Shown here: piece by piece, positions 1 to 64,000 of the stretch
Position numbering within the stretch: the stretch's first letter is position 1
How the letters are laid out: each line of letters begins with the position of its first letter
From: Lachnospiraceae bacterium
Lineage (GTDB): Bacteria > Bacillota > Clostridia > Lachnospirales > Lachnospiraceae
Direction of reading: 5' to 3'
Assembly: GCA_017450065.1 (NCBI GenBank)
Contig: JAFSYI010000061.1
Coordinates: forward strand, 56,849-120,848
Length of the DNA stretch: 64,000 bases
Notes under the pieces: model-generated
The model's input: the letters and a program-made list of their open reading frames with translations, nothing else
Database searches by the model: none
Told to the model about the DNA's origin: nothing
Position numbers and translations under genes: made by a program

Positions 1-1
1 C

Positions 2-2185
2 GCGGTGATCATATTCCCAGTAATCATGTTTGGAATTATATTATTGGTTCGTAAAAACAGAATAGGCATTTTGGTATTTGCATATTCATATCTGTTTTTC
101 ACATCTGTTTATATGGGATATGTAGCAGGAATAAGCTCATTCATAATATTTTTATTCTGTTTCTTTTATCATGGTAAGGACATGGAAAAGAAAAACAAAC
201 TGCGTATATTCCTAAGATATGTTGAGAGCGTGTTGCTCTCATTGGGATTGACAGCGATCCTGTGGATTCCTAATGTGTTAAATCTGTATGAACTAAGGAA
301 TTCAGATGAACTGTATGAATATACTATTAATTGCAATCCGATTATGCTGCTTAATAATATGCTTGTCGGCATGTATCAATCAATTGAAGGAGTTATTCCG
401 TACTATTATTGCGGTTTGCTTACAGTAATGGCTTTGCCGCTGTTTTTGATAAATAAACGAATCGGTAAGAGAAAACGATTATACCATGCCGCCTGCATAT
501 TGACATTTGCTATTATAATACTGGTTCCGTCTTTTAATTATGCCATGCATGGATTTGACAGGCCTAACGGGGTAGGATTTAGATATGCGTTTGTGCTGAG
601 TTTTATCTTGGTCACTGTCCTTTGTGAGCAGTATGTATTTATGATTGGCAAGAATGGGATTGGAAAAAGGTTTTTTGTAGTATTCCTTTTTTCGTTAATT
701 GTTATTTTTTTCTTAGGAAAGTATACCATCATAAAAAAAATAGGTAAAGATGCTGATTCAAACACACTGTTTACTTTAGCAGTTAATCTAATATTGTGCA
801 TTATGTTGTTTTGCACAATAAAAGGCTACAAATTTGATCGATGGGATAAGAGAACAAAGAAGGTTTTCTTTACTACGGTTATTATACTTGAGCTGATCTC
901 AAATATAGTTTTAATACATCTGAGGATTAGTCCGAAGCAATCCGTGATAACAGATGAGCAATATACAGTTGCAGAGCAAAATACTATACGAATGCTTAAA
1001 GAAGAATCGATTTCAGACAACTGTATAAGAACTATTTATCAGGATAGGCATATTATTAATATTGCCATGGAGAATGATTTGTCTTCGCTTGCGTATTTTT
1101 CTTCTCTTATTAATGGAAGAATAATAAATATGCTTCAGAAATTTGGATATGAATATGCTTCAAACCTGATTAATGGAAATGGATGGACTCCTGTAACAGC
1201 ATCTCTTTTTGGAATTGATTATATAGTTGATGGATCGTGTCTTTTGTCAGATGACCCGGATATTTATGTGATGCCGGGAGCTAATGAACATTATTATCAG
1301 AATTATATTAAGAATGAAACTCCTCTTCCATTGGTGTTCACGGTTAAAACTGACATTTTGGATTATGTATCAGAGAAATCAGCTCTCGATAATCAGGATG
1401 AGCTCCTGTGTAAAATGACCGGAAGAAAGATTGATTGCTTCAGACCGGTTGATATGATAATTAATTCAGGAAATACCAGGGATGTTGATATTACTGAAAC
1501 AGAAGAAGGAGTTACTATTATAAATAACAATTATCCGAATGAAGCAGCTGAGTTGATATACAGTACACCATATCCTGTTACAAATGATGTTTACGTGAAT
1601 CTTTATAACAGATTTAAGGTATACAAAGATAGTGTAAGAATGATTGGACCTACAGTTTCGGCTGATATTGATGTTAACGTATTCAATTCCACAACTCATC
1701 GGATATATCCTAACCAAATATTCAAGAGCGGTAATAAAAATGCGAATAATAGCAGTTTTGTCATGCATATACCGGCTGAGATGAAAGATGTAGAATATGA
1801 GAAGGGCTACTTCATGGAGTTTGACAGTGAGAAGTTCATGGAGGTTTATGAAGAACTCAGGGCTAATGGGATGGAGATAACGGACTTCAAGGATGGGTAT
1901 ATTGGTGGAATTGTTAATTGTAGTGAGGACTGTGTTCTGTTTTCATCAATACCTTATGAGAAGGGATGGACAGCTTACGTAGATGGAGTGAAGACAAATG
2001 TTGTTCCTCTTGTCGAAGATGCTTTTGTTGGAATAGAGCTGTCTCAAGGTGATCATGATATAATTCTTGAATATATTGCACCCGGTATGTATGCTGGACG
2101 TTGGGTTACACTTGGAACAGTTTTTTTACTATTGTTTGCAAAGAGTGTATCTCGTAAAAGTCATTTAAAGTTAGCTGCAGTTTGA
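2..2185 (+). CDS. YfhO-like multispanning membrane protein, 5'-truncated by window edge
   Basis: The reading frame is open to the left edge, so the true start lies outside the window; the GTG at 5 is internal or coincidental. About 727 codons are visible, against roughly 850 usual for YfhO proteins. The first ~310 residues carry many hydrophobic segments. A long, mostly soluble extracytoplasmic part follows, and one last membrane helix lies near the C-terminus (residues ~700-720). This is the YfhO layout (GT-C-like membrane glycosyltransferase that decorates cell-surface polymers from an undecaprenyl-phosphate sugar). A GtrB/CsbB-like enzyme, the usual supplier of such a donor, is encoded 2.5 kb downstream at 4735. 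Family assignment rests on topology, C-terminal sequence style and context; the acceptor is unknown. Confidence 0.72.
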   Translation, partial: AVIIFPVIMFGIILLVRKNRIGILVFAYSYLFFTSVYMGYVAGISSFIIFLFCFFYHGKDMEKKNKLRIFLRYVESVLLSLGLTAILWIPNVLNLYELRNSDELYEYTINCNPIMLLNNMLVGMYQSIEGVIPYYYCGLLTVMALPLFLINKRIGKRKRLYHAACILTFAIIILVPSFNYAMHGFDRPNGVGFRYAFVLSFILVTVLCEQYVFMIGKNGIGKRFFVVFLFSLIVIFFLGKYTIIKKIGKDADSNTLFTLAVNLILCIMLFCTIKGYKFDRWDKRTKKVFFTTVIILELISNIVLIHLRISPKQSVITDEQYTVAEQNTIRMLKEESISDNCIRTIYQDRHIINIAMENDLSSLAYFSSLINGRIINMLQKFGYEYASNLINGNGWTPVTASLFGIDYIVDGSCLLSDDPDIYVMPGANEHYYQNYIKNETPLPLVFTVKTDILDYVSEKSALDNQDELLCKMTGRKIDCFRPVDMIINSGNTRDVDITETEEGVTIINNNYPNEAAELIYSTPYPVTNDVYVNLYNRFKVYKDSVRMIGPTVSADIDVNVFNSTTHRIYPNQIFKSGNKNANNSSFVMHIPAEMKDVEYEKGYFMEFDSEKFMEVYEELRANGMEITDFKDGYIGGIVNCSEDCVLFSSIPYEKGWTAYVDGVKTNVVPLVEDAFVGIELSQGDHDIILEYIAPGMYAGRWVTLGTVFLLLFAKSVSRKSHLKLAAV

Positions 2186-2347
2186 ATTTTGTTACTTTTT
2201 ATCAATATGATGGCTTATGTTGTACTATTTAATTGTTTGTGTTATTATTTCTTTATATTTTGTGTTTTAAGATGGGTAATTACTTAAAGAGAAATATAAA
2301 GTAGATACGTTTGGTTTAATGATATTTATTCAGAAGGAACAGAAAAT

Positions 2348-3115
2348 ATGTTATTAAAAGGTAAAACAGCGGTAATAACCGGATGCAACAGGGGTATAGG
2401 GAAAGCGATACTTGAGGATTTTGCAGGTAATGGAGCGAACGTTTTTGCTGTTGTAAGAAAAGAAAGTGATGAGTTTAATTCATATATACAGGAACTCACA
2501 GTTAAACATGAGAATAGGATAAAGGTATATCCTGTTTTCATGGATCTTTCAAATGAAGAAGAAATAAAAGCAGGTGCGAAATCAATCCTTGGAATGAAGG
2601 ATGAAGATGGAAACAAGATTCCAGTGGATATTTTGGTTAACAATGCCGGGATAAGTAATCCTCTTAATTCTCTTGCTTTGACGAAGATGGAAACTGTAAG
2701 AGAAGCATTTGATGTTAATTTCTTCGGACCTATGCTTTTAACCCAGCTTATCGCAAGAGGAATGATGAGAAATAAAAGGGGAAGTATAGTATTTATTTCT
2801 TCTTCAGCTGCTTATGATGGTGGTGCAAATGTGGAATACAGCGCAAGTAAAGCTGCTATAATAGGAGAGGTTAAACGTCTTGCAGTTGAATATGGACCAT
2901 ATAATATAAGAGTAAATGCGGTGGCACCTGGACTGACTGCGACAGATATGGGGAACAGTATGAATGAGGAAGATGAAAAAATTGCCCTTTCTATGAATAT
3001 CATGAAGAGAAAAGGGAGACCTGAAGAAATTGCTGATGCAGTCACATTTCTTGCTTCGGATATGTCTTCGTTTATGACTGCACAGGTGCTTAGAGTTGAT
3101 GGGGGCCTAAGATAA
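2348..3115 (+). CDS. SDR-family oxidoreductase (FabG-like)
   Basis: A 255-residue classical short-chain dehydrogenase/reductase using NAD(P)(H). Visible motifs are the Rossmann TGxxxGIG at residues 11-18, NNAG at ~98-101, the catalytic Ser in the SSS stretch near 150, and YxxxK at Y164/K168. A PG-x-x-x-T loop and a C-terminal VDGG signature are also typical. An AGAAGGAAC ribosome binding site precedes the ATG. The stop overlaps the ATG of the next gene by one base, so the two are probably co-translated. A related SDR is encoded at 17902, with similar GANxxA and FDLS segments, so the cluster carries two reductases of one subfamily. The substrate is unknown; an oxo-sugar or an oxoacyl intermediate would fit the neighbours. 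Confidence 0.9.
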   Translation: MLLKGKTAVITGCNRGIGKAILEDFAGNGANVFAVVRKESDEFNSYIQELTVKHENRIKVYPVFMDLSNEEEIKAGAKSILGMKDEDGNKIPVDILVNNAGISNPLNSLALTKMETVREAFDVNFFGPMLLTQLIARGMMRNKRGSIVFISSSAAYDGGANVEYSASKAAIIGEVKRLAVEYGPYNIRVNAVAPGLTATDMGNSMNEEDEKIALSMNIMKRKGRPEEIADAVTFLASDMSSFMTAQVLRVDGGLR

Positions 3116-4716
3116 TGAAACAGTTTAATACTACGGCGATATGTATACCCTCTAAGCACTATATGGTGGATATTTCAGATAAAGTCAACGAGATCAAGAA
3201 ACTTGTTGAAGCCGGTAAGTATTTTACGATAAACAGGGCAAGGCAATATGGAAAAACAACCACACTCAGAGCCTTAAAGCTTGCATTGGATGAGAAATAT
3301 AAGGTTTTGAGTCTTAGTTTCGAAGGGATAACAAAAGCGAATTTTTCAACAGAGCAGTCCTTTGTGAAAGCGTTCTGCCGCCTTTTTAAGAAGAATCCTG
3401 TACTCTATCAGTCAATCCCGGATATGATCCGAGATGAATTTGAAGACTTTCTTCAGAGAAAAGAAGAAAAGGCAGAGATGGACGAGCTTTTTGTGAGCCT
3501 CAGTAAATGGTGCTCAATATCCGAAAAACCCATCGTTCTTATGATAGATGAGGTTGACAGCGCAACAAATAATCAGGTGTTTTTGGATTTCCTGGGATTG
3601 CTTCGTGACGGATATATATCAAGGGAGTTTAATGAAATTCCGGCATTTCAATCAGTTGTACTTGCCGGAGTCACGGATGTTAAGCATTTGAAGAGTAAGA
3701 TTCGTGATGAAGCATATTCAAAGGAGAACAGTCCTTGGAATATAGCTGCCGAATTCACAGTCGATATGAGTCTGTCGGAAGAAGGCATAAGAGATATGCT
3801 GGATGAATATGAAGCGGATCATAAGACTGGAATGAACCCAGAAGCCGTTGCAAAGTCGATCCATGATTATACAAGCGGATATCCTTTCCTTGTCAGTCGT
3901 ATATGTGAATTGATCGATACAAGACTGGTTCCGGATATAATCAAAGATTTATCATCAGCATGGACCGAAGTTGGGATAAACGAGGCCGTCAAAATCATTT
4001 TGTCAGAGAGTAATACACTATTTGATTCTATTATGGGTAAGCTCAGAGATATGCCGGGGTTAAGAAGAAATCTGAAGCAGATTCTTTTTGAGGGGGAATC
4101 GATTGCGTACAGTCCGGATAATGATGAGCAGAAGCAGCTTTGCATGTACGGCTTTATTGTGAATGATCATAATACGGTCATGGTAGCCAACAGGATTTTT
4201 GAAATGAGACTTTATAAGTTTTATCTTGGCGAAAGCAGTTTTGCTGATGAAATGCGAGGAGATGCACTTGATAATAAACCGGAATTCATTAGGAATGGTG
4301 AACTGAATATTCCACTGATAATGCAGCGCTTTATTGAAACGCAAAAATACATACGAAAAATAGGTGATGAAGCGGCTGAGAAGAAGTTTATTGAAGAAGA
4401 GGGCAGAGAAAAATTCCTGACCTACATTTCACCAATAATCAACGGAGTAGGAACATTCAGTATTGAAGAAGAAACAAGAGACCGTAAACGAATGGATGTG
4501 GTTATTCATTACAATGGTAAACGTTATATCATTGAGCTGAAGATATGGCATGGGCAAAGCCGAAATGCTGACGGAGAAAGACAGATCGTGGATTATCTTG
4601 ATCACTTTGGCCTGAAGGTTGGATACATGTTGAGCTTTTGCTTTAACAAGAATAAGGAACCCGGAGTAAATGAGGTTCACATGGGGGATAAAACATTGTA
4701 TGAAGGAGTAGTATAG
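3115..4716 (+). CDS. AAA-ATPase-like protein with C-terminal PD-(D/E)XK nuclease domain
   Basis: A 533-residue protein of the AAA-ATPase_like/PDDEXK_9 architecture common in Clostridia and Bacteroides. The N-terminal P-loop is a shortened Walker A (N40-RARQYGKTT), and the Walker B strand is MIDEVD at 143-148. The C-terminal ~130 residues contain a nuclease-like core: 'RKRMDVVIHYNGKRYIIELK' gives the D...E-x-K motif of PD-(D/E)XK folds. Its ATG overlaps the SDR stop by one base. Family members are usually annotated only by domain, with no proven function. Its place inside a polysaccharide operon is odd and may reflect insertion of a defence or selfish gene; it is not expected to act in sugar synthesis. 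Confidence 0.85.
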   Translation: MKQFNTTAICIPSKHYMVDISDKVNEIKKLVEAGKYFTINRARQYGKTTTLRALKLALDEKYKVLSLSFEGITKANFSTEQSFVKAFCRLFKKNPVLYQSIPDMIRDEFEDFLQRKEEKAEMDELFVSLSKWCSISEKPIVLMIDEVDSATNNQVFLDFLGLLRDGYISREFNEIPAFQSVVLAGVTDVKHLKSKIRDEAYSKENSPWNIAAEFTVDMSLSEEGIRDMLDEYEADHKTGMNPEAVAKSIHDYTSGYPFLVSRICELIDTRLVPDIIKDLSSAWTEVGINEAVKIILSESNTLFDSIMGKLRDMPGLRRNLKQILFEGESIAYSPDNDEQKQLCMYGFIVNDHNTVMVANRIFEMRLYKFYLGESSFADEMRGDALDNKPEFIRNGELNIPLIMQRFIETQKYIRKIGDEAAEKKFIEEEGREKFLTYISPIINGVGTFSIEEETRDRKRMDVVIHYNGKRYIIELKIWHGQSRNADGERQIVDYLDHFGLKVGYMLSFCFNKNKEPGVNEVHMGDKTLYEGVV

Positions 4717-4734
4717 TAGACGGGGGATCAAGTT

Positions 4735-5664
4735 ATGAAGTTGTCATTTGTAATACCATGTTACAGATCGCAGAATACGGTCATGAAAGTAGTAGATGAA
4801 ATTGAGACTACAGTAAAACAGAGGCCTGAATATGATTATGAGATTATTTTAGTTAATGATGGGTCTCCGGATAAGGTATGGGATGTAATATGTGAAAGAG
4901 CTAAAGCTGATGATAAGATAATAGGCATAAATTTGTCTAAAAATTTTGGACAACATTCCGCGCTTATGGCCGGATATAATAATGTTAGTGGTGATGTTAT
5001 TGTTTCGCTTGATGATGATGGACAAACTCCGGCGTGTGATGTTTTTAAATTGGTAGATGAATTAAACAAAGGATATGATGTTGTTTATGCGCAATACTCT
5101 GAAGTTCATCAAAATTGGTTTAGAAGACTAGGATCTGCCTTCGCGAAGAAGATTACTGACTATCTATTTGATATCAAAGGTGATAATCGAAAAGGGAGTA
5201 GCTATTATGTGGTAAGAAGATATATTATTGATGAAATGATTAGATATAAAAATCCATATCCATTTTTATCAGGATTAGTTCTTCGATCCACAAGAAACAT
5301 AAGTGTGGTTGATATAGAGCACAGGAATAGAATAGAAGGAAGGTCAGGATATTCGATAAGAAAGTTAATCGACTTATGGTTAAATGGATTTACGTCATTC
5401 TCGATAAAACCACTTAAGATTGGTACATATTTTGGCTTTTTTCTTGCTTGCTTAGGCTTTGTTTATGCTTTTATTACGGTTATAAGAAAATTGTTTATAA
5501 ATCCATTGATGGAAGCAGGATGGAGTTCCATTATTTCGGTTATACTGATTATTGGAGGAGCAAATTTGATAATGCTAGGTCTGCTTGGAGAATATACCGG
5601 AAGGATATTTATATGTATAAATAATTCGCCTCAATATGTAATAAAAGAAATTGTAAATAAATAA
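4735..5664 (+). CDS. GT2 glycosyltransferase, GtrB/CsbB/DPM1-like
   Basis: A 309-residue family 2 glycosyltransferase. The N-terminal GT-A domain starts at 'SFVIPCYRSQ' and carries the metal/nucleotide-binding aspartates D93-D95 in SLDDDGQ. Two C-terminal membrane helices lie at about residues 225-250 and 262-285, followed by the LGLLGEYTGRI signature of the GtrB/DPM1/ArnC subgroup. Such enzymes transfer a sugar from a nucleotide donor to undecaprenyl phosphate on the cytoplasmic face. With the YfhO-like protein at the window's left edge this recalls the CsbB-YfhO pairs of Bacillus and Listeria. The separate small flippase (GtrA) sometimes found with such genes was not seen here. Confidence 0.88.
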   Translation: MKLSFVIPCYRSQNTVMKVVDEIETTVKQRPEYDYEIILVNDGSPDKVWDVICERAKADDKIIGINLSKNFGQHSALMAGYNNVSGDVIVSLDDDGQTPACDVFKLVDELNKGYDVVYAQYSEVHQNWFRRLGSAFAKKITDYLFDIKGDNRKGSSYYVVRRYIIDEMIRYKNPYPFLSGLVLRSTRNISVVDIEHRNRIEGRSGYSIRKLIDLWLNGFTSFSIKPLKIGTYFGFFLACLGFVYAFITVIRKLFINPLMEAGWSSIISVILIIGGANLIMLGLLGEYTGRIFICINNSPQYVIKEIVNK

Positions 5665-5684
5665 ACATACAAGGAAGGTGCACT

Positions 5685-6401
5685 ATGAAAATTACAGAAG
5701 CGACGTGGGAGAAAAGAAATCTTGGGGTAACAACATACGAAATTGGTATAGATTATGATGATGATGTTTCGTGTATAGATAGTATCAAGAGAATAGAATG
5801 TGAATATATGGTTGTGAAAGTATCTGCCAATAATATTGCTATAATTGATGAAATACAGGAGCTTGGGTTCAGATATATAGAGGATATGATACAAGTAGAG
5901 CATGATCTTAAAGAGATAGAGTATAATCCTATTTGGCAGCGACTATATGATGCTTGTTCATATCGAAGAATGACAGATGGGGATATTGAACAATTGCGGG
6001 ATGAAATAAAGGCAGGTATGTTTAAAGATGACAGAATTTCAAGGGATAAGCACTTTGGAGTTAAAGTATCAGCGGTTAGATACCTTAATTGGTTTAATGA
6101 TCTTTTAGAAAGAGGAGCATTGCCATATGTTATAAGATATAAAGAAGAAAACGGCGGTTTTATTGTGCTAACTACTAAAGATGGAATAACATATAGTTCT
6201 GTATTGGGAGGAGGATATACAAAATACAGGAAAACCGGTCTGGGTGTTGTGAAAAAGGAGATGGAAATAACAAAATCATTAGGTGGAAAAAGACTTATAT
6301 CTGCAGTTTCAGCAAATAATCCAGGTCAGGTTAGAGCTTTGATAATTAATGGATATAAGCCGTACAACATAGAACATGTGTTTGTGAGGCATAGTAAATG
6401 A
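5685..6401 (+). CDS. GNAT-fold acyltransferase, WecD (RffC)-like
   Basis: A 238-residue protein with the layout of WecD/RffC, the dTDP-fucosamine acetyltransferase. The N-terminal TWExxxxGV segment, the 'LGFRYIED' strand, a central W-[FI]-x-[DE] helix and the C-terminal 'NNPGQVRALIINGYKPY' (compare NTAALKRYIQSG in WecD) line up in order. It follows the GT2 gene by 20 bp, behind the ribosome binding site AAGGAGGTG... form (AAGGAAGGTG). A WecE-like transaminase that would make the 4-amino sugar substrate is at 23034. I infer N-acylation of a 4-amino-4,6-dideoxyhexose; the acyl group need not be acetyl given the acyl-activating genes nearby. Similarity is remote, so the family call is firmer than the substrate. 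Confidence 0.62.
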   Translation: MKITEATWEKRNLGVTTYEIGIDYDDDVSCIDSIKRIECEYMVVKVSANNIAIIDEIQELGFRYIEDMIQVEHDLKEIEYNPIWQRLYDACSYRRMTDGDIEQLRDEIKAGMFKDDRISRDKHFGVKVSAVRYLNWFNDLLERGALPYVIRYKEENGGFIVLTTKDGITYSSVLGGGYTKYRKTGLGVVKKEMEITKSLGGKRLISAVSANNPGQVRALIINGYKPYNIEHVFVRHSK

Positions 6402-6416
6402 TAGAGGTGGGATAAT

Positions 6417-7568
6417 ATGCATATAGATGAAATGATAGTTGAAGCGCAGAACAGATTTATTGAGGAGTGTTGGAAGCATTTTCGAGATTTTGCTTCAAAG
6501 ACAGAGAATTATAATATTTTTATTTATGGTTCAGGAATTTATGGAAGGTTCCTATTTAACGCACTAACTGATATTGGTTTAGGGAAATCAATAAAAGCTT
6601 TTTTAAATGATTTCGCAAATGAGCAGGAGATAGTATTGGGAAGACCTGTGCAAAAACCGTCAGAGGTAAGTTTGAATTCAGATGATGATATAGTTGTAGT
6701 TGGTATACAAGATAATGGAAGCATTATAGAATTTTTGGAAAGAAGCAATATACGATATATTTCAGCTGATTATGTTCAATGGTTTTACCAGAATAATTTG
6801 ATGTATACTGTTTATCGTTGTATTGAAGTAAGCAGTATTACCGATATGGTATTTAAAATTGATTTTTACTATAGAAATATGTATGGAAAGGACAAAGAAA
6901 TATTAGATTTATATGATGAACCATTATCAAAAGAAATTATAAAAAATAGATTGCTTTTTTATAGAACGGGTGATTGCAGTTATATAGAATCAACCGTAAA
7001 GAATTATACAGAGTATTTCCATGAAGAGTATTTTCATATATCAGATAACGAAGTGTATGTAGATGTAGGGGCATTTGATGGGGATTCTATAGAAGCGTTT
7101 ACTAACTATACAGATGGAAAATATTCGAAGATAGTTGCCATTGAACCAGATAGGATGAATTATGAAAAGCTTGAAAAATCAGTTGGGAAATATCAAAACT
7201 GTATGTTGTTAAGGTGTGCAACCGGAGATTGTAATGATGTTGCCGTTTTTGAAGCAAAGGGCACAATGGGATCTTCATTAGGTGAAAATGGAGAAGAAGT
7301 TGAAATAAGAAAACTTGATGATATCTTGGAAGATACTCATCCTACTCTGATAAAAATGGATATTGAGGGTGCTGAATTTGATACATTAAAGGGTTCGGTG
7401 AAAATTATTATGAGAGACAAACCTAAACTTATTGTATGCTTATATCATAAAATGGAAGATATAATAAATATTCCTAGATTTATCCATGAAATTGTGCCTG
7501 AATATAAGTTTAAAGTAAGACAGCATTCTAATACAATGTGGGATACTGTCCTTTATGCTGAAGTATAA
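6417..7568 (+). CDS. FkbM-family methyltransferase with N-terminal Rossmann-like domain
   Basis: A 383-residue protein. Residues ~35-125 form a nucleotide-binding-like domain (IYGSGIYGRF and DDIVVVGIQ strands) of the kind often fused to FkbM enzymes in polysaccharide loci. The C-terminal part is the FkbM SAM-dependent methyltransferase: SAM-binding VDVGAFDGDS at ~215-224, 'AIEPD', then LDD and IKMDIEGAEF at ~312-320. FkbM enzymes usually O-methylate sugars or polyketides, which suggests a methylated residue in the surface glycan. It lies 15 bp downstream of the GNAT gene with the same codon style. The acceptor cannot be told from sequence. Confidence 0.88.
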   Translation: MHIDEMIVEAQNRFIEECWKHFRDFASKTENYNIFIYGSGIYGRFLFNALTDIGLGKSIKAFLNDFANEQEIVLGRPVQKPSEVSLNSDDDIVVVGIQDNGSIIEFLERSNIRYISADYVQWFYQNNLMYTVYRCIEVSSITDMVFKIDFYYRNMYGKDKEILDLYDEPLSKEIIKNRLLFYRTGDCSYIESTVKNYTEYFHEEYFHISDNEVYVDVGAFDGDSIEAFTNYTDGKYSKIVAIEPDRMNYEKLEKSVGKYQNCMLLRCATGDCNDVAVFEAKGTMGSSLGENGEEVEIRKLDDILEDTHPTLIKMDIEGAEFDTLKGSVKIIMRDKPKLIVCLYHKMEDIINIPRFIHEIVPEYKFKVRQHSNTMWDTVLYAEV

Positions 7569-7601
7569 AAAAAATCAAGAGAATTAAGGAGAAAAATAAA
7601 T

Positions 7602-7844
7602 ATGTCAAATTTAGAGAAGTACATCAACGCATTTGTAGAAGGACTTGAGATTGATCAGGAGTTGGTAAAAGAAGGACTGGAGTACCAGGCAATTCCTCAG
7701 TGGGATTCGGTAGGGCATATGGGACTTATAGCTGCATTGGAGGATGCCTTTGATATCATGATGGATACGGATGATATTATCGATTTCAGTTCTTACGAGA
7801 AGGGTATGGAGATATTATCGAAGAATTACGATATAGAGTTCTGA
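7602..7844 (+). CDS. Acyl carrier protein
   Basis: An 80-residue acidic helical protein with the phosphopantetheine attachment motif WDSVGHM; the modified residue would be S36. Length and charge are normal for a free-standing ACP. The ribosome binding site AAGGAG precedes the ATG by 9 bases. It stands 15 bp before an AMP-forming ligase gene, so the ligase most likely loads this carrier. Position in a sugar cluster rather than with fab genes argues for a dedicated carrier. Whether the cargo is a fatty, hydroxy or amino acid is not visible. Confidence 0.9.
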   Translation: MSNLEKYINAFVEGLEIDQELVKEGLEYQAIPQWDSVGHMGLIAALEDAFDIMMDTDDIIDFSSYEKGMEILSKNYDIEF

Positions 7845-7859
7845 ACCAAGGAGCCGGTC

Positions 7860-9275
7860 ATGTGGGATTTCAGGCAGTATGGAGATAATACCGCTATCAT
7901 AGCTGATGATGCTACACAGCTTACATATGTGGATTTAATAAAGGTGATCGAAGACATGGGCAATGCTGTTTACGGCAGGTGCCTTGTTTTCTGTCTATGC
8001 CGTAATGAAGCAGGTGCTGTTGCAGGATATGCAGCATTTATTGAAAACAAGGTGGTGCCGGTTCTTCTTAATGCCGGGATGGATAGGGAGTTGCTTGATA
8101 ACTTCCTGAACATTTATAGACCATCATATCTTTGGGTACCTTCAGATATGGAAGATATATTTGAAGGTTTTGGTGCTGTTTATTGTGCATATGGATATTC
8201 TCTGCTTAAGAATCAAATTGAACCGGATTATGAACTTAATCCTGAGCTATGCCTTCTATTGACCACATCAGGCTCAACGGGAAGTCCCAAGCTGGTAAGG
8301 CAGAGCTATAAAAATGTCAGCTCAAATGCCAGGGCAATTGTTGAATACCTTGAGCTTTCATGTGATGAAAGACCTATCACAACGCTTCCTATGAACTATA
8401 CCTATGGTTTGTCGATAATTAACAGTCATTTCATGGTGGGAGCGACACTGCTGGTGACTGAAAACGGACTTATGCAGAAGGGATTCTGGAACTTTTTTAA
8501 GGAACAGGGTGCAACATCCTTCGGAGGTGTTCCATATACATATGAAATGCTGGATAAGCTTAGATTCTACAGGATGGATCTGCCGTCATTAAGATATATA
8601 ACACAGGCGGGGGGAAAGCTCACGCCGAGGCTTCACGAGAAATTTGCTGAATATGCACAGGACAAAGGAATCAAGTTCTTTGTTATGTATGGACAATGTG
8701 AAGCGACCGCACGAATGGGATATCTTCCGGCAGATAAGGCAGTCAAGAAATGCGGCTCTATGGGAATTGCTATACCGGGCGGACATTTCATGCTTATAGA
8801 TGATAAAGGCCGTGAAATAAATGAACCTGATATTACAGGTGAGCTTGTATATGAAGGCGATAATGTTACTCTTGGATATGCGGAATGTACGGATGATCTG
8901 ATTAAGGGCGATGAAAGAAACGGAGTTCTCTATACCGGTGATATGGCCCGCTTTGACAAGGATGGTTATTACTATATAGTCGGACGAAGAAAAAGGTTTC
9001 TTAAGATATACGGGAACCGTGTTAATCTGGATGAGATTGACAGGATGATAAAGAGCCATTTTGATGGTATTGAAGCTGCATGCTCCGGTGTGGATGATCA
9101 TTTGACGATTTTCCTTACGAATGAGAAACTTGCAGAGGAAGTAAAGGCATATGTTGTTGATAAGACGGGTTTGAATTCTGTTGCTTTCAATACCTTTATT
9201 CTGAATGAAATACCCAAGAATGATTCCGGAAAGACATTGTACAGGGAGCTCGAAAAATATTTGGAATTGAATTAA
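7860..9275 (+). CDS. AMP-forming acyl/aminoacyl ligase (ANL superfamily)
   Basis: A 471-residue adenylating enzyme. The P-loop-like motif TTSGSTGSPK starts at T135. 'YGQCEATARMGYLP' supplies the ATP-binding/GxTE-like region. 'YTGDMARFDKDGYYYIVGRRKRFLKIYGNR' supplies the hinge, and 'PKNDSGKTLYRE' near the C-terminus includes the catalytic lysine. The N-terminal subdomain is shorter than usual (most acyl-CoA synthetases are ~520-560 aa), as in stand-alone acyl-ACP or amino-acid ligases. It starts 15 bp after the ACP gene, so ACP loading is the likely role. The acid cannot be predicted with confidence. Confidence 0.88.
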   Translation: MWDFRQYGDNTAIIADDATQLTYVDLIKVIEDMGNAVYGRCLVFCLCRNEAGAVAGYAAFIENKVVPVLLNAGMDRELLDNFLNIYRPSYLWVPSDMEDIFEGFGAVYCAYGYSLLKNQIEPDYELNPELCLLLTTSGSTGSPKLVRQSYKNVSSNARAIVEYLELSCDERPITTLPMNYTYGLSIINSHFMVGATLLVTENGLMQKGFWNFFKEQGATSFGGVPYTYEMLDKLRFYRMDLPSLRYITQAGGKLTPRLHEKFAEYAQDKGIKFFVMYGQCEATARMGYLPADKAVKKCGSMGIAIPGGHFMLIDDKGREINEPDITGELVYEGDNVTLGYAECTDDLIKGDERNGVLYTGDMARFDKDGYYYIVGRRKRFLKIYGNRVNLDEIDRMIKSHFDGIEAACSGVDDHLTIFLTNEKLAEEVKAYVVDKTGLNSVAFNTFILNEIPKNDSGKTLYRELEKYLELN

Positions 9276-9321
9276 CAGAAGTATTTGAATAAATTAAAAG
9301 TACTAAGGAGACATGGTCGGT

Positions 9322-11124
9322 ATGATAAGAGTTGCGGATTATATTATGCAAAGATTGGTACAGGAGGATGTAAAACATTTGTTTTACGTACCCGGTGGTC
9401 AGTGCGTATATTTAATGGATGCCTTAAGGCGTAATGAGGAGCTTAAGGGAATTGGAACACATCATGAACAGGCTGCAGCAATGGCGGCCACTGCATATGC
9501 GCAGTATAAGAACGGCTTAGGTGCATGCCTTGTGACAACAGGCTGCGCGGGAACAAATACCATGACCGGAGTTTTACACGCATACCAGGACAGTCTGCCT
9601 GTTATCTTTATATCGGGACAACAGAATATTAACCAGACGACCCATGCTTCAGAACTTTCATTAAGACAGATAGGTGTGCAGGAGGCTGATATAGTCCGTC
9701 TGGTTACTCCCATAACAAAGTATGCTGCCATGTTGACAGATCCGATGCAGGTGGCTTATGAACTGGATAAAGCTATTCATGAAGCGTTATCAGGAAGACA
9801 GGGACCTGTATGGATTGATGTTCCGCTGGAAATCCAGAATGCAATGGTAAATGAGGATAAGCTGCAAAGATATGAAGAGACACAAAGTGCTCCGGGATTA
9901 TCATGTGATGATATTGATTATATTAAGACAGCTTTGAAAGAGGCGGAAAGACCCGTGATCTTTTCCGGACACGGTGTTATGAGCGCAGGCGCAAAAGAGG
10001 AGCTACGTCTCTTTGCTGAGAAGAATAATCTGCCTGTTGTTTTAACCAGGTATTCGGTCGATCTTCTTCCTTATGATCACCCGTTAAATATGGGAGTAGT
10101 CTGCTCGGTTAGTGCAAACAGATATGCTAATTTTATAATTCAGAATTCGGATGTGGTTCTGAATATAGGTGGAAGGTTATCCATTGATACTACCGGACCT
10201 GAACAGAAGCAGTTCGCAAGGGAGGCTAAGGTTATAGTCATTGATATAGACGAAGAGGAGCATAAGAAGGACGGTGTTAAGATTGAGAAGCTTATAGAAG
10301 CCGATGCCAGAGAGGCTCTTCTTGGATTGCTTGAAGAGAAGGTATCCTGTGATACTTCAGAATGGATTGAAAAATGTAACCATTGGAAGAGCATTTTTCC
10401 TGATTATTCCGGAACGGAGACTGCAAATGGATTTATTGATTTCAAATACTTCCTCGATAAGCTCTCATGTGTGATTCCGCATAATACTACGGTGCTGGCA
10501 GATGCAGGTATGACAGGGGCCTGTGTATCAGCCAACTGTCATTTATATGAAGGTGGCAGGATGATTCATGCATATGCACAGGGCGAGATGGGATTTACTC
10601 TCCCGGGTGCATTCGGAGCAGCATGTGCAGATTCGGATAAGACTGTAGTAGCTATTGCCGGTGATGGTTCTGTTATGATGAATCTTCAAGAACTGCAGAC
10701 ATTGGTACGCAATCAGTTCAATGTTAAGCTGATTATCAATAATAATGACGGCTACTCGGGAGTAAGGCATGGACAGAAGGCTCACTTCAGAGGTAAATCA
10801 ATCGGAACGGATCCTTCTAACGGGCTTGATTTTCCGGATTTTGGCAAGGTGGCAGAAGCCTTTGGAATACCTTATACAGAGATTAGGAAAATTAATGAGC
10901 TGGATGATTGCCTTAAGAATGTTTTTGAGGAAAAGGGCCCTCATATATGCGAAGTATTTACCGATCCGGATCAGTTCGATCTTCACAATGCACTGGTAAA
11001 ATATGATAAGAGGAAATTCGGGTTCAGACCCATTGAGGATCAATCGCCGTTTATTGACAGGGATGTATTCTTTGCTGAGATGATCATAAAGCCGCTGGAA
11101 ACAAGCTATGGAGAACCTGTTTAA
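9322..11124 (+). CDS. Thiamine-diphosphate enzyme, acetolactate-synthase-like
   Basis: About 600 residues with the three-domain POX/ALS layout. The N-terminal PYR domain has the catalytic glutamate at E49 (THHEQAAA). The C-terminal domain has the ThDP/Mg motif GDGS at ~447-450, ending at N-N-D-G. ATG 9313 is only two bases from AAGGAG, while ATG 9322 is eleven away and begins the family-typical MIRVADYI, so I chose 9322. It differs clearly from the housekeeping IlvB at 44855. Such enzymes decarboxylate a 2-oxo acid and ligate the acyl anion to a carbonyl acceptor. In sugar clusters they build branched sugars or modify side chains. Its immediate downstream neighbour is an aldolase-type enzyme. 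Confidence 0.88.
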   Translation: MIRVADYIMQRLVQEDVKHLFYVPGGQCVYLMDALRRNEELKGIGTHHEQAAAMAATAYAQYKNGLGACLVTTGCAGTNTMTGVLHAYQDSLPVIFISGQQNINQTTHASELSLRQIGVQEADIVRLVTPITKYAAMLTDPMQVAYELDKAIHEALSGRQGPVWIDVPLEIQNAMVNEDKLQRYEETQSAPGLSCDDIDYIKTALKEAERPVIFSGHGVMSAGAKEELRLFAEKNNLPVVLTRYSVDLLPYDHPLNMGVVCSVSANRYANFIIQNSDVVLNIGGRLSIDTTGPEQKQFAREAKVIVIDIDEEEHKKDGVKIEKLIEADAREALLGLLEEKVSCDTSEWIEKCNHWKSIFPDYSGTETANGFIDFKYFLDKLSCVIPHNTTVLADAGMTGACVSANCHLYEGGRMIHAYAQGEMGFTLPGAFGAACADSDKTVVAIAGDGSVMMNLQELQTLVRNQFNVKLIINNNDGYSGVRHGQKAHFRGKSIGTDPSNGLDFPDFGKVAEAFGIPYTEIRKINELDDCLKNVFEEKGPHICEVFTDPDQFDLHNALVKYDKRKFGFRPIEDQSPFIDRDVFFAEMIIKPLETSYGEPV

Positions 11125-11136
11125 GGATATTGGAAG

Positions 11137-12756
11137 ATGAGCAAACAGATTGAATTACTGGACTGTACATTAAGAGATGGAGCGTATATAACAGGATCGT
11201 ATTTTGGTGTTTCTGCAATTAAAGGGATAATTAAGAATATGCAGAATGCCGGAGTTGAGATACTTGAGTGCGGCTGGCTAAAGGATGCTCCTTACAAGGA
11301 AGGCACTTCATATTATCATGTCCCGGATGATATCATTCCATATATGGCTGATAAGAAACATGACGTCACCTATGTTGCGATGATAGATTACAACAGATAT
11401 GATACGGAGAACCTTCCCGAATATGATGGACGATCAATAGATGCCATAAGAGTTGTATTTCCCCACGGGCATCATGAAGAGGGGATTTCTATAGGAAGAA
11501 GGATACGTGAGAAAGGGTATAAAGTATTCTTTCAGGCAGCAAACACGCTTGCATATTCAGAGGAAGACCTGATCGCACTGGCCAAATGTATGAATGAATT
11601 CAAACCGGTAAGTGTCTCTATAGTTGATACGTTCGGAGCCATGTTCGAGGATGATCTTGATCGTATTGTTTCAATCCTTGATAACCGACTTGACCCGGAG
11701 ATTAAGCTAGGATTTCACTCACATAATAACCAACAGCTTGCATTTTCACTGGCTATGCATTTTGTTGAAAAAGTGACAAGGGGCAACCGAGGCTGTATTG
11801 TGGATTCTACTCTGTGCGGCATGGGCAGAGGAGCCGGAAATGCGACTACTGAGCTCGTAGCCAGCTATTTAAACAGAAGACAGCACGGATGCTATGACAT
11901 GAACGTGATCATGGATGCGATAGATAAATATATGCAGGAGTTCCAGGAAAAATATACATGGGGATATTCTACTGCGTATTTTATTGCCGGAATGTATCAG
12001 TGTCATGTGAACAATATAGCGTATCTTCAGAAAAGTCATAGAACCAATTCAAGGGATATGAGGAACATAATCAAATCTCTGACTGTGGAGCAGAGAAGAC
12101 AGTACGATTATGATATCCTGGAAGAGAAATATATGGAGAACCAGAGCAGGCACGTAGATGATGAAGCAGGTGTTTCTTTTCTTAAAGAAGATCTGTCGAA
12201 TAGAACGGTACTCCTGCTTTGCCCGGGTAATTCTCTTAATTTGGAAAAGACAAGGATCAAGGGTTATATTGATGAGCATTCTCCCGTTGTGGTGGGAGTC
12301 GGGGCATTGCTGCCTTATTACAGCTACGATTATGTGTTTTTTTCCAATCATGCCAGATATGAATATGCCAGAGAGGTATATGCTGATAAGGCGGAATCGG
12401 TAAAGAAGATATTGCTGTCGAATATAAAAACCGAGGCCGAAGAGAACGAGATAATCATTAATTTCGATTCGGTTGTAAAGCGGGGATGGAAATATTTCGA
12501 TAATCCGGCAATCTGTTGCATGAGACTTATGGGATGGCTGGGTGTTAAAGTGCTTAAGATAGCAGGCTTTGATACCTTTGGACCACGATATAATGAGAGC
12601 TATGCAGATGCTTCCCTTCCTTCTGTCAGTACAGAGGATTACGCTGAGATTAACAGGGAGCTTAAGCTTATGTACAGGGATTTCAATGATACCTATGGTG
12701 CTAAGATGAATATTGAGTTCCTGACGGATAGTGAGTTCGCGGACAACTGCGTTTGA
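11137..12756 (+). CDS. HMGL-family aldolase/acyl-transferring enzyme with extra C-terminal domain
   Basis: A 539-residue protein. Residues 1-~290 are an HMGL-like TIM barrel (HMG-CoA lyase, isopropylmalate/homocitrate synthase, 4-hydroxy-2-oxovalerate aldolase family). It shows DCTLRDG at 9-15, GFHSHNN at 192-198 (metal-binding histidines) and STLCGMGRGAGN. Residues ~345-539 are not part of that family: 'TVLLLCPGNSLNL', 'VVVGVGALLPYYSYDYVFFSN' and a C-terminal 'IAGFDTFGPRY' look like a second nucleotide- or sugar-binding Rossmann-like domain reminiscent of DUF115-type proteins. It starts 12 bp after the TPP gene, so the two likely act in sequence. I infer cleavage or formation of a C-C bond on a 2-oxo acid; direction and substrate are unknown. 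Confidence 0.8.
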   Translation: MSKQIELLDCTLRDGAYITGSYFGVSAIKGIIKNMQNAGVEILECGWLKDAPYKEGTSYYHVPDDIIPYMADKKHDVTYVAMIDYNRYDTENLPEYDGRSIDAIRVVFPHGHHEEGISIGRRIREKGYKVFFQAANTLAYSEEDLIALAKCMNEFKPVSVSIVDTFGAMFEDDLDRIVSILDNRLDPEIKLGFHSHNNQQLAFSLAMHFVEKVTRGNRGCIVDSTLCGMGRGAGNATTELVASYLNRRQHGCYDMNVIMDAIDKYMQEFQEKYTWGYSTAYFIAGMYQCHVNNIAYLQKSHRTNSRDMRNIIKSLTVEQRRQYDYDILEEKYMENQSRHVDDEAGVSFLKEDLSNRTVLLLCPGNSLNLEKTRIKGYIDEHSPVVVGVGALLPYYSYDYVFFSNHARYEYAREVYADKAESVKKILLSNIKTEAEENEIIINFDSVVKRGWKYFDNPAICCMRLMGWLGVKVLKIAGFDTFGPRYNESYADASLPSVSTEDYAEINRELKLMYRDFNDTYGAKMNIEFLTDSEFADNCV

Positions 12757-12800
12757 TAGAACATTAACTGAGAATGGATCATTGACAACAAAATGAAGAT

Positions 12801-12840
12801 AATGTATTGTTTTAATATCACATTAAAGCAATACATTTCT
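12801..12840 (+). terminator. Probable rho-independent terminator after the aldolase gene
   Basis: A 16-bp stem with one G-U-type mismatch: AATGTATTGTTTTAAT (12801-12816) pairs with ATTAAAGCAATACATT (12822-12837) across a 5-base loop, followed by TCTT. It is AT-rich, so termination would be weak. It lies 45 bp after the stop at 12756, ending the ACP-to-aldolase gene group before the transposase-family gene. Confidence 0.5.
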
Positions 12841-12948
12841 TGACATATATAGCATATTTCGGCTGATCTTCGGTGATAAACCGTCCGTTACGAAATCGTT
12901 TGCTTTAAAATACAAGTATTAACAGATTAAGTGAACGGAGGAATTAAC

Positions 12949-13995
12949 ATGGAAGATAACAGAATGAACATTGAAGAACAGTTGTTTGAATCAGGACTTT
13001 CTGAAGAGAGAAGACAATGGCACAGAGAAGTCAGTAGTGGTGAACGCCTGGCGGATATCTATTATGATACCATAGCAAAGCACGTATTTTCTCCGGATAT
13101 GTTTCCTGAACGTATGGATTTCATTCTGCATAGAACGATGCGTGACCAATCTATTAGTGTGGAACACTCTGCTGCTAATGAGACATATCTTCAAAATGTC
13201 TATGCAAAGAGAACAATAAGCGATTTACCTGCATGGCTTAAGGATCACAGGCTTGTTGATATAGAAATACAGAGGATTGCCCAAGAGTATGTATTTGATA
13301 GAGCGGAAATCTATGCATCAAATATGCTTCTTTTGCAATATTCGGTCGAAGAAGGTAAACCTAAGAGTAGTCTGAACTATGAGAATATCAATAATGCAAT
13401 CATTATTGTGATGATGGTTAACAGTCCGAGAATTTTCAAGGAATTCAGGTCGGATAGGTACATACACAGAATAACAACGGCAATAGCTGACTCGGGTATT
13501 GAGTTCTCAATGAGAAAGCATATTGTGTTTGTGCAGCTTGACAAAGCTCTTGAACTGTATTTGAACGACACGTATAATGAAGATGAAGATGTAGAACTTC
13601 TTAAAATGTTCTCTCTTATAGCAGATATCAATAATGAGAAGGTAATAAAAGAAACAAGAGGAAATGAATTATTTGATGGCATACGTGAAGATGTTTACAG
13701 ATTCACCAGAAGTCTGGAGGTGCAACAGATGATTTTGGCAGAAGATTTGGCGATGTTAGATTGGAATTCATACAAAGAACAGAGTAAACGAGAAGGCAGA
13801 CAAGAAGGAATACAAGAAGGCAGACAAGAAGGAATACGAGAAGGCAGACGAGAAGGCAAGCAAGAGGTAAATGATTTGTATAGGTGGCTGCTGGAACATG
13901 GACGCGAACAAGATATTAAAAAGGCAATAAGTGACAATGAATATATGGAAAAGCTTACAGAAGAGTATAGAGCATATCTCAGTAGCAGCACTTGA
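12949..13995 (+). CDS. PD-(D/E)XK nuclease family transposase-like protein (Rpn-like)
   Basis: A 348-residue protein of the PF12784-type family. The N-terminus matches 'SGERLADIYYDTIAKHVFSPDMFP', and the nuclease core shows LVDIEIQR near residue 112 (E-x-Q form of PD-(D/E)XK). The C-terminal region holds tandem QEGR/REGR units typical of these proteins, with the matching 24-bp DNA repeat at ~13789-13866. GGAGG stands 8 bases before ATG 12949; the GTG at 12931 has no suitable site and was rejected. The gene is separated from both polysaccharide groups by hairpins, so it is probably a mobile or passenger gene. Family members are linked to recombination, not to a proven transposition mechanism. 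Confidence 0.85.
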   Translation: MEDNRMNIEEQLFESGLSEERRQWHREVSSGERLADIYYDTIAKHVFSPDMFPERMDFILHRTMRDQSISVEHSAANETYLQNVYAKRTISDLPAWLKDHRLVDIEIQRIAQEYVFDRAEIYASNMLLLQYSVEEGKPKSSLNYENINNAIIIVMMVNSPRIFKEFRSDRYIHRITTAIADSGIEFSMRKHIVFVQLDKALELYLNDTYNEDEDVELLKMFSLIADINNEKVIKETRGNELFDGIREDVYRFTRSLEVQQMILAEDLAMLDWNSYKEQSKREGRQEGIQEGRQEGIREGRREGKQEVNDLYRWLLEHGREQDIKKAISDNEYMEKLTEEYRAYLSSST

Positions 13996-14042
13996 TAATG
14001 CAGAGAAACAGAAAAGTTATATGGGATGACATTTCAAAATAT

Positions 14043-14165
14043 ATAGTGAACGAATTTAATTCGTTCACTTTGCGCCGATTGCGAGGCATCGAAGATGCCC
14101 ATCCTATCGCAATCGTGTGCATCAATTTGGTATAGTAAACGAAATTATTTATTTCGTTTACTATA
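14043..14165. repeat. Hairpin-rich spacer with terminal inverted repeats
   Basis: Three inverted repeats are stacked in 123 bp. A 25-bp palindrome (AGTGAACGAATT / AATTCGTTCACT, 14045-14069) is followed by a nested hairpin (GATTGCGA 14077-14084 with TCGCAATC 14107-14114, inside it GGCATC/GATGCC), then a 15-bp stem (14131-14145 with 14151-14165). The outer ends ATAGTGAACGAA and TTCGTTTACTAT are themselves inverted repeats with one mismatch. It lies directly between the transposase-family gene and the LuxE-LuxC operon. It may be a small mobile-element remnant, a terminator pair, or a leader structure for the downstream operon. Confidence 0.6.
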
Positions 14166-14190
14166 GTTAATGTTTAGGAAAGAAGGTTAT

Positions 14191-16542
14191 ATGTCATTTG
14201 ATAAGTTACTGCAGCTGGAACCTTATTCATTGAAACAGGATGAAAAGGAAGAGCTGCTTACCGAAAGAATTACAGAGCTTACAGAACATCACAGGCAGAA
14301 CTGTCCGGAATATGGGGCAGTTCTGTCGTCTGTTATGTATGACAAAAAGAATATAAGATCATATAAAGACATTCCATTCCTTCCCGTACGGCTTTTTAAA
14401 GAACTCTCCTTGAAGAGCGTGCCGGATGATGAGATCGTAAAGACAATGACATCTTCGGGGACTTCAGGTCAGGCTGTATCAAAAATCTATCTGAACAGAT
14501 CTACATCGGTCAATCAGCAGAAGGCTATGGTTAAGATCGTGAGTGATTTCACGGGCTCTACAAGGATGCCCATGCTTATAATTGACTGTCCGTCCGTGGT
14601 GAAGGACAGGAAGATGTTTTCGGCAAGGGGTGCAGGAATACTTGGCTTTTCCATATTCGGGTCAAAGAAGCTGTATGCGCTGAACGATGATATGCAGCTG
14701 GATGTTGATGGTATCCGTGAATTCCTTGGAAGGCATAAAGAGGAAAGAATACTTATCTTCGGCTTTACATTTATGATATGGCAGTTTTTCTATAAACAGC
14801 TGGTTAAGCTTAAGGAAGAGGGAATAGTTCTTGACCTGTCTAATGCGGTTATGATACACGGAGGTGGATGGAAGAAGCTTATAAGTGAGGCTGTGGAGCC
14901 GGATGAATTCAGAAACAGATTCAGGGATTTATGCGGCCTTGACGATATACATGATTATTACGGTATGGTTGAGCAGACCGGATGCATATATATGCAGTGC
15001 GAATGCGGGCATCTGCATGCCAGTGTATTTTCTGATGTTATTACAAGAAGAGGGATTGATTTCTCGGAATGCGATATCGGTGAGAGGGGAATAATACAGG
15101 TGGTTTCATCTATTCCCGATTCATATCCCGGCCATTCGCTGCTTACCGAGGATGAAGGTGTTATACTTGGAGAAGATGACTGCCCTTGTGGAAGAAAAGG
15201 TAAGTATTTCAAGGTGCTTGGGCGTCTTAAAGATGCAGAGATACGTGGATGCAGTGATACCTTCGCTTTGGATCATGACAGGGGAACCGATACTGTAAAT
15301 GATATATCAGAGGATCATGAAACTTCGGTGTTGGATAAAATATCTTATCTCATCGGAAACCGGAAAACAATTGAGGATATGACTGATGTGAAACCGCTTG
15401 AGCCTTTCGCGGATTCTGTTATGGATTTCCTTGCTGACCTGTCTGCAGCCATAATGAAAGACAGGGAAGCAAAGGAATATCCGGATGTTGTGACTCTGGG
15501 ATTCTGGCTTCGAAGGGCATCGCTTGAAAACATGAAACAGCGCTTTACAGGTAAGGATAGTTTGATCCGCCTGGGGCGTGGAGTGGCATTCCACATCGCA
15601 CCGTCAAATGTGCCGGTCAATTATGCATATACGCTGTTCAGCGGTCTGTTATGTGGCAATGCGAATATTGTCAGGGTACCAGGTAAGAACTTTAGACAGG
15701 TTGAAGTGATCAACGGACTGATAAGACAGGTGCTTAACAGTCATGAAGAGATCAGGCAATATATTTCTCTTGTGAGATATGAGAGAAATAAAGACATTAA
15801 TGATTATCTGTCATCTATGTGCGATCTAAGGGTTATATGGGGTGGTGATGAGACAATAAGAAATCTGCGGATGTCTCCGCTTCCTGCAAGAGCTACGGAA
15901 ATAGTATTCGCGGACAGATATTCTCTGGCTATTATTGATTCGGATAGTTATATGGAGAATGTGGGAGATGATGACTGCGTAAAAGACAGAAAGCGTATTG
16001 CCAATGATTTCTATAACGATACGTATCTGACAGATCAGAATGCATGTACAAGTCCGCGTGTTGTAATATGGATTGGAAAACAGATCACTGCAGCAAGGGA
16101 GTTGTTCTGGCGTGAGCTGCTTGACATTGTGAAACAAAGATATGATCTGCAGCCGGTTCAGGCAGTGGATAAGCTGGTTAAAGAGTATATGGCAGCTGCT
16201 TCAGGCTGTGATATTAAAGAAACCGGAGATGTCAGAGACAACCGTCTTGTGAGGATGGAAACAAAGACAGCCTCAAGTAAGCTTCTTGAATATCGGGGCA
16301 ATTCAGGATATTTCTACGAATATATGGTTGATGATATAATTGAAGTCAGGGAGTTGTGTGATGATTCACGGTGCCAGACCATAGGATATTATGGGAACAG
16401 TGATTCACTTCGTCCACTTCTCAAATCCGGAATCAAGGGTGTAGATCGAGTGGTTCCTATAGGACACACGATGGATTTTGATCTTCTTTGGGACGGATAT
16501 GATCTGGTTGAAAGAATGACCAGGATAGTAGTAAGGGTATGA
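14191..16542 (+). CDS. LuxE-LuxC fusion: acyl-protein synthetase plus acyl-CoA reductase
   Basis: About 783 residues. Residues 1-~355 are LuxE-like (AMP-dependent acyl-protein synthetase) with TSSGTSGQAV from T87 and two Cys-rich pieces, 'GCIYMQCECGHLH' and 'DDCPCGRKGKY', that could bind zinc. After a ~30-residue linker, residues ~385-783 are LuxC-like (aldehyde-dehydrogenase fold). It has 'GRGVAFHIAPSNVPVN' for nucleotide binding and catalytic C619 in DQNACTSPR. Together these activate an acid as AMP-ester/thioester and reduce it to an aldehyde with NADPH. ATG 14191 has AGAAGG upstream and matches the start of the LuxE paralogue at 20463; ATG 14170 lacks a site. The next gene overlaps by ATGA. 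Free aldehyde release or handover to the TPP or transketolase enzymes is inferred. Confidence 0.85.
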   Translation: MSFDKLLQLEPYSLKQDEKEELLTERITELTEHHRQNCPEYGAVLSSVMYDKKNIRSYKDIPFLPVRLFKELSLKSVPDDEIVKTMTSSGTSGQAVSKIYLNRSTSVNQQKAMVKIVSDFTGSTRMPMLIIDCPSVVKDRKMFSARGAGILGFSIFGSKKLYALNDDMQLDVDGIREFLGRHKEERILIFGFTFMIWQFFYKQLVKLKEEGIVLDLSNAVMIHGGGWKKLISEAVEPDEFRNRFRDLCGLDDIHDYYGMVEQTGCIYMQCECGHLHASVFSDVITRRGIDFSECDIGERGIIQVVSSIPDSYPGHSLLTEDEGVILGEDDCPCGRKGKYFKVLGRLKDAEIRGCSDTFALDHDRGTDTVNDISEDHETSVLDKISYLIGNRKTIEDMTDVKPLEPFADSVMDFLADLSAAIMKDREAKEYPDVVTLGFWLRRASLENMKQRFTGKDSLIRLGRGVAFHIAPSNVPVNYAYTLFSGLLCGNANIVRVPGKNFRQVEVINGLIRQVLNSHEEIRQYISLVRYERNKDINDYLSSMCDLRVIWGGDETIRNLRMSPLPARATEIVFADRYSLAIIDSDSYMENVGDDDCVKDRKRIANDFYNDTYLTDQNACTSPRVVIWIGKQITAARELFWRELLDIVKQRYDLQPVQAVDKLVKEYMAAASGCDIKETGDVRDNRLVRMETKTASSKLLEYRGNSGYFYEYMVDDIIEVRELCDDSRCQTIGYYGNSDSLRPLLKSGIKGVDRVVPIGHTMDFDLLWDGYDLVERMTRIVVRV

Positions 16543-17909
16543 GCTTTCTAAAGAAAATTTTCACAGAAGATTCATCAAACGGATTCATATGGAATGCGAT
16601 AGGCGGGAGCCTGTTTGCAGGGCAGTCGGTCATTCTGCTGTTCCTTTGTGCAAGATTCTATGATCAGGAAACAGCCGGTGTCGTATCCATATCGTATGCG
16701 GTAGCGAATCTTATATATATGATAGCTCTTTATGGCGTGAGGAACTTTCAGGTTACCGATACCAAAGAGACGTACAGATTTACGGACTATCTGGTACTAA
16801 GAGCATTGTCAATACTGTTTGCAGTGGCAATATTACTATCGTATATGGTGCTGATGTATAAGTATAATGGATATTCGGGTCATAAATGCGCGGTTGTTAT
16901 AGCAATGACAGTGCTGAAGATGGTGAATGCAGGCGAGGATGTGATCGTCGGCAGGCTTCAGCAGAGAGGATTCTTCGTAGTGGGTGCCAGGATGGGTGCA
17001 GTAAGGGAATTCATTATGCTTACAGCTGTCTGTATCCTGATATGCATGAAGTTTGATATTGTTGCTGCTCTTATATGCGGCACGGTTATAAGTCTTGTAA
17101 TGGAGCTGTTCCTTGTATCTAAGTCAAGGAACTACCTGAGATCCGACATGCAAGATACCGGTGCTTCGGATGTTGCTGATGTGTATGCACATGATATGGA
17201 TGAAGCCGGTATGATCATAACCGGTGGAGACACTGTATCAGGCAGAGCCGGATTTGACAGAACGCGGCTGCCTGGTCTCCTTAGGAGCTGTACTCCTCTG
17301 TGCGTGAGTACAGTACTTGCAATATATTTAAGCAATATTCCAAAGTATGTTACGGACTGGTATCTGGACGAGATCACGCAGGCGATTGTGGGATACCTTA
17401 TTTTACCCGTGTTTACTATCGCACTGCTTAACCAGTTCATATACACACCTTTTATAAAGGGACTCGGTGATCTGTGGAATGCCGGGAACAGACGTGGGTT
17501 TATAAACAGAGTAGCGCTGCAGTCGGTGGTGATCATTTCAAGCGCCGGGATCATATTGCTGATTTCGTATTGGATAGGAATACCGCTTCTGTCAATGGTG
17601 TACAATATTGATTTAAGGCCCTATATGAAGGAGTTCGTGCTTCTTCTGGTGGGCGGTGGACTATATGCGCTTGAATATTATCTTATAATTCCTGTCACTG
17701 TAATGCATGAACAGGTTAAAATCGCATTAAGCTACATGGCAGCTATAGTTATGTCGCTGGCGGTGCAGAAAAGTCTGGTTGCCGGATTCGGGTTGACGGG
17801 TGTGGGAGTTCTGTATATTTTAGTCAATCTGATCATTACGGTATTACTTGTTTTTGTTATCTGTAAGAAATATAGGAGTGTAAGTGCAGAGGAGCAGGTT
17901 GATGGCTGA
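16539..17909 (+). CDS. Polysaccharide flippase, Wzx/MATE-like
   Basis: A 456-residue integral membrane protein with about 12 predicted helices, the MVF/Wzx layout. It begins 'NGFIWNAIGGSLFAGQSVILLF', typical of polysaccharide-biosynthesis exporters. A soluble-looking insertion lies near residues 200-240. Its ATG overlaps the LuxE-LuxC stop (ATGA). Wzx proteins move undecaprenyl-pyrophosphate-linked repeat units across the membrane, so this cluster probably makes a polymer assembled in the Wzy manner. No Wzy polymerase was recognised inside the window. Confidence 0.82.
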   Translation: MSFLKKIFTEDSSNGFIWNAIGGSLFAGQSVILLFLCARFYDQETAGVVSISYAVANLIYMIALYGVRNFQVTDTKETYRFTDYLVLRALSILFAVAILLSYMVLMYKYNGYSGHKCAVVIAMTVLKMVNAGEDVIVGRLQQRGFFVVGARMGAVREFIMLTAVCILICMKFDIVAALICGTVISLVMELFLVSKSRNYLRSDMQDTGASDVADVYAHDMDEAGMIITGGDTVSGRAGFDRTRLPGLLRSCTPLCVSTVLAIYLSNIPKYVTDWYLDEITQAIVGYLILPVFTIALLNQFIYTPFIKGLGDLWNAGNRRGFINRVALQSVVIISSAGIILLISYWIGIPLLSMVYNIDLRPYMKEFVLLLVGGGLYALEYYLIIPVTVMHEQVKIALSYMAAIVMSLAVQKSLVAGFGLTGVGVLYILVNLIITVLLVFVICKKYRSVSAEEQVDG

Positions 17910-18660
17910 AAGACTGTTATCAGGTAAAAATATTATAATAACCGGAGCAACAAGGGGAATAGGAAATACGATCCTTAAGTTGTTTGCGGAGAACGGTGCC
18001 AATATATGGGCATGTGCGAGGACGGTTAATGAAGAGTTCGAAAGAGAGATCGGGGAGCTTGCAGAGACATATAATGTCTGGATCAGACCGGTATACTTTG
18101 ATCTTTCTGACGAAGATGATATAAAGAGAGGTATAAAGGAGATCATCTCTGCCAAACAGAGCATAGATGTACTGGTAAATAACGCAGGTATGGCATATGG
18201 CGGCCTTTTTACCATGACTCCGATGTCAAAGCTTAAAGAGGTGTTCCAGATCAATTACTTTGCCCAGATACAGGTCATGCAGTCGGTACTCCGGGCTATG
18301 ATGAAGCAAAAGAGCGGATGTATAATTAATATGGCTTCGATAGGAGGCATTGAGACCGCACCGGGATATCTGGCTTACGGCTCGAGCAAGGCGGCACTTA
18401 TTTATGCGACCAAATCTGCTTCGCATGAGGTCGGACAATACGGTATAAGGGTTAATGCAATAGCTCCGGGACTTACACAGACGGATATGGGCGGATACAA
18501 GCCTGATGAAGAGATCCGGAAGATACTGGACAGGAGCAGCCTTCACAGAATGGCTGAGCCTGTAGAGATAGCCAACTGCGCGCTGTTTCTTGCTTCAGAC
18601 AGGTCTTCCTTTATTACAGGTCAGGTAATGATTGCCGATGGAGGTAGAATATGTGTATAG
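17902..18660 (+). CDS. SDR-family oxidoreductase, second copy
   Basis: A 252-residue classical SDR starting at ATG 17902, which has GAGGAG upstream and overlaps the flippase stop; the GTG at 17884 lies before that site and was not used. Motifs are TGATRGIG at 14-21, NNAG, Y159 and K163 in YGSSK, and a C-terminal ADGG. It resembles the SDR at 2348 in several loops (GANxxA, FDLSxE, 'GPG/APGLTxTDMG'). The following transketolase gene overlaps its stop by 10 bases. A keto group made by transketolase or the aldehyde made by LuxC are candidate substrates; this is inference from order. Confidence 0.9.
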   Translation: MAERLLSGKNIIITGATRGIGNTILKLFAENGANIWACARTVNEEFEREIGELAETYNVWIRPVYFDLSDEDDIKRGIKEIISAKQSIDVLVNNAGMAYGGLFTMTPMSKLKEVFQINYFAQIQVMQSVLRAMMKQKSGCIINMASIGGIETAPGYLAYGSSKAALIYATKSASHEVGQYGIRVNAIAPGLTQTDMGGYKPDEEIRKILDRSSLHRMAEPVEIANCALFLASDRSSFITGQVMIADGGRICV

Positions 18661-19493
18661 ATACTTCGGCTGAAAATGCTTCAAGGCTTAGGGATATGGC
18701 CGTAAGGATGCGGAAAATGGCGCTTGATATGGCGCTTTCTGCGGGAGCCAAGGGAGCTCATATCGGCGGAGGATTTTCCTGTATGGAAATTATGGCTGTA
18801 TTGTACGGGGAGGTTCTGCGTCTTGATCCCGCGAATCCGCTCTCACCTAAGAGAGACAGACTTCTGATAAGCAAGAATCATTGTACGATCGCACACTTTC
18901 CGGCCCTGGTTGAGAGAGGCTATATAAAGGAAGAAGAGCTTGCTTCATATACAGTGAACGGAAGCCGGTTGATCGGATATCCTTATGATCCTGAGATCGG
19001 ACTTGAATACTCGGGAGGAAGCCTGGGAATGGCAATATCTGTAGGCGTGGGGCAGGCTCTGAGTGCCAAAAAGAAGGGGCTTGATTACAGGGTTTATGTG
19101 CTGATGGGCGACGGTGAGCTGAATGAAGGTTCTATATGGGAGGCCTTTATGTCGGCAAAGCAGTTCGGACTTGACAATCTGACAGTTATAATAGACAGGA
19201 ATCATCTTTGCTATGACGGTACTACAGAGGATGTAATGCAGCTTGGAAACCTTACGGCTAAAATGGAGTCCTTTGGATTTAATACGATTAACTGTAACGG
19301 ACATGATATTAAGGAGCTGCTGAATGCATTTGTGTGTATTTCAAATAACAGTCCCAATGCTGTTATCTGTGATACGGTTAAGGGGAAGGGACTATCCTTT
19401 GCGGAAGGCAGGCCGGAATGGCATCAGAAAGCGATTACCGGGGAACAGTACAATATTGCGCTTTCCGATCTTATGGAGGGTAAAGTAATATGA
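18651..19493 (+). CDS. Transketolase, N-terminal (ThDP-binding) subunit
   Basis: A 280-residue protein corresponding to the PP domain of transketolase, with the ThDP/metal motif GDGELNEGSIWEA at 153-165 and the substrate-region histidines typical of the family ('KNHCTIAHFPAL'). GGAGG lies 6 bases before the ATG, which overlaps the SDR stop. Split transketolases are common in Clostridia and Archaea, and the C-terminal half follows directly. Presence inside this operon argues for a dedicated ketol (two-carbon) transfer in the glycan precursor pathway rather than the pentose phosphate pathway. Confidence 0.92.
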   Translation: MCIDTSAENASRLRDMAVRMRKMALDMALSAGAKGAHIGGGFSCMEIMAVLYGEVLRLDPANPLSPKRDRLLISKNHCTIAHFPALVERGYIKEEELASYTVNGSRLIGYPYDPEIGLEYSGGSLGMAISVGVGQALSAKKKGLDYRVYVLMGDGELNEGSIWEAFMSAKQFGLDNLTVIIDRNHLCYDGTTEDVMQLGNLTAKMESFGFNTINCNGHDIKELLNAFVCISNNSPNAVICDTVKGKGLSFAEGRPEWHQKAITGEQYNIALSDLMEGKVI

Positions 19494-20461
19494 ATATAAC
19501 AAAGGGCAAGGTAAGATCATGGGCAAGACTGGGACAGAGGGCGACTTTTTTTGCCAATGCCATGCCGGAAATAGCAAAGGAAAATGATGATCTGATGGTC
19601 CTTACGGCTGATCTTGCGCAGCTTTCGAATCTTGGAAGGTTTGCTGAACAGTATCCCGATAAGTTCTTAAATGTTGGGATAGCGGAGCAGAATATGATAG
19701 GCGTGGCCGCAGGTTTGGCGATGGAGGGTTATACGGTATTTGCCACTACCTATGCATCATTTATTGCGGTTAGGGATCTGGAGCATGTAAGGCAGCATCT
19801 TTCCAATCTGAATCTTAATGTTAAGCTTATCGGGACAGCTGCAGGCGTTGTGGCCGCCCGTTCCGGAGTGGCTCATTGGGCAAGTGAAGATATTACATTT
19901 ATGCGGGCTCTTCCGGGCATGATGGTCATGAGTGCGGCTGACTGTGTTGAGGCTTATGAAATGGCTTATTATGCGGCAGAACACAAGGGACCTGTGTATA
20001 TAAGACTCAATGGGGTTCCTGACTGTCCTGCCGTATATGATGAGAATTATGTTTTCGAACCGGAGAAGCTGAGTATAATAAAGACCGGAAATGATGTGGC
20101 TCTTATTGGTACGGGCCTGATGGTTAATGAGGCGTTGAAAACGGCGGATATTCTGGAGCAAAACGGTATTTCATGTACGGTTGCAAATATGCATACGATA
20201 AAGCCGATAGATAAGGATGGCCTGAATAAGCTATTCAGAGAGCACAGATTTATCGTTACAATGGAGGAGCATAGTATAATAGGTGGAATGGGAAGCGCCG
20301 TGGCAGAGTATAAAGCTACGCTTGATAACATGCCGCGTCAGATATTCATAGGATTTCCGGACTCATTTACCAAGGCCGGAACACCTCAGTATATATGGGA
20401 ACAGTTTGGAATAACTGCGCCGCAGGCTGCTGAGAGAATAAAGAAGGAGCTCGGATTCTAG
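19490..20461 (+). CDS. Transketolase, C-terminal (Pyr plus C) subunit
   Basis: A 323-residue protein holding the Pyr domain with the catalytic-type glutamate E66 in NVGIAEQNM, then the C-terminal domain ('EEHSIIGGMGSAVAE'). It overlaps the N-terminal subunit gene by ATGA, so equimolar translation is expected; the two should form the active heterotetramer. DXS-like proteins were considered, but the split arrangement and 'TYASFIAVRDLEHVRQHL' fit transketolase. Donor and acceptor are unknown. Confidence 0.92.
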   Translation: MNITKGKVRSWARLGQRATFFANAMPEIAKENDDLMVLTADLAQLSNLGRFAEQYPDKFLNVGIAEQNMIGVAAGLAMEGYTVFATTYASFIAVRDLEHVRQHLSNLNLNVKLIGTAAGVVAARSGVAHWASEDITFMRALPGMMVMSAADCVEAYEMAYYAAEHKGPVYIRLNGVPDCPAVYDENYVFEPEKLSIIKTGNDVALIGTGLMVNEALKTADILEQNGISCTVANMHTIKPIDKDGLNKLFREHRFIVTMEEHSIIGGMGSAVAEYKATLDNMPRQIFIGFPDSFTKAGTPQYIWEQFGITAPQAAERIKKELGF

Positions 20462-20462
20462 A

Positions 20463-21539
20463 ATGATCGAGGATTTCTATTCATGCGGAACGTATGATCT
20501 TAATAAAGTTGAGAAGGACATACTTGTTACGAAGGAATTATTGGAGCTTACGGAGCATCACAGGACTGAATGCAGGGCATATGACAATATACTAAGCGCA
20601 ATGAAGTATGATCCTGAGAAGGTTGAGCATGCCTGCGATATTCCCTTTTTCCCGGTTCGCCTTTTTAAGGAGCTGGAGCTTAAGAGTATTCCAAAGGAAG
20701 AGGTCTTCAAGGTCATGACTTCTTCGGGAACTACCGGTCAGGCTGTATCAAGGATATTTGTCGATAAGGAAACGGCGATGATACAGCAGAAGGTAATGAT
20801 CAGGATACTGAGTGATTATCTTGGTAAACAGAGACTTCCGATAATGGTTGTCGATACTCCTTCTGTCATGAAGGATCGTAAATCTTTCACGGCACGGGGT
20901 GCGGCTGTCATAGGTCTGCAGGTCATGTCAAGAGGAACGACGTATGTTCTTAATGATGATATGAGCCTCAACATGGATGCGTTTAATGAGTTCATGGAAA
21001 AGAACGGAAACGGTAAGTTCCTGATCTTTGGTTTTACGTTCATGGTATGGCAGCATCTGTATGAGGCTTTACGTTGCTCAGGAAAAAAGTCCGATCTGTC
21101 TAACGGATGGCTCATGACAGGTGGCGGCTGGAAGAAGCTGATATCGGATTCGGTGTCTCAGGAGGAATTCCATAAACGGATGACGGAAACCTTCGGTATT
21201 GTACATTTTCTGGATCATTATGCGATGGTTGAACAGACAGGCTGCATATATGCAGAATGTGAATGCCACCATCTTCATGCGAGTATTTATTCCGATGTAT
21301 TCGTGCGTGATCCAAGAGATTTTTCTTTGTGTAAGAACGGGGAAGAAGGTATAATCCAGACAGTATCCGTTCTTCCGCATTCCTATCCCGGACATTCGCT
21401 TCTGACGGAAGATAAGGGTATAATTCTGGGCGAGGATGACTGTCCCTGCGGAAGAAAGGGAAAGTATATAAAAATCCTCGGCAGGATTCAAAGCGCGGAG
21501 TTAAGGGGGTGCAGCGATACATATGCATCAAGGTATTGA
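20463..21539 (+). CDS. LuxE-like acyl-protein synthetase, stand-alone
   Basis: A 358-residue protein closely matching the N-terminal half of the fusion at 14191: TSSGTTGQAV from T86, 'KFLIFGFTFMVWQ', the Cys-rich 'GCIYAECECHHLH' and 'DDCPCGRKGKYIKILGR', ending in 'RGCSDTYASRY'. It starts one base after the transketolase stop. Its stop overlaps the next gene by 17 bases in another frame. So the cluster has two LuxE copies, one fused to LuxC and one separate. They presumably activate two different acids or form one mixed complex. Confidence 0.87.
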   Translation: MIEDFYSCGTYDLNKVEKDILVTKELLELTEHHRTECRAYDNILSAMKYDPEKVEHACDIPFFPVRLFKELELKSIPKEEVFKVMTSSGTTGQAVSRIFVDKETAMIQQKVMIRILSDYLGKQRLPIMVVDTPSVMKDRKSFTARGAAVIGLQVMSRGTTYVLNDDMSLNMDAFNEFMEKNGNGKFLIFGFTFMVWQHLYEALRCSGKKSDLSNGWLMTGGGWKKLISDSVSQEEFHKRMTETFGIVHFLDHYAMVEQTGCIYAECECHHLHASIYSDVFVRDPRDFSLCKNGEEGIIQTVSVLPHSYPGHSLLTEDKGIILGEDDCPCGRKGKYIKILGRIQSAELRGCSDTYASRY

Positions 21540-22728
21540 TAGAATTCAATTTCTTACCGGTAATCCGGAAATGCTGGAAGCGATCCCGGATATACTTGCG
21601 CGGGAGACATGGAGTGAACATACCGTTGACTTCCTTGGAGCTTTCTCGAGGAATCTTCTTAAGAATCCTGCTACAAAGAGCTTTGTTGATGTTACGGCCT
21701 ATGCTTTCTGGATCAGGAACGCTTCACTTAGACAGATTAAGGAGCATTATTATCCGAACGTGAACGGAAAGATGGGAAGAGGCATGGCTTTTCATATTGC
21801 GCCGTCTAATGTTCCGGTGAACTTTGCCGTATCGTTTACATCTTCGCTTCTGGCAGGAAATATAAATGTTGTCAGGGTTTCAAACAAACATTTCGAGCAG
21901 GTGGATATTATTGTTAATGCACTAAAGAATACCTTTGCCGAAGGCTTTCAGGATATGGAACAGTATCTGATTATCATAAGATACGATCATGATGACGAGA
22001 TCACCCGTTACATATCATCTATGTGTGATGTCAGGATCATCTGGGGAGGCGACAGGACGATCTGCGCTGTCCGTGAGGCGAAGCTTCCGCCGAGAGCGAT
22101 TGAAATGTCTTTCGCGGACAGACACAGTATTGCACTGCTTGATGCGGATGCAGTCATGAAGACGGACATTGATAAGCTGGCTGAAGGATTTTATACCGAT
22201 ACATATTATATTGATCAGAATGCCTGCTCTTCGCCGAGGATGGTTATATGGTTCGGATCGCATGTTGAAGAAGCAAAAGAGAGATTCTGGACTGCGGTTG
22301 CAAAGCTTGTACAAAGAGATTATGAGTTCAGAGATATACAGGCGATAGATAAGCTTGAGCAGTTCTGCAGACTGGCATCGGAAAACAGAAATATTACTAT
22401 GGAAGACGGTGATAATCTGGTGATGAGGATAAAGGTTGATAAGCTTGATGCCGGTATCATGGAGTATAAGCTTGGAGGCGGATACTTTTTTGAATATGAT
22501 GCGAATGATCTGACGGATATATCGCCCATATTGGATAAGGCATGCCAGACTGTTTCTTATTTTGGTATTGATGCACGGGAAATACAACGCTTTGTTTTGG
22601 ACGGTGGATTCCGCGGCTGCGACAGGATAGTTCCTGTGGGTAAGACCATGGATCTGACCTTTAAATGGGATGGATATGATATGATAGAAACCATGTCAAG
22701 ATATGTTTATTGTCCGGAATATAAATAG
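21523..22728 (+). CDS. LuxC-like acyl-CoA/acyl-enzyme reductase, stand-alone
   Basis: A 401-residue reductase of the aldehyde-dehydrogenase fold. 'GRGMAFHIAPSNVPVN' forms the cofactor-side loop and C235 in DQNACSSPR is the catalytic cysteine. It matches the C-terminal half of the fusion at 14191 throughout. Translation is probably coupled to LuxE, because the ATG lies 17 bases inside the LuxE gene. Expected reaction: thioester-bound acyl plus NADPH to aldehyde. The last gene of the tightly packed operon; a 305-bp spacer with a MITE follows. Confidence 0.87.
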   Translation: MHQGIDRIQFLTGNPEMLEAIPDILARETWSEHTVDFLGAFSRNLLKNPATKSFVDVTAYAFWIRNASLRQIKEHYYPNVNGKMGRGMAFHIAPSNVPVNFAVSFTSSLLAGNINVVRVSNKHFEQVDIIVNALKNTFAEGFQDMEQYLIIIRYDHDDEITRYISSMCDVRIIWGGDRTICAVREAKLPPRAIEMSFADRHSIALLDADAVMKTDIDKLAEGFYTDTYYIDQNACSSPRMVIWFGSHVEEAKERFWTAVAKLVQRDYEFRDIQAIDKLEQFCRLASENRNITMEDGDNLVMRIKVDKLDAGIMEYKLGGGYFFEYDANDLTDISPILDKACQTVSYFGIDAREIQRFVLDGGFRGCDRIVPVGKTMDLTFKWDGYDMIETMSRYVYCPEYK

Positions 22729-22756
22729 TCTCTTGGCTTAACAGCCTTTATTTGTC

Positions 22757-22988
22757 GTAACTATTCAGAACAGCACAAATATTTTAAAATATGACTCTCA
22801 TGCTTGCATGAAAGAGGCATGTTTTATAAATATTTGTATTTGAGCAGAACACTTAGCGAGGTTTTTTCGAGCTTAGTGTGAGCCATGCATATATACTTAA
22901 TGAGGTATTTTCGAATTTAGTATATATGCTGGATGAATCCAAAACAGCGAAAAATATGAAGTATTTTGAGCCTGTTCTGAATAGTTAC
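22757..22988. mobile_element. 232-bp MITE-like element with perfect 17-bp TIRs and 8-bp TSD
   Basis: The ends GTAACTATTCAGAACAG (22757-22773) and CTGTTCTGAATAGTTAC (22972-22988) are perfect inverted repeats. They are flanked by the direct repeat TATTTGTC (22749-22756 and 22989-22996), an 8-bp target-site duplication. No ORF fits inside. The interior has two related hairpins in tandem: 22849-22857 with 22871-22879, and 22887-22901 with 22915-22929. Both share an ACTTA..GAGGT.TTTTCGA..TTAGT core. This fits a non-autonomous element moved by a transposase coded elsewhere. It separates the LuxC gene from the aminotransferase gene, and its right end lies 45 bp before that ATG. Confidence 0.85.
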
Positions 22989-23033
22989 TATTTGTCAATA
23001 TAGAATAATTAAGGAAGTAGCGAGGAAACAGAT

Positions 23034-24197
23034 ATGAATGAAGCATACAAGACATACGATATACTGTTTAATGTACCGCCTTTTACGGGTAATGAATTCA
23101 AATATATGCAGGAAGCCGTAGATAATCAGAAAATATGCGGCGACGGGCCTTTTACAAAGAAATGCGATGAGTGGATGGAGAAGAGGTTTGGTGCCAAGAA
23201 GGCGATGCTTACCACCAGCGGTTCCAGTGCATTGGATATGGCGGCACTGCTATGTGGCATAGAGCCGGGTGATGAGGTTATCCTGCCATCATATACGTTT
23301 TCATCTACCGCCAATGCATTCGTACTTGCCGGAGCCGGGCTGGTTTTTGTTGATATCCGTCCTGATACCATGAATATGGATGAGACTAAGATTGAGGAAG
23401 CCATCACGGATAAAACAAAGGTTATTTGTGTGGTTCATTACGCCGGTGTTGCCTGTGATATGGATGCAATAATGAGCATTGCAGCCAGGCATGGCCTGAT
23501 GGTTGTCGAGGATGCCGCACAGGCCGTAATGAGCACTTATAAGGGCAGAGCTTTGGGTACAATAGGCGATTTTGGCTGCTTCTCTTTCCATGAAACAAAG
23601 AATTATTCCATGGGTGAAGGCGGGGCTATTCTTATAAATAATGAGAAGTATATAGAAAGGGCCGAGATCCTGCGTGAGAAGGGCACCAACAGAAGTAAGT
23701 TCTACAGGGGACAGGTTGCGAAGTATAACTGGGTTGATTTTGGCGACAGCTATTTACAGTCAGATCTTAATGCGGCATATTTGTGGGCTCAGCTTGAGAG
23801 GGCGGATGAAATAAACAATAACCGTCTTGAAACATGGAATTCTTATATGGATGCCTTCAAGTCCTATGCGGACAGCGGTAAGATTACTTTGCCGGCTGTT
23901 CCGGACGGATGTGTTCATAACGCTCATATGTTTTATATTAAATTTGCCGATCTTGAGACAAGGCAGAATTATATTGCATTCATGAAACAGAACAGGATAA
24001 TGTGTGTGTTTCATTATGTACCGCTTCATTCGGCTCCCGCGGGGCTTAAGTTTGGCAGGTTTAACGGCACGGATGAATATACGACTGCTGAGAGCGACAG
24101 GCTGGTGAGGCTTCCGATGTATTATAATATGGATAAGAAGGATACAGAAAAAGTCATAGAGAAAACGATTGAATTTCTTGAGGAACATGATGTATAG
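23034..24197 (+). CDS. wecE: WecE/RffA-like dTDP-4-oxo-6-deoxyglucose transaminase (DegT family)
   Basis: A 387-residue PLP-dependent DegT/DnrJ/EryC1/StrS aminotransferase. Much of it follows E. coli RffA/WecE closely: 'CGDGPFTKKCDEWMEKRFG', 'PGDEVILPSYTFSSTANAFV', 'VHYAGVACDMDAIM', 'EDAAQAVMSTYKGRALGTIG', K189 in SFHETKNYS as the Schiff-base lysine, 'REKGTNRSKFYRGQV' and 'VFHYVPLHSAPAG'. The expected reaction is transamination of dTDP-4-dehydro-6-deoxy-D-glucose to dTDP-4-amino-4,6-dideoxy-D-galactose. The GNAT at 5685 is a candidate for the next step. RmlA/RmlB, which make the substrate, are not in the window. Symbol given by close recognition. Confidence 0.9.
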   Translation: MNEAYKTYDILFNVPPFTGNEFKYMQEAVDNQKICGDGPFTKKCDEWMEKRFGAKKAMLTTSGSSALDMAALLCGIEPGDEVILPSYTFSSTANAFVLAGAGLVFVDIRPDTMNMDETKIEEAITDKTKVICVVHYAGVACDMDAIMSIAARHGLMVVEDAAQAVMSTYKGRALGTIGDFGCFSFHETKNYSMGEGGAILINNEKYIERAEILREKGTNRSKFYRGQVAKYNWVDFGDSYLQSDLNAAYLWAQLERADEINNNRLETWNSYMDAFKSYADSGKITLPAVPDGCVHNAHMFYIKFADLETRQNYIAFMKQNRIMCVFHYVPLHSAPAGLKFGRFNGTDEYTTAESDRLVRLPMYYNMDKKDTEKVIEKTIEFLEEHDV

Positions 24198-24263
24198 ATA
24201 AGTGGGGCATAAGGATATATGTACTGTTCCGAATGGTTATATCAAATCAATATTTAGGGATGC

Positions 24264-24308
24264 AAAAAACTACAGTTTGTGGTATTATATCAATAACTGT
24301 AGTTTTTT
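24264..24308. terminator. Bidirectional-looking intrinsic terminator
   Basis: A perfect 14-bp inverted repeat, AAAAAACTACAGTT (24264-24277) and AACTGTAGTTTTTT (24295-24308). A-tract and T-tract are built into the two arms, so it can serve both strands. It follows the aminotransferase gene and marks the end of the polysaccharide cluster. Confidence 0.85.
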
Positions 24309-24341
24309 GTTGGTGGGGGTCAGAGGGGAATAACCGAACGA

Positions 24342-26123
24342 ATGGATATTAATAAACATACAGGAACAGACAGGAAGATGGTTGATGACAGATATGGGGA
24401 CCTTGCGAATAAGAAGAAGATCCTCACAATTGGGCTTATTATAAAGGATGTTTTTAACGACTACTTCAAAGAAATAATACACGGTGTTGCTCATACTCTG
24501 CATGAACGTGATGCGAGGCTTGTGGTTGTTGCGGGAAGACAGGATGATGGTTATGAGGCTGAAGACAAACAGCACCTTTATAAGATAGTTTATAATTCTA
24601 TATTCAAAGCAGAAGAGAACTGCGGCTTCGATGGCGTCATAGTTGCACTTCCAAATATTAAAGGCATAAAATATGAGGAATATTCCGATATACCCAGAGT
24701 ATTCATTGATTCCGATGCAGAAGGTGAGACTACGGTTAACTATGACGACAGAATAGGTATGCAGGAAGCGTTGGATTACCTTATTGATAAAAAGGGCGTA
24801 AAGGAAATCTGCATGCTTGGTGGCAGGGAGGATAATCCCAATGCTGTTAAGAGAAAAGAAATCTTCATAGAATATCTTCGTAATAAGGGGCTGCACTACA
24901 ATGAAGACAAGTACGAAAAGACAGATATGTCTATTAACTGTGTAGCTGCCGCGGAGAAGCTTCTGGACAGGAACCGTGAAGTTCAGGCAATATGCTGTGT
25001 TAATGATATGGTTGCCGAGGGTCTGTATGAGGCAATGAGAAGACGCCAGATGGTTCCGGGACAGGATATTTACGTGTTTGGATTCGATAACAGCCAGACA
25101 GCGACCGATCTGATACCGCCTCTTGCTTCTATAGGTTCCGACTCCACAGGAATAGGTCAGTATGCAGTTGAACAGCTCCTTAAGAAGATAGAAGGAAGAA
25201 ATATGAAATCCGTACTGCTTCCTACCCGCCTTTACGGAAGGGAATCAATGGATTATGAGGTTAACAGTTACAGCGTTAATGAAATGCTTAAGGCAGATCA
25301 TGATTTCATTAACAGATTATTTGACGACTGCTTCTACAGATACAGAAATGAAGTAAAGGACAGCAGAGGCGTGGATCTTCGTATTCTTTTTTTCGAGGTT
25401 ATGTCCAAGGTTCTTGTGTTTAACAAGGTAAAGATTGCTGTTACAAGAGAAAGTGATAGTATTGAGGAACTTAAAAGGATAATAGAGGAATTCTTTGACA
25501 ACGGTGCGATGGAGTATACGGATGTCAGCAGGTTCGTGAGCTGTATGGATCATATTCAGAAGACTGCCGGGGAGTGCAGTAAATCTGCGTCTGCGAACGA
25601 AAGAAGGAATTACATTTTTAATTATATAAGAAACAGGGCACTGCTGGCCAATGGAATGCATTCGAACAAGAGGCATAATAAGCACATGGAAGAGAGGCTT
25701 AAGCTTCAGGAATTCATGGCAGCGACGGTACCGTTTAAGGATACCGATTTCGAGAATTTGGATGATGTTATTAACGCATTTTCAATGCTTGATCTTAAGA
25801 ATGCGGCATTGTATCTTTATGATGAACCGGTTGCTTATAAGGCGAGGAAAGACTTCGTGTTCCCTGATATGCTTAAGCTGAAATGTGTTACAAGAGATGG
25901 GGGCAATATACTGATTCCGGAAGACAGACAGCCGTGTGCGATATCGGAAATATTTGACCGAGAGGAGCTGCCGGAGGTTCTTAACGGCTGGGTTTCCTTC
26001 CCTGTGTTCATAGGAAGGCATGTTTTCGGTATATTGGTCAGCGAGCTTAACAGGGATACGATAAGCAGGGGTGAATATATTGCGAATATTCTGAGCAGGG
26101 TAATAGCAATTCGCATGCAATAA
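24342..26123 (+). CDS. LacI-fold ligand-binding protein with C-terminal GAF-like domain, no HTH
   Basis: A 593-residue soluble protein. Residues ~28-305 have the type I periplasmic-binding/LacI effector fold: 'TIGLIIKDVFNDYFKEIIHGV' at the start, 'DGVIVALPN', 'ICCVNDMVAEGLYEAMRRR' and 'YVFGFDNSQTATDLIPPLASI'. The usual N-terminal helix-turn-helix is absent; only ~27 residues precede the fold. A helical middle part leads to a C-terminal GAF-like domain (residues ~455-590). In Lachnospiraceae such LacI-fold proteins often carry a GGDEF output, but none is visible here. It is probably an intracellular sugar-type sensor whose output partner is unknown. Confidence 0.75.
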   Translation: MDINKHTGTDRKMVDDRYGDLANKKKILTIGLIIKDVFNDYFKEIIHGVAHTLHERDARLVVVAGRQDDGYEAEDKQHLYKIVYNSIFKAEENCGFDGVIVALPNIKGIKYEEYSDIPRVFIDSDAEGETTVNYDDRIGMQEALDYLIDKKGVKEICMLGGREDNPNAVKRKEIFIEYLRNKGLHYNEDKYEKTDMSINCVAAAEKLLDRNREVQAICCVNDMVAEGLYEAMRRRQMVPGQDIYVFGFDNSQTATDLIPPLASIGSDSTGIGQYAVEQLLKKIEGRNMKSVLLPTRLYGRESMDYEVNSYSVNEMLKADHDFINRLFDDCFYRYRNEVKDSRGVDLRILFFEVMSKVLVFNKVKIAVTRESDSIEELKRIIEEFFDNGAMEYTDVSRFVSCMDHIQKTAGECSKSASANERRNYIFNYIRNRALLANGMHSNKRHNKHMEERLKLQEFMAATVPFKDTDFENLDDVINAFSMLDLKNAALYLYDEPVAYKARKDFVFPDMLKLKCVTRDGGNILIPEDRQPCAISEIFDREELPEVLNGWVSFPVFIGRHVFGILVSELNRDTISRGEYIANILSRVIAIRMQ

Positions 26124-26315
26124 GTACAGCTGTTTTGAAATGATTGTAATGAACGGATTGAGTTCGTTTGTTATAGAAACATCAGAACCTTATATATTTA
26201 CGGATTGTTGAGAAATCACGATACAATAACGTGCGTTGTATTATAGGAATATATTTATAATGTAGTGTTGTAATGGTATCCGCTGCATGCGGAAAGATGA
26301 AAAGGAATCCGGGAT

Positions 26316-27344
26316 ATGATATATTTCAGCTTGAGCAATTCGCTGCAACTGCAATATGACGGCCTACTGACAAAGCTTAAGGGTAATTTCGTTAGTAAGG
26401 AGGTATACTTACTGGACGGAAATGCACTTACAGCTCTCGGAAGGCCTTTTTCTGTGTGTATTTCCCTTAAGGATGGGGAGATTTCCGAGGTGAGAGCCTT
26501 TGAACAATGGCACGGTATAGAGAGTATAATGAACTCTGATCTGCCAATGATCATGGAAGGGACGCTTATGGGTGAACTTATGCGTTATCTTCTTATGAGA
26601 CTTCGCCGGGTGCTTCAAATAGAACCATATGCCAATGAGCATATGCTTTCTGTGTTAAGAGCCAAGCTGAATGATAAATTCAAATATTATAATGTTTACC
26701 TGGTCCGAAACGAGACTCTGGTTTCGGATATGCGGCTTAACGGTGCACAGGGAACCGCGGAAAATGTGCTTAGAGTAGTATCGGAGCCTTCATTGACAGG
26801 GGAGGCTCTGAAAGACATGGATCTGTCTTATATGGCCAGGCTTATGGGTCTGTGCAGATATGAAGAAGCTGCAGCTCTGTATGAAGAAGCACTAAGCAGG
26901 GTAGATGTATCTTCTATCATTGGTACAGAGCTTGCCATTTGTCTTGCGGAGACATATTATTTCATGGACAGATACGAGGACTCGGCAGCCTGGTATCTTA
27001 AATGTGACGGGCGTTATATAAAGAATAAGGATGATTATAAGCTTCGATTAGGGCATTCGCTTAGGGCAATCGAATATATAAAAGGAACAGCTGAGGAAGG
27101 AAAAGAGCATAAGGAAGTAAATAAGATCGGGGAAGGACATGAATCCGGGGAAATAAATAAAGATGCTGCATTCATAACATATTACAAAGGCATCCTTAAT
27201 CCTACATATATTAAATATAACAGGGAAAAATATGATAAGGCCGAAGCTTCGGTAAAGCTTGTTTACGATGAGTATAGGGATGATTGTATAAAGATGGCTC
27301 AGCAGGCTCTTGATCAAAGCACTCCGGCCGGAAAACGGAATTAA
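26316..27344 (+). CDS. Uncharacterised protein with TPR-like helical region
   Basis: A 342-residue cytoplasmic-looking protein that I do not recognise. Residues 1-~150 are mixed alpha/beta. Residues ~175-245 look like helical tetratricopeptide-type repeats ('LCRYEEAAALYEEAL', 'YYFMDRYEDSAAWYLKCDG'). A charged, low-complexity stretch (~255-275) follows. The last part 'DEYRDDCIKMAQQALDQ' is again helical. AAAAGGAA precedes the ATG at normal distance. The 190-bp gap upstream contains a weak inverted repeat (AACGGA...TTCGTT near 26152) and nothing else I can name. Confidence 0.6.
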   Translation: MIYFSLSNSLQLQYDGLLTKLKGNFVSKEVYLLDGNALTALGRPFSVCISLKDGEISEVRAFEQWHGIESIMNSDLPMIMEGTLMGELMRYLLMRLRRVLQIEPYANEHMLSVLRAKLNDKFKYYNVYLVRNETLVSDMRLNGAQGTAENVLRVVSEPSLTGEALKDMDLSYMARLMGLCRYEEAAALYEEALSRVDVSSIIGTELAICLAETYYFMDRYEDSAAWYLKCDGRYIKNKDDYKLRLGHSLRAIEYIKGTAEEGKEHKEVNKIGEGHESGEINKDAAFITYYKGILNPTYIKYNREKYDKAEASVKLVYDEYRDDCIKMAQQALDQSTPAGKRN

Positions 27345-27359
27345 TATGACATGAGATAG

Positions 27360-27387
27360 TTGACATACGCTGTGCGTGTGATATAAT
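27360..27387 (+). promoter_or_regulatory. Strong sigma-A-type promoter
   Basis: TTGACA at 27360-27365 and TATAAT at 27382-27387, both perfect consensus, spaced 16 bp. It drives the HTH/toxin-antitoxin/yraN group. A perfect promoter before such a small regulator is compatible with autoregulation by the HTH protein. Confidence 0.85.
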
Positions 27388-27487
27388 CTGTATATGCTGC
27401 TTCTGATGTTATAGAATTTGTTATGAATCAAAACGATTTTTTTGAAGATGATATAAATGCTTTAAAAACGCAGGGGGCACTTACGAT

Positions 27488-27730
27488 ATGAAGGATGAGA
27501 AAAATATCAGGGAAGAAGATATTGATATAGACTATCTGATAAGTAGCGGAAATCTTAAGGATGCCCTTATAGAGATCCGTAGAAAGACGGGTATGAACAG
27601 GAAGGCGTTCGCCGATTACTTTAAGATTCCGTACAGAACAGTTCAGGACTGGGAGCTGGGGAATCGCCAGATGCCTGCTTATCTTTTCGAATTAATGAAG
27701 TACAAGCTGGACAAGGAAAATAAGGATTAG
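27488..27730 (+). CDS. Small helix-turn-helix protein
   Basis: An 80-residue protein with an XRE/YiaG-style HTH in 'ALIEIRRKTGMNRKAFADYFKIPYRTVQDWELGNRQMPAYL' (recognition helix around 'IPYRTVQDWE'). AGGGGG lies 9 bases before the ATG. It lies 20 bp upstream of a two-gene VapD-type module and could be its antitoxin or its repressor. Such minimal HTH proteins are common beside toxin-antitoxin genes in Clostridia. Confidence 0.8.
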   Translation: MKDEKNIREEDIDIDYLISSGNLKDALIEIRRKTGMNRKAFADYFKIPYRTVQDWELGNRQMPAYLFELMKYKLDKENKD

Positions 27731-27750
27731 CAAATATATTAGGAGGTCAT

Positions 27751-28077
27751 ATGCAAAAATTACGTATATTGATGAATGAAGACAAGATCATGAGAGAAAA
27801 TATTTATAGTCTTAATGAAATAAACAGATATATAAAGAAACTTATAGATAAAAGGAATATGTTTTTGGATAGTACCGGGTGGTATACGAATGGAGATTTT
27901 GTTAAATGTGGATCTTTAATTGCGACTTTGCGTGAAAAAGAATGGTTTTTGGATAATGTTAAAGAGTGGTTTTGGTATGATGACAAATTTGACTCCGTAG
28001 AGAATTTATTAGAACATTATAGACAGGATAGAAATAGGGTATATGCAAAATCCATTAAGAATGTTATATGCTGTTAA
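27751..28077 (+). CDS. Hypothetical protein, probable partner (antitoxin) of VapD-like protein
   Basis: A 108-residue protein with a strong AGGAGG four bases before the ATG. No family recognised. It is rich in Lys/Asn/Trp/Tyr, with aromatic 'KEWFLDNVKEWFWYDDKFDS', and has a lower GC content than its neighbours by eye. It overlaps the VapD-like gene by 35 bases. Gene order, size and overlap are those of a toxin-antitoxin pair, which is the only basis for the antitoxin call. Confidence 0.6.
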   Translation: MQKLRILMNEDKIMRENIYSLNEINRYIKKLIDKRNMFLDSTGWYTNGDFVKCGSLIATLREKEWFLDNVKEWFWYDDKFDSVENLLEHYRQDRNRVYAKSIKNVICC

Positions 28078-28372
28078 TTTTGATTTGAGTATATCCGCAC
28101 TTAGAACCCATTACTCTAAGACATGTCCCAAGAATGCATATCGAGAAATTGAGAGATATATGAAGGCAAATGGTTTCAGTCACAGGCAATGGTCAGGTTA
28201 TGTTTCAGATAAAAAACTGACTATGGCTGAAATGGTGGATTTTACAATAGATATTCATAGAGAATTTCCATGGCTATATGATTGTGAAGTTAAAATGGAT
28301 GCTACAGTATTAACGGAAGTTTATGATCTTAAAGAATTAATGAGAATATATTTGGAAGAAGGAAATGAATAA
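28043..28372 (+). CDS. VapD-like (Cas2-fold) ribonuclease toxin candidate
   Basis: A 109-residue protein. From residue 7 it reads MLYAVNFDLS, matching the VapD/Cas2 beta-alpha-beta start with the metal-binding Asp in the F-D-L motif. 'AYREIERYMKANGFSHRQWSGYVSD' matches the second strand ('GF..Q.S.Y') of VapD. VapD proteins are dimeric mRNA endonucleases in toxin-antitoxin systems of Haemophilus and Helicobacter. Two starts are possible: 28043 has AGGG upstream, and 28061 matches the family N-terminus. No other cas gene or CRISPR array is near, so this is not an adaptation protein. Confidence 0.75.
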   Translation: MQNPLRMLYAVNFDLSISALRTHYSKTCPKNAYREIERYMKANGFSHRQWSGYVSDKKLTMAEMVDFTIDIHREFPWLYDCEVKMDATVLTEVYDLKELMRIYLEEGNE

Positions 28373-28718
28373 AAGAAAAGTAGGGGCCGAATATGAGGAG
28401 CGAGCTGTAAGATATCTTGCTAAGAATGGGATCAGGATAATTGCCAGGAATTTCCGTTCGAGATTTGGCGAGATAGATATAGTGGGTCATGACGGACAAT
28501 ACTACATTTTCTTTGAGGTGAAATACAGGAAAAATAAAAGCTCGGGCAATCCTGCAGAGGCGGTTAATGAACGTAAGCAGTACAGGATTTCGAGAGTGGC
28601 TGATTACTTCAGGGTATACCGTAAGCTTAAGGATTCGGACAGTGTAAGGTTTGATGTAATTTCAATACTTGGAGATGAGATTAAATGGTATAAGAACGCT
28701 TTCTTATATATATATTAG
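28365..28718 (+). CDS. YraN/UPF0102 family endonuclease-like protein
   Basis: A 117-residue protein of UPF0102: 'GAEYEERAVRYLAKNGIRIIARNFRSRFGEIDIVGHDGQYYIFFEVKYRK' shows the GEID...F-x-E-V-K core of a Holliday-junction-resolvase-like PD-(D/E)XK fold. Length is normal. Its ATG overlaps the VapD-like stop by 8 bases, so the housekeeping gene is translationally coupled to the toxin module. It converges with prs: the two ORFs overlap by 4 bases at their stops (28715-28718). Confidence 0.9.
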   Translation: MNKRKVGAEYEERAVRYLAKNGIRIIARNFRSRFGEIDIVGHDGQYYIFFEVKYRKNKSSGNPAEAVNERKQYRISRVADYFRVYRKLKDSDSVRFDVISILGDEIKWYKNAFLYIY

Positions 28719-29911
28719 TTAAGCGGATCCTCCTGATACTCCCTTTTGTTATAGCTTGCAAGGAAGCTGTTTATCTTCTCGGTAGGCGTATGAACATTCG
28801 CAAGAGAAGCATCATGGTTCATGAAGTCTATGATGGATGCGAGGAACTTGCTCATGTTTGCTTCTATGAAATAAGGCCTGTTATAGAGTTCGGGTGTATG
28901 ATAATTTAGATTGGTACATATTATTCTGTCAAAGTAGCATTTCTCGTATGCTTCATCGAATATTTCAAGACCATCTGTAAATAATCCAAAGGTACAGCAG
29001 ATAAATACCCGCTTTGCATTCATGGCTTTGAGCTGATGAGCTGTGTCAAGCATACTTCCGCCGGATGAAATAATATCATCAATAACTATTACATCCTTGC
29101 CGTCTATGTTTTCACCAAGAAATTCATGGGCAACAATAGGGTTTTTGCCGTTGACAATCCTTGAATAGTCCCTGCGTTTATAGAACATTCCCGTGTCTAC
29201 GCCCAAAACGCCTGCAAAATATACGGCTCTTGGAAGCGCACCTTCATCAGGACAGATAACAACAAGATTATCCTTGTCTATCACAAGATCTTTCTCATAA
29301 TGAAGTAAAGACCTGATGAACTGATAAGGAGGCTGGAAATTATCGAATCCGCAGAGAGGTGCTGAATTCTGTACCCTGGGATCATGGGCGTCAAAGGTAA
29401 GAATATTGGTAACGCCCATTTCGTGAAGCTCTTCTATGGCATAGGCGCAGTCCAGGGACTCGCGTCCGTAACGCTTATGCTGACGGCTTTCATAAAGGAA
29501 AGGCATGATGACGGTAAGCCTGTGAGCCTTGCCTGCAGCCGCAGCTATTATTCTTTTGACATCCTGATATATATCGTCGGGGGACATGTGATTGATAAAG
29601 CCGTTGATGGGGTAGGTAAGACTGTGGTTTACAACATCTGCAAGTATGTACAGATCTTTTCCGCGGATTGATTCGTGAAATTCACCCTTGCCCTCACCTG
29701 AGCCGAAGCGTGGACATGAGCAATCTGCAATAAAATCATCAGCCTGATATCCCTGGAACTCGGGTGATTTGATATGCTTCTGGTTTATCTGCTTACGGAA
29801 ATCGATAAGATATTCATTAACCTGTCGTCCGAGATCGGCAATACTGTCATGTATAACCAGCTTGAGAGGGGCAACCTGCATTACATCCTCTAAAAAAATA
29901 CTGTCGCGCAT
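28715..29911 (-). CDS. prs: Ribose-phosphate pyrophosphokinase, long clostridial form
   Basis: A 398-residue enzyme; classical Prs is ~315. It converts ribose 5-phosphate plus ATP to PRPP for nucleotide, His and Trp synthesis. The PRPP loop is VIDDIISSGGSM, the ATP/Mg region 'PFLYESRQHKRYGRESLD' and the regulatory flag-like 'CPDEGALPRAVYFAGVLG'. The extra length is an N-terminal extension and a C-terminal tail, a form widespread in Lachnospiraceae. AGGAGA precedes the ATG. It is divergent from gltX, with a consensus promoter for each strand in between. Confidence 0.88.
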   Translation of the reverse strand: MRDSIFLEDVMQVAPLKLVIHDSIADLGRQVNEYLIDFRKQINQKHIKSPEFQGYQADDFIADCSCPRFGSGEGKGEFHESIRGKDLYILADVVNHSLTYPINGFINHMSPDDIYQDVKRIIAAAAGKAHRLTVIMPFLYESRQHKRYGRESLDCAYAIEELHEMGVTNILTFDAHDPRVQNSAPLCGFDNFQPPYQFIRSLLHYEKDLVIDKDNLVVICPDEGALPRAVYFAGVLGVDTGMFYKRRDYSRIVNGKNPIVAHEFLGENIDGKDVIVIDDIISSGGSMLDTAHQLKAMNAKRVFICCTFGLFTDGLEIFDEAYEKCYFDRIICTNLNYHTPELYNRPYFIEANMSKFLASIIDFMNHDASLANVHTPTEKINSFLASYNKREYQEDPLN

Positions 29912-29947
29912 ATCATATCTCCTGATAACTGTTTTTGTTCCGCAGAT

Positions 29948-29976
29948 ATTATATACACTGAGGAGATTATCGTCAA
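29948..29976 (-). promoter_or_regulatory. prs promoter
   Basis: On the minus strand, TTGACG (29971-29976) and TATAAT (29948-29953) are spaced 17 bp. The -10 lies 37 bp before the prs start codon. Confidence 0.85.
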
Positions 29977-30043
29977 GGCGAAGATGGGAAGAGATTTATG
30001 ATCCTGTTATACCCGTTTTATTCGGGAGGATACTTCGATAATC

Positions 30044-30072
30044 TTGACACGGTTGCAACACGCTCGTACAAT
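30044..30072 (+). promoter_or_regulatory. gltX promoter
   Basis: TTGACA (30044-30049) and TACAAT (30067-30072) are spaced exactly 17 bp. The 5' untranslated region would be ~140 nt. I looked there for a T-box (AGGGTGG...ACCGCG) and did not find one. Confidence 0.85.
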
Positions 30073-30218
30073 GTAATTTATTCGGACCACCCCGGATACT
30101 GTAAATATAAGGCTCCGGACAAGGGATACAGAACCGGATACCCGATATAAGCTTAAGCGGGATATGGAATAGAGCCGGCAGTTATAAATTATTATAATAT
30201 TAGGAAAAGGAAAAAGAG

Positions 30219-31682
30219 ATGACAAAGATAAGAACAAGATTTGCACCTTCACCGACAGGAAGGATGCATGTAGGTAACTTAAGGACAGCACTGTATGCGT
30301 ACCTTATAGCAAAGCATGAGGGCGGTGATTTTCTGTTAAGGATCGAGGATACAGATCAGGAGAGATATGTCGAGGGAGCTGTTGATATTATATACAGAAC
30401 CCTGGAGAAGACGGGGCTTGTCCATGATGAAGGCCCGGATAAGGATGGCGGCGTAGGCCCATATGTGCAGAGTGAGAGGCAGGCATCGGGCATTTATCTT
30501 AAATACGCAAAGCAGCTTATTGAAGAGAAGAAGGCTTACTACTGCTTCTGTGACAAGGAAAGGCTTGAGAGCCTTACTCAGGTGGTTGATGGCAAGGAGA
30601 TCAGTGTTTATGATAAGCACTGCCTGCATTTATCTCAGGAGGAGATAGACAGAAATCTTGCAGAAGGGAAGCCTTATGTTATCAGACAGAATAATCCCAA
30701 TGAAGGTACCACGACCTTCCATGATGAAATATACGGGGATATTACGGTCGATAATGCCGAGCTTGACGATATGATACTGATAAAGTCAGACGGATATCCG
30801 ACATATAATTTTGCGAACGTTATTGACGATCATCTTATGGGCATCACACATGTTGTAAGGGGCAATGAGTATCTGTCGTCATCCCCCAAGTATAACAGAT
30901 TATATGATGCTTTCGGATGGGAGGTTCCGGTGTATGTGCACTGCCCTCTGATCACCGATGAGGAGCATAAGAAGCTGTCCAAGAGATCCGGTCATTCCTC
31001 ATATGAGGATCTTATCGAGCAGGGCTTCGTATCGGAAGCTGTGGTTAATTTCGTAGCACTTCTCGGATGGAGTCCTGAAGACAATCAGGAGATAATGTCC
31101 CTTGATGAGCTTATAAAGAAGTTCGATTACCGTCATATGAGCAAGAGTCCTGCAGTATTTGATTATACCAAGTTAAAATGGATGAACGGCGAATATATAA
31201 AGGCTATGGATTTCGACAGGTTCTATGAGACTGCAGAGCCTTATATAAAAGAGGTTATTACAAAGGATCTTGATCTTAGGAGAATAGCTGAGATGGTTAA
31301 GACCAGGATCGAGATATTCCCGGATATAAAGGAGCATATTGATTTCTTTGAGACGCTTCCCGAATACGATACTTCCATGTACTGTCATAAGAAGATGAAG
31401 ACTAATGAGGAATCTTCACTGGAGGTTCTGAAGGAAGTTCTTCCTCTCGTAGAAGCTCAGGATGATTTCTCCAATGACGCGCTCTATGCCATGCTCAGTA
31501 AGTATGTAGAGGAGAAGGGTGTTAAGAACGGATATGTGATGTGGCCTGTAAGGACTGCACTTTCCGGGAAGCAGATGACTCCGGGAGGCGCTACCGAGCT
31601 TATGGAAGTGCTGGGTAAGGAAGAGTCGGTAAGCAGGATAAAGGATGGGATCTCAAGGCTTGAGAAAGCAGTATCTGCATAA
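30219..31682 (+). CDS. gltX: Glutamyl-tRNA synthetase
   Basis: A 487-residue class I aminoacyl-tRNA synthetase. It begins [15 protein letters not shown], with the HIGH-equivalent HVGN at 17-20. '[12 protein letters not shown]' follows, and the KMSKS-equivalent KLSKR is at 252-256. Length is normal for bacterial GltX. It charges tRNA-Glu, and possibly tRNA-Gln where GatCAB is used, as in most Clostridia. Confidence 0.96.
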
Positions 31683-31813
31683 CAGGCGGATAGATTGAAC
31701 ACAGGCTTTAATGATCAAAATAGCGAAAAGAAGAAAACAGCAGATATAAGTAAAGAGTAATAAGAAAAGAGTAATAAGAAATGGGCTTAGGCAAATGCCG
31801 GAATGAGGTGTAT

Positions 31814-32155
31814 ATGGTAAAGGATAAGATCAACAACAGTGAAATCGATGATAATACTCCCGAGGAAGAGATGACAGTCGAGCTGAAGCTTGATGACGGA
31901 AGGATCGTTAACTGTGTCGTGATAACGATTCTTGAAGTGGACGGTAAAGATTATATTGCCCTTCGTCCGCTTGATGAAAAGGGAGAGAACGCAGACGGCG
32001 AAGTATGGTTCTACAGGTATAAGGAGGATGAGAATGATCCCAATGTTGAACCGGAGCTTACTTACATAGAGGATGATGATGAGTGTGATGCCGTGGAGGA
32101 TGCATTCGATGAATTTCTTGACGAGCAGGAATTCCTTCTTGATGAAGATGACTGA
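31814..32155 (+). CDS. DUF1292 family acidic protein
   Basis: A 113-residue very acidic protein of the DUF1292 family: 'MTVELKLDDGRIVNCVVITILEVDGKDYIALRPLDE' and 'VWFYRYKED' are the family core. An Asp/Glu-rich tail follows (residues ~88-113). GAGGTG precedes ATG 31814; the ATG at 31781 has no site and encodes a non-conserved N-terminus. Function is unknown, and the gene is typical of Firmicutes. Confidence 0.85.
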   Translation: MVKDKINNSEIDDNTPEEEMTVELKLDDGRIVNCVVITILEVDGKDYIALRPLDEKGENADGEVWFYRYKEDENDPNVEPELTYIEDDDECDAVEDAFDEFLDEQEFLLDEDD

Positions 32156-32290
32156 GGATGAAAATCGCGGTCATAAAAGTGATAATGATCAGGCAGATAA
32201 CGAGATCTGATAGTGTAAAGCAGATTATGAAGATTGAGAACCGTCATAAGGCTACGGATTCCTTATGACAAATTGCAGGAAAGGGTATAA

Positions 32291-34270
32291 ATGCAGCAAT
32301 TAAATAAAGAACAGCAGACGGCCGTTATGCATAAGGACGGCCCGATGCTGGTACTTGCGGGTCCGGGATCCGGCAAGACAGCAGTTATTGTGAACAGAGT
32401 GCTGCATCTTGTCAGGGATGAACACATTGATCCGTATAATATTCTGGTGCTGACCTTTTCAAGGCTGGCGGCAGAGGAGATGCGATCAAGGTTTATGAAC
32501 CTTGCGGATGCATCATATCAGGTGACATTTGGTACATTTCACGCCATATTTTATCATATTCTTAAACGTCAGGGTCTGTACAGGACCGGTGAAATATTAA
32601 CCCGAAACAAAAAAATATCATTACTTACGATAGCTGCGGGAAAAGTGGGGCTTAAATGCTGCAATGATCCGGAAAAGCTTAACCGCATTATTGAGAATAT
32701 CAGTATAAAGAAGATGGGCTGCGTCAATCCCTTAAATGAACTGAATGATGAGGAAGCGCGCGAACTTGAGCTGGTCTATGAACCTTATAACGCCCTGTGT
32801 AAGTCAGAGGGGTATATAGATTTCGACGATATGGTGAATGAGTGCCTGAAGGCGCTTAAAGGGAATGACAGGATATTAAAAAAATGGCAGGAAAGGTATC
32901 GTTATATCCTTGTTGATGAGTTTCAGGATATTGACAGGAGACAGTATGAGGTACTGCGTCTTCTTGCGGGAGATACGTGTAACATATTCTGTGTCGGCGA
33001 TGATGACCAGTCCATATATTCATTCAGAGGAGCCGAACCTGCTGTTATGAAAAGCTTCGTCAGGGATTATGCCGGGGCCGGGGTTGTTGAATTAAAGCTT
33101 AACTACAGATGCCCGGAGGAAGTCATCAGACATGCCGGAAGACTTATAGGGTGTAACAAAGACAGATTTACAAAACAGCAGATCTGCTACACCGGAAAGA
33201 ATGCCGGGCAGGAAACAAAACGCGGGATTGAATATAAATGCTTCAGAAATCCCGGGGATGAAGCGGAATACTGTGTGAGAATATTGAATGAGATCAAAGA
33301 CGCGGTGGGAGGTAAGAGTAACGCTGATGCCTGCGATCGCGAAAGGACCGGTATATTGTACCGTACGTCCAAAAGTGCCGACATGCTGGAAGAAGCATTA
33401 ATAAGAGCGAATATTCCATACAGAAGAAAAGACAGGACAGGGAACTTCCATAACAGGGAATGGGTCTGTGATGTTACGGCATACCTTAAGCTCGCATACG
33501 GTAAGGGATATGATGATAACAGGGATGAGCTTTTCAGGATCCTTAACCGGCCTGAGAGAGGTCTCACAAGAGAAAGCATAACCCTTGAACACATAACAGC
33601 TGAAGAGGTACTTGCATATTATCGGAATAACAGGAATCTGACAAAGGTATGCGGTAAACTCTTTGATGATATCAGGTTCTTATCAGGTATGAACTGTTTT
33701 GGCGCAGTCAATTATATAATGAAGGGTATCGGACTTGAAAAATACATTAAAGAGCATTACTTCGGTGACGGGAATGAACAGGATGCCGAAGAAGCCATAA
33801 ATGAGCTGAAGGACAGGGCGAGGAATTACAGCTCCGTGTATGAATGGATCACGCAGTCAGACAAAATGATACAGGATAATGCTGACCGGAAAGCCGGCAG
33901 GAATACGGAACCAAATGACAGACATAGAACAAATGAGGCATTGGGTCCTCATCATATAAGCAGTGAAAACAGGGGAAATGATAAGCAGGGAAACTACCCG
34001 GACATAGAGCTTATGACCATACACGGTTCCAAGGGACTTGAGTTCGATAATGTGATAATGATCGGGCTGCAGGAAGGGATATTTCCGGGGAAAAGGTGCG
34101 AAACCGCCGCACATACGGAAGAAGAGAGAAGGCTTTTTTATGTTGCCATGACGCGGTGCCGCAGAAGGTTGTGGCTTCTTGGCATTCACAGGGATGAATA
34201 TGGCAAGACTGAATCAAGATTCATAAAGGAAGCAGGATTTAATTCCGAAACTGATGGAAGTATAATCTGA
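32291..34270 (+). CDS. UvrD/Rep-type ATP-dependent DNA helicase (superfamily 1)
   Basis: A 659-residue SF1A helicase. Motif I is AGPGSGKT (23-30), motif II is 'LVDEFQDID', motif III 'GDDDQSIYSFRGAEP', motif IV-type 'LNYRCPEEV', motif V 'MTIHGSKGLEFDNVIMIG' and motif VI 'ERRLFYVAMTRCRRRLWL'. It is shorter than PcrA/UvrD (~720-750 aa) and lacks their long C-terminal tail. It probably translocates 3'-5' on single-stranded DNA in repair. A second, housekeeping pcrA is likely elsewhere. Confidence 0.93.
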   Translation: MQQLNKEQQTAVMHKDGPMLVLAGPGSGKTAVIVNRVLHLVRDEHIDPYNILVLTFSRLAAEEMRSRFMNLADASYQVTFGTFHAIFYHILKRQGLYRTGEILTRNKKISLLTIAAGKVGLKCCNDPEKLNRIIENISIKKMGCVNPLNELNDEEARELELVYEPYNALCKSEGYIDFDDMVNECLKALKGNDRILKKWQERYRYILVDEFQDIDRRQYEVLRLLAGDTCNIFCVGDDDQSIYSFRGAEPAVMKSFVRDYAGAGVVELKLNYRCPEEVIRHAGRLIGCNKDRFTKQQICYTGKNAGQETKRGIEYKCFRNPGDEAEYCVRILNEIKDAVGGKSNADACDRERTGILYRTSKSADMLEEALIRANIPYRRKDRTGNFHNREWVCDVTAYLKLAYGKGYDDNRDELFRILNRPERGLTRESITLEHITAEEVLAYYRNNRNLTKVCGKLFDDIRFLSGMNCFGAVNYIMKGIGLEKYIKEHYFGDGNEQDAEEAINELKDRARNYSSVYEWITQSDKMIQDNADRKAGRNTEPNDRHRTNEALGPHHISSENRGNDKQGNYPDIELMTIHGSKGLEFDNVIMIGLQEGIFPGKRCETAAHTEEERRLFYVAMTRCRRRLWLLGIHRDEYGKTESRFIKEAGFNSETDGSII

Positions 34271-34274
34271 TTTG

Positions 34275-34283
34275 TGCTATACT
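34275..34283 (+). promoter_or_regulatory. Extended -10 promoter
   Basis: TGCTATACT gives an extended -10 (TGn plus TATACT at 34278-34283). No good -35 is visible. It lies about 40 bp before the preferred start of the GlgX-like gene. Confidence 0.5.
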
Positions 34284-34324
34284 GTATTAATGTCTAGATA
34301 AATGTGAAAGTTCTGGGAAAACAA

Positions 34325-36202
34325 ATGAGTGATAATTCTGGAAAAGTAATAACAGGCAGTGCATATCCGCAGGGAGCCGGTATGTCGGATGACGGTATAC
34401 AGTTCTGCACTTCCTGTCCTTCGGAAAGAAAGCTGTCGCTTAAGATATATGATAACAGCGGTAAGACCATATACAACATAAACATGAACGAGCACCATGC
34501 CTCCGGAAGTGTGTTTTCGGTTGTCGTAAAGGGGCTCGATCACAGAAAAATATCATATAATTACAGCGTTAATGGCGAGACAGTGAGAGACCCTTACTGT
34601 AAGAGCCTTTCAAACAGGCGTAAATGGGGAGAATTCAGGAACCACACGGAGCACTGTCTGATTTATGACGGTGAGTATGACTGGGAAGGTGATAAACCGC
34701 TTAAGCTGCCATATAATGAAATCGTAGGATATATGCTCCATGTAAGAGGGTTTACAAAACATGTTTCCTCTCAGGTTACGGGACGCGGTACTTTTCTGGG
34801 CTTACAGGAGAAAATACCGTATCTTAATGAACTGGGCATCACACAGGTAGAACTGATGCCGGCATATGATTTCGACGAGTGCGATGTTATCAAGAGCTAT
34901 AAGTCGAGTGAACTTGATGAAGACGGGAATTCAACGGGCGTAGAACGCAGGATAAACTATTGGGGCTTTAAGGCGGGCTCTTATTTCCTGCCCAAACCGC
35001 AGTATTCATATTCGCATGATTCCGTAAAAGAGTTCAAGGATATGGTAAAGGCTCTTCATAAGGCGGGAATAGAAGTGATAATGCAGTTCTATTTCCCGGG
35101 GGAGATCAACCGTAATCTTGTAATGGATTGTCTTATATTCTGGCAGAGTGAATATCATATAGACGGGTTCCATATTTTCGGCAGCCATCTTCCGCTTGAT
35201 CTTATTGCCACAATGCCGAGGCTCACAGAGACCAAGATCTATTATGAAAGATATGATCATGCGGGAATATTTGCAACAGACGGTTGCTGTATTAACGGGT
35301 TCCTGGCCGAGTACAACCAGGATTACCTTACCGACATGAGACGCTTTCTTAAGAGCGATGAGGATATGCTCAATAAGTTCATGTACAGGCAGAGGTGTAA
35401 TCCGCAGGATATTAAGGTGATCAATCATCTCACATCATTTGAAGGATTCACGCTCAATGATCTGGTATCGTACGATTATAAGCATAACGAGGCTAACGGA
35501 GAGGATAATAAAGACGGCACGGGGTACAATTACAGCTGGAACTGCGGAACTGAGGGCAATACGCGTAAGAACGCCATCCTTAAGCTTCGCATGAAGCAGC
35601 TTAAAAATGCATACTGTCTGCTTATGTTCAGTCAGGGAACGCCGATGATCATGGCCGGTGATGAATTCATGAATTCACAGAACGGAAATAACAATCCCTA
35701 CTGTCAGGATAATGAGATAACATGGCTTAACTGGAAGCATAATAACAGAAGCAGGGAGCTCCTTGAATATGTTAAAATGCTCATCGCGTTAAGGAAGGCA
35801 CACAGGATACTGAGAATGCCAAGGGAAGCGACTCTTCTTGATTCAAGATCCTGCGGGTATCCCGATATATCATATCATTCCGAAGCGGCGTGGTATCCGC
35901 AGATGGATACGCATATAAGGCATATAGGAACGATGCTTTGCGGGGAATATGCTGACGGGAACAGGCCTGATGATTATTTCTATATAGCCACAAATATGCA
36001 TTGGGAGGCTCACGTATTTGCACTGCCGAGACTTCCTAAGGATATGGAATGGAAATACTGTCTGGATACCGAATCGGCAGGGGATGAGAAATATGAGGTT
36101 ATCCTTGACGGTAACGGAAATAAACAGGTGGAGGTTCCGCCGAGAACAGTACTTGTACTTACAGGCCGGACTGCAGTTAAGACAGGAAAGAAGAAAAAAT
36201 GA
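34325..36202 (+). CDS. GlgX-like GH13 protein lacking catalytic residues (pseudoenzyme candidate)
   Basis: About 625 residues with the GlgX/isoamylase layout. An N-terminal CBM48-like region (~20-100), a (beta/alpha)8 barrel and a C-terminal sheet are recognisable. The lineage is clear from 'NDLVSYDYKHNEANGEDNKDGT', 'SWNCGTEGN' and 'GDEFMNSQNGNNNPYCQDNEITWLNW'. Yet the GH13 catalytic regions are broken. Region I reads VIMQFYFPGE instead of DVVYNH, and region II reads GFHIFGSH, without the nucleophile Asp of GFRFD. Region IV reads TSFEGF instead of TSHDGF. Only the region III Glu-like residue (IYYERYD) may remain. It may bind glucan without cleaving it. ATG 34325 has GGGAAA upstream; a GTG at 34304 is the alternative. 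Confidence 0.85.
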   Translation: MSDNSGKVITGSAYPQGAGMSDDGIQFCTSCPSERKLSLKIYDNSGKTIYNINMNEHHASGSVFSVVVKGLDHRKISYNYSVNGETVRDPYCKSLSNRRKWGEFRNHTEHCLIYDGEYDWEGDKPLKLPYNEIVGYMLHVRGFTKHVSSQVTGRGTFLGLQEKIPYLNELGITQVELMPAYDFDECDVIKSYKSSELDEDGNSTGVERRINYWGFKAGSYFLPKPQYSYSHDSVKEFKDMVKALHKAGIEVIMQFYFPGEINRNLVMDCLIFWQSEYHIDGFHIFGSHLPLDLIATMPRLTETKIYYERYDHAGIFATDGCCINGFLAEYNQDYLTDMRRFLKSDEDMLNKFMYRQRCNPQDIKVINHLTSFEGFTLNDLVSYDYKHNEANGEDNKDGTGYNYSWNCGTEGNTRKNAILKLRMKQLKNAYCLLMFSQGTPMIMAGDEFMNSQNGNNNPYCQDNEITWLNWKHNNRSRELLEYVKMLIALRKAHRILRMPREATLLDSRSCGYPDISYHSEAAWYPQMDTHIRHIGTMLCGEYADGNRPDDYFYIATNMHWEAHVFALPRLPKDMEWKYCLDTESAGDEKYEVILDGNGNKQVEVPPRTVLVLTGRTAVKTGKKKK

Positions 36203-36261
36203 GAATAACGGATATTATAGCTGAGAGATACGGTAATACGATAAAGGAAAAGGAGAAGGTA

Positions 36262-36483
36262 ATGAAAAGAGTGGTATATGCACTGTACAGGAGAAGAGAA
36301 AAGATTCTTATCCTCCTTGTGGGATTTTTCTTCGGTGTTATCGTCGGTATCTTCCTTGCGCCGGCAAAGAACGGAGTTACGATAGGAAGCTACAACGGAA
36401 ATAACAATGACAGCAGAAAAAAGGAAGAAGAGGAAGAGGAATTCAAAAAGGATCTAGCCATGGAAATGGGAGAACTGAGATAA
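36262..36483 (+). CDS. Small single-pass membrane protein
   Basis: A 73-residue protein with a basic N-terminus and one membrane helix ('ILILLVGFFFGVIVGIFLAP', residues ~14-33), then a charged tail rich in Glu. AAAAGGAGAAGG lies just before ATG 36262, so I prefer it. An in-frame ATG at 36199 overlaps the GlgX-like stop and would add 21 residues. No family recognised. N-in topology is suggested by the Arg-rich start. Confidence 0.7.
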   Translation: MKRVVYALYRRREKILILLVGFFFGVIVGIFLAPAKNGVTIGSYNGNNNDSRKKEEEEEEFKKDLAMEMGELR

Positions 36484-36502
36484 TCGGGAGAGTCGGGATA
36501 AC

Positions 36503-37561
36503 ATGGATAAATATGTAGCTTATGTATCAACCTATACTGGAGAAAGTGACTGGGGTATCAGGATATATGACGCTGATTTAAAGGAAGGACGTCTTACTGA
36601 GAAGGAGCATATATCAATAACCAATTCATCATATCTTACAATATCGCATAACGGAAGGTTTATTTATTCGATAACAGATATGGGGGTTGAGTCCTTCAGG
36701 ATATTAAAGGACGGAAATCTGGAGGCCATAAATAAGGCTTCAATAAACGGAATGCGGGGGTGCTATATCTCAACCGATTACACGGACAGATTTCTGTTTG
36801 TTGCCGGTTATCATGACGGAAAGATAACCGTTCTCAGGTTAAACGATGACGGATCTGTAGGTGAGATAACAGATGAGGTATTTCACAAGGGGATAGGCAG
36901 CATAGCCGAGAGAAATTTCAGGCCGCATGTAAGCTGTGTCAAGATGACGAGGGATAATCATTATCTGTGTGCCTGTGATCTGGGACTGGATCATGTGAAG
37001 ATCTACAGGCTGGATACAAATACAGGTAAGATCAAGCTTGCAGATATCGTCAGGTGCGATCAGGAGTCGGCTCCGAAGTATATCAAGTTCCGTAAGGACG
37101 GGAAATTCTGCTATATAATCCATGAGCTGAACAATACGATTGAGGTTTATGATTATAAGGAAGAAAATAATAATCCGGTATTTAATAAGCTTCAGACCAT
37201 AGCTACGATCAACAGCTATCATGCAGGCGATTCGGCTGCATGTGCCATGAAGCTGTCAGCAGACAATAAGTATCTGTTCTGTTCAAACGCGGGAGATAAC
37301 AGCGTCGGCGCTTTTGAGATCGATAAGGAAACGGGACTGCTCACAAAGAAGTTCGTACTTCCGATAAGCGGCGATTATCCTAAGGATATAGCCATCTTCC
37401 CTGATTCAAAGCATCTGGTTTCGCTTAATCATGAGACGGATACGATGACCTTCTTTAACGTGGATCTTGAAAACAATACCCTTATAATGAACGGACCGGA
37501 GATGAAGGTTACCAAAGGTAACGGTATTGTCATCATGAAGGTTAAAGACAGTCAGGAATAA
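36503..37561 (+). CDS. Lactonase-family seven-bladed beta-propeller protein
   Basis: A 352-residue protein of the Lactonase (6-phosphogluconolactonase-like, PF10282) family. It begins 'YVAYVSTYTGESDWGIRIYDAD' and repeats blade motifs such as 'NGRFIYSITD', 'DGKFCYIIHELNNTIEVYDY' and 'DNKYLFCSNAGDNSVGAFEID'. No signal peptide. Members include Pgl of E. coli, but many have other or unknown roles, so the reaction is left open. Its 3' end overlaps the convergent aroC gene by 20 bases. Confidence 0.85.
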   Translation: MDKYVAYVSTYTGESDWGIRIYDADLKEGRLTEKEHISITNSSYLTISHNGRFIYSITDMGVESFRILKDGNLEAINKASINGMRGCYISTDYTDRFLFVAGYHDGKITVLRLNDDGSVGEITDEVFHKGIGSIAERNFRPHVSCVKMTRDNHYLCACDLGLDHVKIYRLDTNTGKIKLADIVRCDQESAPKYIKFRKDGKFCYIIHELNNTIEVYDYKEENNNPVFNKLQTIATINSYHAGDSAACAMKLSADNKYLFCSNAGDNSVGAFEIDKETGLLTKKFVLPISGDYPKDIAIFPDSKHLVSLNHETDTMTFFNVDLENNTLIMNGPEMKVTKGNGIVIMKVKDSQE

Positions 37562-38672
37562 AGTTCTGAGCATATATTTTCTTCAGATGGTCCATACGGA
37601 CACCCATATTCCGGATGAGAAGATCAAGTAAAGTTACGGCTGCCATGGATTCGACAACTACCACAGCGCGTGGTACGATGACCGGATCGTGGCGGCCCTT
37701 TATATTTACCGATATCTCTTCGCCGCTCTTATTAACAGTATCCTGAGACATGCTTATCGAAGGAGTGGGTTTGAAATGTGCCCGCAGTATGATATCGGAG
37801 CCATCTGACATACCGCCGAGGACCCCGCCGGAATGATTGGTTCTTTTTATGATCTGCCCGGGATTTCCGGATGACACAATAAAGGGATCGTTATTTTCGC
37901 TTCCCCTTGATTCAGAGGCTCTGATACCGTCACCGATCTCAAATGCCTTAACGGCACCTATGCTCATAACAGCCTTGCCAAGCTCGGCATCCAGCTTATC
38001 AAAAACAGTTTCACCTATACCTGCAGGCATTCCTTTTATGATGCATTCAACCACACCTCCTGCCGAATCGCCTGCAGCCCGAAGCTCATCGAGGTATGAA
38101 GCGGCTCTTTTTGCAGCCTCTCTGTCAGGCATATACAAGGGATTTTCATTGATGTCGGAAGCATTGAAGCTGCTGTCATCAATGCTGATGTTTCCTATTG
38201 ATCTGGTATAGCTAAGCAGACCGATCCCCAATTCCTTTAAGGCTTTTGCCGCAACAGCACCTGCTGCAACACGTCCTGCCGTTTCACGTCCGGACGAGCG
38301 TCCTCCGCCACGGTAGTCACGGAATCCGTATTTTTCATCAAAGGTATAGTCGGCATGTCCGGGTCTGTAATATGAAGCTATTTCCGAGTAATCACGGGAG
38401 TGCTGATCCCTGTTGTATATAATAAGAGATATCGGTGTTCCCGTTGTTTTGCCTTCAAATACGCCGGACAGTATCTCAACCTCATCTCCCTCGGCTCTTG
38501 CGGTGGTATACTTTGACTGCCCGGGCTTTCGCCTGTCAAGGAAGGACTGAATATCCGCTTCGTTCAGCGTAAGACCGGCAGGGCATCCGTCTATGACCAC
38601 GCCCAGAGCTTTGCCGTGCGATTCTCCCCATGTTGTTATTCTGAAGTTGGTTCCGTAAACAGATCCTGCCAT
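37542..38672 (-). CDS. aroC: Chorismate synthase
   Basis: A 376-residue enzyme converting 5-enolpyruvylshikimate 3-phosphate to chorismate with reduced FMN. It starts 'SVYGTNFRITTWGESHGKALGVVIDGCPAGL'. It also has 'RPGHADYTFDEKYGFRDYRGGGRSSGRETAGRVAAGAVA' and the late 'MSDGSDIILRAHFKPTPSI' region. Length is normal. AAAGGAC precedes the ATG. It lies alone on the minus strand, divergent from the VanY-type gene across a 250-bp spacer. Confidence 0.96.
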   Translation of the reverse strand: MAGSVYGTNFRITTWGESHGKALGVVIDGCPAGLTLNEADIQSFLDRRKPGQSKYTTARAEGDEVEILSGVFEGKTTGTPISLIIYNRDQHSRDYSEIASYYRPGHADYTFDEKYGFRDYRGGGRSSGRETAGRVAAGAVAAKALKELGIGLLSYTRSIGNISIDDSSFNASDINENPLYMPDREAAKRAASYLDELRAAGDSAGGVVECIIKGMPAGIGETVFDKLDAELGKAVMSIGAVKAFEIGDGIRASESRGSENNDPFIVSSGNPGQIIKRTNHSGGVLGGMSDGSDIILRAHFKPTPSISMSQDTVNKSGEEISVNIKGRHDPVIVPRAVVVVESMAAVTLLDLLIRNMGVRMDHLKKIYAQNFIPDCL

Positions 38673-38801
38673 TTTAATGTCCTTTCTTCGTGTGAAACGA
38701 TCAGCAGCTGTTTGGCGCAGTCGTTTAGCTCAGAGTATATTACGTTAATCTTTACCCGGAATAGAATATCAGAAATCCATCCTGTTGTAAAATATTTATC
38801 G

Positions 38802-38830
38802 TTGAATAATAAGTTAAAATCACTTACAAT
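38802..38830 (+). promoter_or_regulatory. Promoter of the VanY-type carboxypeptidase gene
   Basis: TTGAAT (38802-38807) and TACAAT (38825-38830) are spaced 17 bp. They lie in the 250-bp gap between aroC and the carboxypeptidase gene. The start codon is 94 bp downstream of the -10. Confidence 0.7.
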
Positions 38831-38923
38831 ATATGAATGTTTATTGGTGCGGTTTAACCGGAAGATTAAAATATCGCAGGATGGACAGGGATCATCACAT
38901 AGGACAGGCAGGTTTTGTTATAA

Positions 38924-40063
38924 ATGAAAGAGAAAGCTTTGAAATGCATATGCATAACGGTGCTTGGTGCTGCCGTTTTACTTGGAACGGTTGCTTTTAC
39001 ACCCGATATTATACCGGCTGAAACAATAAAGGTTTCAAATACCGGGACAAATAAGGTATCAAAGGCAGGGACAGATACGGTATCAAAGACAGAGCTAAAG
39101 ACAGTACCAAAGGCAGGGGCAAAGGCGGCGATCACAGCCTACTCCGATATTATCGGCGAAGAAGCGGGTAAGGAGGATGAGGCATTCACGGCCGATGATC
39201 TTAAGAAGTATCTGGAGAATGAGGGTAAGAACGGAAAGTACGGCGGACAAAAAGGAACCGGGACAGGGAATGCCGCGCATGAGATTGAGAGTAAAGAAGA
39301 ACGATGGAAAAAGTTCATGGAGCTTTCACTGAACGGGGCAGTGTCTGAGAACGGTGCAGTATCCGATAACGAAACCGGTACAGATATTGAGAAAGATACC
39401 GGTAATGAGAAGAAAACCGGCAATGAGAGTACTGATTCGGAAAAAATGACGGATGAAGAAGAGGAGAACGATCATTATATCCCTCCAAAGGGAGAGGAAT
39501 GGAAGCTTCTTCTTGTAAACAAGCAGAATCCCATACCGGATGATTATGATGCAAAGCTCGTGAATATTAACGGCAGCGCAAGAATAAGAGAAGAGCTGGC
39601 ACTTCCGCTTGCTGAAATGTTCGATGCCGCAGCGAAGGAAGGAGTAACGCTTACCGTATGTTCGGCATATAGAAGCCATGAGCATCAGCAGGAGCTGTTT
39701 GACAGAAAGATTAAGGGATATACCGGACAGGGCCTTTCATATCTGGATGCATTCAGAATAGGTTCGTATTCTGTGATAATCCCGGGTACCAGTGAGCATG
39801 AACTGGGAATGGCACTTGATATAATAACTCCCGGCTATACACAGCTTAATGAAGGCTTCGCAGCTACCAAAGCAGGTAAATGGCTGGCGGAAAATGCATA
39901 TAAATACGGATTCATATTAAGATATCCGGAAGGGAAAGAATATATTACCGGGATCACCTTCGAGCCATGGCATTACAGGTATGTGGGTATTGAAGCCGCA
40001 GAGGATATTTACAGAAGCGGCCTGACGCTTGAGGAATACTTAAAGGAGATCGGCTGGGAATGA
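38924..40063 (+). CDS. VanY-family D-alanyl-D-alanine carboxypeptidase
   Basis: A 379-residue exported protein. An N-terminal hydrophobic segment (residues 6-25) is a signal peptide or anchor. A ~150-residue low-complexity linker follows, first with imperfect 'TVSKAGTD/KTVPKAGAK' repeats, then Lys/Glu/Asn-rich. The C-terminal domain (~195-375) is a zinc D,D-peptidase with 'AYRSHEHQQELF', SEHELGMALD at 290-299 (His and Asp ligands) and EPWHYRYVG from E347 (His ligand). It would trim D-Ala from stem peptides in the wall. It precedes tgt by 14 bp. Confidence 0.92.
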   Translation: MKEKALKCICITVLGAAVLLGTVAFTPDIIPAETIKVSNTGTNKVSKAGTDTVSKTELKTVPKAGAKAAITAYSDIIGEEAGKEDEAFTADDLKKYLENEGKNGKYGGQKGTGTGNAAHEIESKEERWKKFMELSLNGAVSENGAVSDNETGTDIEKDTGNEKKTGNESTDSEKMTDEEEENDHYIPPKGEEWKLLLVNKQNPIPDDYDAKLVNINGSARIREELALPLAEMFDAAAKEGVTLTVCSAYRSHEHQQELFDRKIKGYTGQGLSYLDAFRIGSYSVIIPGTSEHELGMALDIITPGYTQLNEGFAATKAGKWLAENAYKYGFILRYPEGKEYITGITFEPWHYRYVGIEAAEDIYRSGLTLEEYLKEIGWE

Positions 40064-40077
40064 GGTCTTGAAGAATA

Positions 40078-41208
40078 ATGACATATAAGGTATTAAAAAC
40101 AGAAGGAAATGCCAAAAGAGCCGAAATGACCACGGTACACGGAGTGATACAGACACCTGTATTTATGAATGTGGGAACCGTGGCAGCGATCAAAGGTGCC
40201 GTTTCGACTGAGGATCTTGAAAGAATAGGAACTCAGGTTCAGCTGAGCAACACATATCATCTTCATGTTAGACCCGGGGATGAGATCGTTAAGAAGCTTG
40301 GCGGTTTACATAAGTTCATGTCATGGAATAAGCCCATACTGACGGATTCGGGCGGCTTTCAGGTGTTTTCATTAAGCAGTCTGCGAAAGATAAAGGAAGA
40401 GGGAGTGTACTTCAGTTCTCATGTGGACGGCAGGAAGATATTCATGGGCCCCGAGGAGAGCATGCGTATACAGAGTAATCTTGCCTCGACAATAGCAATG
40501 GCCTTCGATGAGTGCCCAAGTTCACGCGCCGACAGGGATTATGTGCAGGCTTCCGTGGACCGGACTACAAGATGGCTTGTAAGGTGCAGGGATGAGATGA
40601 AGAGATTAAACAGCCTGCCCGATACGATAAATAAGGAACAGCTTCTTTTCGGAATAAACCAGGGAGCCGTATTTGAAGATATAAGGATAGCACACGCAAA
40701 GGAAATAGCCGGGCTTGAATTTGACGGATATGCAATAGGCGGTCTGGCTGTAGGTGAGAGCCATGAGGAGATGTATGATACGATCGAAGCTACAGTTCCT
40801 CATCTTCCGAAGGATAAGCCCACATATCTTATGGGAGTCGGAACGCCTGCGAATATCCTGGAAGCTGTTGACAGAGGGGTGGATTTTTTTGACTGTGTTT
40901 ATCCTTCGAGGAACGGAAGACACGGACACGTATATACGAGATACGGAAAGCTTAATCTGTTCAATGCAAAGTATGAGCTTGATGACAGCCCGATAGAGGA
41001 AGGGTGCGGCTGTCCGACCTGTGCAAGATACTCGAGGGCTTATCTGAGGCATCTGCTTAAGGCAAAGGAAATGCTGGGAATGAGACTGTGCGTGCAGCAT
41101 AATCTTTATTTCTATAACAATATGATGCAGGAGATAAGAGATGCTCTTGATAAGGGCGAATTTGCCGCCTATAAGAAGAGAAGGCTTGAAGAGCTAAAAA
41201 ATACTTGA
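40078..41208 (+). CDS. tgt: Queuine tRNA-ribosyltransferase
   Basis: A 376-residue Tgt that exchanges guanine 34 for preQ1 in GUN-anticodon tRNAs. Motifs: 'LSNTYHLHVRPGDEIV', 'ILTDSGGFQVFSL', 'FDECPSSRADRDYV', 'AIGGLAVGESHEEM', 'DCVYPSRNGRHGHV' and the zinc site CGCPTCARYSRAYLRHL. Length is normal. yajC follows directly, the usual Firmicute order (tgt-yajC). Confidence 0.97.
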   Translation: MTYKVLKTEGNAKRAEMTTVHGVIQTPVFMNVGTVAAIKGAVSTEDLERIGTQVQLSNTYHLHVRPGDEIVKKLGGLHKFMSWNKPILTDSGGFQVFSLSSLRKIKEEGVYFSSHVDGRKIFMGPEESMRIQSNLASTIAMAFDECPSSRADRDYVQASVDRTTRWLVRCRDEMKRLNSLPDTINKEQLLFGINQGAVFEDIRIAHAKEIAGLEFDGYAIGGLAVGESHEEMYDTIEATVPHLPKDKPTYLMGVGTPANILEAVDRGVDFFDCVYPSRNGRHGHVYTRYGKLNLFNAKYELDDSPIEEGCGCPTCARYSRAYLRHLLKAKEMLGMRLCVQHNLYFYNNMMQEIRDALDKGEFAAYKKRRLEELKNT

Positions 41209-41267
41209 TGAAGCAGGCAAAGTTGTGTATTATTAGAAAAGTGTTATCATTTGTTGGAGGAAGAGCT

Positions 41268-41582
41268 ATGAGTTTATTATTAAGTGAGACTGCTGCAGGC
41301 GGAACAGGTTCCATTATTTACATGGTCGGATGGATCGTACTTTTCGGTGGACTTATGTATTTTATGTTCTACAGACCGCAGAAGAAGGAACAGGCCAGGC
41401 ATGAAGCCATGCTGGCTGATATAGAGGTAGGAAGCTATGTATGCACGACAAGCGGCTTCTACGGAGTTGTCATTGATATTGCGGATGATACCGTGATCGT
41501 GGAGTTCGGTAATAACAAGAACTGCAGGATCCCCATGAAGAAAAGCGCGATCACAGAGGTTGAGAAGCCGGGAGCCGAGTAG
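41268..41582 (+). CDS. yajC: Preprotein translocase subunit YajC
   Basis: A 104-residue single-pass membrane protein. A helix at ~13-33 ends in 'YFMFYRPQKKEQARHEAML', and the cytoplasmic part has 'VCTTSGFYGVVIDIADDTVIVEFGNN', the YajC core. TTGGAGGAAG is 5 bases before ATG 41268. The longer frame from 41205 overlaps tgt and would add a non-family N-terminus, so it was rejected. Confidence 0.93.
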   Translation: MSLLLSETAAGGTGSIIYMVGWIVLFGGLMYFMFYRPQKKEQARHEAMLADIEVGSYVCTTSGFYGVVIDIADDTVIVEFGNNKNCRIPMKKSAITEVEKPGAE

Positions 41583-41727
41583 GAATAATTATTACAGTGC
41601 AGTCGGTAAAAGTGGTTGGCCAAGACTTGCTACGTCGAGGCTTTCAGATATGTGCAATCGGGTTAAGCAGGCGAGAATACGGTCCAGGTATTTAAGAATC
41701 GTTATACTGGATATGGAACGAAAAAAC

Positions 41728-41749
41728 AGGATGCTCGGCAGAGCATCCT
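41728..41749 (+). terminator. Hairpin, possible terminator after yajC
   Basis: AGGATGCTC (41728-41736) and GAGCATCCT (41741-41749) form a perfect 9-bp stem with loop GGCA. The T-tract is interrupted (TGCATTGTTT), so efficiency is uncertain. Confidence 0.5.
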
Positions 41750-41852
41750 TGCATTGTTTAATCCTGTACAGTTAAAAGCGCATGTTTGTTTCGCTGAATA
41801 AAATATGCTGTTTACATACAAGCATGACACATCATATTTTAAAATTTATGTG

Positions 41853-41869
41853 CTGTTCTGAATAGTTAC
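41853..41869 (+). repeat. MITE-end motif upstream of leuB
   Basis: CTGTTCTGAATAGTTAC, identical over 17 bp to the right end of the MITE at 22972-22988, 30 bp before the leuB ATG. The AT-rich stretch to its left (CATATTTTAAAAT...) also matches the element's subterminal sequence. No matching left end was found. Confidence 0.8.
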
Positions 41870-41899
41870 CAAATACAAATCATATGAGGAGAACTTAAA

Positions 41900-42982
41900 A
41901 TGAAATATCGCATAGCAAGCATTAAGGGAGACGGAATCGGCCCCGAGATAGTTACACAGGCACAGAAGGTGCTTAATAAAGTGGCAGAGAAGTATGGTCA
42001 TGAGTTCGAATTTATTGAGCTTCTGATGGGCGGATGCTCCATCGATGTAAACGGTGTTCCGCTTACGGAGGAAACCATCGAGGAGGCAAAGAAGAGTGAT
42101 GCGGTTCTCATGGGTTCCATAGGAGGCAATACGGCAACATCTCCGTGGTATAAGCTGGAGCCGTCGAAGCGTCCCGAAGCAGGTCTTCTCGGTATAAGGA
42201 AGGCACTTAATCTGTTCGCCAATCTACGGCCGGCATATCTGTATCCCGAGCTCAAGGAGGCATGCCCGCTTAAGGAGGAAGTGGCCGATAAGGGCTTCGA
42301 CATGATGATGATGCGTGAGCTTACCGGCGGCCTGTACTTCGGAGAAAGATATACCAAAGAGATTGACGGTGTCATGACTGCGGTCGATACCCTGACATAT
42401 AATGAGAATGAAATAAGACGTATAGCTGTCAAGGGCTTTGATATTGCAATGAAGCGCCGTAAGAAGGTCACGCTTGTAGACAAGGCCAATGTACTCGATT
42501 CTTCAAGACTGTGGCGCAAGGTTACTGACGAGGTGGCTAAGGATTATCCTGAGGTTGAATACGGCGTAATGCTGGTTGATAACTGCGCGATGCAGCTTGT
42601 CAGGGATCCGGCCCAGTTCGATGTTGTGCTTACAGAGAATATGTTCGGAGATATTTTATCCGATGAAGCTTCGATGATAACAGGCTCCATAGGAATGCTT
42701 CCGTCGGCTTCGCTTAACGAAACGAAGTTCGGGCTGTATGAGCCTTCAGGCGGTTCGGCTCCGGATATTGCAGGTAAGAATATTGCCAATCCCATCGCAA
42801 CGATCTTAAGTGCGGCAATGATGTTAAGATATTCGTTTGATCTTGATAAGGAAGCCGACGCTATAGAAAATGCCGTTAAGCAGGTTCTTAAGGAGGGCTA
42901 CAGGACTATAGATCTGGCCAAGCCAGGAGAGCCGCAGGTTAAATGTGATGAGATGGGAGATCTTATCGCCGACAGGATCTGA
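41900..42982 (+). CDS. leuB: 3-isopropylmalate dehydrogenase
   Basis: A 360-residue NAD-dependent beta-decarboxylating dehydrogenase of leucine synthesis. Signatures: 'IKGDGIGPEIVTQAQKVL', 'RELTGGLYFGERYTKEIDG', 'VTLVDKANVLDSSRLWRKV', 'LTENMFGDILSDEASMITGSIGMLPSASL' and 'EPSGGSAPDIAGKNIANPIATILSAAMMLRYS'. It starts a run of branched-chain genes (leuB-ilvD-ilvB). AGGAGAAC precedes the ATG. leuA and leuCD are not in the window. Confidence 0.96.
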   Translation: MKYRIASIKGDGIGPEIVTQAQKVLNKVAEKYGHEFEFIELLMGGCSIDVNGVPLTEETIEEAKKSDAVLMGSIGGNTATSPWYKLEPSKRPEAGLLGIRKALNLFANLRPAYLYPELKEACPLKEEVADKGFDMMMMRELTGGLYFGERYTKEIDGVMTAVDTLTYNENEIRRIAVKGFDIAMKRRKKVTLVDKANVLDSSRLWRKVTDEVAKDYPEVEYGVMLVDNCAMQLVRDPAQFDVVLTENMFGDILSDEASMITGSIGMLPSASLNETKFGLYEPSGGSAPDIAGKNIANPIATILSAAMMLRYSFDLDKEADAIENAVKQVLKEGYRTIDLAKPGEPQVKCDEMGDLIADRI

Positions 42983-43114
42983 ACGCCGATGATCTGTGAA
43001 GCTGTTCAGCGTTAAACTGTCAGGATGATTTGATGCAGACATAAGTATTCAGCATAGATATATCAGATTTTTAGTTATGAATAAGACAAAGGATTAACAG
43101 GGAGGATACTGGAT

Positions 43115-44785
43115 ATGTTAAGTGATAACATGAAATGCGGTATGCAACAGGCACCTGCGCGTTCGCTTCTTAATGCGCTCGGATACACACCGGAAGAGGT
43201 GAAGAAACCCATGGTCGGGATAGTGTGCTCATATAATGAGATCGTTCCCGGACATATGAATCTTGATAAAATTGCCGAGGCTGTTAAGCTCGGCGTAGCG
43301 GAGGCAGGCGGTACACCCGTAATGTTCCCCGCCATAGCAGTATGCGACGGTATTGCAATGGGACATATAGGAATGAAGTATTCCCTGGTCACAAGAGATC
43401 TTATAGCCGACTCGACCGAAGCAATGGCTATCGCACATCAGTTTGATGCACTTGTGATGATCCCCAACTGTGATAAGAATGTTCCGGGACTTCTTATGGC
43501 AGCGGCAAGGGTAAATATTCCCACAGTCTTTGTTTCCGGTGGACCTATGCTTGCCGGCCATGTAAAGGGAAGAAAGAGAAGTCTTTCATCCATGTTTGAA
43601 GCTGTGGGAGAATATGCAGCGGGCAAGATCACAGAGGATGATGTTACAGAGTATGAAGAGAAGGTATGTCCTACCTGCGGTTCATGCTCAGGTATGTATA
43701 CGGCTAATTCAATGAACTGTCTTACAGAGGTCCTTGGCATGGGTCTTCCCGGTAACGGAACCATACCTGCCGTGTATTCAGAGAGGCTTAAACTTGCAAA
43801 GCGTGCGGGCTATGCAGTAATGGATATGCTTAATAAGAACATAAGACCGCGCGATATCATTACGAAGGATTCGATACTTAACGCCCTGACTGTTGATATG
43901 GCACTCGGATGCTCGACCAATTCGATGCTGCATCTGCCGGCTATCGCACATGAGATTGGATTTGATTTCGATATATCCTTCGCCAATCCTATAAGCGAGA
44001 AGACCCCAAATCTCTGCCATCTTGCACCCGCAGGTCCGACATATATGGAGGATCTTAACGAGGCAGGCGGTGTATATGCGGTGGTTAAGGAGCTGTGTGA
44101 TATAGGACTTATCAATCAGGACTGCATGACTGTTACAGGCAAGACTATCGGTGAAGCCGTTAAGAATTCCGTAAACAGGGATCCCGAGGTAATACGGACA
44201 GTTGACAATGCTTATTCCAAGACCGGTGGTCTGGCTGTGCTTAAGGGCAACCTTGCACCTGACGGTTCTGTTGTCAAGCGTTCGGCTGTTGTTCCCGAAA
44301 TGCTTAAGCATGAAGGTCCTGCAAGAGTATTCGACTGTGAAGAGGATGCAATAGAGGCGATAAAGGGCGGAAAGATCGTTGAGGGCGACGTGGTTGTCAT
44401 CAGATACGAGGGTCCCAAGGGAGGCCCGGGCATGAGGGAGATGCTCAATCCCACATCGGCAATAGCCGGGATGGGTCTTGGCTCTACAGTGGCTCTTATT
44501 ACAGACGGAAGATTCTCCGGAGCATCAAGAGGTGCATCAATCGGTCATGTTTCACCCGAGGCAGCTGTCGGCGGTCCGATAGCACTTGTTGAAGAGGGCG
44601 ATATAATAGAGATCGATATAAACAACTATTCAATAAATCTTAAGGTTTCCGATGAGGAGCTGGCAAAGAGAAGGGCAGCATGGACGCCCAGGGAGCCCAG
44701 GGTTACGACCGGGTATCTTGCAAGATATGCCGCTATGGTAACCAGCGGTAACCGCGGGGCAATACTTGAGATACCCAGGGTGTGA
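43115..44785 (+). CDS. ilvD: Dihydroxy-acid dehydratase
   Basis: A 556-residue iron-sulfur enzyme converting 2,3-dihydroxyisovalerate and its methyl homologue to 2-oxo acids (valine, isoleucine, leucine). Signatures: '[16 protein letters not shown]', 'NCDKNVPG', 'GGPMLAG', '[25 protein letters not shown]', '[12 protein letters not shown]' and '[20 protein letters not shown]'. GGGAGG lies upstream of the ATG. It sits between leuB and ilvB, with ~130-bp and ~70-bp gaps. Confidence 0.96.
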
Positions 44786-44854
44786 CGGATTTTGATCTTT
44801 AAATACCCGGAGACGGTGCAAGAGTAAATCAAATTTTTAATTAAGGAGATGACT

Positions 44855-46537
44855 ATGCAGTTAACAGGTGCACAGATTGTAATGGAATGTCTTAAGGAAC
44901 AGGGAGTCGATACCGTGTTCGGTTATCCCGGAGGAACAATCCTGAACATATATGATGCCTTGTATGAGTACAGGGATACAATAAAGCATTATCTGACTTC
45001 GCACGAACAGGGCGCTGCTCATGCGGCAGACGGTTATGCAAGAGCTACCGGCAAGGTGGGAGTATGTATGGCTACATCAGGCCCGGGAGCCACCAATCTG
45101 GTAACGGGAATAGCAACAGCCTTTATGGACAGCATTCCCATCGTGGCAATAACCTGTAATGTTAATCTTCCTGCGCTTGGAAAAGACAGCTTCCAGGAGG
45201 TGGATATAGCCGGAGTATCCATGCCTATCACAAAGCATGGTTATATTGTAAAGGATGTGGATCAGCTGGCAGATACACTCAGAAAAGCATTTGCGATAGC
45301 AAGGAGCGGAAGACCGGGCCCGGTTCTGGTTGACATAACTAAGGATGTTACCGCAAATAAGGCAGAATATAAGAAGAAAGAGCCTTATAAGCTGGATATT
45401 CCGAAGAGATTTACCGATGAGGACATAGAGAAGGCTGTAAAGCTTATTGAAAGATCAAAGAAACCATACATTTATACAGGCGGCGGAACTGTTATATCCG
45501 GTGCAAGCGCCGAGCTTTCCGAGTTCGCCCACAGGATTGAAGCACCCGTATGCGATACACTTATGGGAAAGGGAGGCTTCGACGGTACAGACGAGCTGTA
45601 TACCGGTATGATCGGAATGCACGGGACCAAGGCTTCCAATTTCGGAGTAAGCCAGTGCGATCTGCTGATAGCCGTCGGCGCAAGATTTTCCGACAGGGTA
45701 GTCGGAAAGGCAAGCAGGTTCGCGAGCAAAGCGAAGATCCTGCATATAGATATCGATCCTGCAGAGATAGATAAGAATATAAAGACCGATGCAAGCATCA
45801 TCGGAGATGTTAAAGAGGTCCTTACAATACTTAATGAAAAGGTAGCTAAGAAGAGTAATCCCGAGTGGCTTACTAAGATCGCAGAGCTTAAGGAACAGTA
45901 TCCGTTAAGCTATGAAAGCGATAAGCTGACATGCCCTTACGTTATAGAAGAGCTCTACAGACAGACAAACGGGGAAGCGATAATCACAACAGATGTAGGA
46001 CAGCATCAGATGTGGGCTGCGCAGTATTATAAGTATAAGGAGCCCAGGACATTTTTATCATCAGGTGGTCTGGGTACCATGGGATATGGTCTTGGAGCAT
46101 GTATAGGAGCCAAGGTCGGCCGTCCTGACAAGACTGTGATAAATATAGCCGGAGACGGATGCTTCCGTATGAATATGAATGAGCTGGCAACAGCAAGCCG
46201 TTATAATATCCCGATCATCCAGGTGCTCATAAATAATGAGGTGCTGGGTATGGTAAGACAGTGGCAGACACTGTTCTACGGCGGAAGGTATTCGAATACG
46301 GTACTTACGGATAAGGTTGATTACCAGATGGTGGCCAGGGGACTTGGATGTGAGGCTATCAGGGTTACGAAGAAGGAAGAGGTGGCTGATGCGGTTAAGA
46401 AGGCTCTTTCGCTTAATGCTCCGGTGCTTCTTGAATGCGTTATCGATCCTGATGACAAGGTATTCCCGATGGTTCCTGCAGGCGCACCTATCGAAGAAGC
46501 TTTCGACGCCAATGACCTTAAGAAAGAGAATAAGTAA
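44855..46537 (+). CDS. ilvB: Acetolactate synthase, large subunit
   Basis: A 560-residue ThDP enzyme. 'ECLKEQGVDTVFGYPGGTILNIYDALY', catalytic Glu in 'TSHEQGAAHAADGYARATGKVGVC', 'GPGATNLVTGIATAFMDSIPIVAITCN' and the ThDP motif 'GDGCFRMNMNELATA' are typical IlvB. AAGGAG abuts the ATG at 44849 directly but is six bases from ATG 44855, which I chose (MQLTGAQ). No ilvN small subunit follows. Its function is the first step of valine/leucine synthesis and a step of isoleucine synthesis, in line with leuB and ilvD. Confidence 0.95.
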   Translation: MQLTGAQIVMECLKEQGVDTVFGYPGGTILNIYDALYEYRDTIKHYLTSHEQGAAHAADGYARATGKVGVCMATSGPGATNLVTGIATAFMDSIPIVAITCNVNLPALGKDSFQEVDIAGVSMPITKHGYIVKDVDQLADTLRKAFAIARSGRPGPVLVDITKDVTANKAEYKKKEPYKLDIPKRFTDEDIEKAVKLIERSKKPYIYTGGGTVISGASAELSEFAHRIEAPVCDTLMGKGGFDGTDELYTGMIGMHGTKASNFGVSQCDLLIAVGARFSDRVVGKASRFASKAKILHIDIDPAEIDKNIKTDASIIGDVKEVLTILNEKVAKKSNPEWLTKIAELKEQYPLSYESDKLTCPYVIEELYRQTNGEAIITTDVGQHQMWAAQYYKYKEPRTFLSSGGLGTMGYGLGACIGAKVGRPDKTVINIAGDGCFRMNMNELATASRYNIPIIQVLINNEVLGMVRQWQTLFYGGRYSNTVLTDKVDYQMVARGLGCEAIRVTKKEEVADAVKKALSLNAPVLLECVIDPDDKVFPMVPAGAPIEEAFDANDLKKENK

Positions 46538-46572
46538 TTGTTGCGCTGAACTTTCCGGAAAAGGTATGTTTT

Positions 46573-47994
46573 ATGCTGAATAAGGTTTTAAAGATTGTTG
46601 GAATAGTGTTCGGAAGCCTCGTACTGCTTGGAATCATGGCTTATGGAGCCATGTCATATTATTTCAGATACAGATTTCCGTACGGAACATATATCAACAA
46701 CGTAAATGCCGCCACGTTCACAACAGAGCAGATGAACGATTATCTTCTCAGGAATTATATTCCGGGAGTTGATTATTCAAACATATCGCTTCTGGTCGAG
46801 GGGCGTGACGGCTACAGTGAGACCATAAAATGTGCGGATATTGAGCTTAAGGCAGATATGACAGGTGAACTTAACCGTATAATGAGTGATCAGAAACCGT
46901 ATGAATGGATTGTTTCCTGGCTGTATCCGATTCAGTATAAGGTGACACCAAGTATCACATATGATGAGAAAGCTCTCAGGGAAGAGGTTGGGAAGCTTAA
47001 ATGCGTAAACGGGTCGGAATATAAGAAAAAACCTGTGGTCCGCCTGGAACCGGATGATAACGGATATCATCTGTATGATGAGATAAAGGACAGGGCTGAT
47101 GCGGACAGGATATTTGAGATGGCAAGAACCGCTCTTGATAACATAGATAAAAGTGTTATTGAGATGGATATAGAAGACTGCTATATCGCTCATGAGATCC
47201 CGTCTGAATATAAAGATGTCATTTCTCTGTATGATAAGATAGAAAAGCTTAAGGCTGCCAGGATTACTTTTCAGGATGACAAGCTTAAATATACCCTCAA
47301 TGGTGATCTGGCTGTCTCATGGCTTCAAAAAGGTGAAGACGGACTTCCGTTTGTTGATGAAAAGGGAGATCTCGTATTTGACGAAACAAGGCTGGAGGGG
47401 TATACTGATTTCCTGTCCGATGTTTTTAATACGACCGGAGGATATATAGACTGGGTAAAGCATTCGGGAGGAACGGTTACTCTTAAGAATTCGATGCCGG
47501 GATATATAGTTGACAAAACGGCAGAGAAGGAGAAGATAAAGGAGCAGCTGTTAAGAGGCGGTGCGCTGAAGAGAAGACCTCTGTACGAATCTGAAGGAAA
47601 CGGGCGTGGGAACGACCGGGTCGGTAAAACCTATATAGAAGTGGATATGGGTGAGCAGAAGCTGTACTATTATGTTGACGGTCAGCTTAGTATGAGCTCT
47701 GATGTGGTTACCGGTAATCTGGCAAAGGGTAACGGAACTCCCTCGAAGCTCTGTTATGTATATTTTAAACAGAGGAACAGAACGCTTCGCGGAAGGGATT
47801 ATGCGACTTTCGTGAATTATTGGATGGCGGTGACCGGCCATATCGGAATACATGATGCCACGTGGAGAAACAAATTCGGAGGCAATATTTACAAGACGGC
47901 AGGTTCTCACGGCTGTATAAATGTCCCGAAGGATTTCGCGGGAAAATTATATGAGGTCGTCGAGGTGGGAACACCCTGTATCATGTACTATTGA
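46573..47994 (+). CDS. L,D-transpeptidase (YkuD) with peptidoglycan-binding-4-like region
   Basis: A 473-residue membrane-anchored protein. One N-terminal helix lies at residues ~8-30. Residues ~35-330 resemble the PG_binding_4-type repeats that precede YkuD domains in Clostridia. The C-terminal YkuD domain (~355-473) has 'TYIEVDMGEQKLYYYVDGQ', 'HDATWRNKFGG' and the active-site SHGCIN with C448. It forms 3-3 crosslinks in peptidoglycan or attaches proteins to the wall. ilvB lies only 36 bp upstream, but the functions are unrelated. Confidence 0.92.
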   Translation: MLNKVLKIVGIVFGSLVLLGIMAYGAMSYYFRYRFPYGTYINNVNAATFTTEQMNDYLLRNYIPGVDYSNISLLVEGRDGYSETIKCADIELKADMTGELNRIMSDQKPYEWIVSWLYPIQYKVTPSITYDEKALREEVGKLKCVNGSEYKKKPVVRLEPDDNGYHLYDEIKDRADADRIFEMARTALDNIDKSVIEMDIEDCYIAHEIPSEYKDVISLYDKIEKLKAARITFQDDKLKYTLNGDLAVSWLQKGEDGLPFVDEKGDLVFDETRLEGYTDFLSDVFNTTGGYIDWVKHSGGTVTLKNSMPGYIVDKTAEKEKIKEQLLRGGALKRRPLYESEGNGRGNDRVGKTYIEVDMGEQKLYYYVDGQLSMSSDVVTGNLAKGNGTPSKLCYVYFKQRNRTLRGRDYATFVNYWMAVTGHIGIHDATWRNKFGGNIYKTAGSHGCINVPKDFAGKLYEVVEVGTPCIMYY

Positions 47995-48046
47995 GAAGTA
48001 GGGTGTGCGTTATGAACAGGCTGAAATACAGTTCTTACAAGAACGA

Positions 48047-48075
48047 TTGACAATCTGTGTTCTGGAATTTATGCT
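48047..48075 (+). promoter_or_regulatory. Probable serC promoter
   Basis: TTGACA (48047-48052) and TATGCT (48070-48075) are spaced 17 bp. A degenerate copy of the MITE-end motif (CTGTTCTGAATA, 48076-48087) follows the -10 immediately, so it would straddle the start of transcription. Confidence 0.6.
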
Positions 48076-48133
48076 CTGTTCTGAATAATAAGGTTTTAAA
48101 TTTTAAAAGATATATTTATGTAGGAGGAGAAGA

Positions 48134-49216
48134 ATGAAAAGAGTGTACAACTTTTCGGCAGGTCCCGCAGTTTTACCTGAGGAAGTATTAAAAGAAGCTG
48201 CAGATGAGATGCTTGATTACAGGGGAAGCGGCATGTCCGTTATGGAGATGAGCCACCGTTCCAAGGTGTATGATAACATCATCAAAGAGGCAGAAGCTGA
48301 TCTTCGTGAGCTGATGAACATTCCCGATAATTATAAGGTGCTGTTCCTTCAGGGTGGTGCGAGCCAGTTCTTCGCTGAGGTTCCGATGAACATGATGAAG
48401 AATAAGAAGGCAGGCTATATCGTAACCGGTCAGTGGGCGAAGAAGGCTTATCAGGAGGCTAAGATCTACGGCGAGGCAGTAGAGCTTGCTTCTTCGGCGG
48501 ACAAGACTTTCTCATATATTCCCGACTGTTCGGATCTTCCGATCACAGATGATATGGATTACGTATATATCTGCGAGAATAACACAATATACGGAACCAA
48601 GTTCAAGACTCTTCCGAATACCAAGGGTAAGGATCTGGTGGCAGACGTTTCTTCATGCTTCTTATCCGAGCCTGTTGATGTCTCAAAGTATGCGGTTATT
48701 TACGGCGGCGTTCAGAAGAATGTCGGTCCCGCAGGCTGCGTTATAGCAATTATCCGTGAGGATCTTATTACAGATGATGTCCTTCCCGGAACTCCTACCA
48801 TGCTTAAGTGGAAGACTCAGGCTGATGCCGATTCACTGTACAATACTCCTCCGTGCTATACGATATATATCTGCGGCAAGGTATTTAAGTGGCTTAAGAA
48901 AATGGGCGGCCTTGAGGCAATGAAGGAGCTTAATGAGAAGAAGGCAAAGATCCTTTATGATTATCTTGATGAGAGCAGGCTGTTCAAGGGTACTGTTGAA
49001 AAGGAGAGCCGTTCTCTTATGAACGTTCCTTTTGTTACCGGAAATGAAGAGCTTGATGCCAAGTTCGTAAAGGAAGCCAAAGAAGCAGGCTTCGAGAACC
49101 TTAAGGGACACAGGACCGTGGGAGGAATGAGAGCTTCCATTTACAATGCAATGCCGATAGAAGGTGTTGAGGCACTGGTTAAGTTCATGAAGGAATTTGA
49201 GAAGAACAACGCATAA
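48134..49216 (+). CDS. serC: Phosphoserine aminotransferase
   Basis: A 360-residue PLP enzyme making 3-phosphoserine from 3-phosphohydroxypyruvate. It begins 'VYNFSAGPAVLPEEVLKEA' and has 'RGSGMSVMEMSHRSKVY', 'LFLQGGASQFFAEVPMN', the PLP lysine in 'YGGVQKNVGPAGC' and 'GHRTVGGMRASIYNAMP' near the end. AGGAGGAG precedes the ATG. serA follows after an 85-bp gap, so the serine pathway genes are clustered. Confidence 0.97.
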   Translation: MKRVYNFSAGPAVLPEEVLKEAADEMLDYRGSGMSVMEMSHRSKVYDNIIKEAEADLRELMNIPDNYKVLFLQGGASQFFAEVPMNMMKNKKAGYIVTGQWAKKAYQEAKIYGEAVELASSADKTFSYIPDCSDLPITDDMDYVYICENNTIYGTKFKTLPNTKGKDLVADVSSCFLSEPVDVSKYAVIYGGVQKNVGPAGCVIAIIREDLITDDVLPGTPTMLKWKTQADADSLYNTPPCYTIYICGKVFKWLKKMGGLEAMKELNEKKAKILYDYLDESRLFKGTVEKESRSLMNVPFVTGNEELDAKFVKEAKEAGFENLKGHRTVGGMRASIYNAMPIEGVEALVKFMKEFEKNNA

Positions 49217-49247
49217 ATATGTGACCGTAATATTTTTTGTTATTTGG

Positions 49248-49264
49248 CTGTTCTGAACAGTTAC
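49248..49264 (+). repeat. MITE-end-like motif upstream of serA
   Basis: CTGTTCTGAACAGTTAC differs by one base from the 17-bp end of the MITE. It lies 45 bp before the serA start in a spacer of only ~93 bp, so no full element can be present. Confidence 0.7.
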
Positions 49265-49309
49265 AGATAAAGACGGATTTCAGAAGCAATAATAAGGAGA
49301 TTGATCAAG

Positions 49310-50473
49310 ATGTTCAAGTATACATGTTTAAATCCCATAGCAGCTGTCGGACTTGAGAAGTTCACTGCCGATTATGAGAAGACGGAAGATATAAAAGAGG
49401 CACAGGGTGTACTGGTAAGAAGTGCATCAATGCATGAGATGGAGCTGCCTGAGGAGCTTCTGTGTGTTGCAAGGGCAGGTGCAGGCGTTAACAATATACC
49501 ACTTGATGAATGCGCAAAGAAGGGTATTGTGGTATTCAATACTCCCGGCGCCAATGCAAACGGAGTTAAAGAGCTGGTAATCGCCGGAATGCTGCTGGCT
49601 TCACGTGATGTGGTTGGCGGAATCAACTGGGTTAAAGGCGCTGCTTCAGAGGCTGATATTGCCAAGATGGCAGAAAAAGAGAAGAAGAAATTCGCAGGAA
49701 CTGAGATCCAGGATAAAAAGCTCGGTATTATCGGACTCGGAGCCATCGGTGTAAGAGTTGCCAACGTGGCAAAGCATCTCGGAATGGAGGTATATGGATA
49801 TGATCCGTATATTTCGGTAGACGCTGCATGGAATCTTTCACGCGATATCAAGCATGTTCATGACATTAATGAAATATATGAGCAGTGCGATATCATAACC
49901 ATTCATGTCCCTCTCATGGACAGCACAAGAAACACGATCGATAAGGAAGCCATTGACAAGATGAAAAATGGCGTCATCATACTTAACTTCGCAAGGGATC
50001 TTCTGGTTGAGGAAGCTGTAGTGCTTGATGCCATTAAGGCAGGAAAGGTACGTAAGTATGTTTCTGACTTCCCGAATCCGACAACAGCAGGCCAGGAGGG
50101 ATGTATCGTGATCCCGCACCTTGGAGCATCAACCGAGGAATCGGAAGACAACTGTGCGAAGATGGCCGTTAAGGAGCTTATGAATTATCTTGAGAACGGA
50201 AATATCGTTAATTCGGTTAATTTCCCTAACTGCGACATGGGCGTATGCACGAATGCGGGACGTATTGCGGTTATGCATAAGAACGTTGCAAATATGATCT
50301 CAAGATTCACGGGTATCTTCGGTGAGGTAGGTCTTAATATTTCAGACATGACCAATAAGTCCAAGGGTGAGTATGCTTATACCATGATGGATCTGGATGT
50401 TCCGGCAACAGATGAGATCATTAAGAAGCTTGAGGCTGTTGACGGAGTTATCCGTGTAAGAGTTGTAAAATAA
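49310..50473 (+). CDS. serA: D-3-phosphoglycerate dehydrogenase
   Basis: A 387-residue NAD-dependent 2-hydroxyacid dehydrogenase of the short SerA type. It has 'GAGVNNIPLDECAKKGIVVFNTPGANANGVKEL', the NAD loop 'GLGAIGVRVANVAKHLG', catalytic Arg/Glu/His regions ('NFARDLLVEE', 'PHLGASTEESEDNCA') and a C-terminal ACT-like domain ('FGEVGLNISDMTNKSKGEYAYTMMDLD'). AAGGAG is one base from TTG 49301 but ten from ATG 49310, so the ATG was chosen. First step of serine synthesis, with serC upstream. Confidence 0.95.
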   Translation: MFKYTCLNPIAAVGLEKFTADYEKTEDIKEAQGVLVRSASMHEMELPEELLCVARAGAGVNNIPLDECAKKGIVVFNTPGANANGVKELVIAGMLLASRDVVGGINWVKGAASEADIAKMAEKEKKKFAGTEIQDKKLGIIGLGAIGVRVANVAKHLGMEVYGYDPYISVDAAWNLSRDIKHVHDINEIYEQCDIITIHVPLMDSTRNTIDKEAIDKMKNGVIILNFARDLLVEEAVVLDAIKAGKVRKYVSDFPNPTTAGQEGCIVIPHLGASTEESEDNCAKMAVKELMNYLENGNIVNSVNFPNCDMGVCTNAGRIAVMHKNVANMISRFTGIFGEVGLNISDMTNKSKGEYAYTMMDLDVPATDEIIKKLEAVDGVIRVRVVK

Positions 50474-50509
50474 CGTAGTGATGAAGTGAACAGGACACAG
50501 TGAACAGGA

Positions 50510-50547
50510 AAAAGACACGGGGAACAGGAACCTTCCCCGTGTCTTTT
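50510..50547. terminator. Strong intrinsic terminator after serA
   Basis: AAAAGACACGGGGAA (50510-50524) and TTCCCCGTGTCTTTT (50533-50547) form a perfect 15-bp stem with an 8-base loop; the A- and T-tracts allow both directions. It lies between convergent serA and the small minus-strand gene. Short GTGAACAGGA repeats precede it. Confidence 0.9.
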
Positions 50548-50578
50548 GATGTTTTGCCGTGTATTGTTCCTGATTCCC

Positions 50579-50839
50579 TTAAAGCTTGAAATCAAAATCC
50601 GGTCCCATATCTTCTCTATACTTATTTTCCGCTTCAACACCCTGCTCGGAAGCAAGATCCATATATTTTATGAACACATCTTCGATAGGCAGCCCCATTT
50701 CCTTTGAAAGCTCCTCCATAACCGGACGCAGCCTGTCAAGCTGCTCCGACACATGTGTATTCTGGGGATCGATATCCTTAAGAACGTCCTCCGCATATTT
50801 ATTTATCCTGTTTAAAAATTCCCTGTCCTTATCTGTCAT
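50579..50839 (-). CDS. Small hypothetical helical protein
   Basis: An 86-residue acidic protein starting at the ATG whose complement is 50837-50839, with AAAGGAC upstream. The longer frame to 50974 has no site and would add a non-protein-like N-terminus. Mostly helical: 'DKDREFLNRINKYAEDVLKDID', 'LRPVMEELSKEMGLPIEDVFIKYMDLASE'. No family recognised; the composition is that of a soluble cytoplasmic protein. Confidence 0.7.
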   Translation of the reverse strand: MTDKDREFLNRINKYAEDVLKDIDPQNTHVSEQLDRLRPVMEELSKEMGLPIEDVFIKYMDLASEQGVEAENKYREDMGPDFDFKL

Positions 50840-51130
50840 GACTTGTGTCCTTTCTTTCCTGATAGTAACAACTAAAGTATAAATATACCTTATCATATAA
50901 ATCCACAGCAGACAAGGGAACCGTTTCCCTATGGCTTCATTATTGACGGATACTGATCTCAAGTTTTGAAGCAAAATTGGCTCAATCCCAGTAATGGCAA
51001 GGGATTGATCCGTTTCTTCTGTATGGCTTATTTACTTCTGTTTGGGTGTAGATGTGATTTTTTGCCTGGCGGCATTGTCTATAAAAGGAAGCTTCGCCTT
51101 ACGGCGAACCTTTGAATTGAAATGGGCTGT

Positions 51131-51280
51131 CAACTACACATGTTACGGCATGTGTTGACAACGGTATAGCTGCAAAAATTGAAGAAGGAAGTAACGTAAG
51201 CATTTTGGTAATACAACGTAAGAATAAGCTTGAGTTCGTTAGCTTGGTAGAAAAGGATTTTTCAAAATCGGTTAAATAAG
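51131..51280 (+). pseudogene. Possible coding remnant
   Basis: A 50-codon open frame without ATG or ribosome binding site. It ends TAA at 51280 and reads in part 'DNGIAAKIEEGSNVSILVIQRKNK' then 'EFVSLVEKDFSKSVK'. Its composition is protein-like, but the frame upstream is closed. It could be the tail of a deleted gene; family unknown. Confidence 0.3.
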
Positions 51281-51429
51281 AATAAACCTGAGGACATCAC
51301 GACTCACGGGTTTAAGTGAGACAAAAACCTTCCTGGCATAGGGAAGTATTATCTCAAATACCTCTCTTTTAATGGATATCTTTGAACTGATAAGAAGGTT
51401 TCCACTCCCTGAGATAGTTAACGTATTAA

Positions 51430-51458
51430 TTGAAAAAGAGGGTATAAAATGCTACAAT
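51430..51458 (+). promoter_or_regulatory. Promoter of the BrnT/BrnA-like operon
   Basis: TTGAAA (51430-51435) and TACAAT (51453-51458) are spaced 17 bp. The start codon is 38 bp downstream of the -10. Confidence 0.7.
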
Positions 51459-51495
51459 ATTATTAGTAAAAAATAGAACGGAGCATGACTATAAA

Positions 51496-51897
51496 TTGAA
51501 CTCAGATGATAGTAGGTATGTTGGATTCGCCCTTGGAGAAATTCAATTTGAATATGATGAGTATAAAAATCAAAAGAATATAGAAAAGCATGGAATATCA
51601 TTCAAAAGCGCAGCACGTGTCTTTTTTGATTATGATCGTATTGAGTATTTTGATGAACAGGAAAGCCGAGAAGAGGACCGATTTGATATTATAGGAGATT
51701 TATCTGCCGGAAGCATAAACCTGTTTGGAGGCAATGATTCAACTATCGGGAACATAGGAAAGGACACGGTGGTTTTTGTTGTTTATACCGAACGGGTTAA
51801 GTATATAAGGGATAATAAAGAAGTTGAAGTCATCAGGATCATATCGGCAAGATATGCAACCAGTTTTGAAAGGGGAATCTATTATGGTAAATACTGA
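51496..51897 (+). CDS. brnT: BrnT-family toxin (RelE-fold)
   Basis: A 133-residue protein, somewhat longer than usual for BrnT (~90 aa). The family pattern is 'FEYDEYKNQKNIEKHGISFKSAARVFFD' (FEWDExKxxxNxxKHGVxFExA) at residues ~17-44, then 'VFVVYTER' and 'RIISARYATSFERGIYY' at the C-terminus. An extra ~20 residues lie between (containing 'LSAGSINLFGGNDSTIG'). Start is TTG 51496, with GGAG ~10 bases upstream. BrnT is a ribonuclease toxin of type II systems; the antitoxin overlaps its 3' end. Confidence 0.85.
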   Translation: MNSDDSRYVGFALGEIQFEYDEYKNQKNIEKHGISFKSAARVFFDYDRIEYFDEQESREEDRFDIIGDLSAGSINLFGGNDSTIGNIGKDTVVFVVYTERVKYIRDNKEVEVIRIISARYATSFERGIYYGKY

Positions 51898-52078
51898 TAA
51901 TATATCTAAAGAATTAGCTAAAGAGTTGGCTTTCACAGAAGAAGAAATAGAAGAATTGATTGAAGGAAGAAATAAACCTATTGTGTTTGATGAAGACTGT
52001 CCGGAGACAACACCGGAAAGAGCATTGAAGTTTCGTAGAGTAAATCCACCACGGAACAGACAAGAAATGAGGGCCTAG
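51884..52078 (+). CDS. BrnA-like antitoxin
   Basis: A 64-residue acidic protein starting at ATG 51884, inside the toxin gene (14-base overlap), behind AAAGGGG. Reads 'SKELAKELAFTEEEIEEL' then 'KPIVFDEDCPETTPERALKF', a pattern seen in small antitoxins beside BrnT genes in Clostridia. The usual BrnA ribbon-helix-helix C-terminus is not clear; it ends soon after. Antitoxin role is inferred from order, overlap and size. Confidence 0.7.
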   Translation: MVNTDNISKELAKELAFTEEEIEELIEGRNKPIVFDEDCPETTPERALKFRRVNPPRNRQEMRA

Positions 52079-52246
52079 TATTGCATTACCATAAGGATGT
52101 GAAGACAGGGGTGAAATATGTTATGGGTGAGAAATAAGGAAGAATTGTGCGTTCACTTTGCGTTCACCTGTAAAATCAATGAAGAATTGACTCACTCAAA
52201 CCTCCTATTTATCAGTGTTTCAGGACTTTGGGCTTTTTAAACCAAT

Positions 52247-52268
52247 GTTCGAGTCCCGTCTCGCGCTC
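52247..52268 (+). other. tRNA 3'-end-like fragment, possible attachment-site remnant
   Basis: GTTCGAGTCCCGTCTCGCGC resembles the T-loop, T-stem 3' strand and acceptor 3' strand of a tRNA (Leu-type by eye), but the T-stem 5' strand (CCAAT) does not pair and no CCA follows. No cloverleaf can be built upstream, so it is not a functional tRNA. Integrases often use this part of tRNA genes as att core, and an integrase remnant lies 100 bp away. Confidence 0.5.
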
Positions 52269-52283
52269 TGGTGAAAAGTAGTC

Positions 52284-52320
52284 GGAAGCCTGTAAATATA
52301 AGGCTTCCGCTATTTTTTTA
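52284..52320 (+). terminator. Intrinsic terminator-like hairpin
   Basis: GGAAGCCT (52284-52291) and AGGCTTCC (52301-52308) form a perfect 8-bp stem with loop GTAAATATA, followed by GCTATTTTTTTATTT. It looks like an authentic terminator of the vanished tRNA or a passenger gene. Confidence 0.7.
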
Positions 52321-52365
52321 TTTCTTCAAAAAGTGGTACAGTTTGGCACAGTATATACATTGTGA

Positions 52366-52500
52366 CTACTTTGCCAACCCATAAAGTTTATTCCAGGTAT
52401 CCTTATCTACCCCTTCAAGCCTTGATACACGCTTCCTGTAGTGGTCCGTAGTGGCCGGATCGAGATGGCCTGCCATATACTGCACTTCGGCAGAATTAAG
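52366..52500 (-). pseudogene. C-terminal remnant of a tyrosine recombinase/integrase
   Basis: Reading the minus strand from 52500 to the stop at 52366-52368 gives ~44 codons: 'NSAEVQYMAGHLDPATTDHYRKRV', then 'SRLEGVDKDTWNKLYGLAK'. The GH-(x)n-HY pattern (here MAGHLDPATTDHYRK) is the catalytic end of tyrosine recombinases, with the nucleophile Tyr in DHYRK. The frame breaks exactly where the REP-like hairpin begins, so the rest of the gene is gone. It indicates a decayed integrated element. Confidence 0.7.
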
Positions 52501-52501
52501 T

Positions 52502-52566
52502 AAACAAGGGGACGGTTCCCCGGTTCATTTATTTCAAAAAGTGAACCGGGGAACCGTCCCCTGTTT
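52502..52566. repeat. REP-like palindrome with GGGGACGG arms
   Basis: GGGGACGGTTCCCCGGTTCA (52508-52527) pairs perfectly with TGAACCGGGGAACCGTCCCC (52542-52561), and the pairing extends with AAACA/TGTTT on the outside. The loop is 14 bases. GGGGACGG...CCGTCCCC hairpins are dispersed in many Firmicute genomes and in some lineages go with RAYT (TnpA-REP) transposases. It abuts the truncated integrase. Confidence 0.85.
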
Positions 52567-52590
52567 CATTCTGTTTCATTACCAATTAGA

Positions 52591-52617
52591 CATGAAAAAT
52601 GACCGAATAGACACAAG
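52591..52617 (+). repeat. 27-bp block upstream of the giant surface-protein gene (copy 1)
   Basis: Begins CATGAAAAATGACCG and ends GAATAGACACAAG. It is identical to 62560-62586, and an ACCAA(A)T stretch before it is shared as well. It lies 99 bp before the ATG at 52716. The second copy is upstream of the other secreted-protein gene. Confidence 0.85.
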
Positions 52618-52715
52618 CCATACACATATACATGCATTTGTGACAATATATAAACTGAGACACTGTAAAACCCTGCTTATTTTGAATAGATCATCAACAT
52701 GGAAGGAGAACATCT

Positions 52716-55700
52716 ATGAAGAAGGTAAAGAGGATCTGGGCGTTAACGATCGCAGCAACAATGCTTGTTACCATGCTGCCCGGGAGTGCCATGGCGGCAT
52801 CAACGGATGTGAAGATCACAGATGAGGCCATTGCCGGGAGCGAAGCAGCATTATCTGATATGGAAGCGGGGGATGTCATTCTGTATGACGATGATATGGA
52901 AGACAGCTCCCCGACACCGGAAACAGAGGATGTTGATCCGACGATATCCGGGGGCATCCTGCCGGAGGGAGACGGAGACCATAAACACTGTGTATGCGGA
53001 TCGGATGCATGCACGGGTGAGGGGCATGATAAGGATCAGGTGTGGACTGCGTGGGACCGGACGGATTCACTTCCTCAAAACGCAGGCTATTACTACCTGA
53101 CGGATAATGTCATCTTAACATCCGATCAAAGCGCGAATGATGGCGTAAACCTGTGCCTTAACGGATATACCGTGGATCTTAAAAGTTATACGTATTCCTG
53201 CGGCAGCGGGATGCTTACAATCACCAACTGTAAGGAAACCGGCGGCTTTAAGAAAGAAAATGTTACGCAGGGCAGTTATTATATTAATGCAAAGAACCTT
53301 ACCCTTTACAATATAAGCTTTACCGGAACAGGGAACACCGGCTCATCCTCAATGGTCGGATATGGCGGGGGATCATCGACCAATACATCAACTTATCATA
53401 TAGAGAACTGCAGTTTTTCCAATACAGGTTTAAGCGGCGGTACAAATTATGCGGTCAATATCGGGTATGCAGGCGATGTGACGATAAAGAATACGCAGAT
53501 CGATCTTGCAGGAAGCGGACCTCAGGCAGGTATAAGGATTCCGAACATGTACGGATCTCTGAACATGGATAATACTTCCGTATCCGTAGATTCAAATGCA
53601 CAGAATTCATATAACTCTTATGCCGGCGGTCTTAGTGTAAACTGTTATAACGAAAATCCTGCTCATACCATAAGTAATTCGAGTTTTACGGTAACGGGAG
53701 ATTACTCAAATAACAACAATTCACTCAAAGTATATGGCGTGAATATCAATGGTTATGCGGGATATACCTTTGATGATTGTGATATAAGCGCAGAAACCAA
53801 AAAAGAGGGAGAATCATACGCAATATACTGTAATGGGTGTCCGCTTACCCTCAGAAACGGTTGCGAAGTATCGGCATCGGCGACACTTGAAACAAATACT
53901 ACCCAGGCATACGGTATATATGTGGAGGATGCAGACTGTACCGTTGACGGTTCGGAGGTTACTGCCTCCAATTCCGGAAAGGGAGAAGCCAGGGGCATAT
54001 ATTTTTATACTACCCGTTACGACGAGCTTCATATCGTCCGCACATTAAACGTGACCGATTCCGCTGTGATCGGGTTACAGCATGGTATATACAATTATGC
54101 TTCCAGAGGCGGGACTACGATCAATATAAAAAATTCTGCCGTTGCAGCATCCCTTGACACTGCGAGCACGTCTTCGATCCCTAACGAAGGTTATGGTATA
54201 TATAATTCTTCCAATTGGGAGGATCAGAAACTGTATATCGGTGGAAGTTCATCCGTAACCGGAATAACGGCGGGAATGAACTTAAAAAGAATGTACAGTG
54301 GTGAAACATACAGGGATTACGCGCCTGCGGTTTATGCAACCTCAACTGATGGTACTGCTCTGAGCCTGGGCGAGGGTAAAAAACTATCCCTCTTCTGTGA
54401 CTCAAGATCCGGCGAAATGCGTGCCGGAGATCCGGTAATAGTGGGAAATACCATGACACAGGCCCTTACGGGAAAGATCATCTTTGTATATCCTGAAAAA
54501 TTCATCATTAAGAGTGACGGAACACTGGATGAGCTTAATGAATATAGTATTGTATTAATAAACGGGGTAACGGGTGCGGCCTCTTACGGTGCGTATGACA
54601 GCCCTGTGTATGATAGCGGGCATATTATCTCTAAGGCAATAACCGGGAAGAAGGTATATTTAAATGCCGTGCCTGCCACCCATTACGTATTTGATAAATG
54701 GATAGTGGAGTCAGGCGGAGTAAGTCTTGATAATGCGTCATCGGCTCAGACCTTTTTTGCTATGGGTACCTCAAATGTGTATCTTAAGCCATCATTCAAA
54801 GAGGCTGACTCCTACACCATATCATATAAGGGCGGCAGCCAGTCTGACGGAACGGTAAAGGATTTTACCGGTAAAAAATACCATGGAGAAGCGTCAGCAC
54901 TTGCAACAAAGGTATTTAAGAATAAGGATGCTTCCAGATCCCAGACAGGATGGTCGACTACCGACGGCGGAGCAAAGGTTTATGATCTTGGCGGCTCTTA
55001 TGAAACCGATTCGGACATCACTCTGTATCCGTATTGGCAGGGGAATCACACGATCACGATAAAATACGGTAACTACCCGCCTGAAGGGCATACATCAGAT
55101 GAAACGGTATTTTCGGATAAGAAGATACCGAACACGGATTACAGCTTCATAGGGAGGGATATTGATGACAGATTCGGCTATCCGGAAGGAGGTTCCGGGG
55201 CTTCCGCATATTATTACAGGGAAGCGGAAGACGGGACCGTATATAAGCTGAGGGGATTATCAAAGGACCCTGCAGGGACCACCTGTGATTACAGATGGAT
55301 ATCAGGCTACGACAATACAAAATATACAGTTGATGAAGATATTACACTCTATCCTTACTGGGAGAGGTTCTACCGGATAAGCTATGCTCCGGGCACTTAT
55401 GGGGTAGAGCGTGAGGTGCCCCTTCCCGACCAGTTCAAGGATGCAGGCGCTTCCGTGACCCTGCCCGGACGCATCACTACAGATAATGTAAAGATCACAG
55501 CTTATGACAGAAGGGAGCAGGACAGGGATCAGTACAGTCAGGGCGGCTGGTCCGTAAATCCCGACGGATCCACCAGGGACTATGCGCTTGCGGGAAAATA
55601 TTCAAAGAATGAAGATGTTATCCTCTATCCTTACTGGGAACCCATTTATAAGATCACATATCTTCCCGGAGAGCACGGTACGGCTCCGGGCGGTGAGGAA

Positions 55701-58700
55701 GAGATCGTTGTAAAGAAATACGTCGGCGTGGAGTATAACATTTATTACGGCCTGTTCACGAGGACGGGCTGTACCCAGACGGGCTGGAATACCAAGGAGG
55801 ACGGGACGGGTACGGCTTATGCCTTTAATTCAAAATACAAGGGAGATGCCAACCTTACCCTTTATCCTGTATGGAGTGAAAATTACTCGATAACATATGT
55901 ACCTGATGAAAGGTGTGCCCAGACTGCCCCGGTAATGGATACCAAGGTTCCGGGCAACCCGGCTAAGATCAGGGGAAATATCTTTAGTGCAAAAGGATAT
56001 AAGATTAAAGGTTATACAACAACCGAGGGTGGCACGGAAGTGGATTATCAGGCGGGTGACACTTATGATACCGATGCCGACCTTATCCTGTATCCTGTAC
56101 TGGAACCTGAGGCCTATGCCCTGTGGCTTGGCAATACTCAGGTCAATACGGATAATAAAGGAAACATATTGGGTGATGGAAAGGCTTCATTTGATCCGGA
56201 TACACAGACCCTTAAATTAAAAGGAGTGAATATTACAGATTATCATACAGTCACCGATGGACCATTCGTGTCAGGCTCGGGGATCAGTGCATTGTCGTTC
56301 CCGGTAGACGGTGAGATCGCGCTCCGCGCCCTTAATCTTGTGATAGAGGGTGAAAACACCGTTATTCCGAATTTTGCAGGCAGTGTAACCGGTTGCGGCA
56401 TAGATGCAGAAGGACTTGATGTTACGGTAAGCGGCACGGGTACTCTTACTGTAGGAAAAAACGATCCTTCTTATAATATGGCATATGGCCTTATGGGCAG
56501 TTCCTTCGGTATGAAGAGTGCCACCCTAAATGTATACGGAAATTTAGTTGGATTGTATATTGACGGTCCGCAGAACGGACGTGATGCCATAACAATAGAG
56601 GGAGGTACTCTGAATGCAACGGCTCTCGGAGATGCCGGAGTAGCCCTTGGGTGTATAGCGGGTGATGCGGCAGCATTCCGTATGTCGGGCGGTGAAGTAA
56701 ATCTTACTACGACCGGTAAAAAGGCAGTTATATCCGGCGAAGAAAGATATCCTTCCGCACTGGCTGCTAGAGCCGCCTATAGTGATGGCGTTATATTGGA
56801 AGGCGGAACGTTAAGACTTAATAACAGCGGAATTGACGGGTACGGTTTTGAGTTCTCCAATTTCGGTGAAGGAGAAGACGGCGAAGGCATTGGGGAAAGC
56901 CTGCATAAGGGAATAAGCTTCTATGCGGGAGATATTACCGTAAGCTCCAAGACCGCTGCCGTGGTAACTGAGTTATATGGCGGGTCATATACTGCAGTCC
57001 ATATCGGAAACGGTGTTACGGTCAAGGCCGGAGCGGATGAGGGAAGCGCTTCGGATGTGAATGATTTTGCAACCAATTATGCAAACTATAAATATGCGAA
57101 GTTCTCGGGCGGAACGGCTCCCGACAGGACATATCTCTATGTCGGCAATGAGGCGGTTACTTCATCAAAGCTTGAAGGTGAGGGCTGGAGTTATGATCCG
57201 GGCACAGCGACGCTTACGTTAAATGATCTTGAGCTTGCCACGGTGTATGAAGAGAAGTGGGGAAACAATACTTATACCTACGGAATATACTGTGAGAAAG
57301 ATCTGAATATTGAACTTAAGGGAGCTTCATCGGTAGGATTCTCGGATACGGCTGCGGACACGGGAATATTTGCGGGAGGCAGTCTGAATGTTACGGGAAG
57401 CGGTTACCTTGATGTGTACGGAAGTGATAATGCGGTCAATTCTTCGGGAGATTTTTCCGTAACCTCGGCAACAATCGATGCAAGTTCGGATGGATACGGA
57501 ATATTTGCGCAGTCTGAGCTGACAATAGAGAGCGGCAGGGTCAGCGCTGAGTCTACCGGTGAGGGCGAGGGTTATTCCTATGGCATATACTGTGGGGATG
57601 GGCTGACAGTCAACGATGGTAAAGTCAGTGCGAGCGGCAAGGATGACGGTATATATTCATTTTATGATGTTAATATAAACGGTGGGGAGGTTACCATTAC
57701 CTCACCCCAAATGGCGGTTGAGTGCGACAATTATTTCCAGTCCGGGGGTGAAGTTATACTTGTATCAACCGGCACCGGGGAGGATGCGCTTGATTATCAG
57801 GCACTCAATCCCGTTTATTCCACTACGCTGACAGGCGGCAAACTGTATGCGGAAGCCCTGTATACAGCCATAAAATCAGGAAGCACGAATCAGAGCATCA
57901 ACATTAACGGAGGGCTGTTAAAGGCGCATACACGGTCGACTGAACGCTATGGCGGCAGTGGGATGACAACTACCATCCAGTATAAGAATGTTACCGTTGA
58001 CGGCGGCAGGCTTGAGGTATCGGGATACGGTTACGGTATTTACGGAGACAGGAACTCAACATCGCCGAATGTCAGTATAACAGGCGGAAGCATGCTTATT
58101 GACATGACAGAGTCAAAGGATGGCAGGGTAAACTATGCTGTTGCAGGAAAAGTAAACGTAGACATGTCTTCCTCAAGATACTGCAAGGAAAGAGGAGGCA
58201 AGACCTACATAAGAACGGGATCTTACTCCGTTACATGCAATGCAAACCAGGCTGATAACGGAACGGATCATGTAAGTATTTCAGCTGTACAGACCGTGAC
58301 ATATAAGCACGGAACATCCGGCACCGGTGATGAGATATCTGTTGTTAAGGATGCCGGCGTGGCCCTTGTTTTAAAGGATGCTGTTTTCACGCGCGAGAGT
58401 TATGTACAGACCGGCTGGAATACTAAAGATGATGGAAGCGGAGTGCATTACGATCTGTCCGGCAAGTATGAACAGGATGCCGATCTTATCCTCTATCCTG
58501 AGTGGACATTAGCTAAAACAATAACCTACAAGCCGGGGCTCGCCGCTGAGACTGCGGAATATACAGATCCGGCAGCCGCGGGAATGAAGACGAAATTAAG
58601 AGGACAGACTTATACCAGGGATAAGTATATACAGACAGGCTGGAATACCATGCCAGACGGTACGGGTACTTCTTATGATCTGTCGGGAGAGATCACGGTG

Positions 58701-61013
58701 ACGGCAGATGTTACTCTGTATCCGGGCTGGACCAAAGCAGAGGAGATAAAATATACATTATCCTTTAATAAAGGCTTAAGGGGTAAGGGAGAAGATCCTG
58801 AAGATGTAAGGCTTGGTATCGGTGAGAGTCATGTGCTTCCGGGAGTGACATATACGAGTCAGGGATTTGAGCACATCGGCTGGACGCGTACGGAAGACGG
58901 GGAGAAGGAATATGAGCTTGGCGGGTCCATAACGATCAGTAAGGATACAACGCTCTTCCCCGCATGGCAGGCTGTACAGCCGGGAAGTGCCTATGGTATC
59001 GAGATAGACGGAGCTAAGAAGGTTAAGGTAAAAGACAGCAATATTCCTGTATTTGTCCTTTGCTACACCGGTAATGCTCTTAAGCCTGAGGTAAAGGTTT
59101 ATGACGATAAGACACTGCTCACGCCTAAGAAGGATTACACAATAAGCTTTAAGAACAATACAAATGCGGATATGACTGCGGCCGATCTGGCTGCGGAAAA
59201 GGGCATTGCCGTTACGGACCCCGGCAGCGGCATCAGTGCAAAGGAACTTAAGAAACTTCCGGCTTTTACCATAACAGGTAAAGGAAATTACGGCAGTACA
59301 CAGACAGTATATTTCTCGATCGAACCGGCTTCGCTCGAGAACGGTGAATTTACGGCTTCGGATGATTTTGCATTTGAGTATGCGGAGAAAAAAGGCAAGC
59401 CGGTCATCAATAAACCTCTGCCCGTCGTATCCGGTACATTGGACGGCAAGACAAAGAAGCTTAAAAAAGGTAAAGATTATACGGTAAAATATTATCTTGC
59501 GGATCTTGATGCGGAAGGGAAATACCGGAAAGATGCAGACGGACATTATAAGTGCAAAGGCAATGAACTTGAGGGATTGGGTACTAAGGGATACTATGTC
59601 GTTAAGACAGACGGGATCGGAAACTACTCCGGAACGATCACCGTCAAGGCAATGGTGACAGATAAAAAGAGTATTACCGGGGCCAAGGTAACCTTTAAGA
59701 AATCCCTTCCCTACAATAACGGTGCCGAAGTTAAGCAGACGGATGTAAAAGTAAAGTACGGCAGCGCTGTTCTTAAAGAGAATACGGATTATGTGATAAG
59801 CTATGAGAACAACAGGGAAGTGGGGACTGCTTTCATGTATGTTGAAGGCAAGGGTGATTATGCCGGCAGGACACGCCTCACCTACAGCATAACCGGTATC
59901 CCCATGAGTAAAGTCAGGGTAGAAGGACTCGTAAACAGCTTCGAATATGACGGTACCGAAAAGCTGCAGAATGGTGCCAGACTGTCTGTTAAACAGGGCA
60001 GTATGAATGTGGAACTTGTCAACGGCACTGATTATACGGTGGAATACAAAAATAATGTGAATGCCGGAAACAATGCGGAAGTGATATTTACCGGAAAAGG
60101 AGTATATTCGGGCGTTCTTAAGAAAAAGTACAAGATAATGCCGTTTGATATGTCCAGGAATAACGGTATGCGTATTAAGGCAGATGTTGAAGGATCGACA
60201 GCATATGCCAAGGGAGGTGCAATGCCTGACGTTTCCGTTGAGTTTACGACAGGAAACGGATCGAAAGCGGTACTGGGTCCGGATGACTATGCTTTAAGCT
60301 TTAAGGATAACAAGGCTGTCAATGACGGAAGCGGTAATAAGAAGCCCACTGTATTTGTGACGGGTAAGGGCAATTTTAAGGGTAAGATGACAGCCGGAAC
60401 CTTCGTCATTACTCCCAAATCTTTTGATGATGTTGACATAACCGTATTTGACAAGGCATATGAGAATAAAAAGGACAACTATGTAACGCAGATAACAGGA
60501 ACGGATACTGACGGTAATGATCTTAAGGCCGGAACAGACTGGGATAAGAATGTAATTTACAAATATGATCAGGATGTTACCGTGACCAATAATAAAAAGC
60601 CGGCAGACCGGAAGAAGGGTGATACTGTTACCAAGGGAGATATCGTACCTGAAGGTACCGTGATGAAGGCCGTGATCATTGCGAAAGGTAATTATACCGG
60701 AAGCTTTGAGGCCGGATTTTCGATTAAGTCCTTCGATATTTCCAAGGCGAAGGTTGAATTCACAAAGAAATTCTATTATGACAAAGGAATACCTGTAACG
60801 CCGGGTAAGGACGACTTTAAGCTGAGTATAAAGAGAGGCAGGGAATGGGTAGAGATCCCGCCAAATGAATACAGGATCGTTCCGGGAAGCTATAAGAAGA
60901 ATACCGGATGCGGAACCGCTGTGTTCATGATAGCCGGATCCGATAACAGTGCGGGAGTATTGACGGTCAAGTATATCATATTACCCAGAGTTCTTGAAAA
61001 ATTATTCGGGTAG
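52716..61013 (+). CDS. Giant secreted repeat protein (beta-helix, Listeria-Bacteroides repeats, Ig-like modules)
   Basis: A 2765-residue exported protein. A signal peptide of ~28 residues (KKVKR...ALTIAATMLVTMLPGSAMA) is followed by an acidic stretch and a Cys/His cluster (HKHCVCGSDACTGEGH, ~95-110). Residues ~120-650 look like right-handed beta-helix repeats (Asn-rich 'NGYTVDL', 'ITNC', 'IENCSFSNTG'). Residues ~700-1130 have ~80-residue Flg_new/Listeria-Bacteroides-type units ending in 'YPYW' or 'YPVW' with 'GWNTKEDGTG'. Residues ~1130-1860 return to beta-helix; more GWNT units follow. Residues ~2080-2765 are Ig-like/MBG-type modules ('YTVEYKNNVNAGNNAEVIFTGKG'). No LPxTG motif or terminal helix was seen. 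A surface adhesin or glycan-binding role is likely. Confidence 0.88.
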   Translation: MKKVKRIWALTIAATMLVTMLPGSAMAASTDVKITDEAIAGSEAALSDMEAGDVILYDDDMEDSSPTPETEDVDPTISGGILPEGDGDHKHCVCGSDACTGEGHDKDQVWTAWDRTDSLPQNAGYYYLTDNVILTSDQSANDGVNLCLNGYTVDLKSYTYSCGSGMLTITNCKETGGFKKENVTQGSYYINAKNLTLYNISFTGTGNTGSSSMVGYGGGSSTNTSTYHIENCSFSNTGLSGGTNYAVNIGYAGDVTIKNTQIDLAGSGPQAGIRIPNMYGSLNMDNTSVSVDSNAQNSYNSYAGGLSVNCYNENPAHTISNSSFTVTGDYSNNNNSLKVYGVNINGYAGYTFDDCDISAETKKEGESYAIYCNGCPLTLRNGCEVSASATLETNTTQAYGIYVEDADCTVDGSEVTASNSGKGEARGIYFYTTRYDELHIVRTLNVTDSAVIGLQHGIYNYASRGGTTINIKNSAVAASLDTASTSSIPNEGYGIYNSSNWEDQKLYIGGSSSVTGITAGMNLKRMYSGETYRDYAPAVYATSTDGTALSLGEGKKLSLFCDSRSGEMRAGDPVIVGNTMTQALTGKIIFVYPEKFIIKSDGTLDELNEYSIVLINGVTGAASYGAYDSPVYDSGHIISKAITGKKVYLNAVPATHYVFDKWIVESGGVSLDNASSAQTFFAMGTSNVYLKPSFKEADSYTISYKGGSQSDGTVKDFTGKKYHGEASALATKVFKNKDASRSQTGWSTTDGGAKVYDLGGSYETDSDITLYPYWQGNHTITIKYGNYPPEGHTSDETVFSDKKIPNTDYSFIGRDIDDRFGYPEGGSGASAYYYREAEDGTVYKLRGLSKDPAGTTCDYRWISGYDNTKYTVDEDITLYPYWERFYRISYAPGTYGVEREVPLPDQFKDAGASVTLPGRITTDNVKITAYDRREQDRDQYSQGGWSVNPDGSTRDYALAGKYSKNEDVILYPYWEPIYKITYLPGEHGTAPGGEEEIVVKKYVGVEYNIYYGLFTRTGCTQTGWNTKEDGTGTAYAFNSKYKGDANLTLYPVWSENYSITYVPDERCAQTAPVMDTKVPGNPAKIRGNIFSAKGYKIKGYTTTEGGTEVDYQAGDTYDTDADLILYPVLEPEAYALWLGNTQVNTDNKGNILGDGKASFDPDTQTLKLKGVNITDYHTVTDGPFVSGSGISALSFPVDGEIALRALNLVIEGENTVIPNFAGSVTGCGIDAEGLDVTVSGTGTLTVGKNDPSYNMAYGLMGSSFGMKSATLNVYGNLVGLYIDGPQNGRDAITIEGGTLNATALGDAGVALGCIAGDAAAFRMSGGEVNLTTTGKKAVISGEERYPSALAARAAYSDGVILEGGTLRLNNSGIDGYGFEFSNFGEGEDGEGIGESLHKGISFYAGDITVSSKTAAVVTELYGGSYTAVHIGNGVTVKAGADEGSASDVNDFATNYANYKYAKFSGGTAPDRTYLYVGNEAVTSSKLEGEGWSYDPGTATLTLNDLELATVYEEKWGNNTYTYGIYCEKDLNIELKGASSVGFSDTAADTGIFAGGSLNVTGSGYLDVYGSDNAVNSSGDFSVTSATIDASSDGYGIFAQSELTIESGRVSAESTGEGEGYSYGIYCGDGLTVNDGKVSASGKDDGIYSFYDVNINGGEVTITSPQMAVECDNYFQSGGEVILVSTGTGEDALDYQALNPVYSTTLTGGKLYAEALYTAIKSGSTNQSININGGLLKAHTRSTERYGGSGMTTTIQYKNVTVDGGRLEVSGYGYGIYGDRNSTSPNVSITGGSMLIDMTESKDGRVNYAVAGKVNVDMSSSRYCKERGGKTYIRTGSYSVTCNANQADNGTDHVSISAVQTVTYKHGTSGTGDEISVVKDAGVALVLKDAVFTRESYVQTGWNTKDDGSGVHYDLSGKYEQDADLILYPEWTLAKTITYKPGLAAETAEYTDPAAAGMKTKLRGQTYTRDKYIQTGWNTMPDGTGTSYDLSGEITVTADVTLYPGWTKAEEIKYTLSFNKGLRGKGEDPEDVRLGIGESHVLPGVTYTSQGFEHIGWTRTEDGEKEYELGGSITISKDTTLFPAWQAVQPGSAYGIEIDGAKKVKVKDSNIPVFVLCYTGNALKPEVKVYDDKTLLTPKKDYTISFKNNTNADMTAADLAAEKGIAVTDPGSGISAKELKKLPAFTITGKGNYGSTQTVYFSIEPASLENGEFTASDDFAFEYAEKKGKPVINKPLPVVSGTLDGKTKKLKKGKDYTVKYYLADLDAEGKYRKDADGHYKCKGNELEGLGTKGYYVVKTDGIGNYSGTITVKAMVTDKKSITGAKVTFKKSLPYNNGAEVKQTDVKVKYGSAVLKENTDYVISYENNREVGTAFMYVEGKGDYAGRTRLTYSITGIPMSKVRVEGLVNSFEYDGTEKLQNGARLSVKQGSMNVELVNGTDYTVEYKNNVNAGNNAEVIFTGKGVYSGVLKKKYKIMPFDMSRNNGMRIKADVEGSTAYAKGGAMPDVSVEFTTGNGSKAVLGPDDYALSFKDNKAVNDGSGNKKPTVFVTGKGNFKGKMTAGTFVITPKSFDDVDITVFDKAYENKKDNYVTQITGTDTDGNDLKAGTDWDKNVIYKYDQDVTVTNNKKPADRKKGDTVTKGDIVPEGTVMKAVIIAKGNYTGSFEAGFSIKSFDISKAKVEFTKKFYYDKGIPVTPGKDDFKLSIKRGREWVEIPPNEYRIVPGSYKKNTGCGTAVFMIAGSDNSAGVLTVKYIILPRVLEKLFG

Positions 61014-61021
61014 CTTCATTA

Positions 61022-61050
61022 TTGACGGATATTGATAATGGTAGTAAAAT
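61022..61050 (+). promoter_or_regulatory. Promoter of the XRE regulator gene
   Basis: TTGACG (61022-61027) and TAAAAT (61045-61050) are spaced exactly 17 bp. Transcription would start near 61057, just before the palindrome at 61062. Confidence 0.75.
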
Positions 61051-61061
61051 CGAATCGCCAC

Positions 61062-61077
61062 ATCCGACATGTCGGAT
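61062..61077 (+). promoter_or_regulatory. 16-bp palindromic operator candidate
   Basis: ATCCGACATGTCGGAT is a perfect palindrome right after the predicted transcription start and 41 bp before the start codon of an HTH regulator. That is the classic place for an autorepression site. Confidence 0.65.
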
Positions 61078-61118
61078 TGGACGTTAATAAGACGATATCG
61101 ATAACCGGAGGCACGATC

Positions 61119-62417
61119 ATGAATGTACGGGAGAATATTTTCAGGCTTATGGAGGAGAGGGGAATGACTCAGAAGGAATTCTCAGAGAGATCCGGTATAG
61201 CTGAAAGTACGGTAAGTGATTGGAAACGCAAGCAGCTGAATCCGGGTGTGGACAAGCTCCCCATGATATGCAGGACTCTTGGAGTCACCTCGGATGCCCT
61301 TTTGGGAATTGACGCAGCTGCAAGTGACTATGTGATAAGCGATGATGTTGGGATTATGATAGAGACATATAAGAAACTTGATCCGGATATGAAGCGCAGA
61401 CTTATAGCTTACATGGAGGGATTATATCTGGAATCTGAGGATCATCTACATTCAGAAAGCACGAAGGAATTACGCGGAGGTTCCGCAAAAGAAAAAACAG
61501 CGGACACAACTGTGCCGCTTGCCGCCGATAAAGATTTCCAGATAAGGAAGGTGCTTGCAAGGAGACTGAGAAAGCTGTCGCGGCTGTCGCGGCTTGTGAT
61601 TGATGAGTGTGAGCATGCGTCGGGGCTGAACCTGCATTTATACAGATACCTTGATTTCCTGGGACTCGACAGACTTGATTTCATTAAGGATTACCTGTCT
61701 CATATCCAGCCTTATATGATCAGGGAGATAAAGAGTCAGGAGAAATTTGATAATGCTGTCTGTGTGCTGGATGAGTATTACAGGATATCGGTGTATATTA
61801 AAGCGGATACAACGAGAGGTGAGGAGATAGTTGTTTCTTTTCATGAGAATAATAAAGGCGGGATTGCGAGAAACAACAGGTTGTACAGGCGTGATGATGC
61901 GGTCTATGTATTTGCCGATTCCATAGGATCCCATGTGAAGAATACTGATAACTATTCGGTTAACTTGTTCATAATGCGCGGAGTCAGGACATTTCCTCTC
62001 AATATTTCTGCGGTTAAATATGATGAGGATGGTTTCCTGGTTAGATATTCAGATATAAATAACGCACTTATAGGAATATCAAACAGGTATCTTGAAGATC
62101 TGTATACCTTGGATATCGATATTTCCGATATTGAACTGTTTACTTCTCTTCAGCAGAGATCTTTTACATCCTTCGGGAATGACGTATTCTCTAACATTTC
62201 ACTCCTGATAGACAGCCTGATTGTTCAGAAGGATGCAATAAGCAGGCAGATAGCAGATGCGGCATTGTGTATATACTGTTCCAATGTGAAGCTTATGGAG
62301 AAAGACAGAAAAGAACTGGTTGACACTTTGAAAATGCGGGTCGCCGTCAATTCGGTAAAAGCTTTGCCTCAGATACTCGAAAGAGTAGAACTTAATCTGA
62401 AAGCTTCCGCAGAGTGA
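61119..62417 (+). CDS. XRE-family transcriptional regulator with long C-terminal domain
   Basis: A 432-residue protein. Residues ~4-60 form an HTH_3 domain: 'NIFRLMEERGMTQKEFSERSGIAESTVSDWKRKQLNPGVDKL', with the recognition helix at 'AESTVSDWKR'. The remaining ~370 residues are not recognised; an Arg-rich stretch ('RKVLARRLRKLSRLSRL', ~130-145) divides them, and the C-terminal ~230 residues look like a mixed alpha/beta sensing domain. GGAGG is 8 bases before ATG 61119; the TTG at 61032 lies within the promoter and was rejected. It stands between two secreted-protein genes and may control them and itself. Confidence 0.88.
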   Translation: MNVRENIFRLMEERGMTQKEFSERSGIAESTVSDWKRKQLNPGVDKLPMICRTLGVTSDALLGIDAAASDYVISDDVGIMIETYKKLDPDMKRRLIAYMEGLYLESEDHLHSESTKELRGGSAKEKTADTTVPLAADKDFQIRKVLARRLRKLSRLSRLVIDECEHASGLNLHLYRYLDFLGLDRLDFIKDYLSHIQPYMIREIKSQEKFDNAVCVLDEYYRISVYIKADTTRGEEIVVSFHENNKGGIARNNRLYRRDDAVYVFADSIGSHVKNTDNYSVNLFIMRGVRTFPLNISAVKYDEDGFLVRYSDINNALIGISNRYLEDLYTLDIDISDIELFTSLQQRSFTSFGNDVFSNISLLIDSLIVQKDAISRQIADAALCIYCSNVKLMEKDRKELVDTLKMRVAVNSVKALPQILERVELNLKASAE

Positions 62418-62453
62418 TTAAGTATCCTTATGTTAAAAAATATTATGATAATG

Positions 62454-62483
62454 ACAGCAGGCCGGTTAGGGCCTGCTGTTTTT
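62454..62483 (+). terminator. Intrinsic terminator of the XRE gene
   Basis: ACAGCAGGCC (62454-62463) and GGCCTGCTGT (62470-62479) form a perfect 10-bp stem with loop GGTTAG, followed by TTTT. It lies 37 bp after the stop. Confidence 0.9.
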
Positions 62484-62532
62484 GACAGGATAATCTATTG
62501 TCAATGCTGTTATGAAAAGCTCAAATACCAAA

Positions 62533-62548
62533 TGTTCTGAATAGTTAC
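62533..62548 (+). repeat. MITE-end motif upstream of the second secreted-protein gene
   Basis: TGTTCTGAATAGTTAC, identical to 16 of the 17 bases of the MITE end. It lies 12 bp before the 27-bp shared block and about 180 bp before the start codon. Same strand as the other solo copies. Confidence 0.75.
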
Positions 62549-62559
62549 GACCAAATAAA

Positions 62560-62586
62560 CATGAAAAATGACCGAATAGACACAAG
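62560..62586 (+). repeat. 27-bp block (copy 2) upstream of the second secreted-protein gene
   Basis: Exact copy of 52591-52617 in the same orientation, 143 bp before the ATG at 62729. Sequence after the block differs from copy 1, so the identity is confined to this block and a few bases before it. Confidence 0.85.
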
Positions 62587-62728
62587 ATATAGATTTGATG
62601 ATGAATATATGGGAAAATGGTCACAATAAGTGCACAACGTGACTCGCATAGCGTTTGCATTAATGACTATACAGAATTTGTGTGTGGGAGATTAAAAACA
62701 TTAAAGACAGACAGGAAGGAGAGATTGT

Positions 62729-64000
62729 ATGAAATCAGGAAGAAGGATACTGGCACTTATACTTTCGTTCTTAATGATCGCTACGATGCTGCCTCAGGAT
62801 ATACAGGCGGTATATGCTGCGACAGATAACGGAAGTGATATTCTGCTCGAAGGGCCGGCGTCTGCACAGGTCTTAGGAGAAGATCTGCACGTGCATGAGG
62901 AGAATATTTTAGATGATTCTTCGGATATTCATGAGCATGAGCATGTTTATGAACATGAGCATGAATATGAACCGGACGCTTTGATAATGGAGTCGAATAA
63001 TGAGCTGAAAGATTCCTCTGACGGACCGGTTCAGCTGACAGAGGCTGAAGGTAAGGCGGAAGATGAAGCGGATAACGCGCTTAATGACACCCTTATTGAT
63101 CCGGAGGGTTTTAGTCCGGATAATTTCAAAGCAAATATTACTGAGATACATATAGGACAGCCTATACCCGGAGAAAAGAAATTACCTGTAACGGTTGTTT
63201 TCAATGCGAAAGAAGATTTGTCCAGTGACGGATTGGTGTATTATCTTGAGGGTTTAGCCAAAACCATTCTTAAAAGCGGAGATAAATGTGATGGAGTAAA
63301 CGGTGTGGGGATGACTCTTGTGGGTCCGCTAAAGCCGGATGTTGAACCTTGGAATAATCATTGGAGCTGGGAATGGAATGAAAGCAAAATGGAAGGTAAA
63401 GGTATACTTAAATACGAAATACCTTTGCTTGAAAAAGATGATACCCAGAAAGTGGAAAAGAGTCCCGCTACAGGAATGATGGAGGTTAATGGTGTTAAGG
63501 AAGGAGACAGCATTAACCTGCAGATCGAGACCTGGCTTAAGGGTATTCCCGGTACGGACTATGTTAAGGGGAACGAGGCAAAATTCACGGTCGAGGATCT
63601 AAGCAAGTATCCCAAGACTATAAAGGTAAGCGGCAATACCTGCAAGCATACAGGTGCAAAAATATATAAAAGGAATGGTGCCAAGACTCACAGTGTTATC
63701 TGTGCAGAATGCGAGGAAGTCATTGATCCGGCTGAAGCACATACATGGAGCACACGGGGTTTTAGAAAAAAATGTTCCAAATGCAATTGTAAGAAGCCCA
63801 GAAAGATAAGCAAAGCCACATTAAAGGTTGTAGGGCTTAAATTAAAAGAGAGCGGAGAGGAAGATAAGGATTACGAGTATACAAAGACAGAAGCCGAGAG
63901 GATCGGTATTACCGATGAAGCCGGTGAATCCTTTGTTAAGGGTAAGGAATACACAGAGGTCATCGAGAAATCAACCGACGGAGGCAATAAAACCTGGAAA
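62729..64000 (+). CDS. Secreted His-rich surface protein, 3'-truncated by window edge
   Basis: Open from ATG 62729, with AAGGAGAG nine bases upstream, to the right edge: 424 codons without a stop. A signal peptide (~31 residues: KSGRRILALILSFLMIATMLPQDIQAVYA) is followed by a His/Glu-rich stretch ('HEHEHVYEHEHEYEPD', residues ~68-85) that could bind metal. Residues ~130-300 form an unrecognised beta-rich domain. A Cys-rich segment (residues ~305-355: 'CKHTGAKIY', 'CAECEE', 'KCSKCNCKK') resembles the CxxC 'sandwich' modules in clostridial surface proteins. It shares an upstream block and general style with the giant protein at 52716; the rest of the gene lies outside. Confidence 0.85.
   Translation, partial: MKSGRRILALILSFLMIATMLPQDIQAVYAATDNGSDILLEGPASAQVLGEDLHVHEENILDDSSDIHEHEHVYEHEHEYEPDALIMESNNELKDSSDGPVQLTEAEGKAEDEADNALNDTLIDPEGFSPDNFKANITEIHIGQPIPGEKKLPVTVVFNAKEDLSSDGLVYYLEGLAKTILKSGDKCDGVNGVGMTLVGPLKPDVEPWNNHWSWEWNESKMEGKGILKYEIPLLEKDDTQKVEKSPATGMMEVNGVKEGDSINLQIETWLKGIPGTDYVKGNEAKFTVEDLSKYPKTIKVSGNTCKHTGAKIYKRNGAKTHSVICAECEEVIDPAEAHTWSTRGFRKKCSKCNCKKPRKISKATLKVVGLKLKESGEEDKDYEYTKTEAERIGITDEAGESFVKGKEYTEVIEKSTDGGNKTWK

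Follow-up and report, generated by a model that had tools for sequence, protein, structure and literature searches.

What is made by a bacterial gene cluster in which LuxE and LuxC proteins, a split transketolase and an acetolactate synthase (ALS)-like ThDP enzyme stand beside an amino-sugar aminotransferase? We took up this question with a stretch of 64,000 nt, hereafter the window, from a Lachnospiraceae bacterium (GCA_017450065.1, contig JAFSYI010000061.1, positions 56,849-120,848, forward strand). A first-pass annotation had read positions 7602-24197 as a glycan cluster, and the gene families it named were recovered as open reading frames in the places it gave, with agreeing Pfam or NCBIfam matches, except for the flippase (Table 1). 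Its start at 7602 was wrong. The cluster begins upstream, spans approximately positions 1-24,197, and has as further members a second SDR, an ArnC/PgfS-like GT2, a GNAT, an FkbM methyltransferase and a YfhO protein. The genes are genuine and clustered in the manner of an operon, several ORFs running a few bases into the next one. Genes like SDR1 lie near LuxC2/ALS/GT2 in L052, L054, L057, L060 and L061 and recur in relatives with the full set. An Rpn/PD-(D/E)XK gene inside the span, absent from the earlier list, is probably an insertion.

Table 1. Genes of the cluster in window coordinates, with the matches that identify them
Feature	Position	Strand	Evidence
YfhO-type membrane protein (GT-C-like)	5..2185	+	Pfam YfhO 7.3e-86; NCBIfam PgfM2 109.9 bits (cut-off 1500)
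SDR1	2348..3115	+	Pfam adh_short_C2
GT2 like ArnC/PgfS (polyprenyl-phosphate sugar transferase)	4735..5664	+	NCBIfam PRK10714 191.5 bits (cut-off 529); PgfS 172 bits (cut-off 500)
GNAT, WecD-like, candidate N-acyltransferase	5685..6401	+	NCBIfam PRK10975 27.9 bits (cut-off 219)
FkbM methyltransferase, candidate for O-methylation	6417..7568	+	Pfam 1.3e-15
Acyl carrier protein (ACP)	7602..7844	+	NCBIfam 21.9 bits (below cut-off 66); DS-V motif
AMP-forming ligase	7860..9275	+	Pfam AMP-binding 5.2e-35
ALS-like ThDP carboligase	9313..11124	+	Nearest solved structure JanthE: 8rph 368 bits vs ALS 221 bits
HMGL/4-hydroxy-2-oxovalerate aldolase-like enzyme, C-terminal extension	11137..12756	+	Pfam HMGL 2.8e-18; PDB 3dxi 1.8e-24
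Rpn-type PD-(D/E)XK gene	12931..13995	+	Pfam PDDEXK_2 1.1e-7
LuxE-LuxC fusion (type 1)	14170..16542	+	Pfam LuxE 1.7e-53, LuxC 8.1e-25
Membrane protein, possible flippase	16539..17909	+	10 hydrophobic segments
SDR2	17884..18660	+	Pfam adh_short_C2 1e-57
Transketolase N half (TKN)	18651..19493	+	Pfam 2.2e-29; PDB 6yak split transketolase 1.4e-57
Transketolase C half (TKC)	19490..20461	+	PDB 6yaj 1.4e-66; residue counts
LuxE (type 2)	20463..21539	+	Pfam 2.1e-52
LuxC (type 2)	21523..22728	+	Pfam 2.2e-27
WecE, dTDP-4-keto-6-deoxyhexose aminotransferase	23034..24197	+	NCBIfam PRK11706 625 bits (cut-off 375)

To follow the gene set in other genomes, we kept 96 loci around LuxE/LuxC relatives, 17 found via LuxC and 79 via LuxE ranked by likeness to the transketolase-linked LuxE. 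The co-occurrence check proposed in the first-pass annotation came out in favor of linkage across phyla: both transketolase halves were present in 51/96 loci, a figure biased upwards by that ranking, and 51 of 55 TKC genes had a Lux gene no more than 5 kb away. TKC was immediately upstream of LuxE2 in 21/28. Among the family loci reached via LuxC alone (L029-L046, from 19 other positive genomes), 6/18 carried both halves. The ALS-like enzyme occurred in 20/96. In the 69 loci with type-1 LuxE only, transketolase was found in 28, ALS in 10, both in none and neither in 31 (Fisher p 0.004, a post hoc test); this exclusivity was lost once loci with type-2 LuxE were included (all 96, p 0.80). Nearly complete versions of the set occur repeatedly, and the module appears in several phyla. 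Cultured relatives include Butyrivibrio proteoclasticus P6B7 (L089), Lachnospiraceae NE2001 (L054) and Kosakonia oryzendophytica REICA_082, whose locus (L128) carries TKN and TKC. Within the genus of the window's own bacterium, genome G027 has a LuxC. In the family of Treponema bryantii, LuxE was found in 9 of 145 sampled genomes, and eight regions (L139-L146), outside the 96 loci, were scanned. L144 has ACP, AMP ligase, LuxE, LuxC, SDR, TKN and TKC; L146 has ACP, AMP ligase, LuxE, LuxC and an ALS-like ORF; L139-L143 all have ACP and LuxE, three of them with LuxC, and in these five neither such an AMP ligase nor a transketolase was found. Pilin linkage, considered separately as a general rule, was rejected after a rough motif scan, which detected it upstream of the window but in just 1/99 relative loci.

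The residues expected of the acyl-handling proteins are conserved. The GCSD motif of LuxE was kept in 116/116 cases and the (D/E)QxxC-type motif of LuxC in 113/114, both aligned to 7xc6; the LuxE profile matches the LuxE of that structure (1.2e-28) and LuxC its LuxC (1.9e-10, with the cysteine aligned). We take the conserved cysteines to be the catalytic acyl-cysteines, and the fusion has both motifs. The ACP has no Pfam match; of 77 relatives, 76 carry the DS motif. In luminescence, the substrates of LuxE and LuxC are long-chain acids. This would suit a fatty aldehyde or lipid put on a glycan, as proposed for flagellin islands, where the text of one report suggests a liposugar component (PMC7874193) and that of another classes the genes as fatty acid synthesis (PMC4875605). 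We nevertheless hold such a product to be very improbable: no ketosynthase was found among the scanned ORFs of the window cluster, KASIII occurs in just 11/96 loci, transketolase, aldolase and ALS would have little evident role on a fatty chain, and the tetronate that serves as precedent is a C4 acid.

The split transketolase is altered in a telling way. Catalytic and ThDP residues are kept in the cluster proteins (E411 in 56/56, H26 in 57/57 and H261 in 56/57; E. coli numbering), whereas H461 and D469 are kept in 0/56 rows each, although the housekeeping copies retain both (7/7). We take these two residues to contact the phosphate and the 2-hydroxyl of the acceptor. Site R520 was excluded from the counts because its alignment was uncertain. 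Loss of acceptor-site residues together with retention of catalytic ones is as expected if the enzyme acts on a different aldehyde; if true, this adds natural transketolases that apparently no longer take the customary acceptor. In the tree, 55/57 cluster TKN rows fell in one clade of 58 (SH-aLRT 99), and on this sequence evidence the cluster transketolase is a lineage separate from the housekeeping copies.

The family names could also suggest central metabolism, namely pentose phosphates and branched-chain amino acids. We rejected that reading, to which we give almost no weight, because the same genome has separate housekeeping enzymes for both. A second transketolase (on C80) is 44% identical and sits in a separate tree group; a housekeeping ALS at 44849-46537, adjoining ilvD and a leuB-like gene, is 29% identical to the cluster ALS, which is, as far as sequence comparison goes, a paralogue apart from it. 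The lost acceptor-site residues argue likewise.

The ALS-like enzyme has GDG and E52, presumably the catalytic Glu, invariant in 12 rows, and the HMGL aldolase-like enzyme has HxH and TLRDG invariant in 7. The closest solved relative of the former, a putative carboligase, is JanthE, a YerE-like ThDP enzyme, which differs in having a CDG motif where the cluster enzyme has GDG. Some YerE-like enzymes build branched sugars. The product might accordingly be a branched or higher-carbon sugar, with ALS adding acetyl (or hydroxyacyl) to a keto-sugar and LuxE/LuxC plus transketolase altering the chain. Both the likeness to an enzyme of aldehyde-ketone coupling and the presence of NeuB in 19/96 loci, in 4 of them immediately upstream of LuxE2, speak for it. 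Against it, ALS was not seen in 76/96 loci, a branched sugar needs no ACP, AMP ligase or GNAT, and the glycan precedent for LuxE/LuxC, tetronate, is an N-acyl group. We judge this alternative unlikely but deserving of attention.

On the sugar side, WecE scores above its curated threshold, and so does RmlB in the same genome. The WecD-like GNAT has no notable Pfam match, and a 20-row profile that includes the window protein matches solved GNATs (best E 3.1e-6). With kinship among loci ignored, a high-scoring WecE accompanied 12 of 23 WecD-like genes vs 2/73 other loci, and GT2 accompanied 17/23 vs 4/73; the 11 WecD-like loci with no high-scoring WecE include some cut by contig ends. ACP, AMP ligase and reductase can serve natural products, and a secreted small molecule with no glycan connection might be imagined. 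Recurrence of WecE, GT2 and WecD-like genes with the unit in many relatives makes this improbable.

Export had been assigned to a Wzx-type flippase. The protein in question has the hydrophobic segments, but its Pfam and PDB matches are at chance level, Pfam giving DUF4229 (E 0.15) as its top entry and nothing of the MATE/Wzx kind, and a GT2-plus-YfhO system fits at least as well. Streptococcal protein glycosylation by PgfS, PgfM1 and PgfM2 likewise combines a GT2 with YfhO-type proteins, although the scores of the cluster proteins against PgfS and PgfM2 are far below the curated cut-offs. The YfhO-type frame stays open upstream of the window, running past the end of L190, and two YfhO genes stand close together with an IS66-like ORF between them.

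We favor, with a probability of a little under 0.6, an enlarged version of the Vibrio cholerae O1 tetronate-type pathway, one that would place a short polyhydroxylated acyl group on the 4-amino of dTDP-Fuc4N, destined for a surface glycan or protein. Gene identities, linkage, motifs, the loss of the transketolase acceptor site and the separate lineages are what the sequences show; the substrate, the order of steps, the product and each chemical step we infer as follows. LuxE would adenylate a small acid, which the tetronate case suggests is malate-like, and hold it as a thioester; LuxC would reduce this to a semialdehyde. In V. cholerae this aldehyde is probably reduced to an alcohol; here it may be extended by carboligation, the split transketolase adding a two-carbon ketol unit and an SDR reducing the resulting ketone. 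Drawing on pyruvate, the ALS-like enzyme together with the HMGL aldolase could lengthen the chain again or branch it. The carboxylate that remains would then be loaded on ACP by the AMP ligase, and the WecD-like GNAT would move the acyl group to dTDP-Fuc4N, the product of WecE. The acyl group may also be O-methylated by FkbM. Transfer of the sugar to polyprenyl phosphate would fall to GT2, and its transfer outside to YfhO. The outline of the first-pass annotation, aldehyde formation and carboligation in the service of a glycan, gained from the linkage, the cysteines, the transketolase and ALS paralogues and the acceptor-site loss; its account of systems already described, its extent and its export route had to be corrected. 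Of the products it allowed, the GNAT favors N-acyl on Fuc4N over a chain-extended sugar, but does not settle the point.

Several observations sit uneasily with the tetronate-type reading. The GNAT is only distantly related to WecD, as its score indicates; the solved structure closest to the ALS comes from the YerE-like group; a high-scoring WecE is missing from 11 of 23 WecD-like loci; the 96 loci yielded no Fe-ADH; and nearly half of the type-1 loci (31/69) have neither carboligase. Separately, two LuxE/LuxC pairs stand against one ACP and one ligase, which a single linear route does not explain.

More broadly, and as a tentative idea that we rate somewhat short of even, LuxE/LuxC aldehydes might enter a widespread, interchangeable acyl-building logic independent of fatty acid and polyketide synthesis, in which transketolase, ALS, perhaps NeuB or HMGL, or a plain reductase would give rise to many acyl groups. 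If true, a common unexplained gene module, present also in flagellin islands, acquires a chemistry and a set of masses to search for. We calculate that a C4 acid joined to a C2 ketol unit and then reduced has the mass of a residue of hexose (162.05) or deoxyhexose (146.06); mass spectrometry could mistake such acyl groups for these sugars. The flagellin nonulosonic acid of Treponema denticola reportedly bears a 2-methoxy-4,5,6-trihydroxyhexanoyl group, which would be explained by a route from malate semialdehyde plus C2; a text search of the open PMC literature gave no match for this link. The Aeromonas flagellin glycan contains a 102 Da moiety given as 'unknown' in the text of PMC7874193. A dihydroxybutanoyl residue (102.03, our arithmetic), a possible output of the simplest module, has this mass, as do other compositions.

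How does the cluster compare with systems already described? The first-pass annotation knew of no characterized pathway with the whole set. Its core, however, consisting of ACP, AMP ligase, LuxE, LuxC and a reductase, is already in print for flagellin islands, and much of it is found among the tetronate genes. The islands of Aeromonas group II and of enterobacteria contain ACP, AMP synthetase, a FabG-like SDR, LuxE and LuxC, and the main texts of the two reports name no transketolase, aldolase or thiamine enzyme (PMC7874193, PMC4875605). Nor did the matches listed from the open PMC literature, PMC12188165 among them, include LuxE/LuxC together with transketolase in a glycan cluster, as far as the text of these sources goes. 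The window, on C24, is not beside flagellin, the flagellins of this draft genome (88% complete) being on C3 and C47.

For V. cholerae O1, we take RfbK to be an ACP, RfbL an AMP ligase, and tetronate to arise by a malate route. The tetronate genes are VC0248-VC0252 (RfbK-O) in the text of PMC3441752, and that of PMC9201469 gives VC0249 as RfbL, VC0250 as an Fe-ADH and VC0251 as an acyl protein synthase/acyl-CoA reductase. The genes behind the acyl group of a 4-amino-4,6-dideoxy sugar there include RfbL and a protein that, by name, is LuxE plus LuxC (PMC9201469, PMC3441752). In L145, AMP ligase, Fe-ADH and a LuxE-LuxC fusion follow one another in the order VC0249-VC0251, a comparison made at the level of annotated functions; its ligase and fusion are distant from those of the window (95 and 250 bits), and the region scan showed no ACP next to them. 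The Fe-ADH of V. cholerae, beside the reductase, is presumed to reduce the semialdehyde, whereas no Fe-ADH was found among the scanned ORFs of the window cluster. A query with the Fe-ADH of L145 found no relative in the 96 loci, and the idea that it is a frequent alternative was not borne out. In ACP plus AMP ligase, and in LuxE plus LuxC with their acyl-cysteines, our cluster agrees with the tetronate-type set; beyond the V. cholerae O1 set it has a transketolase, SDRs, an ALS-like enzyme, an aldolase and a second LuxE/LuxC pair.

Matches to Pfam and NCBIfam models bear out nearly all of the genes that the first-pass annotation had assigned to the cluster, namely those for ACP, AMP ligase, the ALS-like ThDP enzyme (ALS), HMGL aldolase, the LuxE-LuxC fusion, SDR, the N and C halves of a split transketolase (TKN and TKC), LuxE, LuxC and WecE. 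Its proposed Wzx-type flippase does have 10 hydrophobic segments but gave no family match of note. Every one of the claimed genes lies on the + strand, and several ORFs overlap. Comparison with relatives places SDR1, GT2 and GNAT in the 5' part of the same cluster unit, where they are adjoined by genes for an FkbM methyltransferase and a YfhO protein. The AAA-ATPase and Rpn-like genes that interrupt the cluster are perhaps insertions. The acceptor may be a pilin or surface protein encoded upstream of the window; at L117, a locus from another genome, a prepilin motif also occurs close to its own cluster.

Features with coordinates in the window, its contig and two related loci
Feature	Sequence	Coordinates	Remark
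Stretch directly 5' of the window (L190)	own contig (C24)	40000-56848	three prepilin-like genes, DUF5057 protein, first YfhO gene, IS66 Orf2-like gene
AAA-ATPase	window	3115-4716	weak PD-(D/E)XK match; interrupts cluster
HMGL protein	window	11137-12756	
Rpn-like gene	window	12931-13995	interrupts cluster
2765-residue protein	window	52716-61013	Flg_new (List-Bact) repeats, Cthe_2159 domains
Thioesterase	locus L031	9008-9715	
Lactate/malate dehydrogenase-like gene	locus L076	13121-14071	at most two genes from LuxC

Among 299 genomes from the family, 20 carry a relative of the window LuxC; among 37 from the genus, the LuxC family profile matched 4. Both counts include the own genome. A 20-row LuxE alignment searched against named genomes recovered at least 79 loci, from Bacillota, Pseudomonadota, Spirochaetota, Synergistota and other phyla. 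The 96 loci kept around LuxE and LuxC relatives contained AMP ligase (88), ACP (76), SDR (69), transketolase (51), WecE-like aminotransferase (42), WecD-like protein (23), thioesterase (23), GT2 (21), ALS (20), NeuB (19), FabA-like protein (14), KASIII (11) and HMGL (8, one of them weak), all lower bounds because contigs were short and flanks limited to 10 kb; at L098, for instance, TKN came without a TKC above the cut. Nine loci (L052, L054, L057, L060, L061, L064, L066, L068 and L112) carry near-complete copies of the window set, and in none of the nine did the fetched stretch hold all genes of the set together.

The window WecE scores above the curated cut-off and RmlB is present in the same genome, which makes it likely, on gene content, that the host produces dTDP-Fuc4N. 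Profile search identified the WecD-like gene as the GNAT. With kinship among the loci ignored, GT2 occurs at 17 of 23 loci with the WecD-like gene versus 4 of 73 without it, and a high-scoring WecE at 12 of 23 versus 2 of 73. In some relatives GT2 stands beside two small EamA-like proteins, one of two examples falling just below the Pfam cut-off, an arrangement reminiscent of ArnE/ArnF.

In a quick tree, the type-2 LuxE (LuxE2) formed a clade of 29 rows (SH-aLRT 99) comprising all 22 rows preceded by TKC, the four preceded by NeuB and three others. TKC lies directly 5' of LuxE2 in 21 of the 28 LuxE2 genes of relatives; at L031, L070, L073 and L080, NeuB takes that place. Loci with only type-1 LuxE, the type found in the window fusion, had transketolase (28), ALS (10) or neither (31), never both (Fisher p 0.004), and the same held with flanks of at least 4 kb (22, 9, 20 and 0, respectively; p 0.0065), in a test picked after the table had been seen, with LuxE types set by score and related species non-independent. 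Across all 96 loci the exclusivity was absent (p 0.80), since large double clusters hold both enzymes.

The cluster transketolases constitute a lineage of their own. One clade of 58 (SH-aLRT 99, quick tree) takes in 55 of 57 cluster TKN rows, leaving out L045 and L124, and three rows from elsewhere, two of which share a contig with a LuxC gene, at distances of about 18 and 29 kb; the second transketolase of the own genome groups with rows classed as housekeeping. We scored residues against E. coli TktA, in which E411 is the catalytic Glu, H461 contacts phosphate and D469 contacts the acceptor C2 hydroxyl. E411 (56/56) and H473 (54/56) are kept in TKC, as are H26 (57/57), H66 (56/57) and H261 (56/57) in TKN, where position H100 is H in 29 rows and Y in 22. 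H461 and D469 are both present in housekeeping rows (7/7), and neither is retained in any of the 56 cluster rows or of the three rows from elsewhere. Such a pattern points to a ketol transferase that is active and uses a different acceptor.

GCSD, present in 116 of 116 LuxE rows, aligns with the cysteine of LuxE in the solved LuxE/LuxC structure 7xc6, and a (D/E)QxxC-type motif occurs in 113 of 114 LuxC rows, the exception being a truncated ORF; we take both cysteines to be acyl-cysteines. A thioesterase, seen at L031 and 22 other loci (directly 5' of LuxE in 17) and not among the window cluster ORFs, could take the LuxD role. A lactate/malate dehydrogenase-like gene near LuxC, at L076 and eight other loci, might supply a 2-hydroxy acid.

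ALS accompanies HMGL at 7 of 8 HMGL loci, and in the window the two genes adjoin. The solved structure nearest to the ALS-like enzyme is JanthE (8rph), described as YerE-like, coupling 2-oxo acids to ketones and accepting 4-hydroxy-2-oxovalerate as donor. As compounds of this donor's class are substrates or products of HMGL-family enzymes, a relay from HMGL to ALS is possible. Residues ~330-539 of the HMGL protein form a conserved C-terminal extension without a Pfam match of its own; the protein also has a weak SteA-like match (27.4 bits, cut-off 150).

The amino group of perosamine is the site that tetronate acylates. The tetronate biosynthesis genes are VC0248-VC0252 (PMC3441752), and a table names VC0249 RfbL, VC0250 Fe-ADH and VC0251 acyl protein synthase/acyl-CoA reductase (PMC9201469). 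L145, a non-Vibrio locus likened by gene names and order, has ligase, Fe-ADH and Lux fusion ordered as in V. cholerae; its proteins are distant from those of the window, and no ACP was seen there. Flagellin islands of Aeromonas and enterobacteria (PMC7874193, PMC4875605) have the same core as the window cluster. The window cluster therefore represents an already known kind in enlarged form, not an unknown one. Judged by searches of open PMC papers, its novelty lies in the carboligases linked to it, in a transketolase lineage that has been re-tooled and in the system's breadth.
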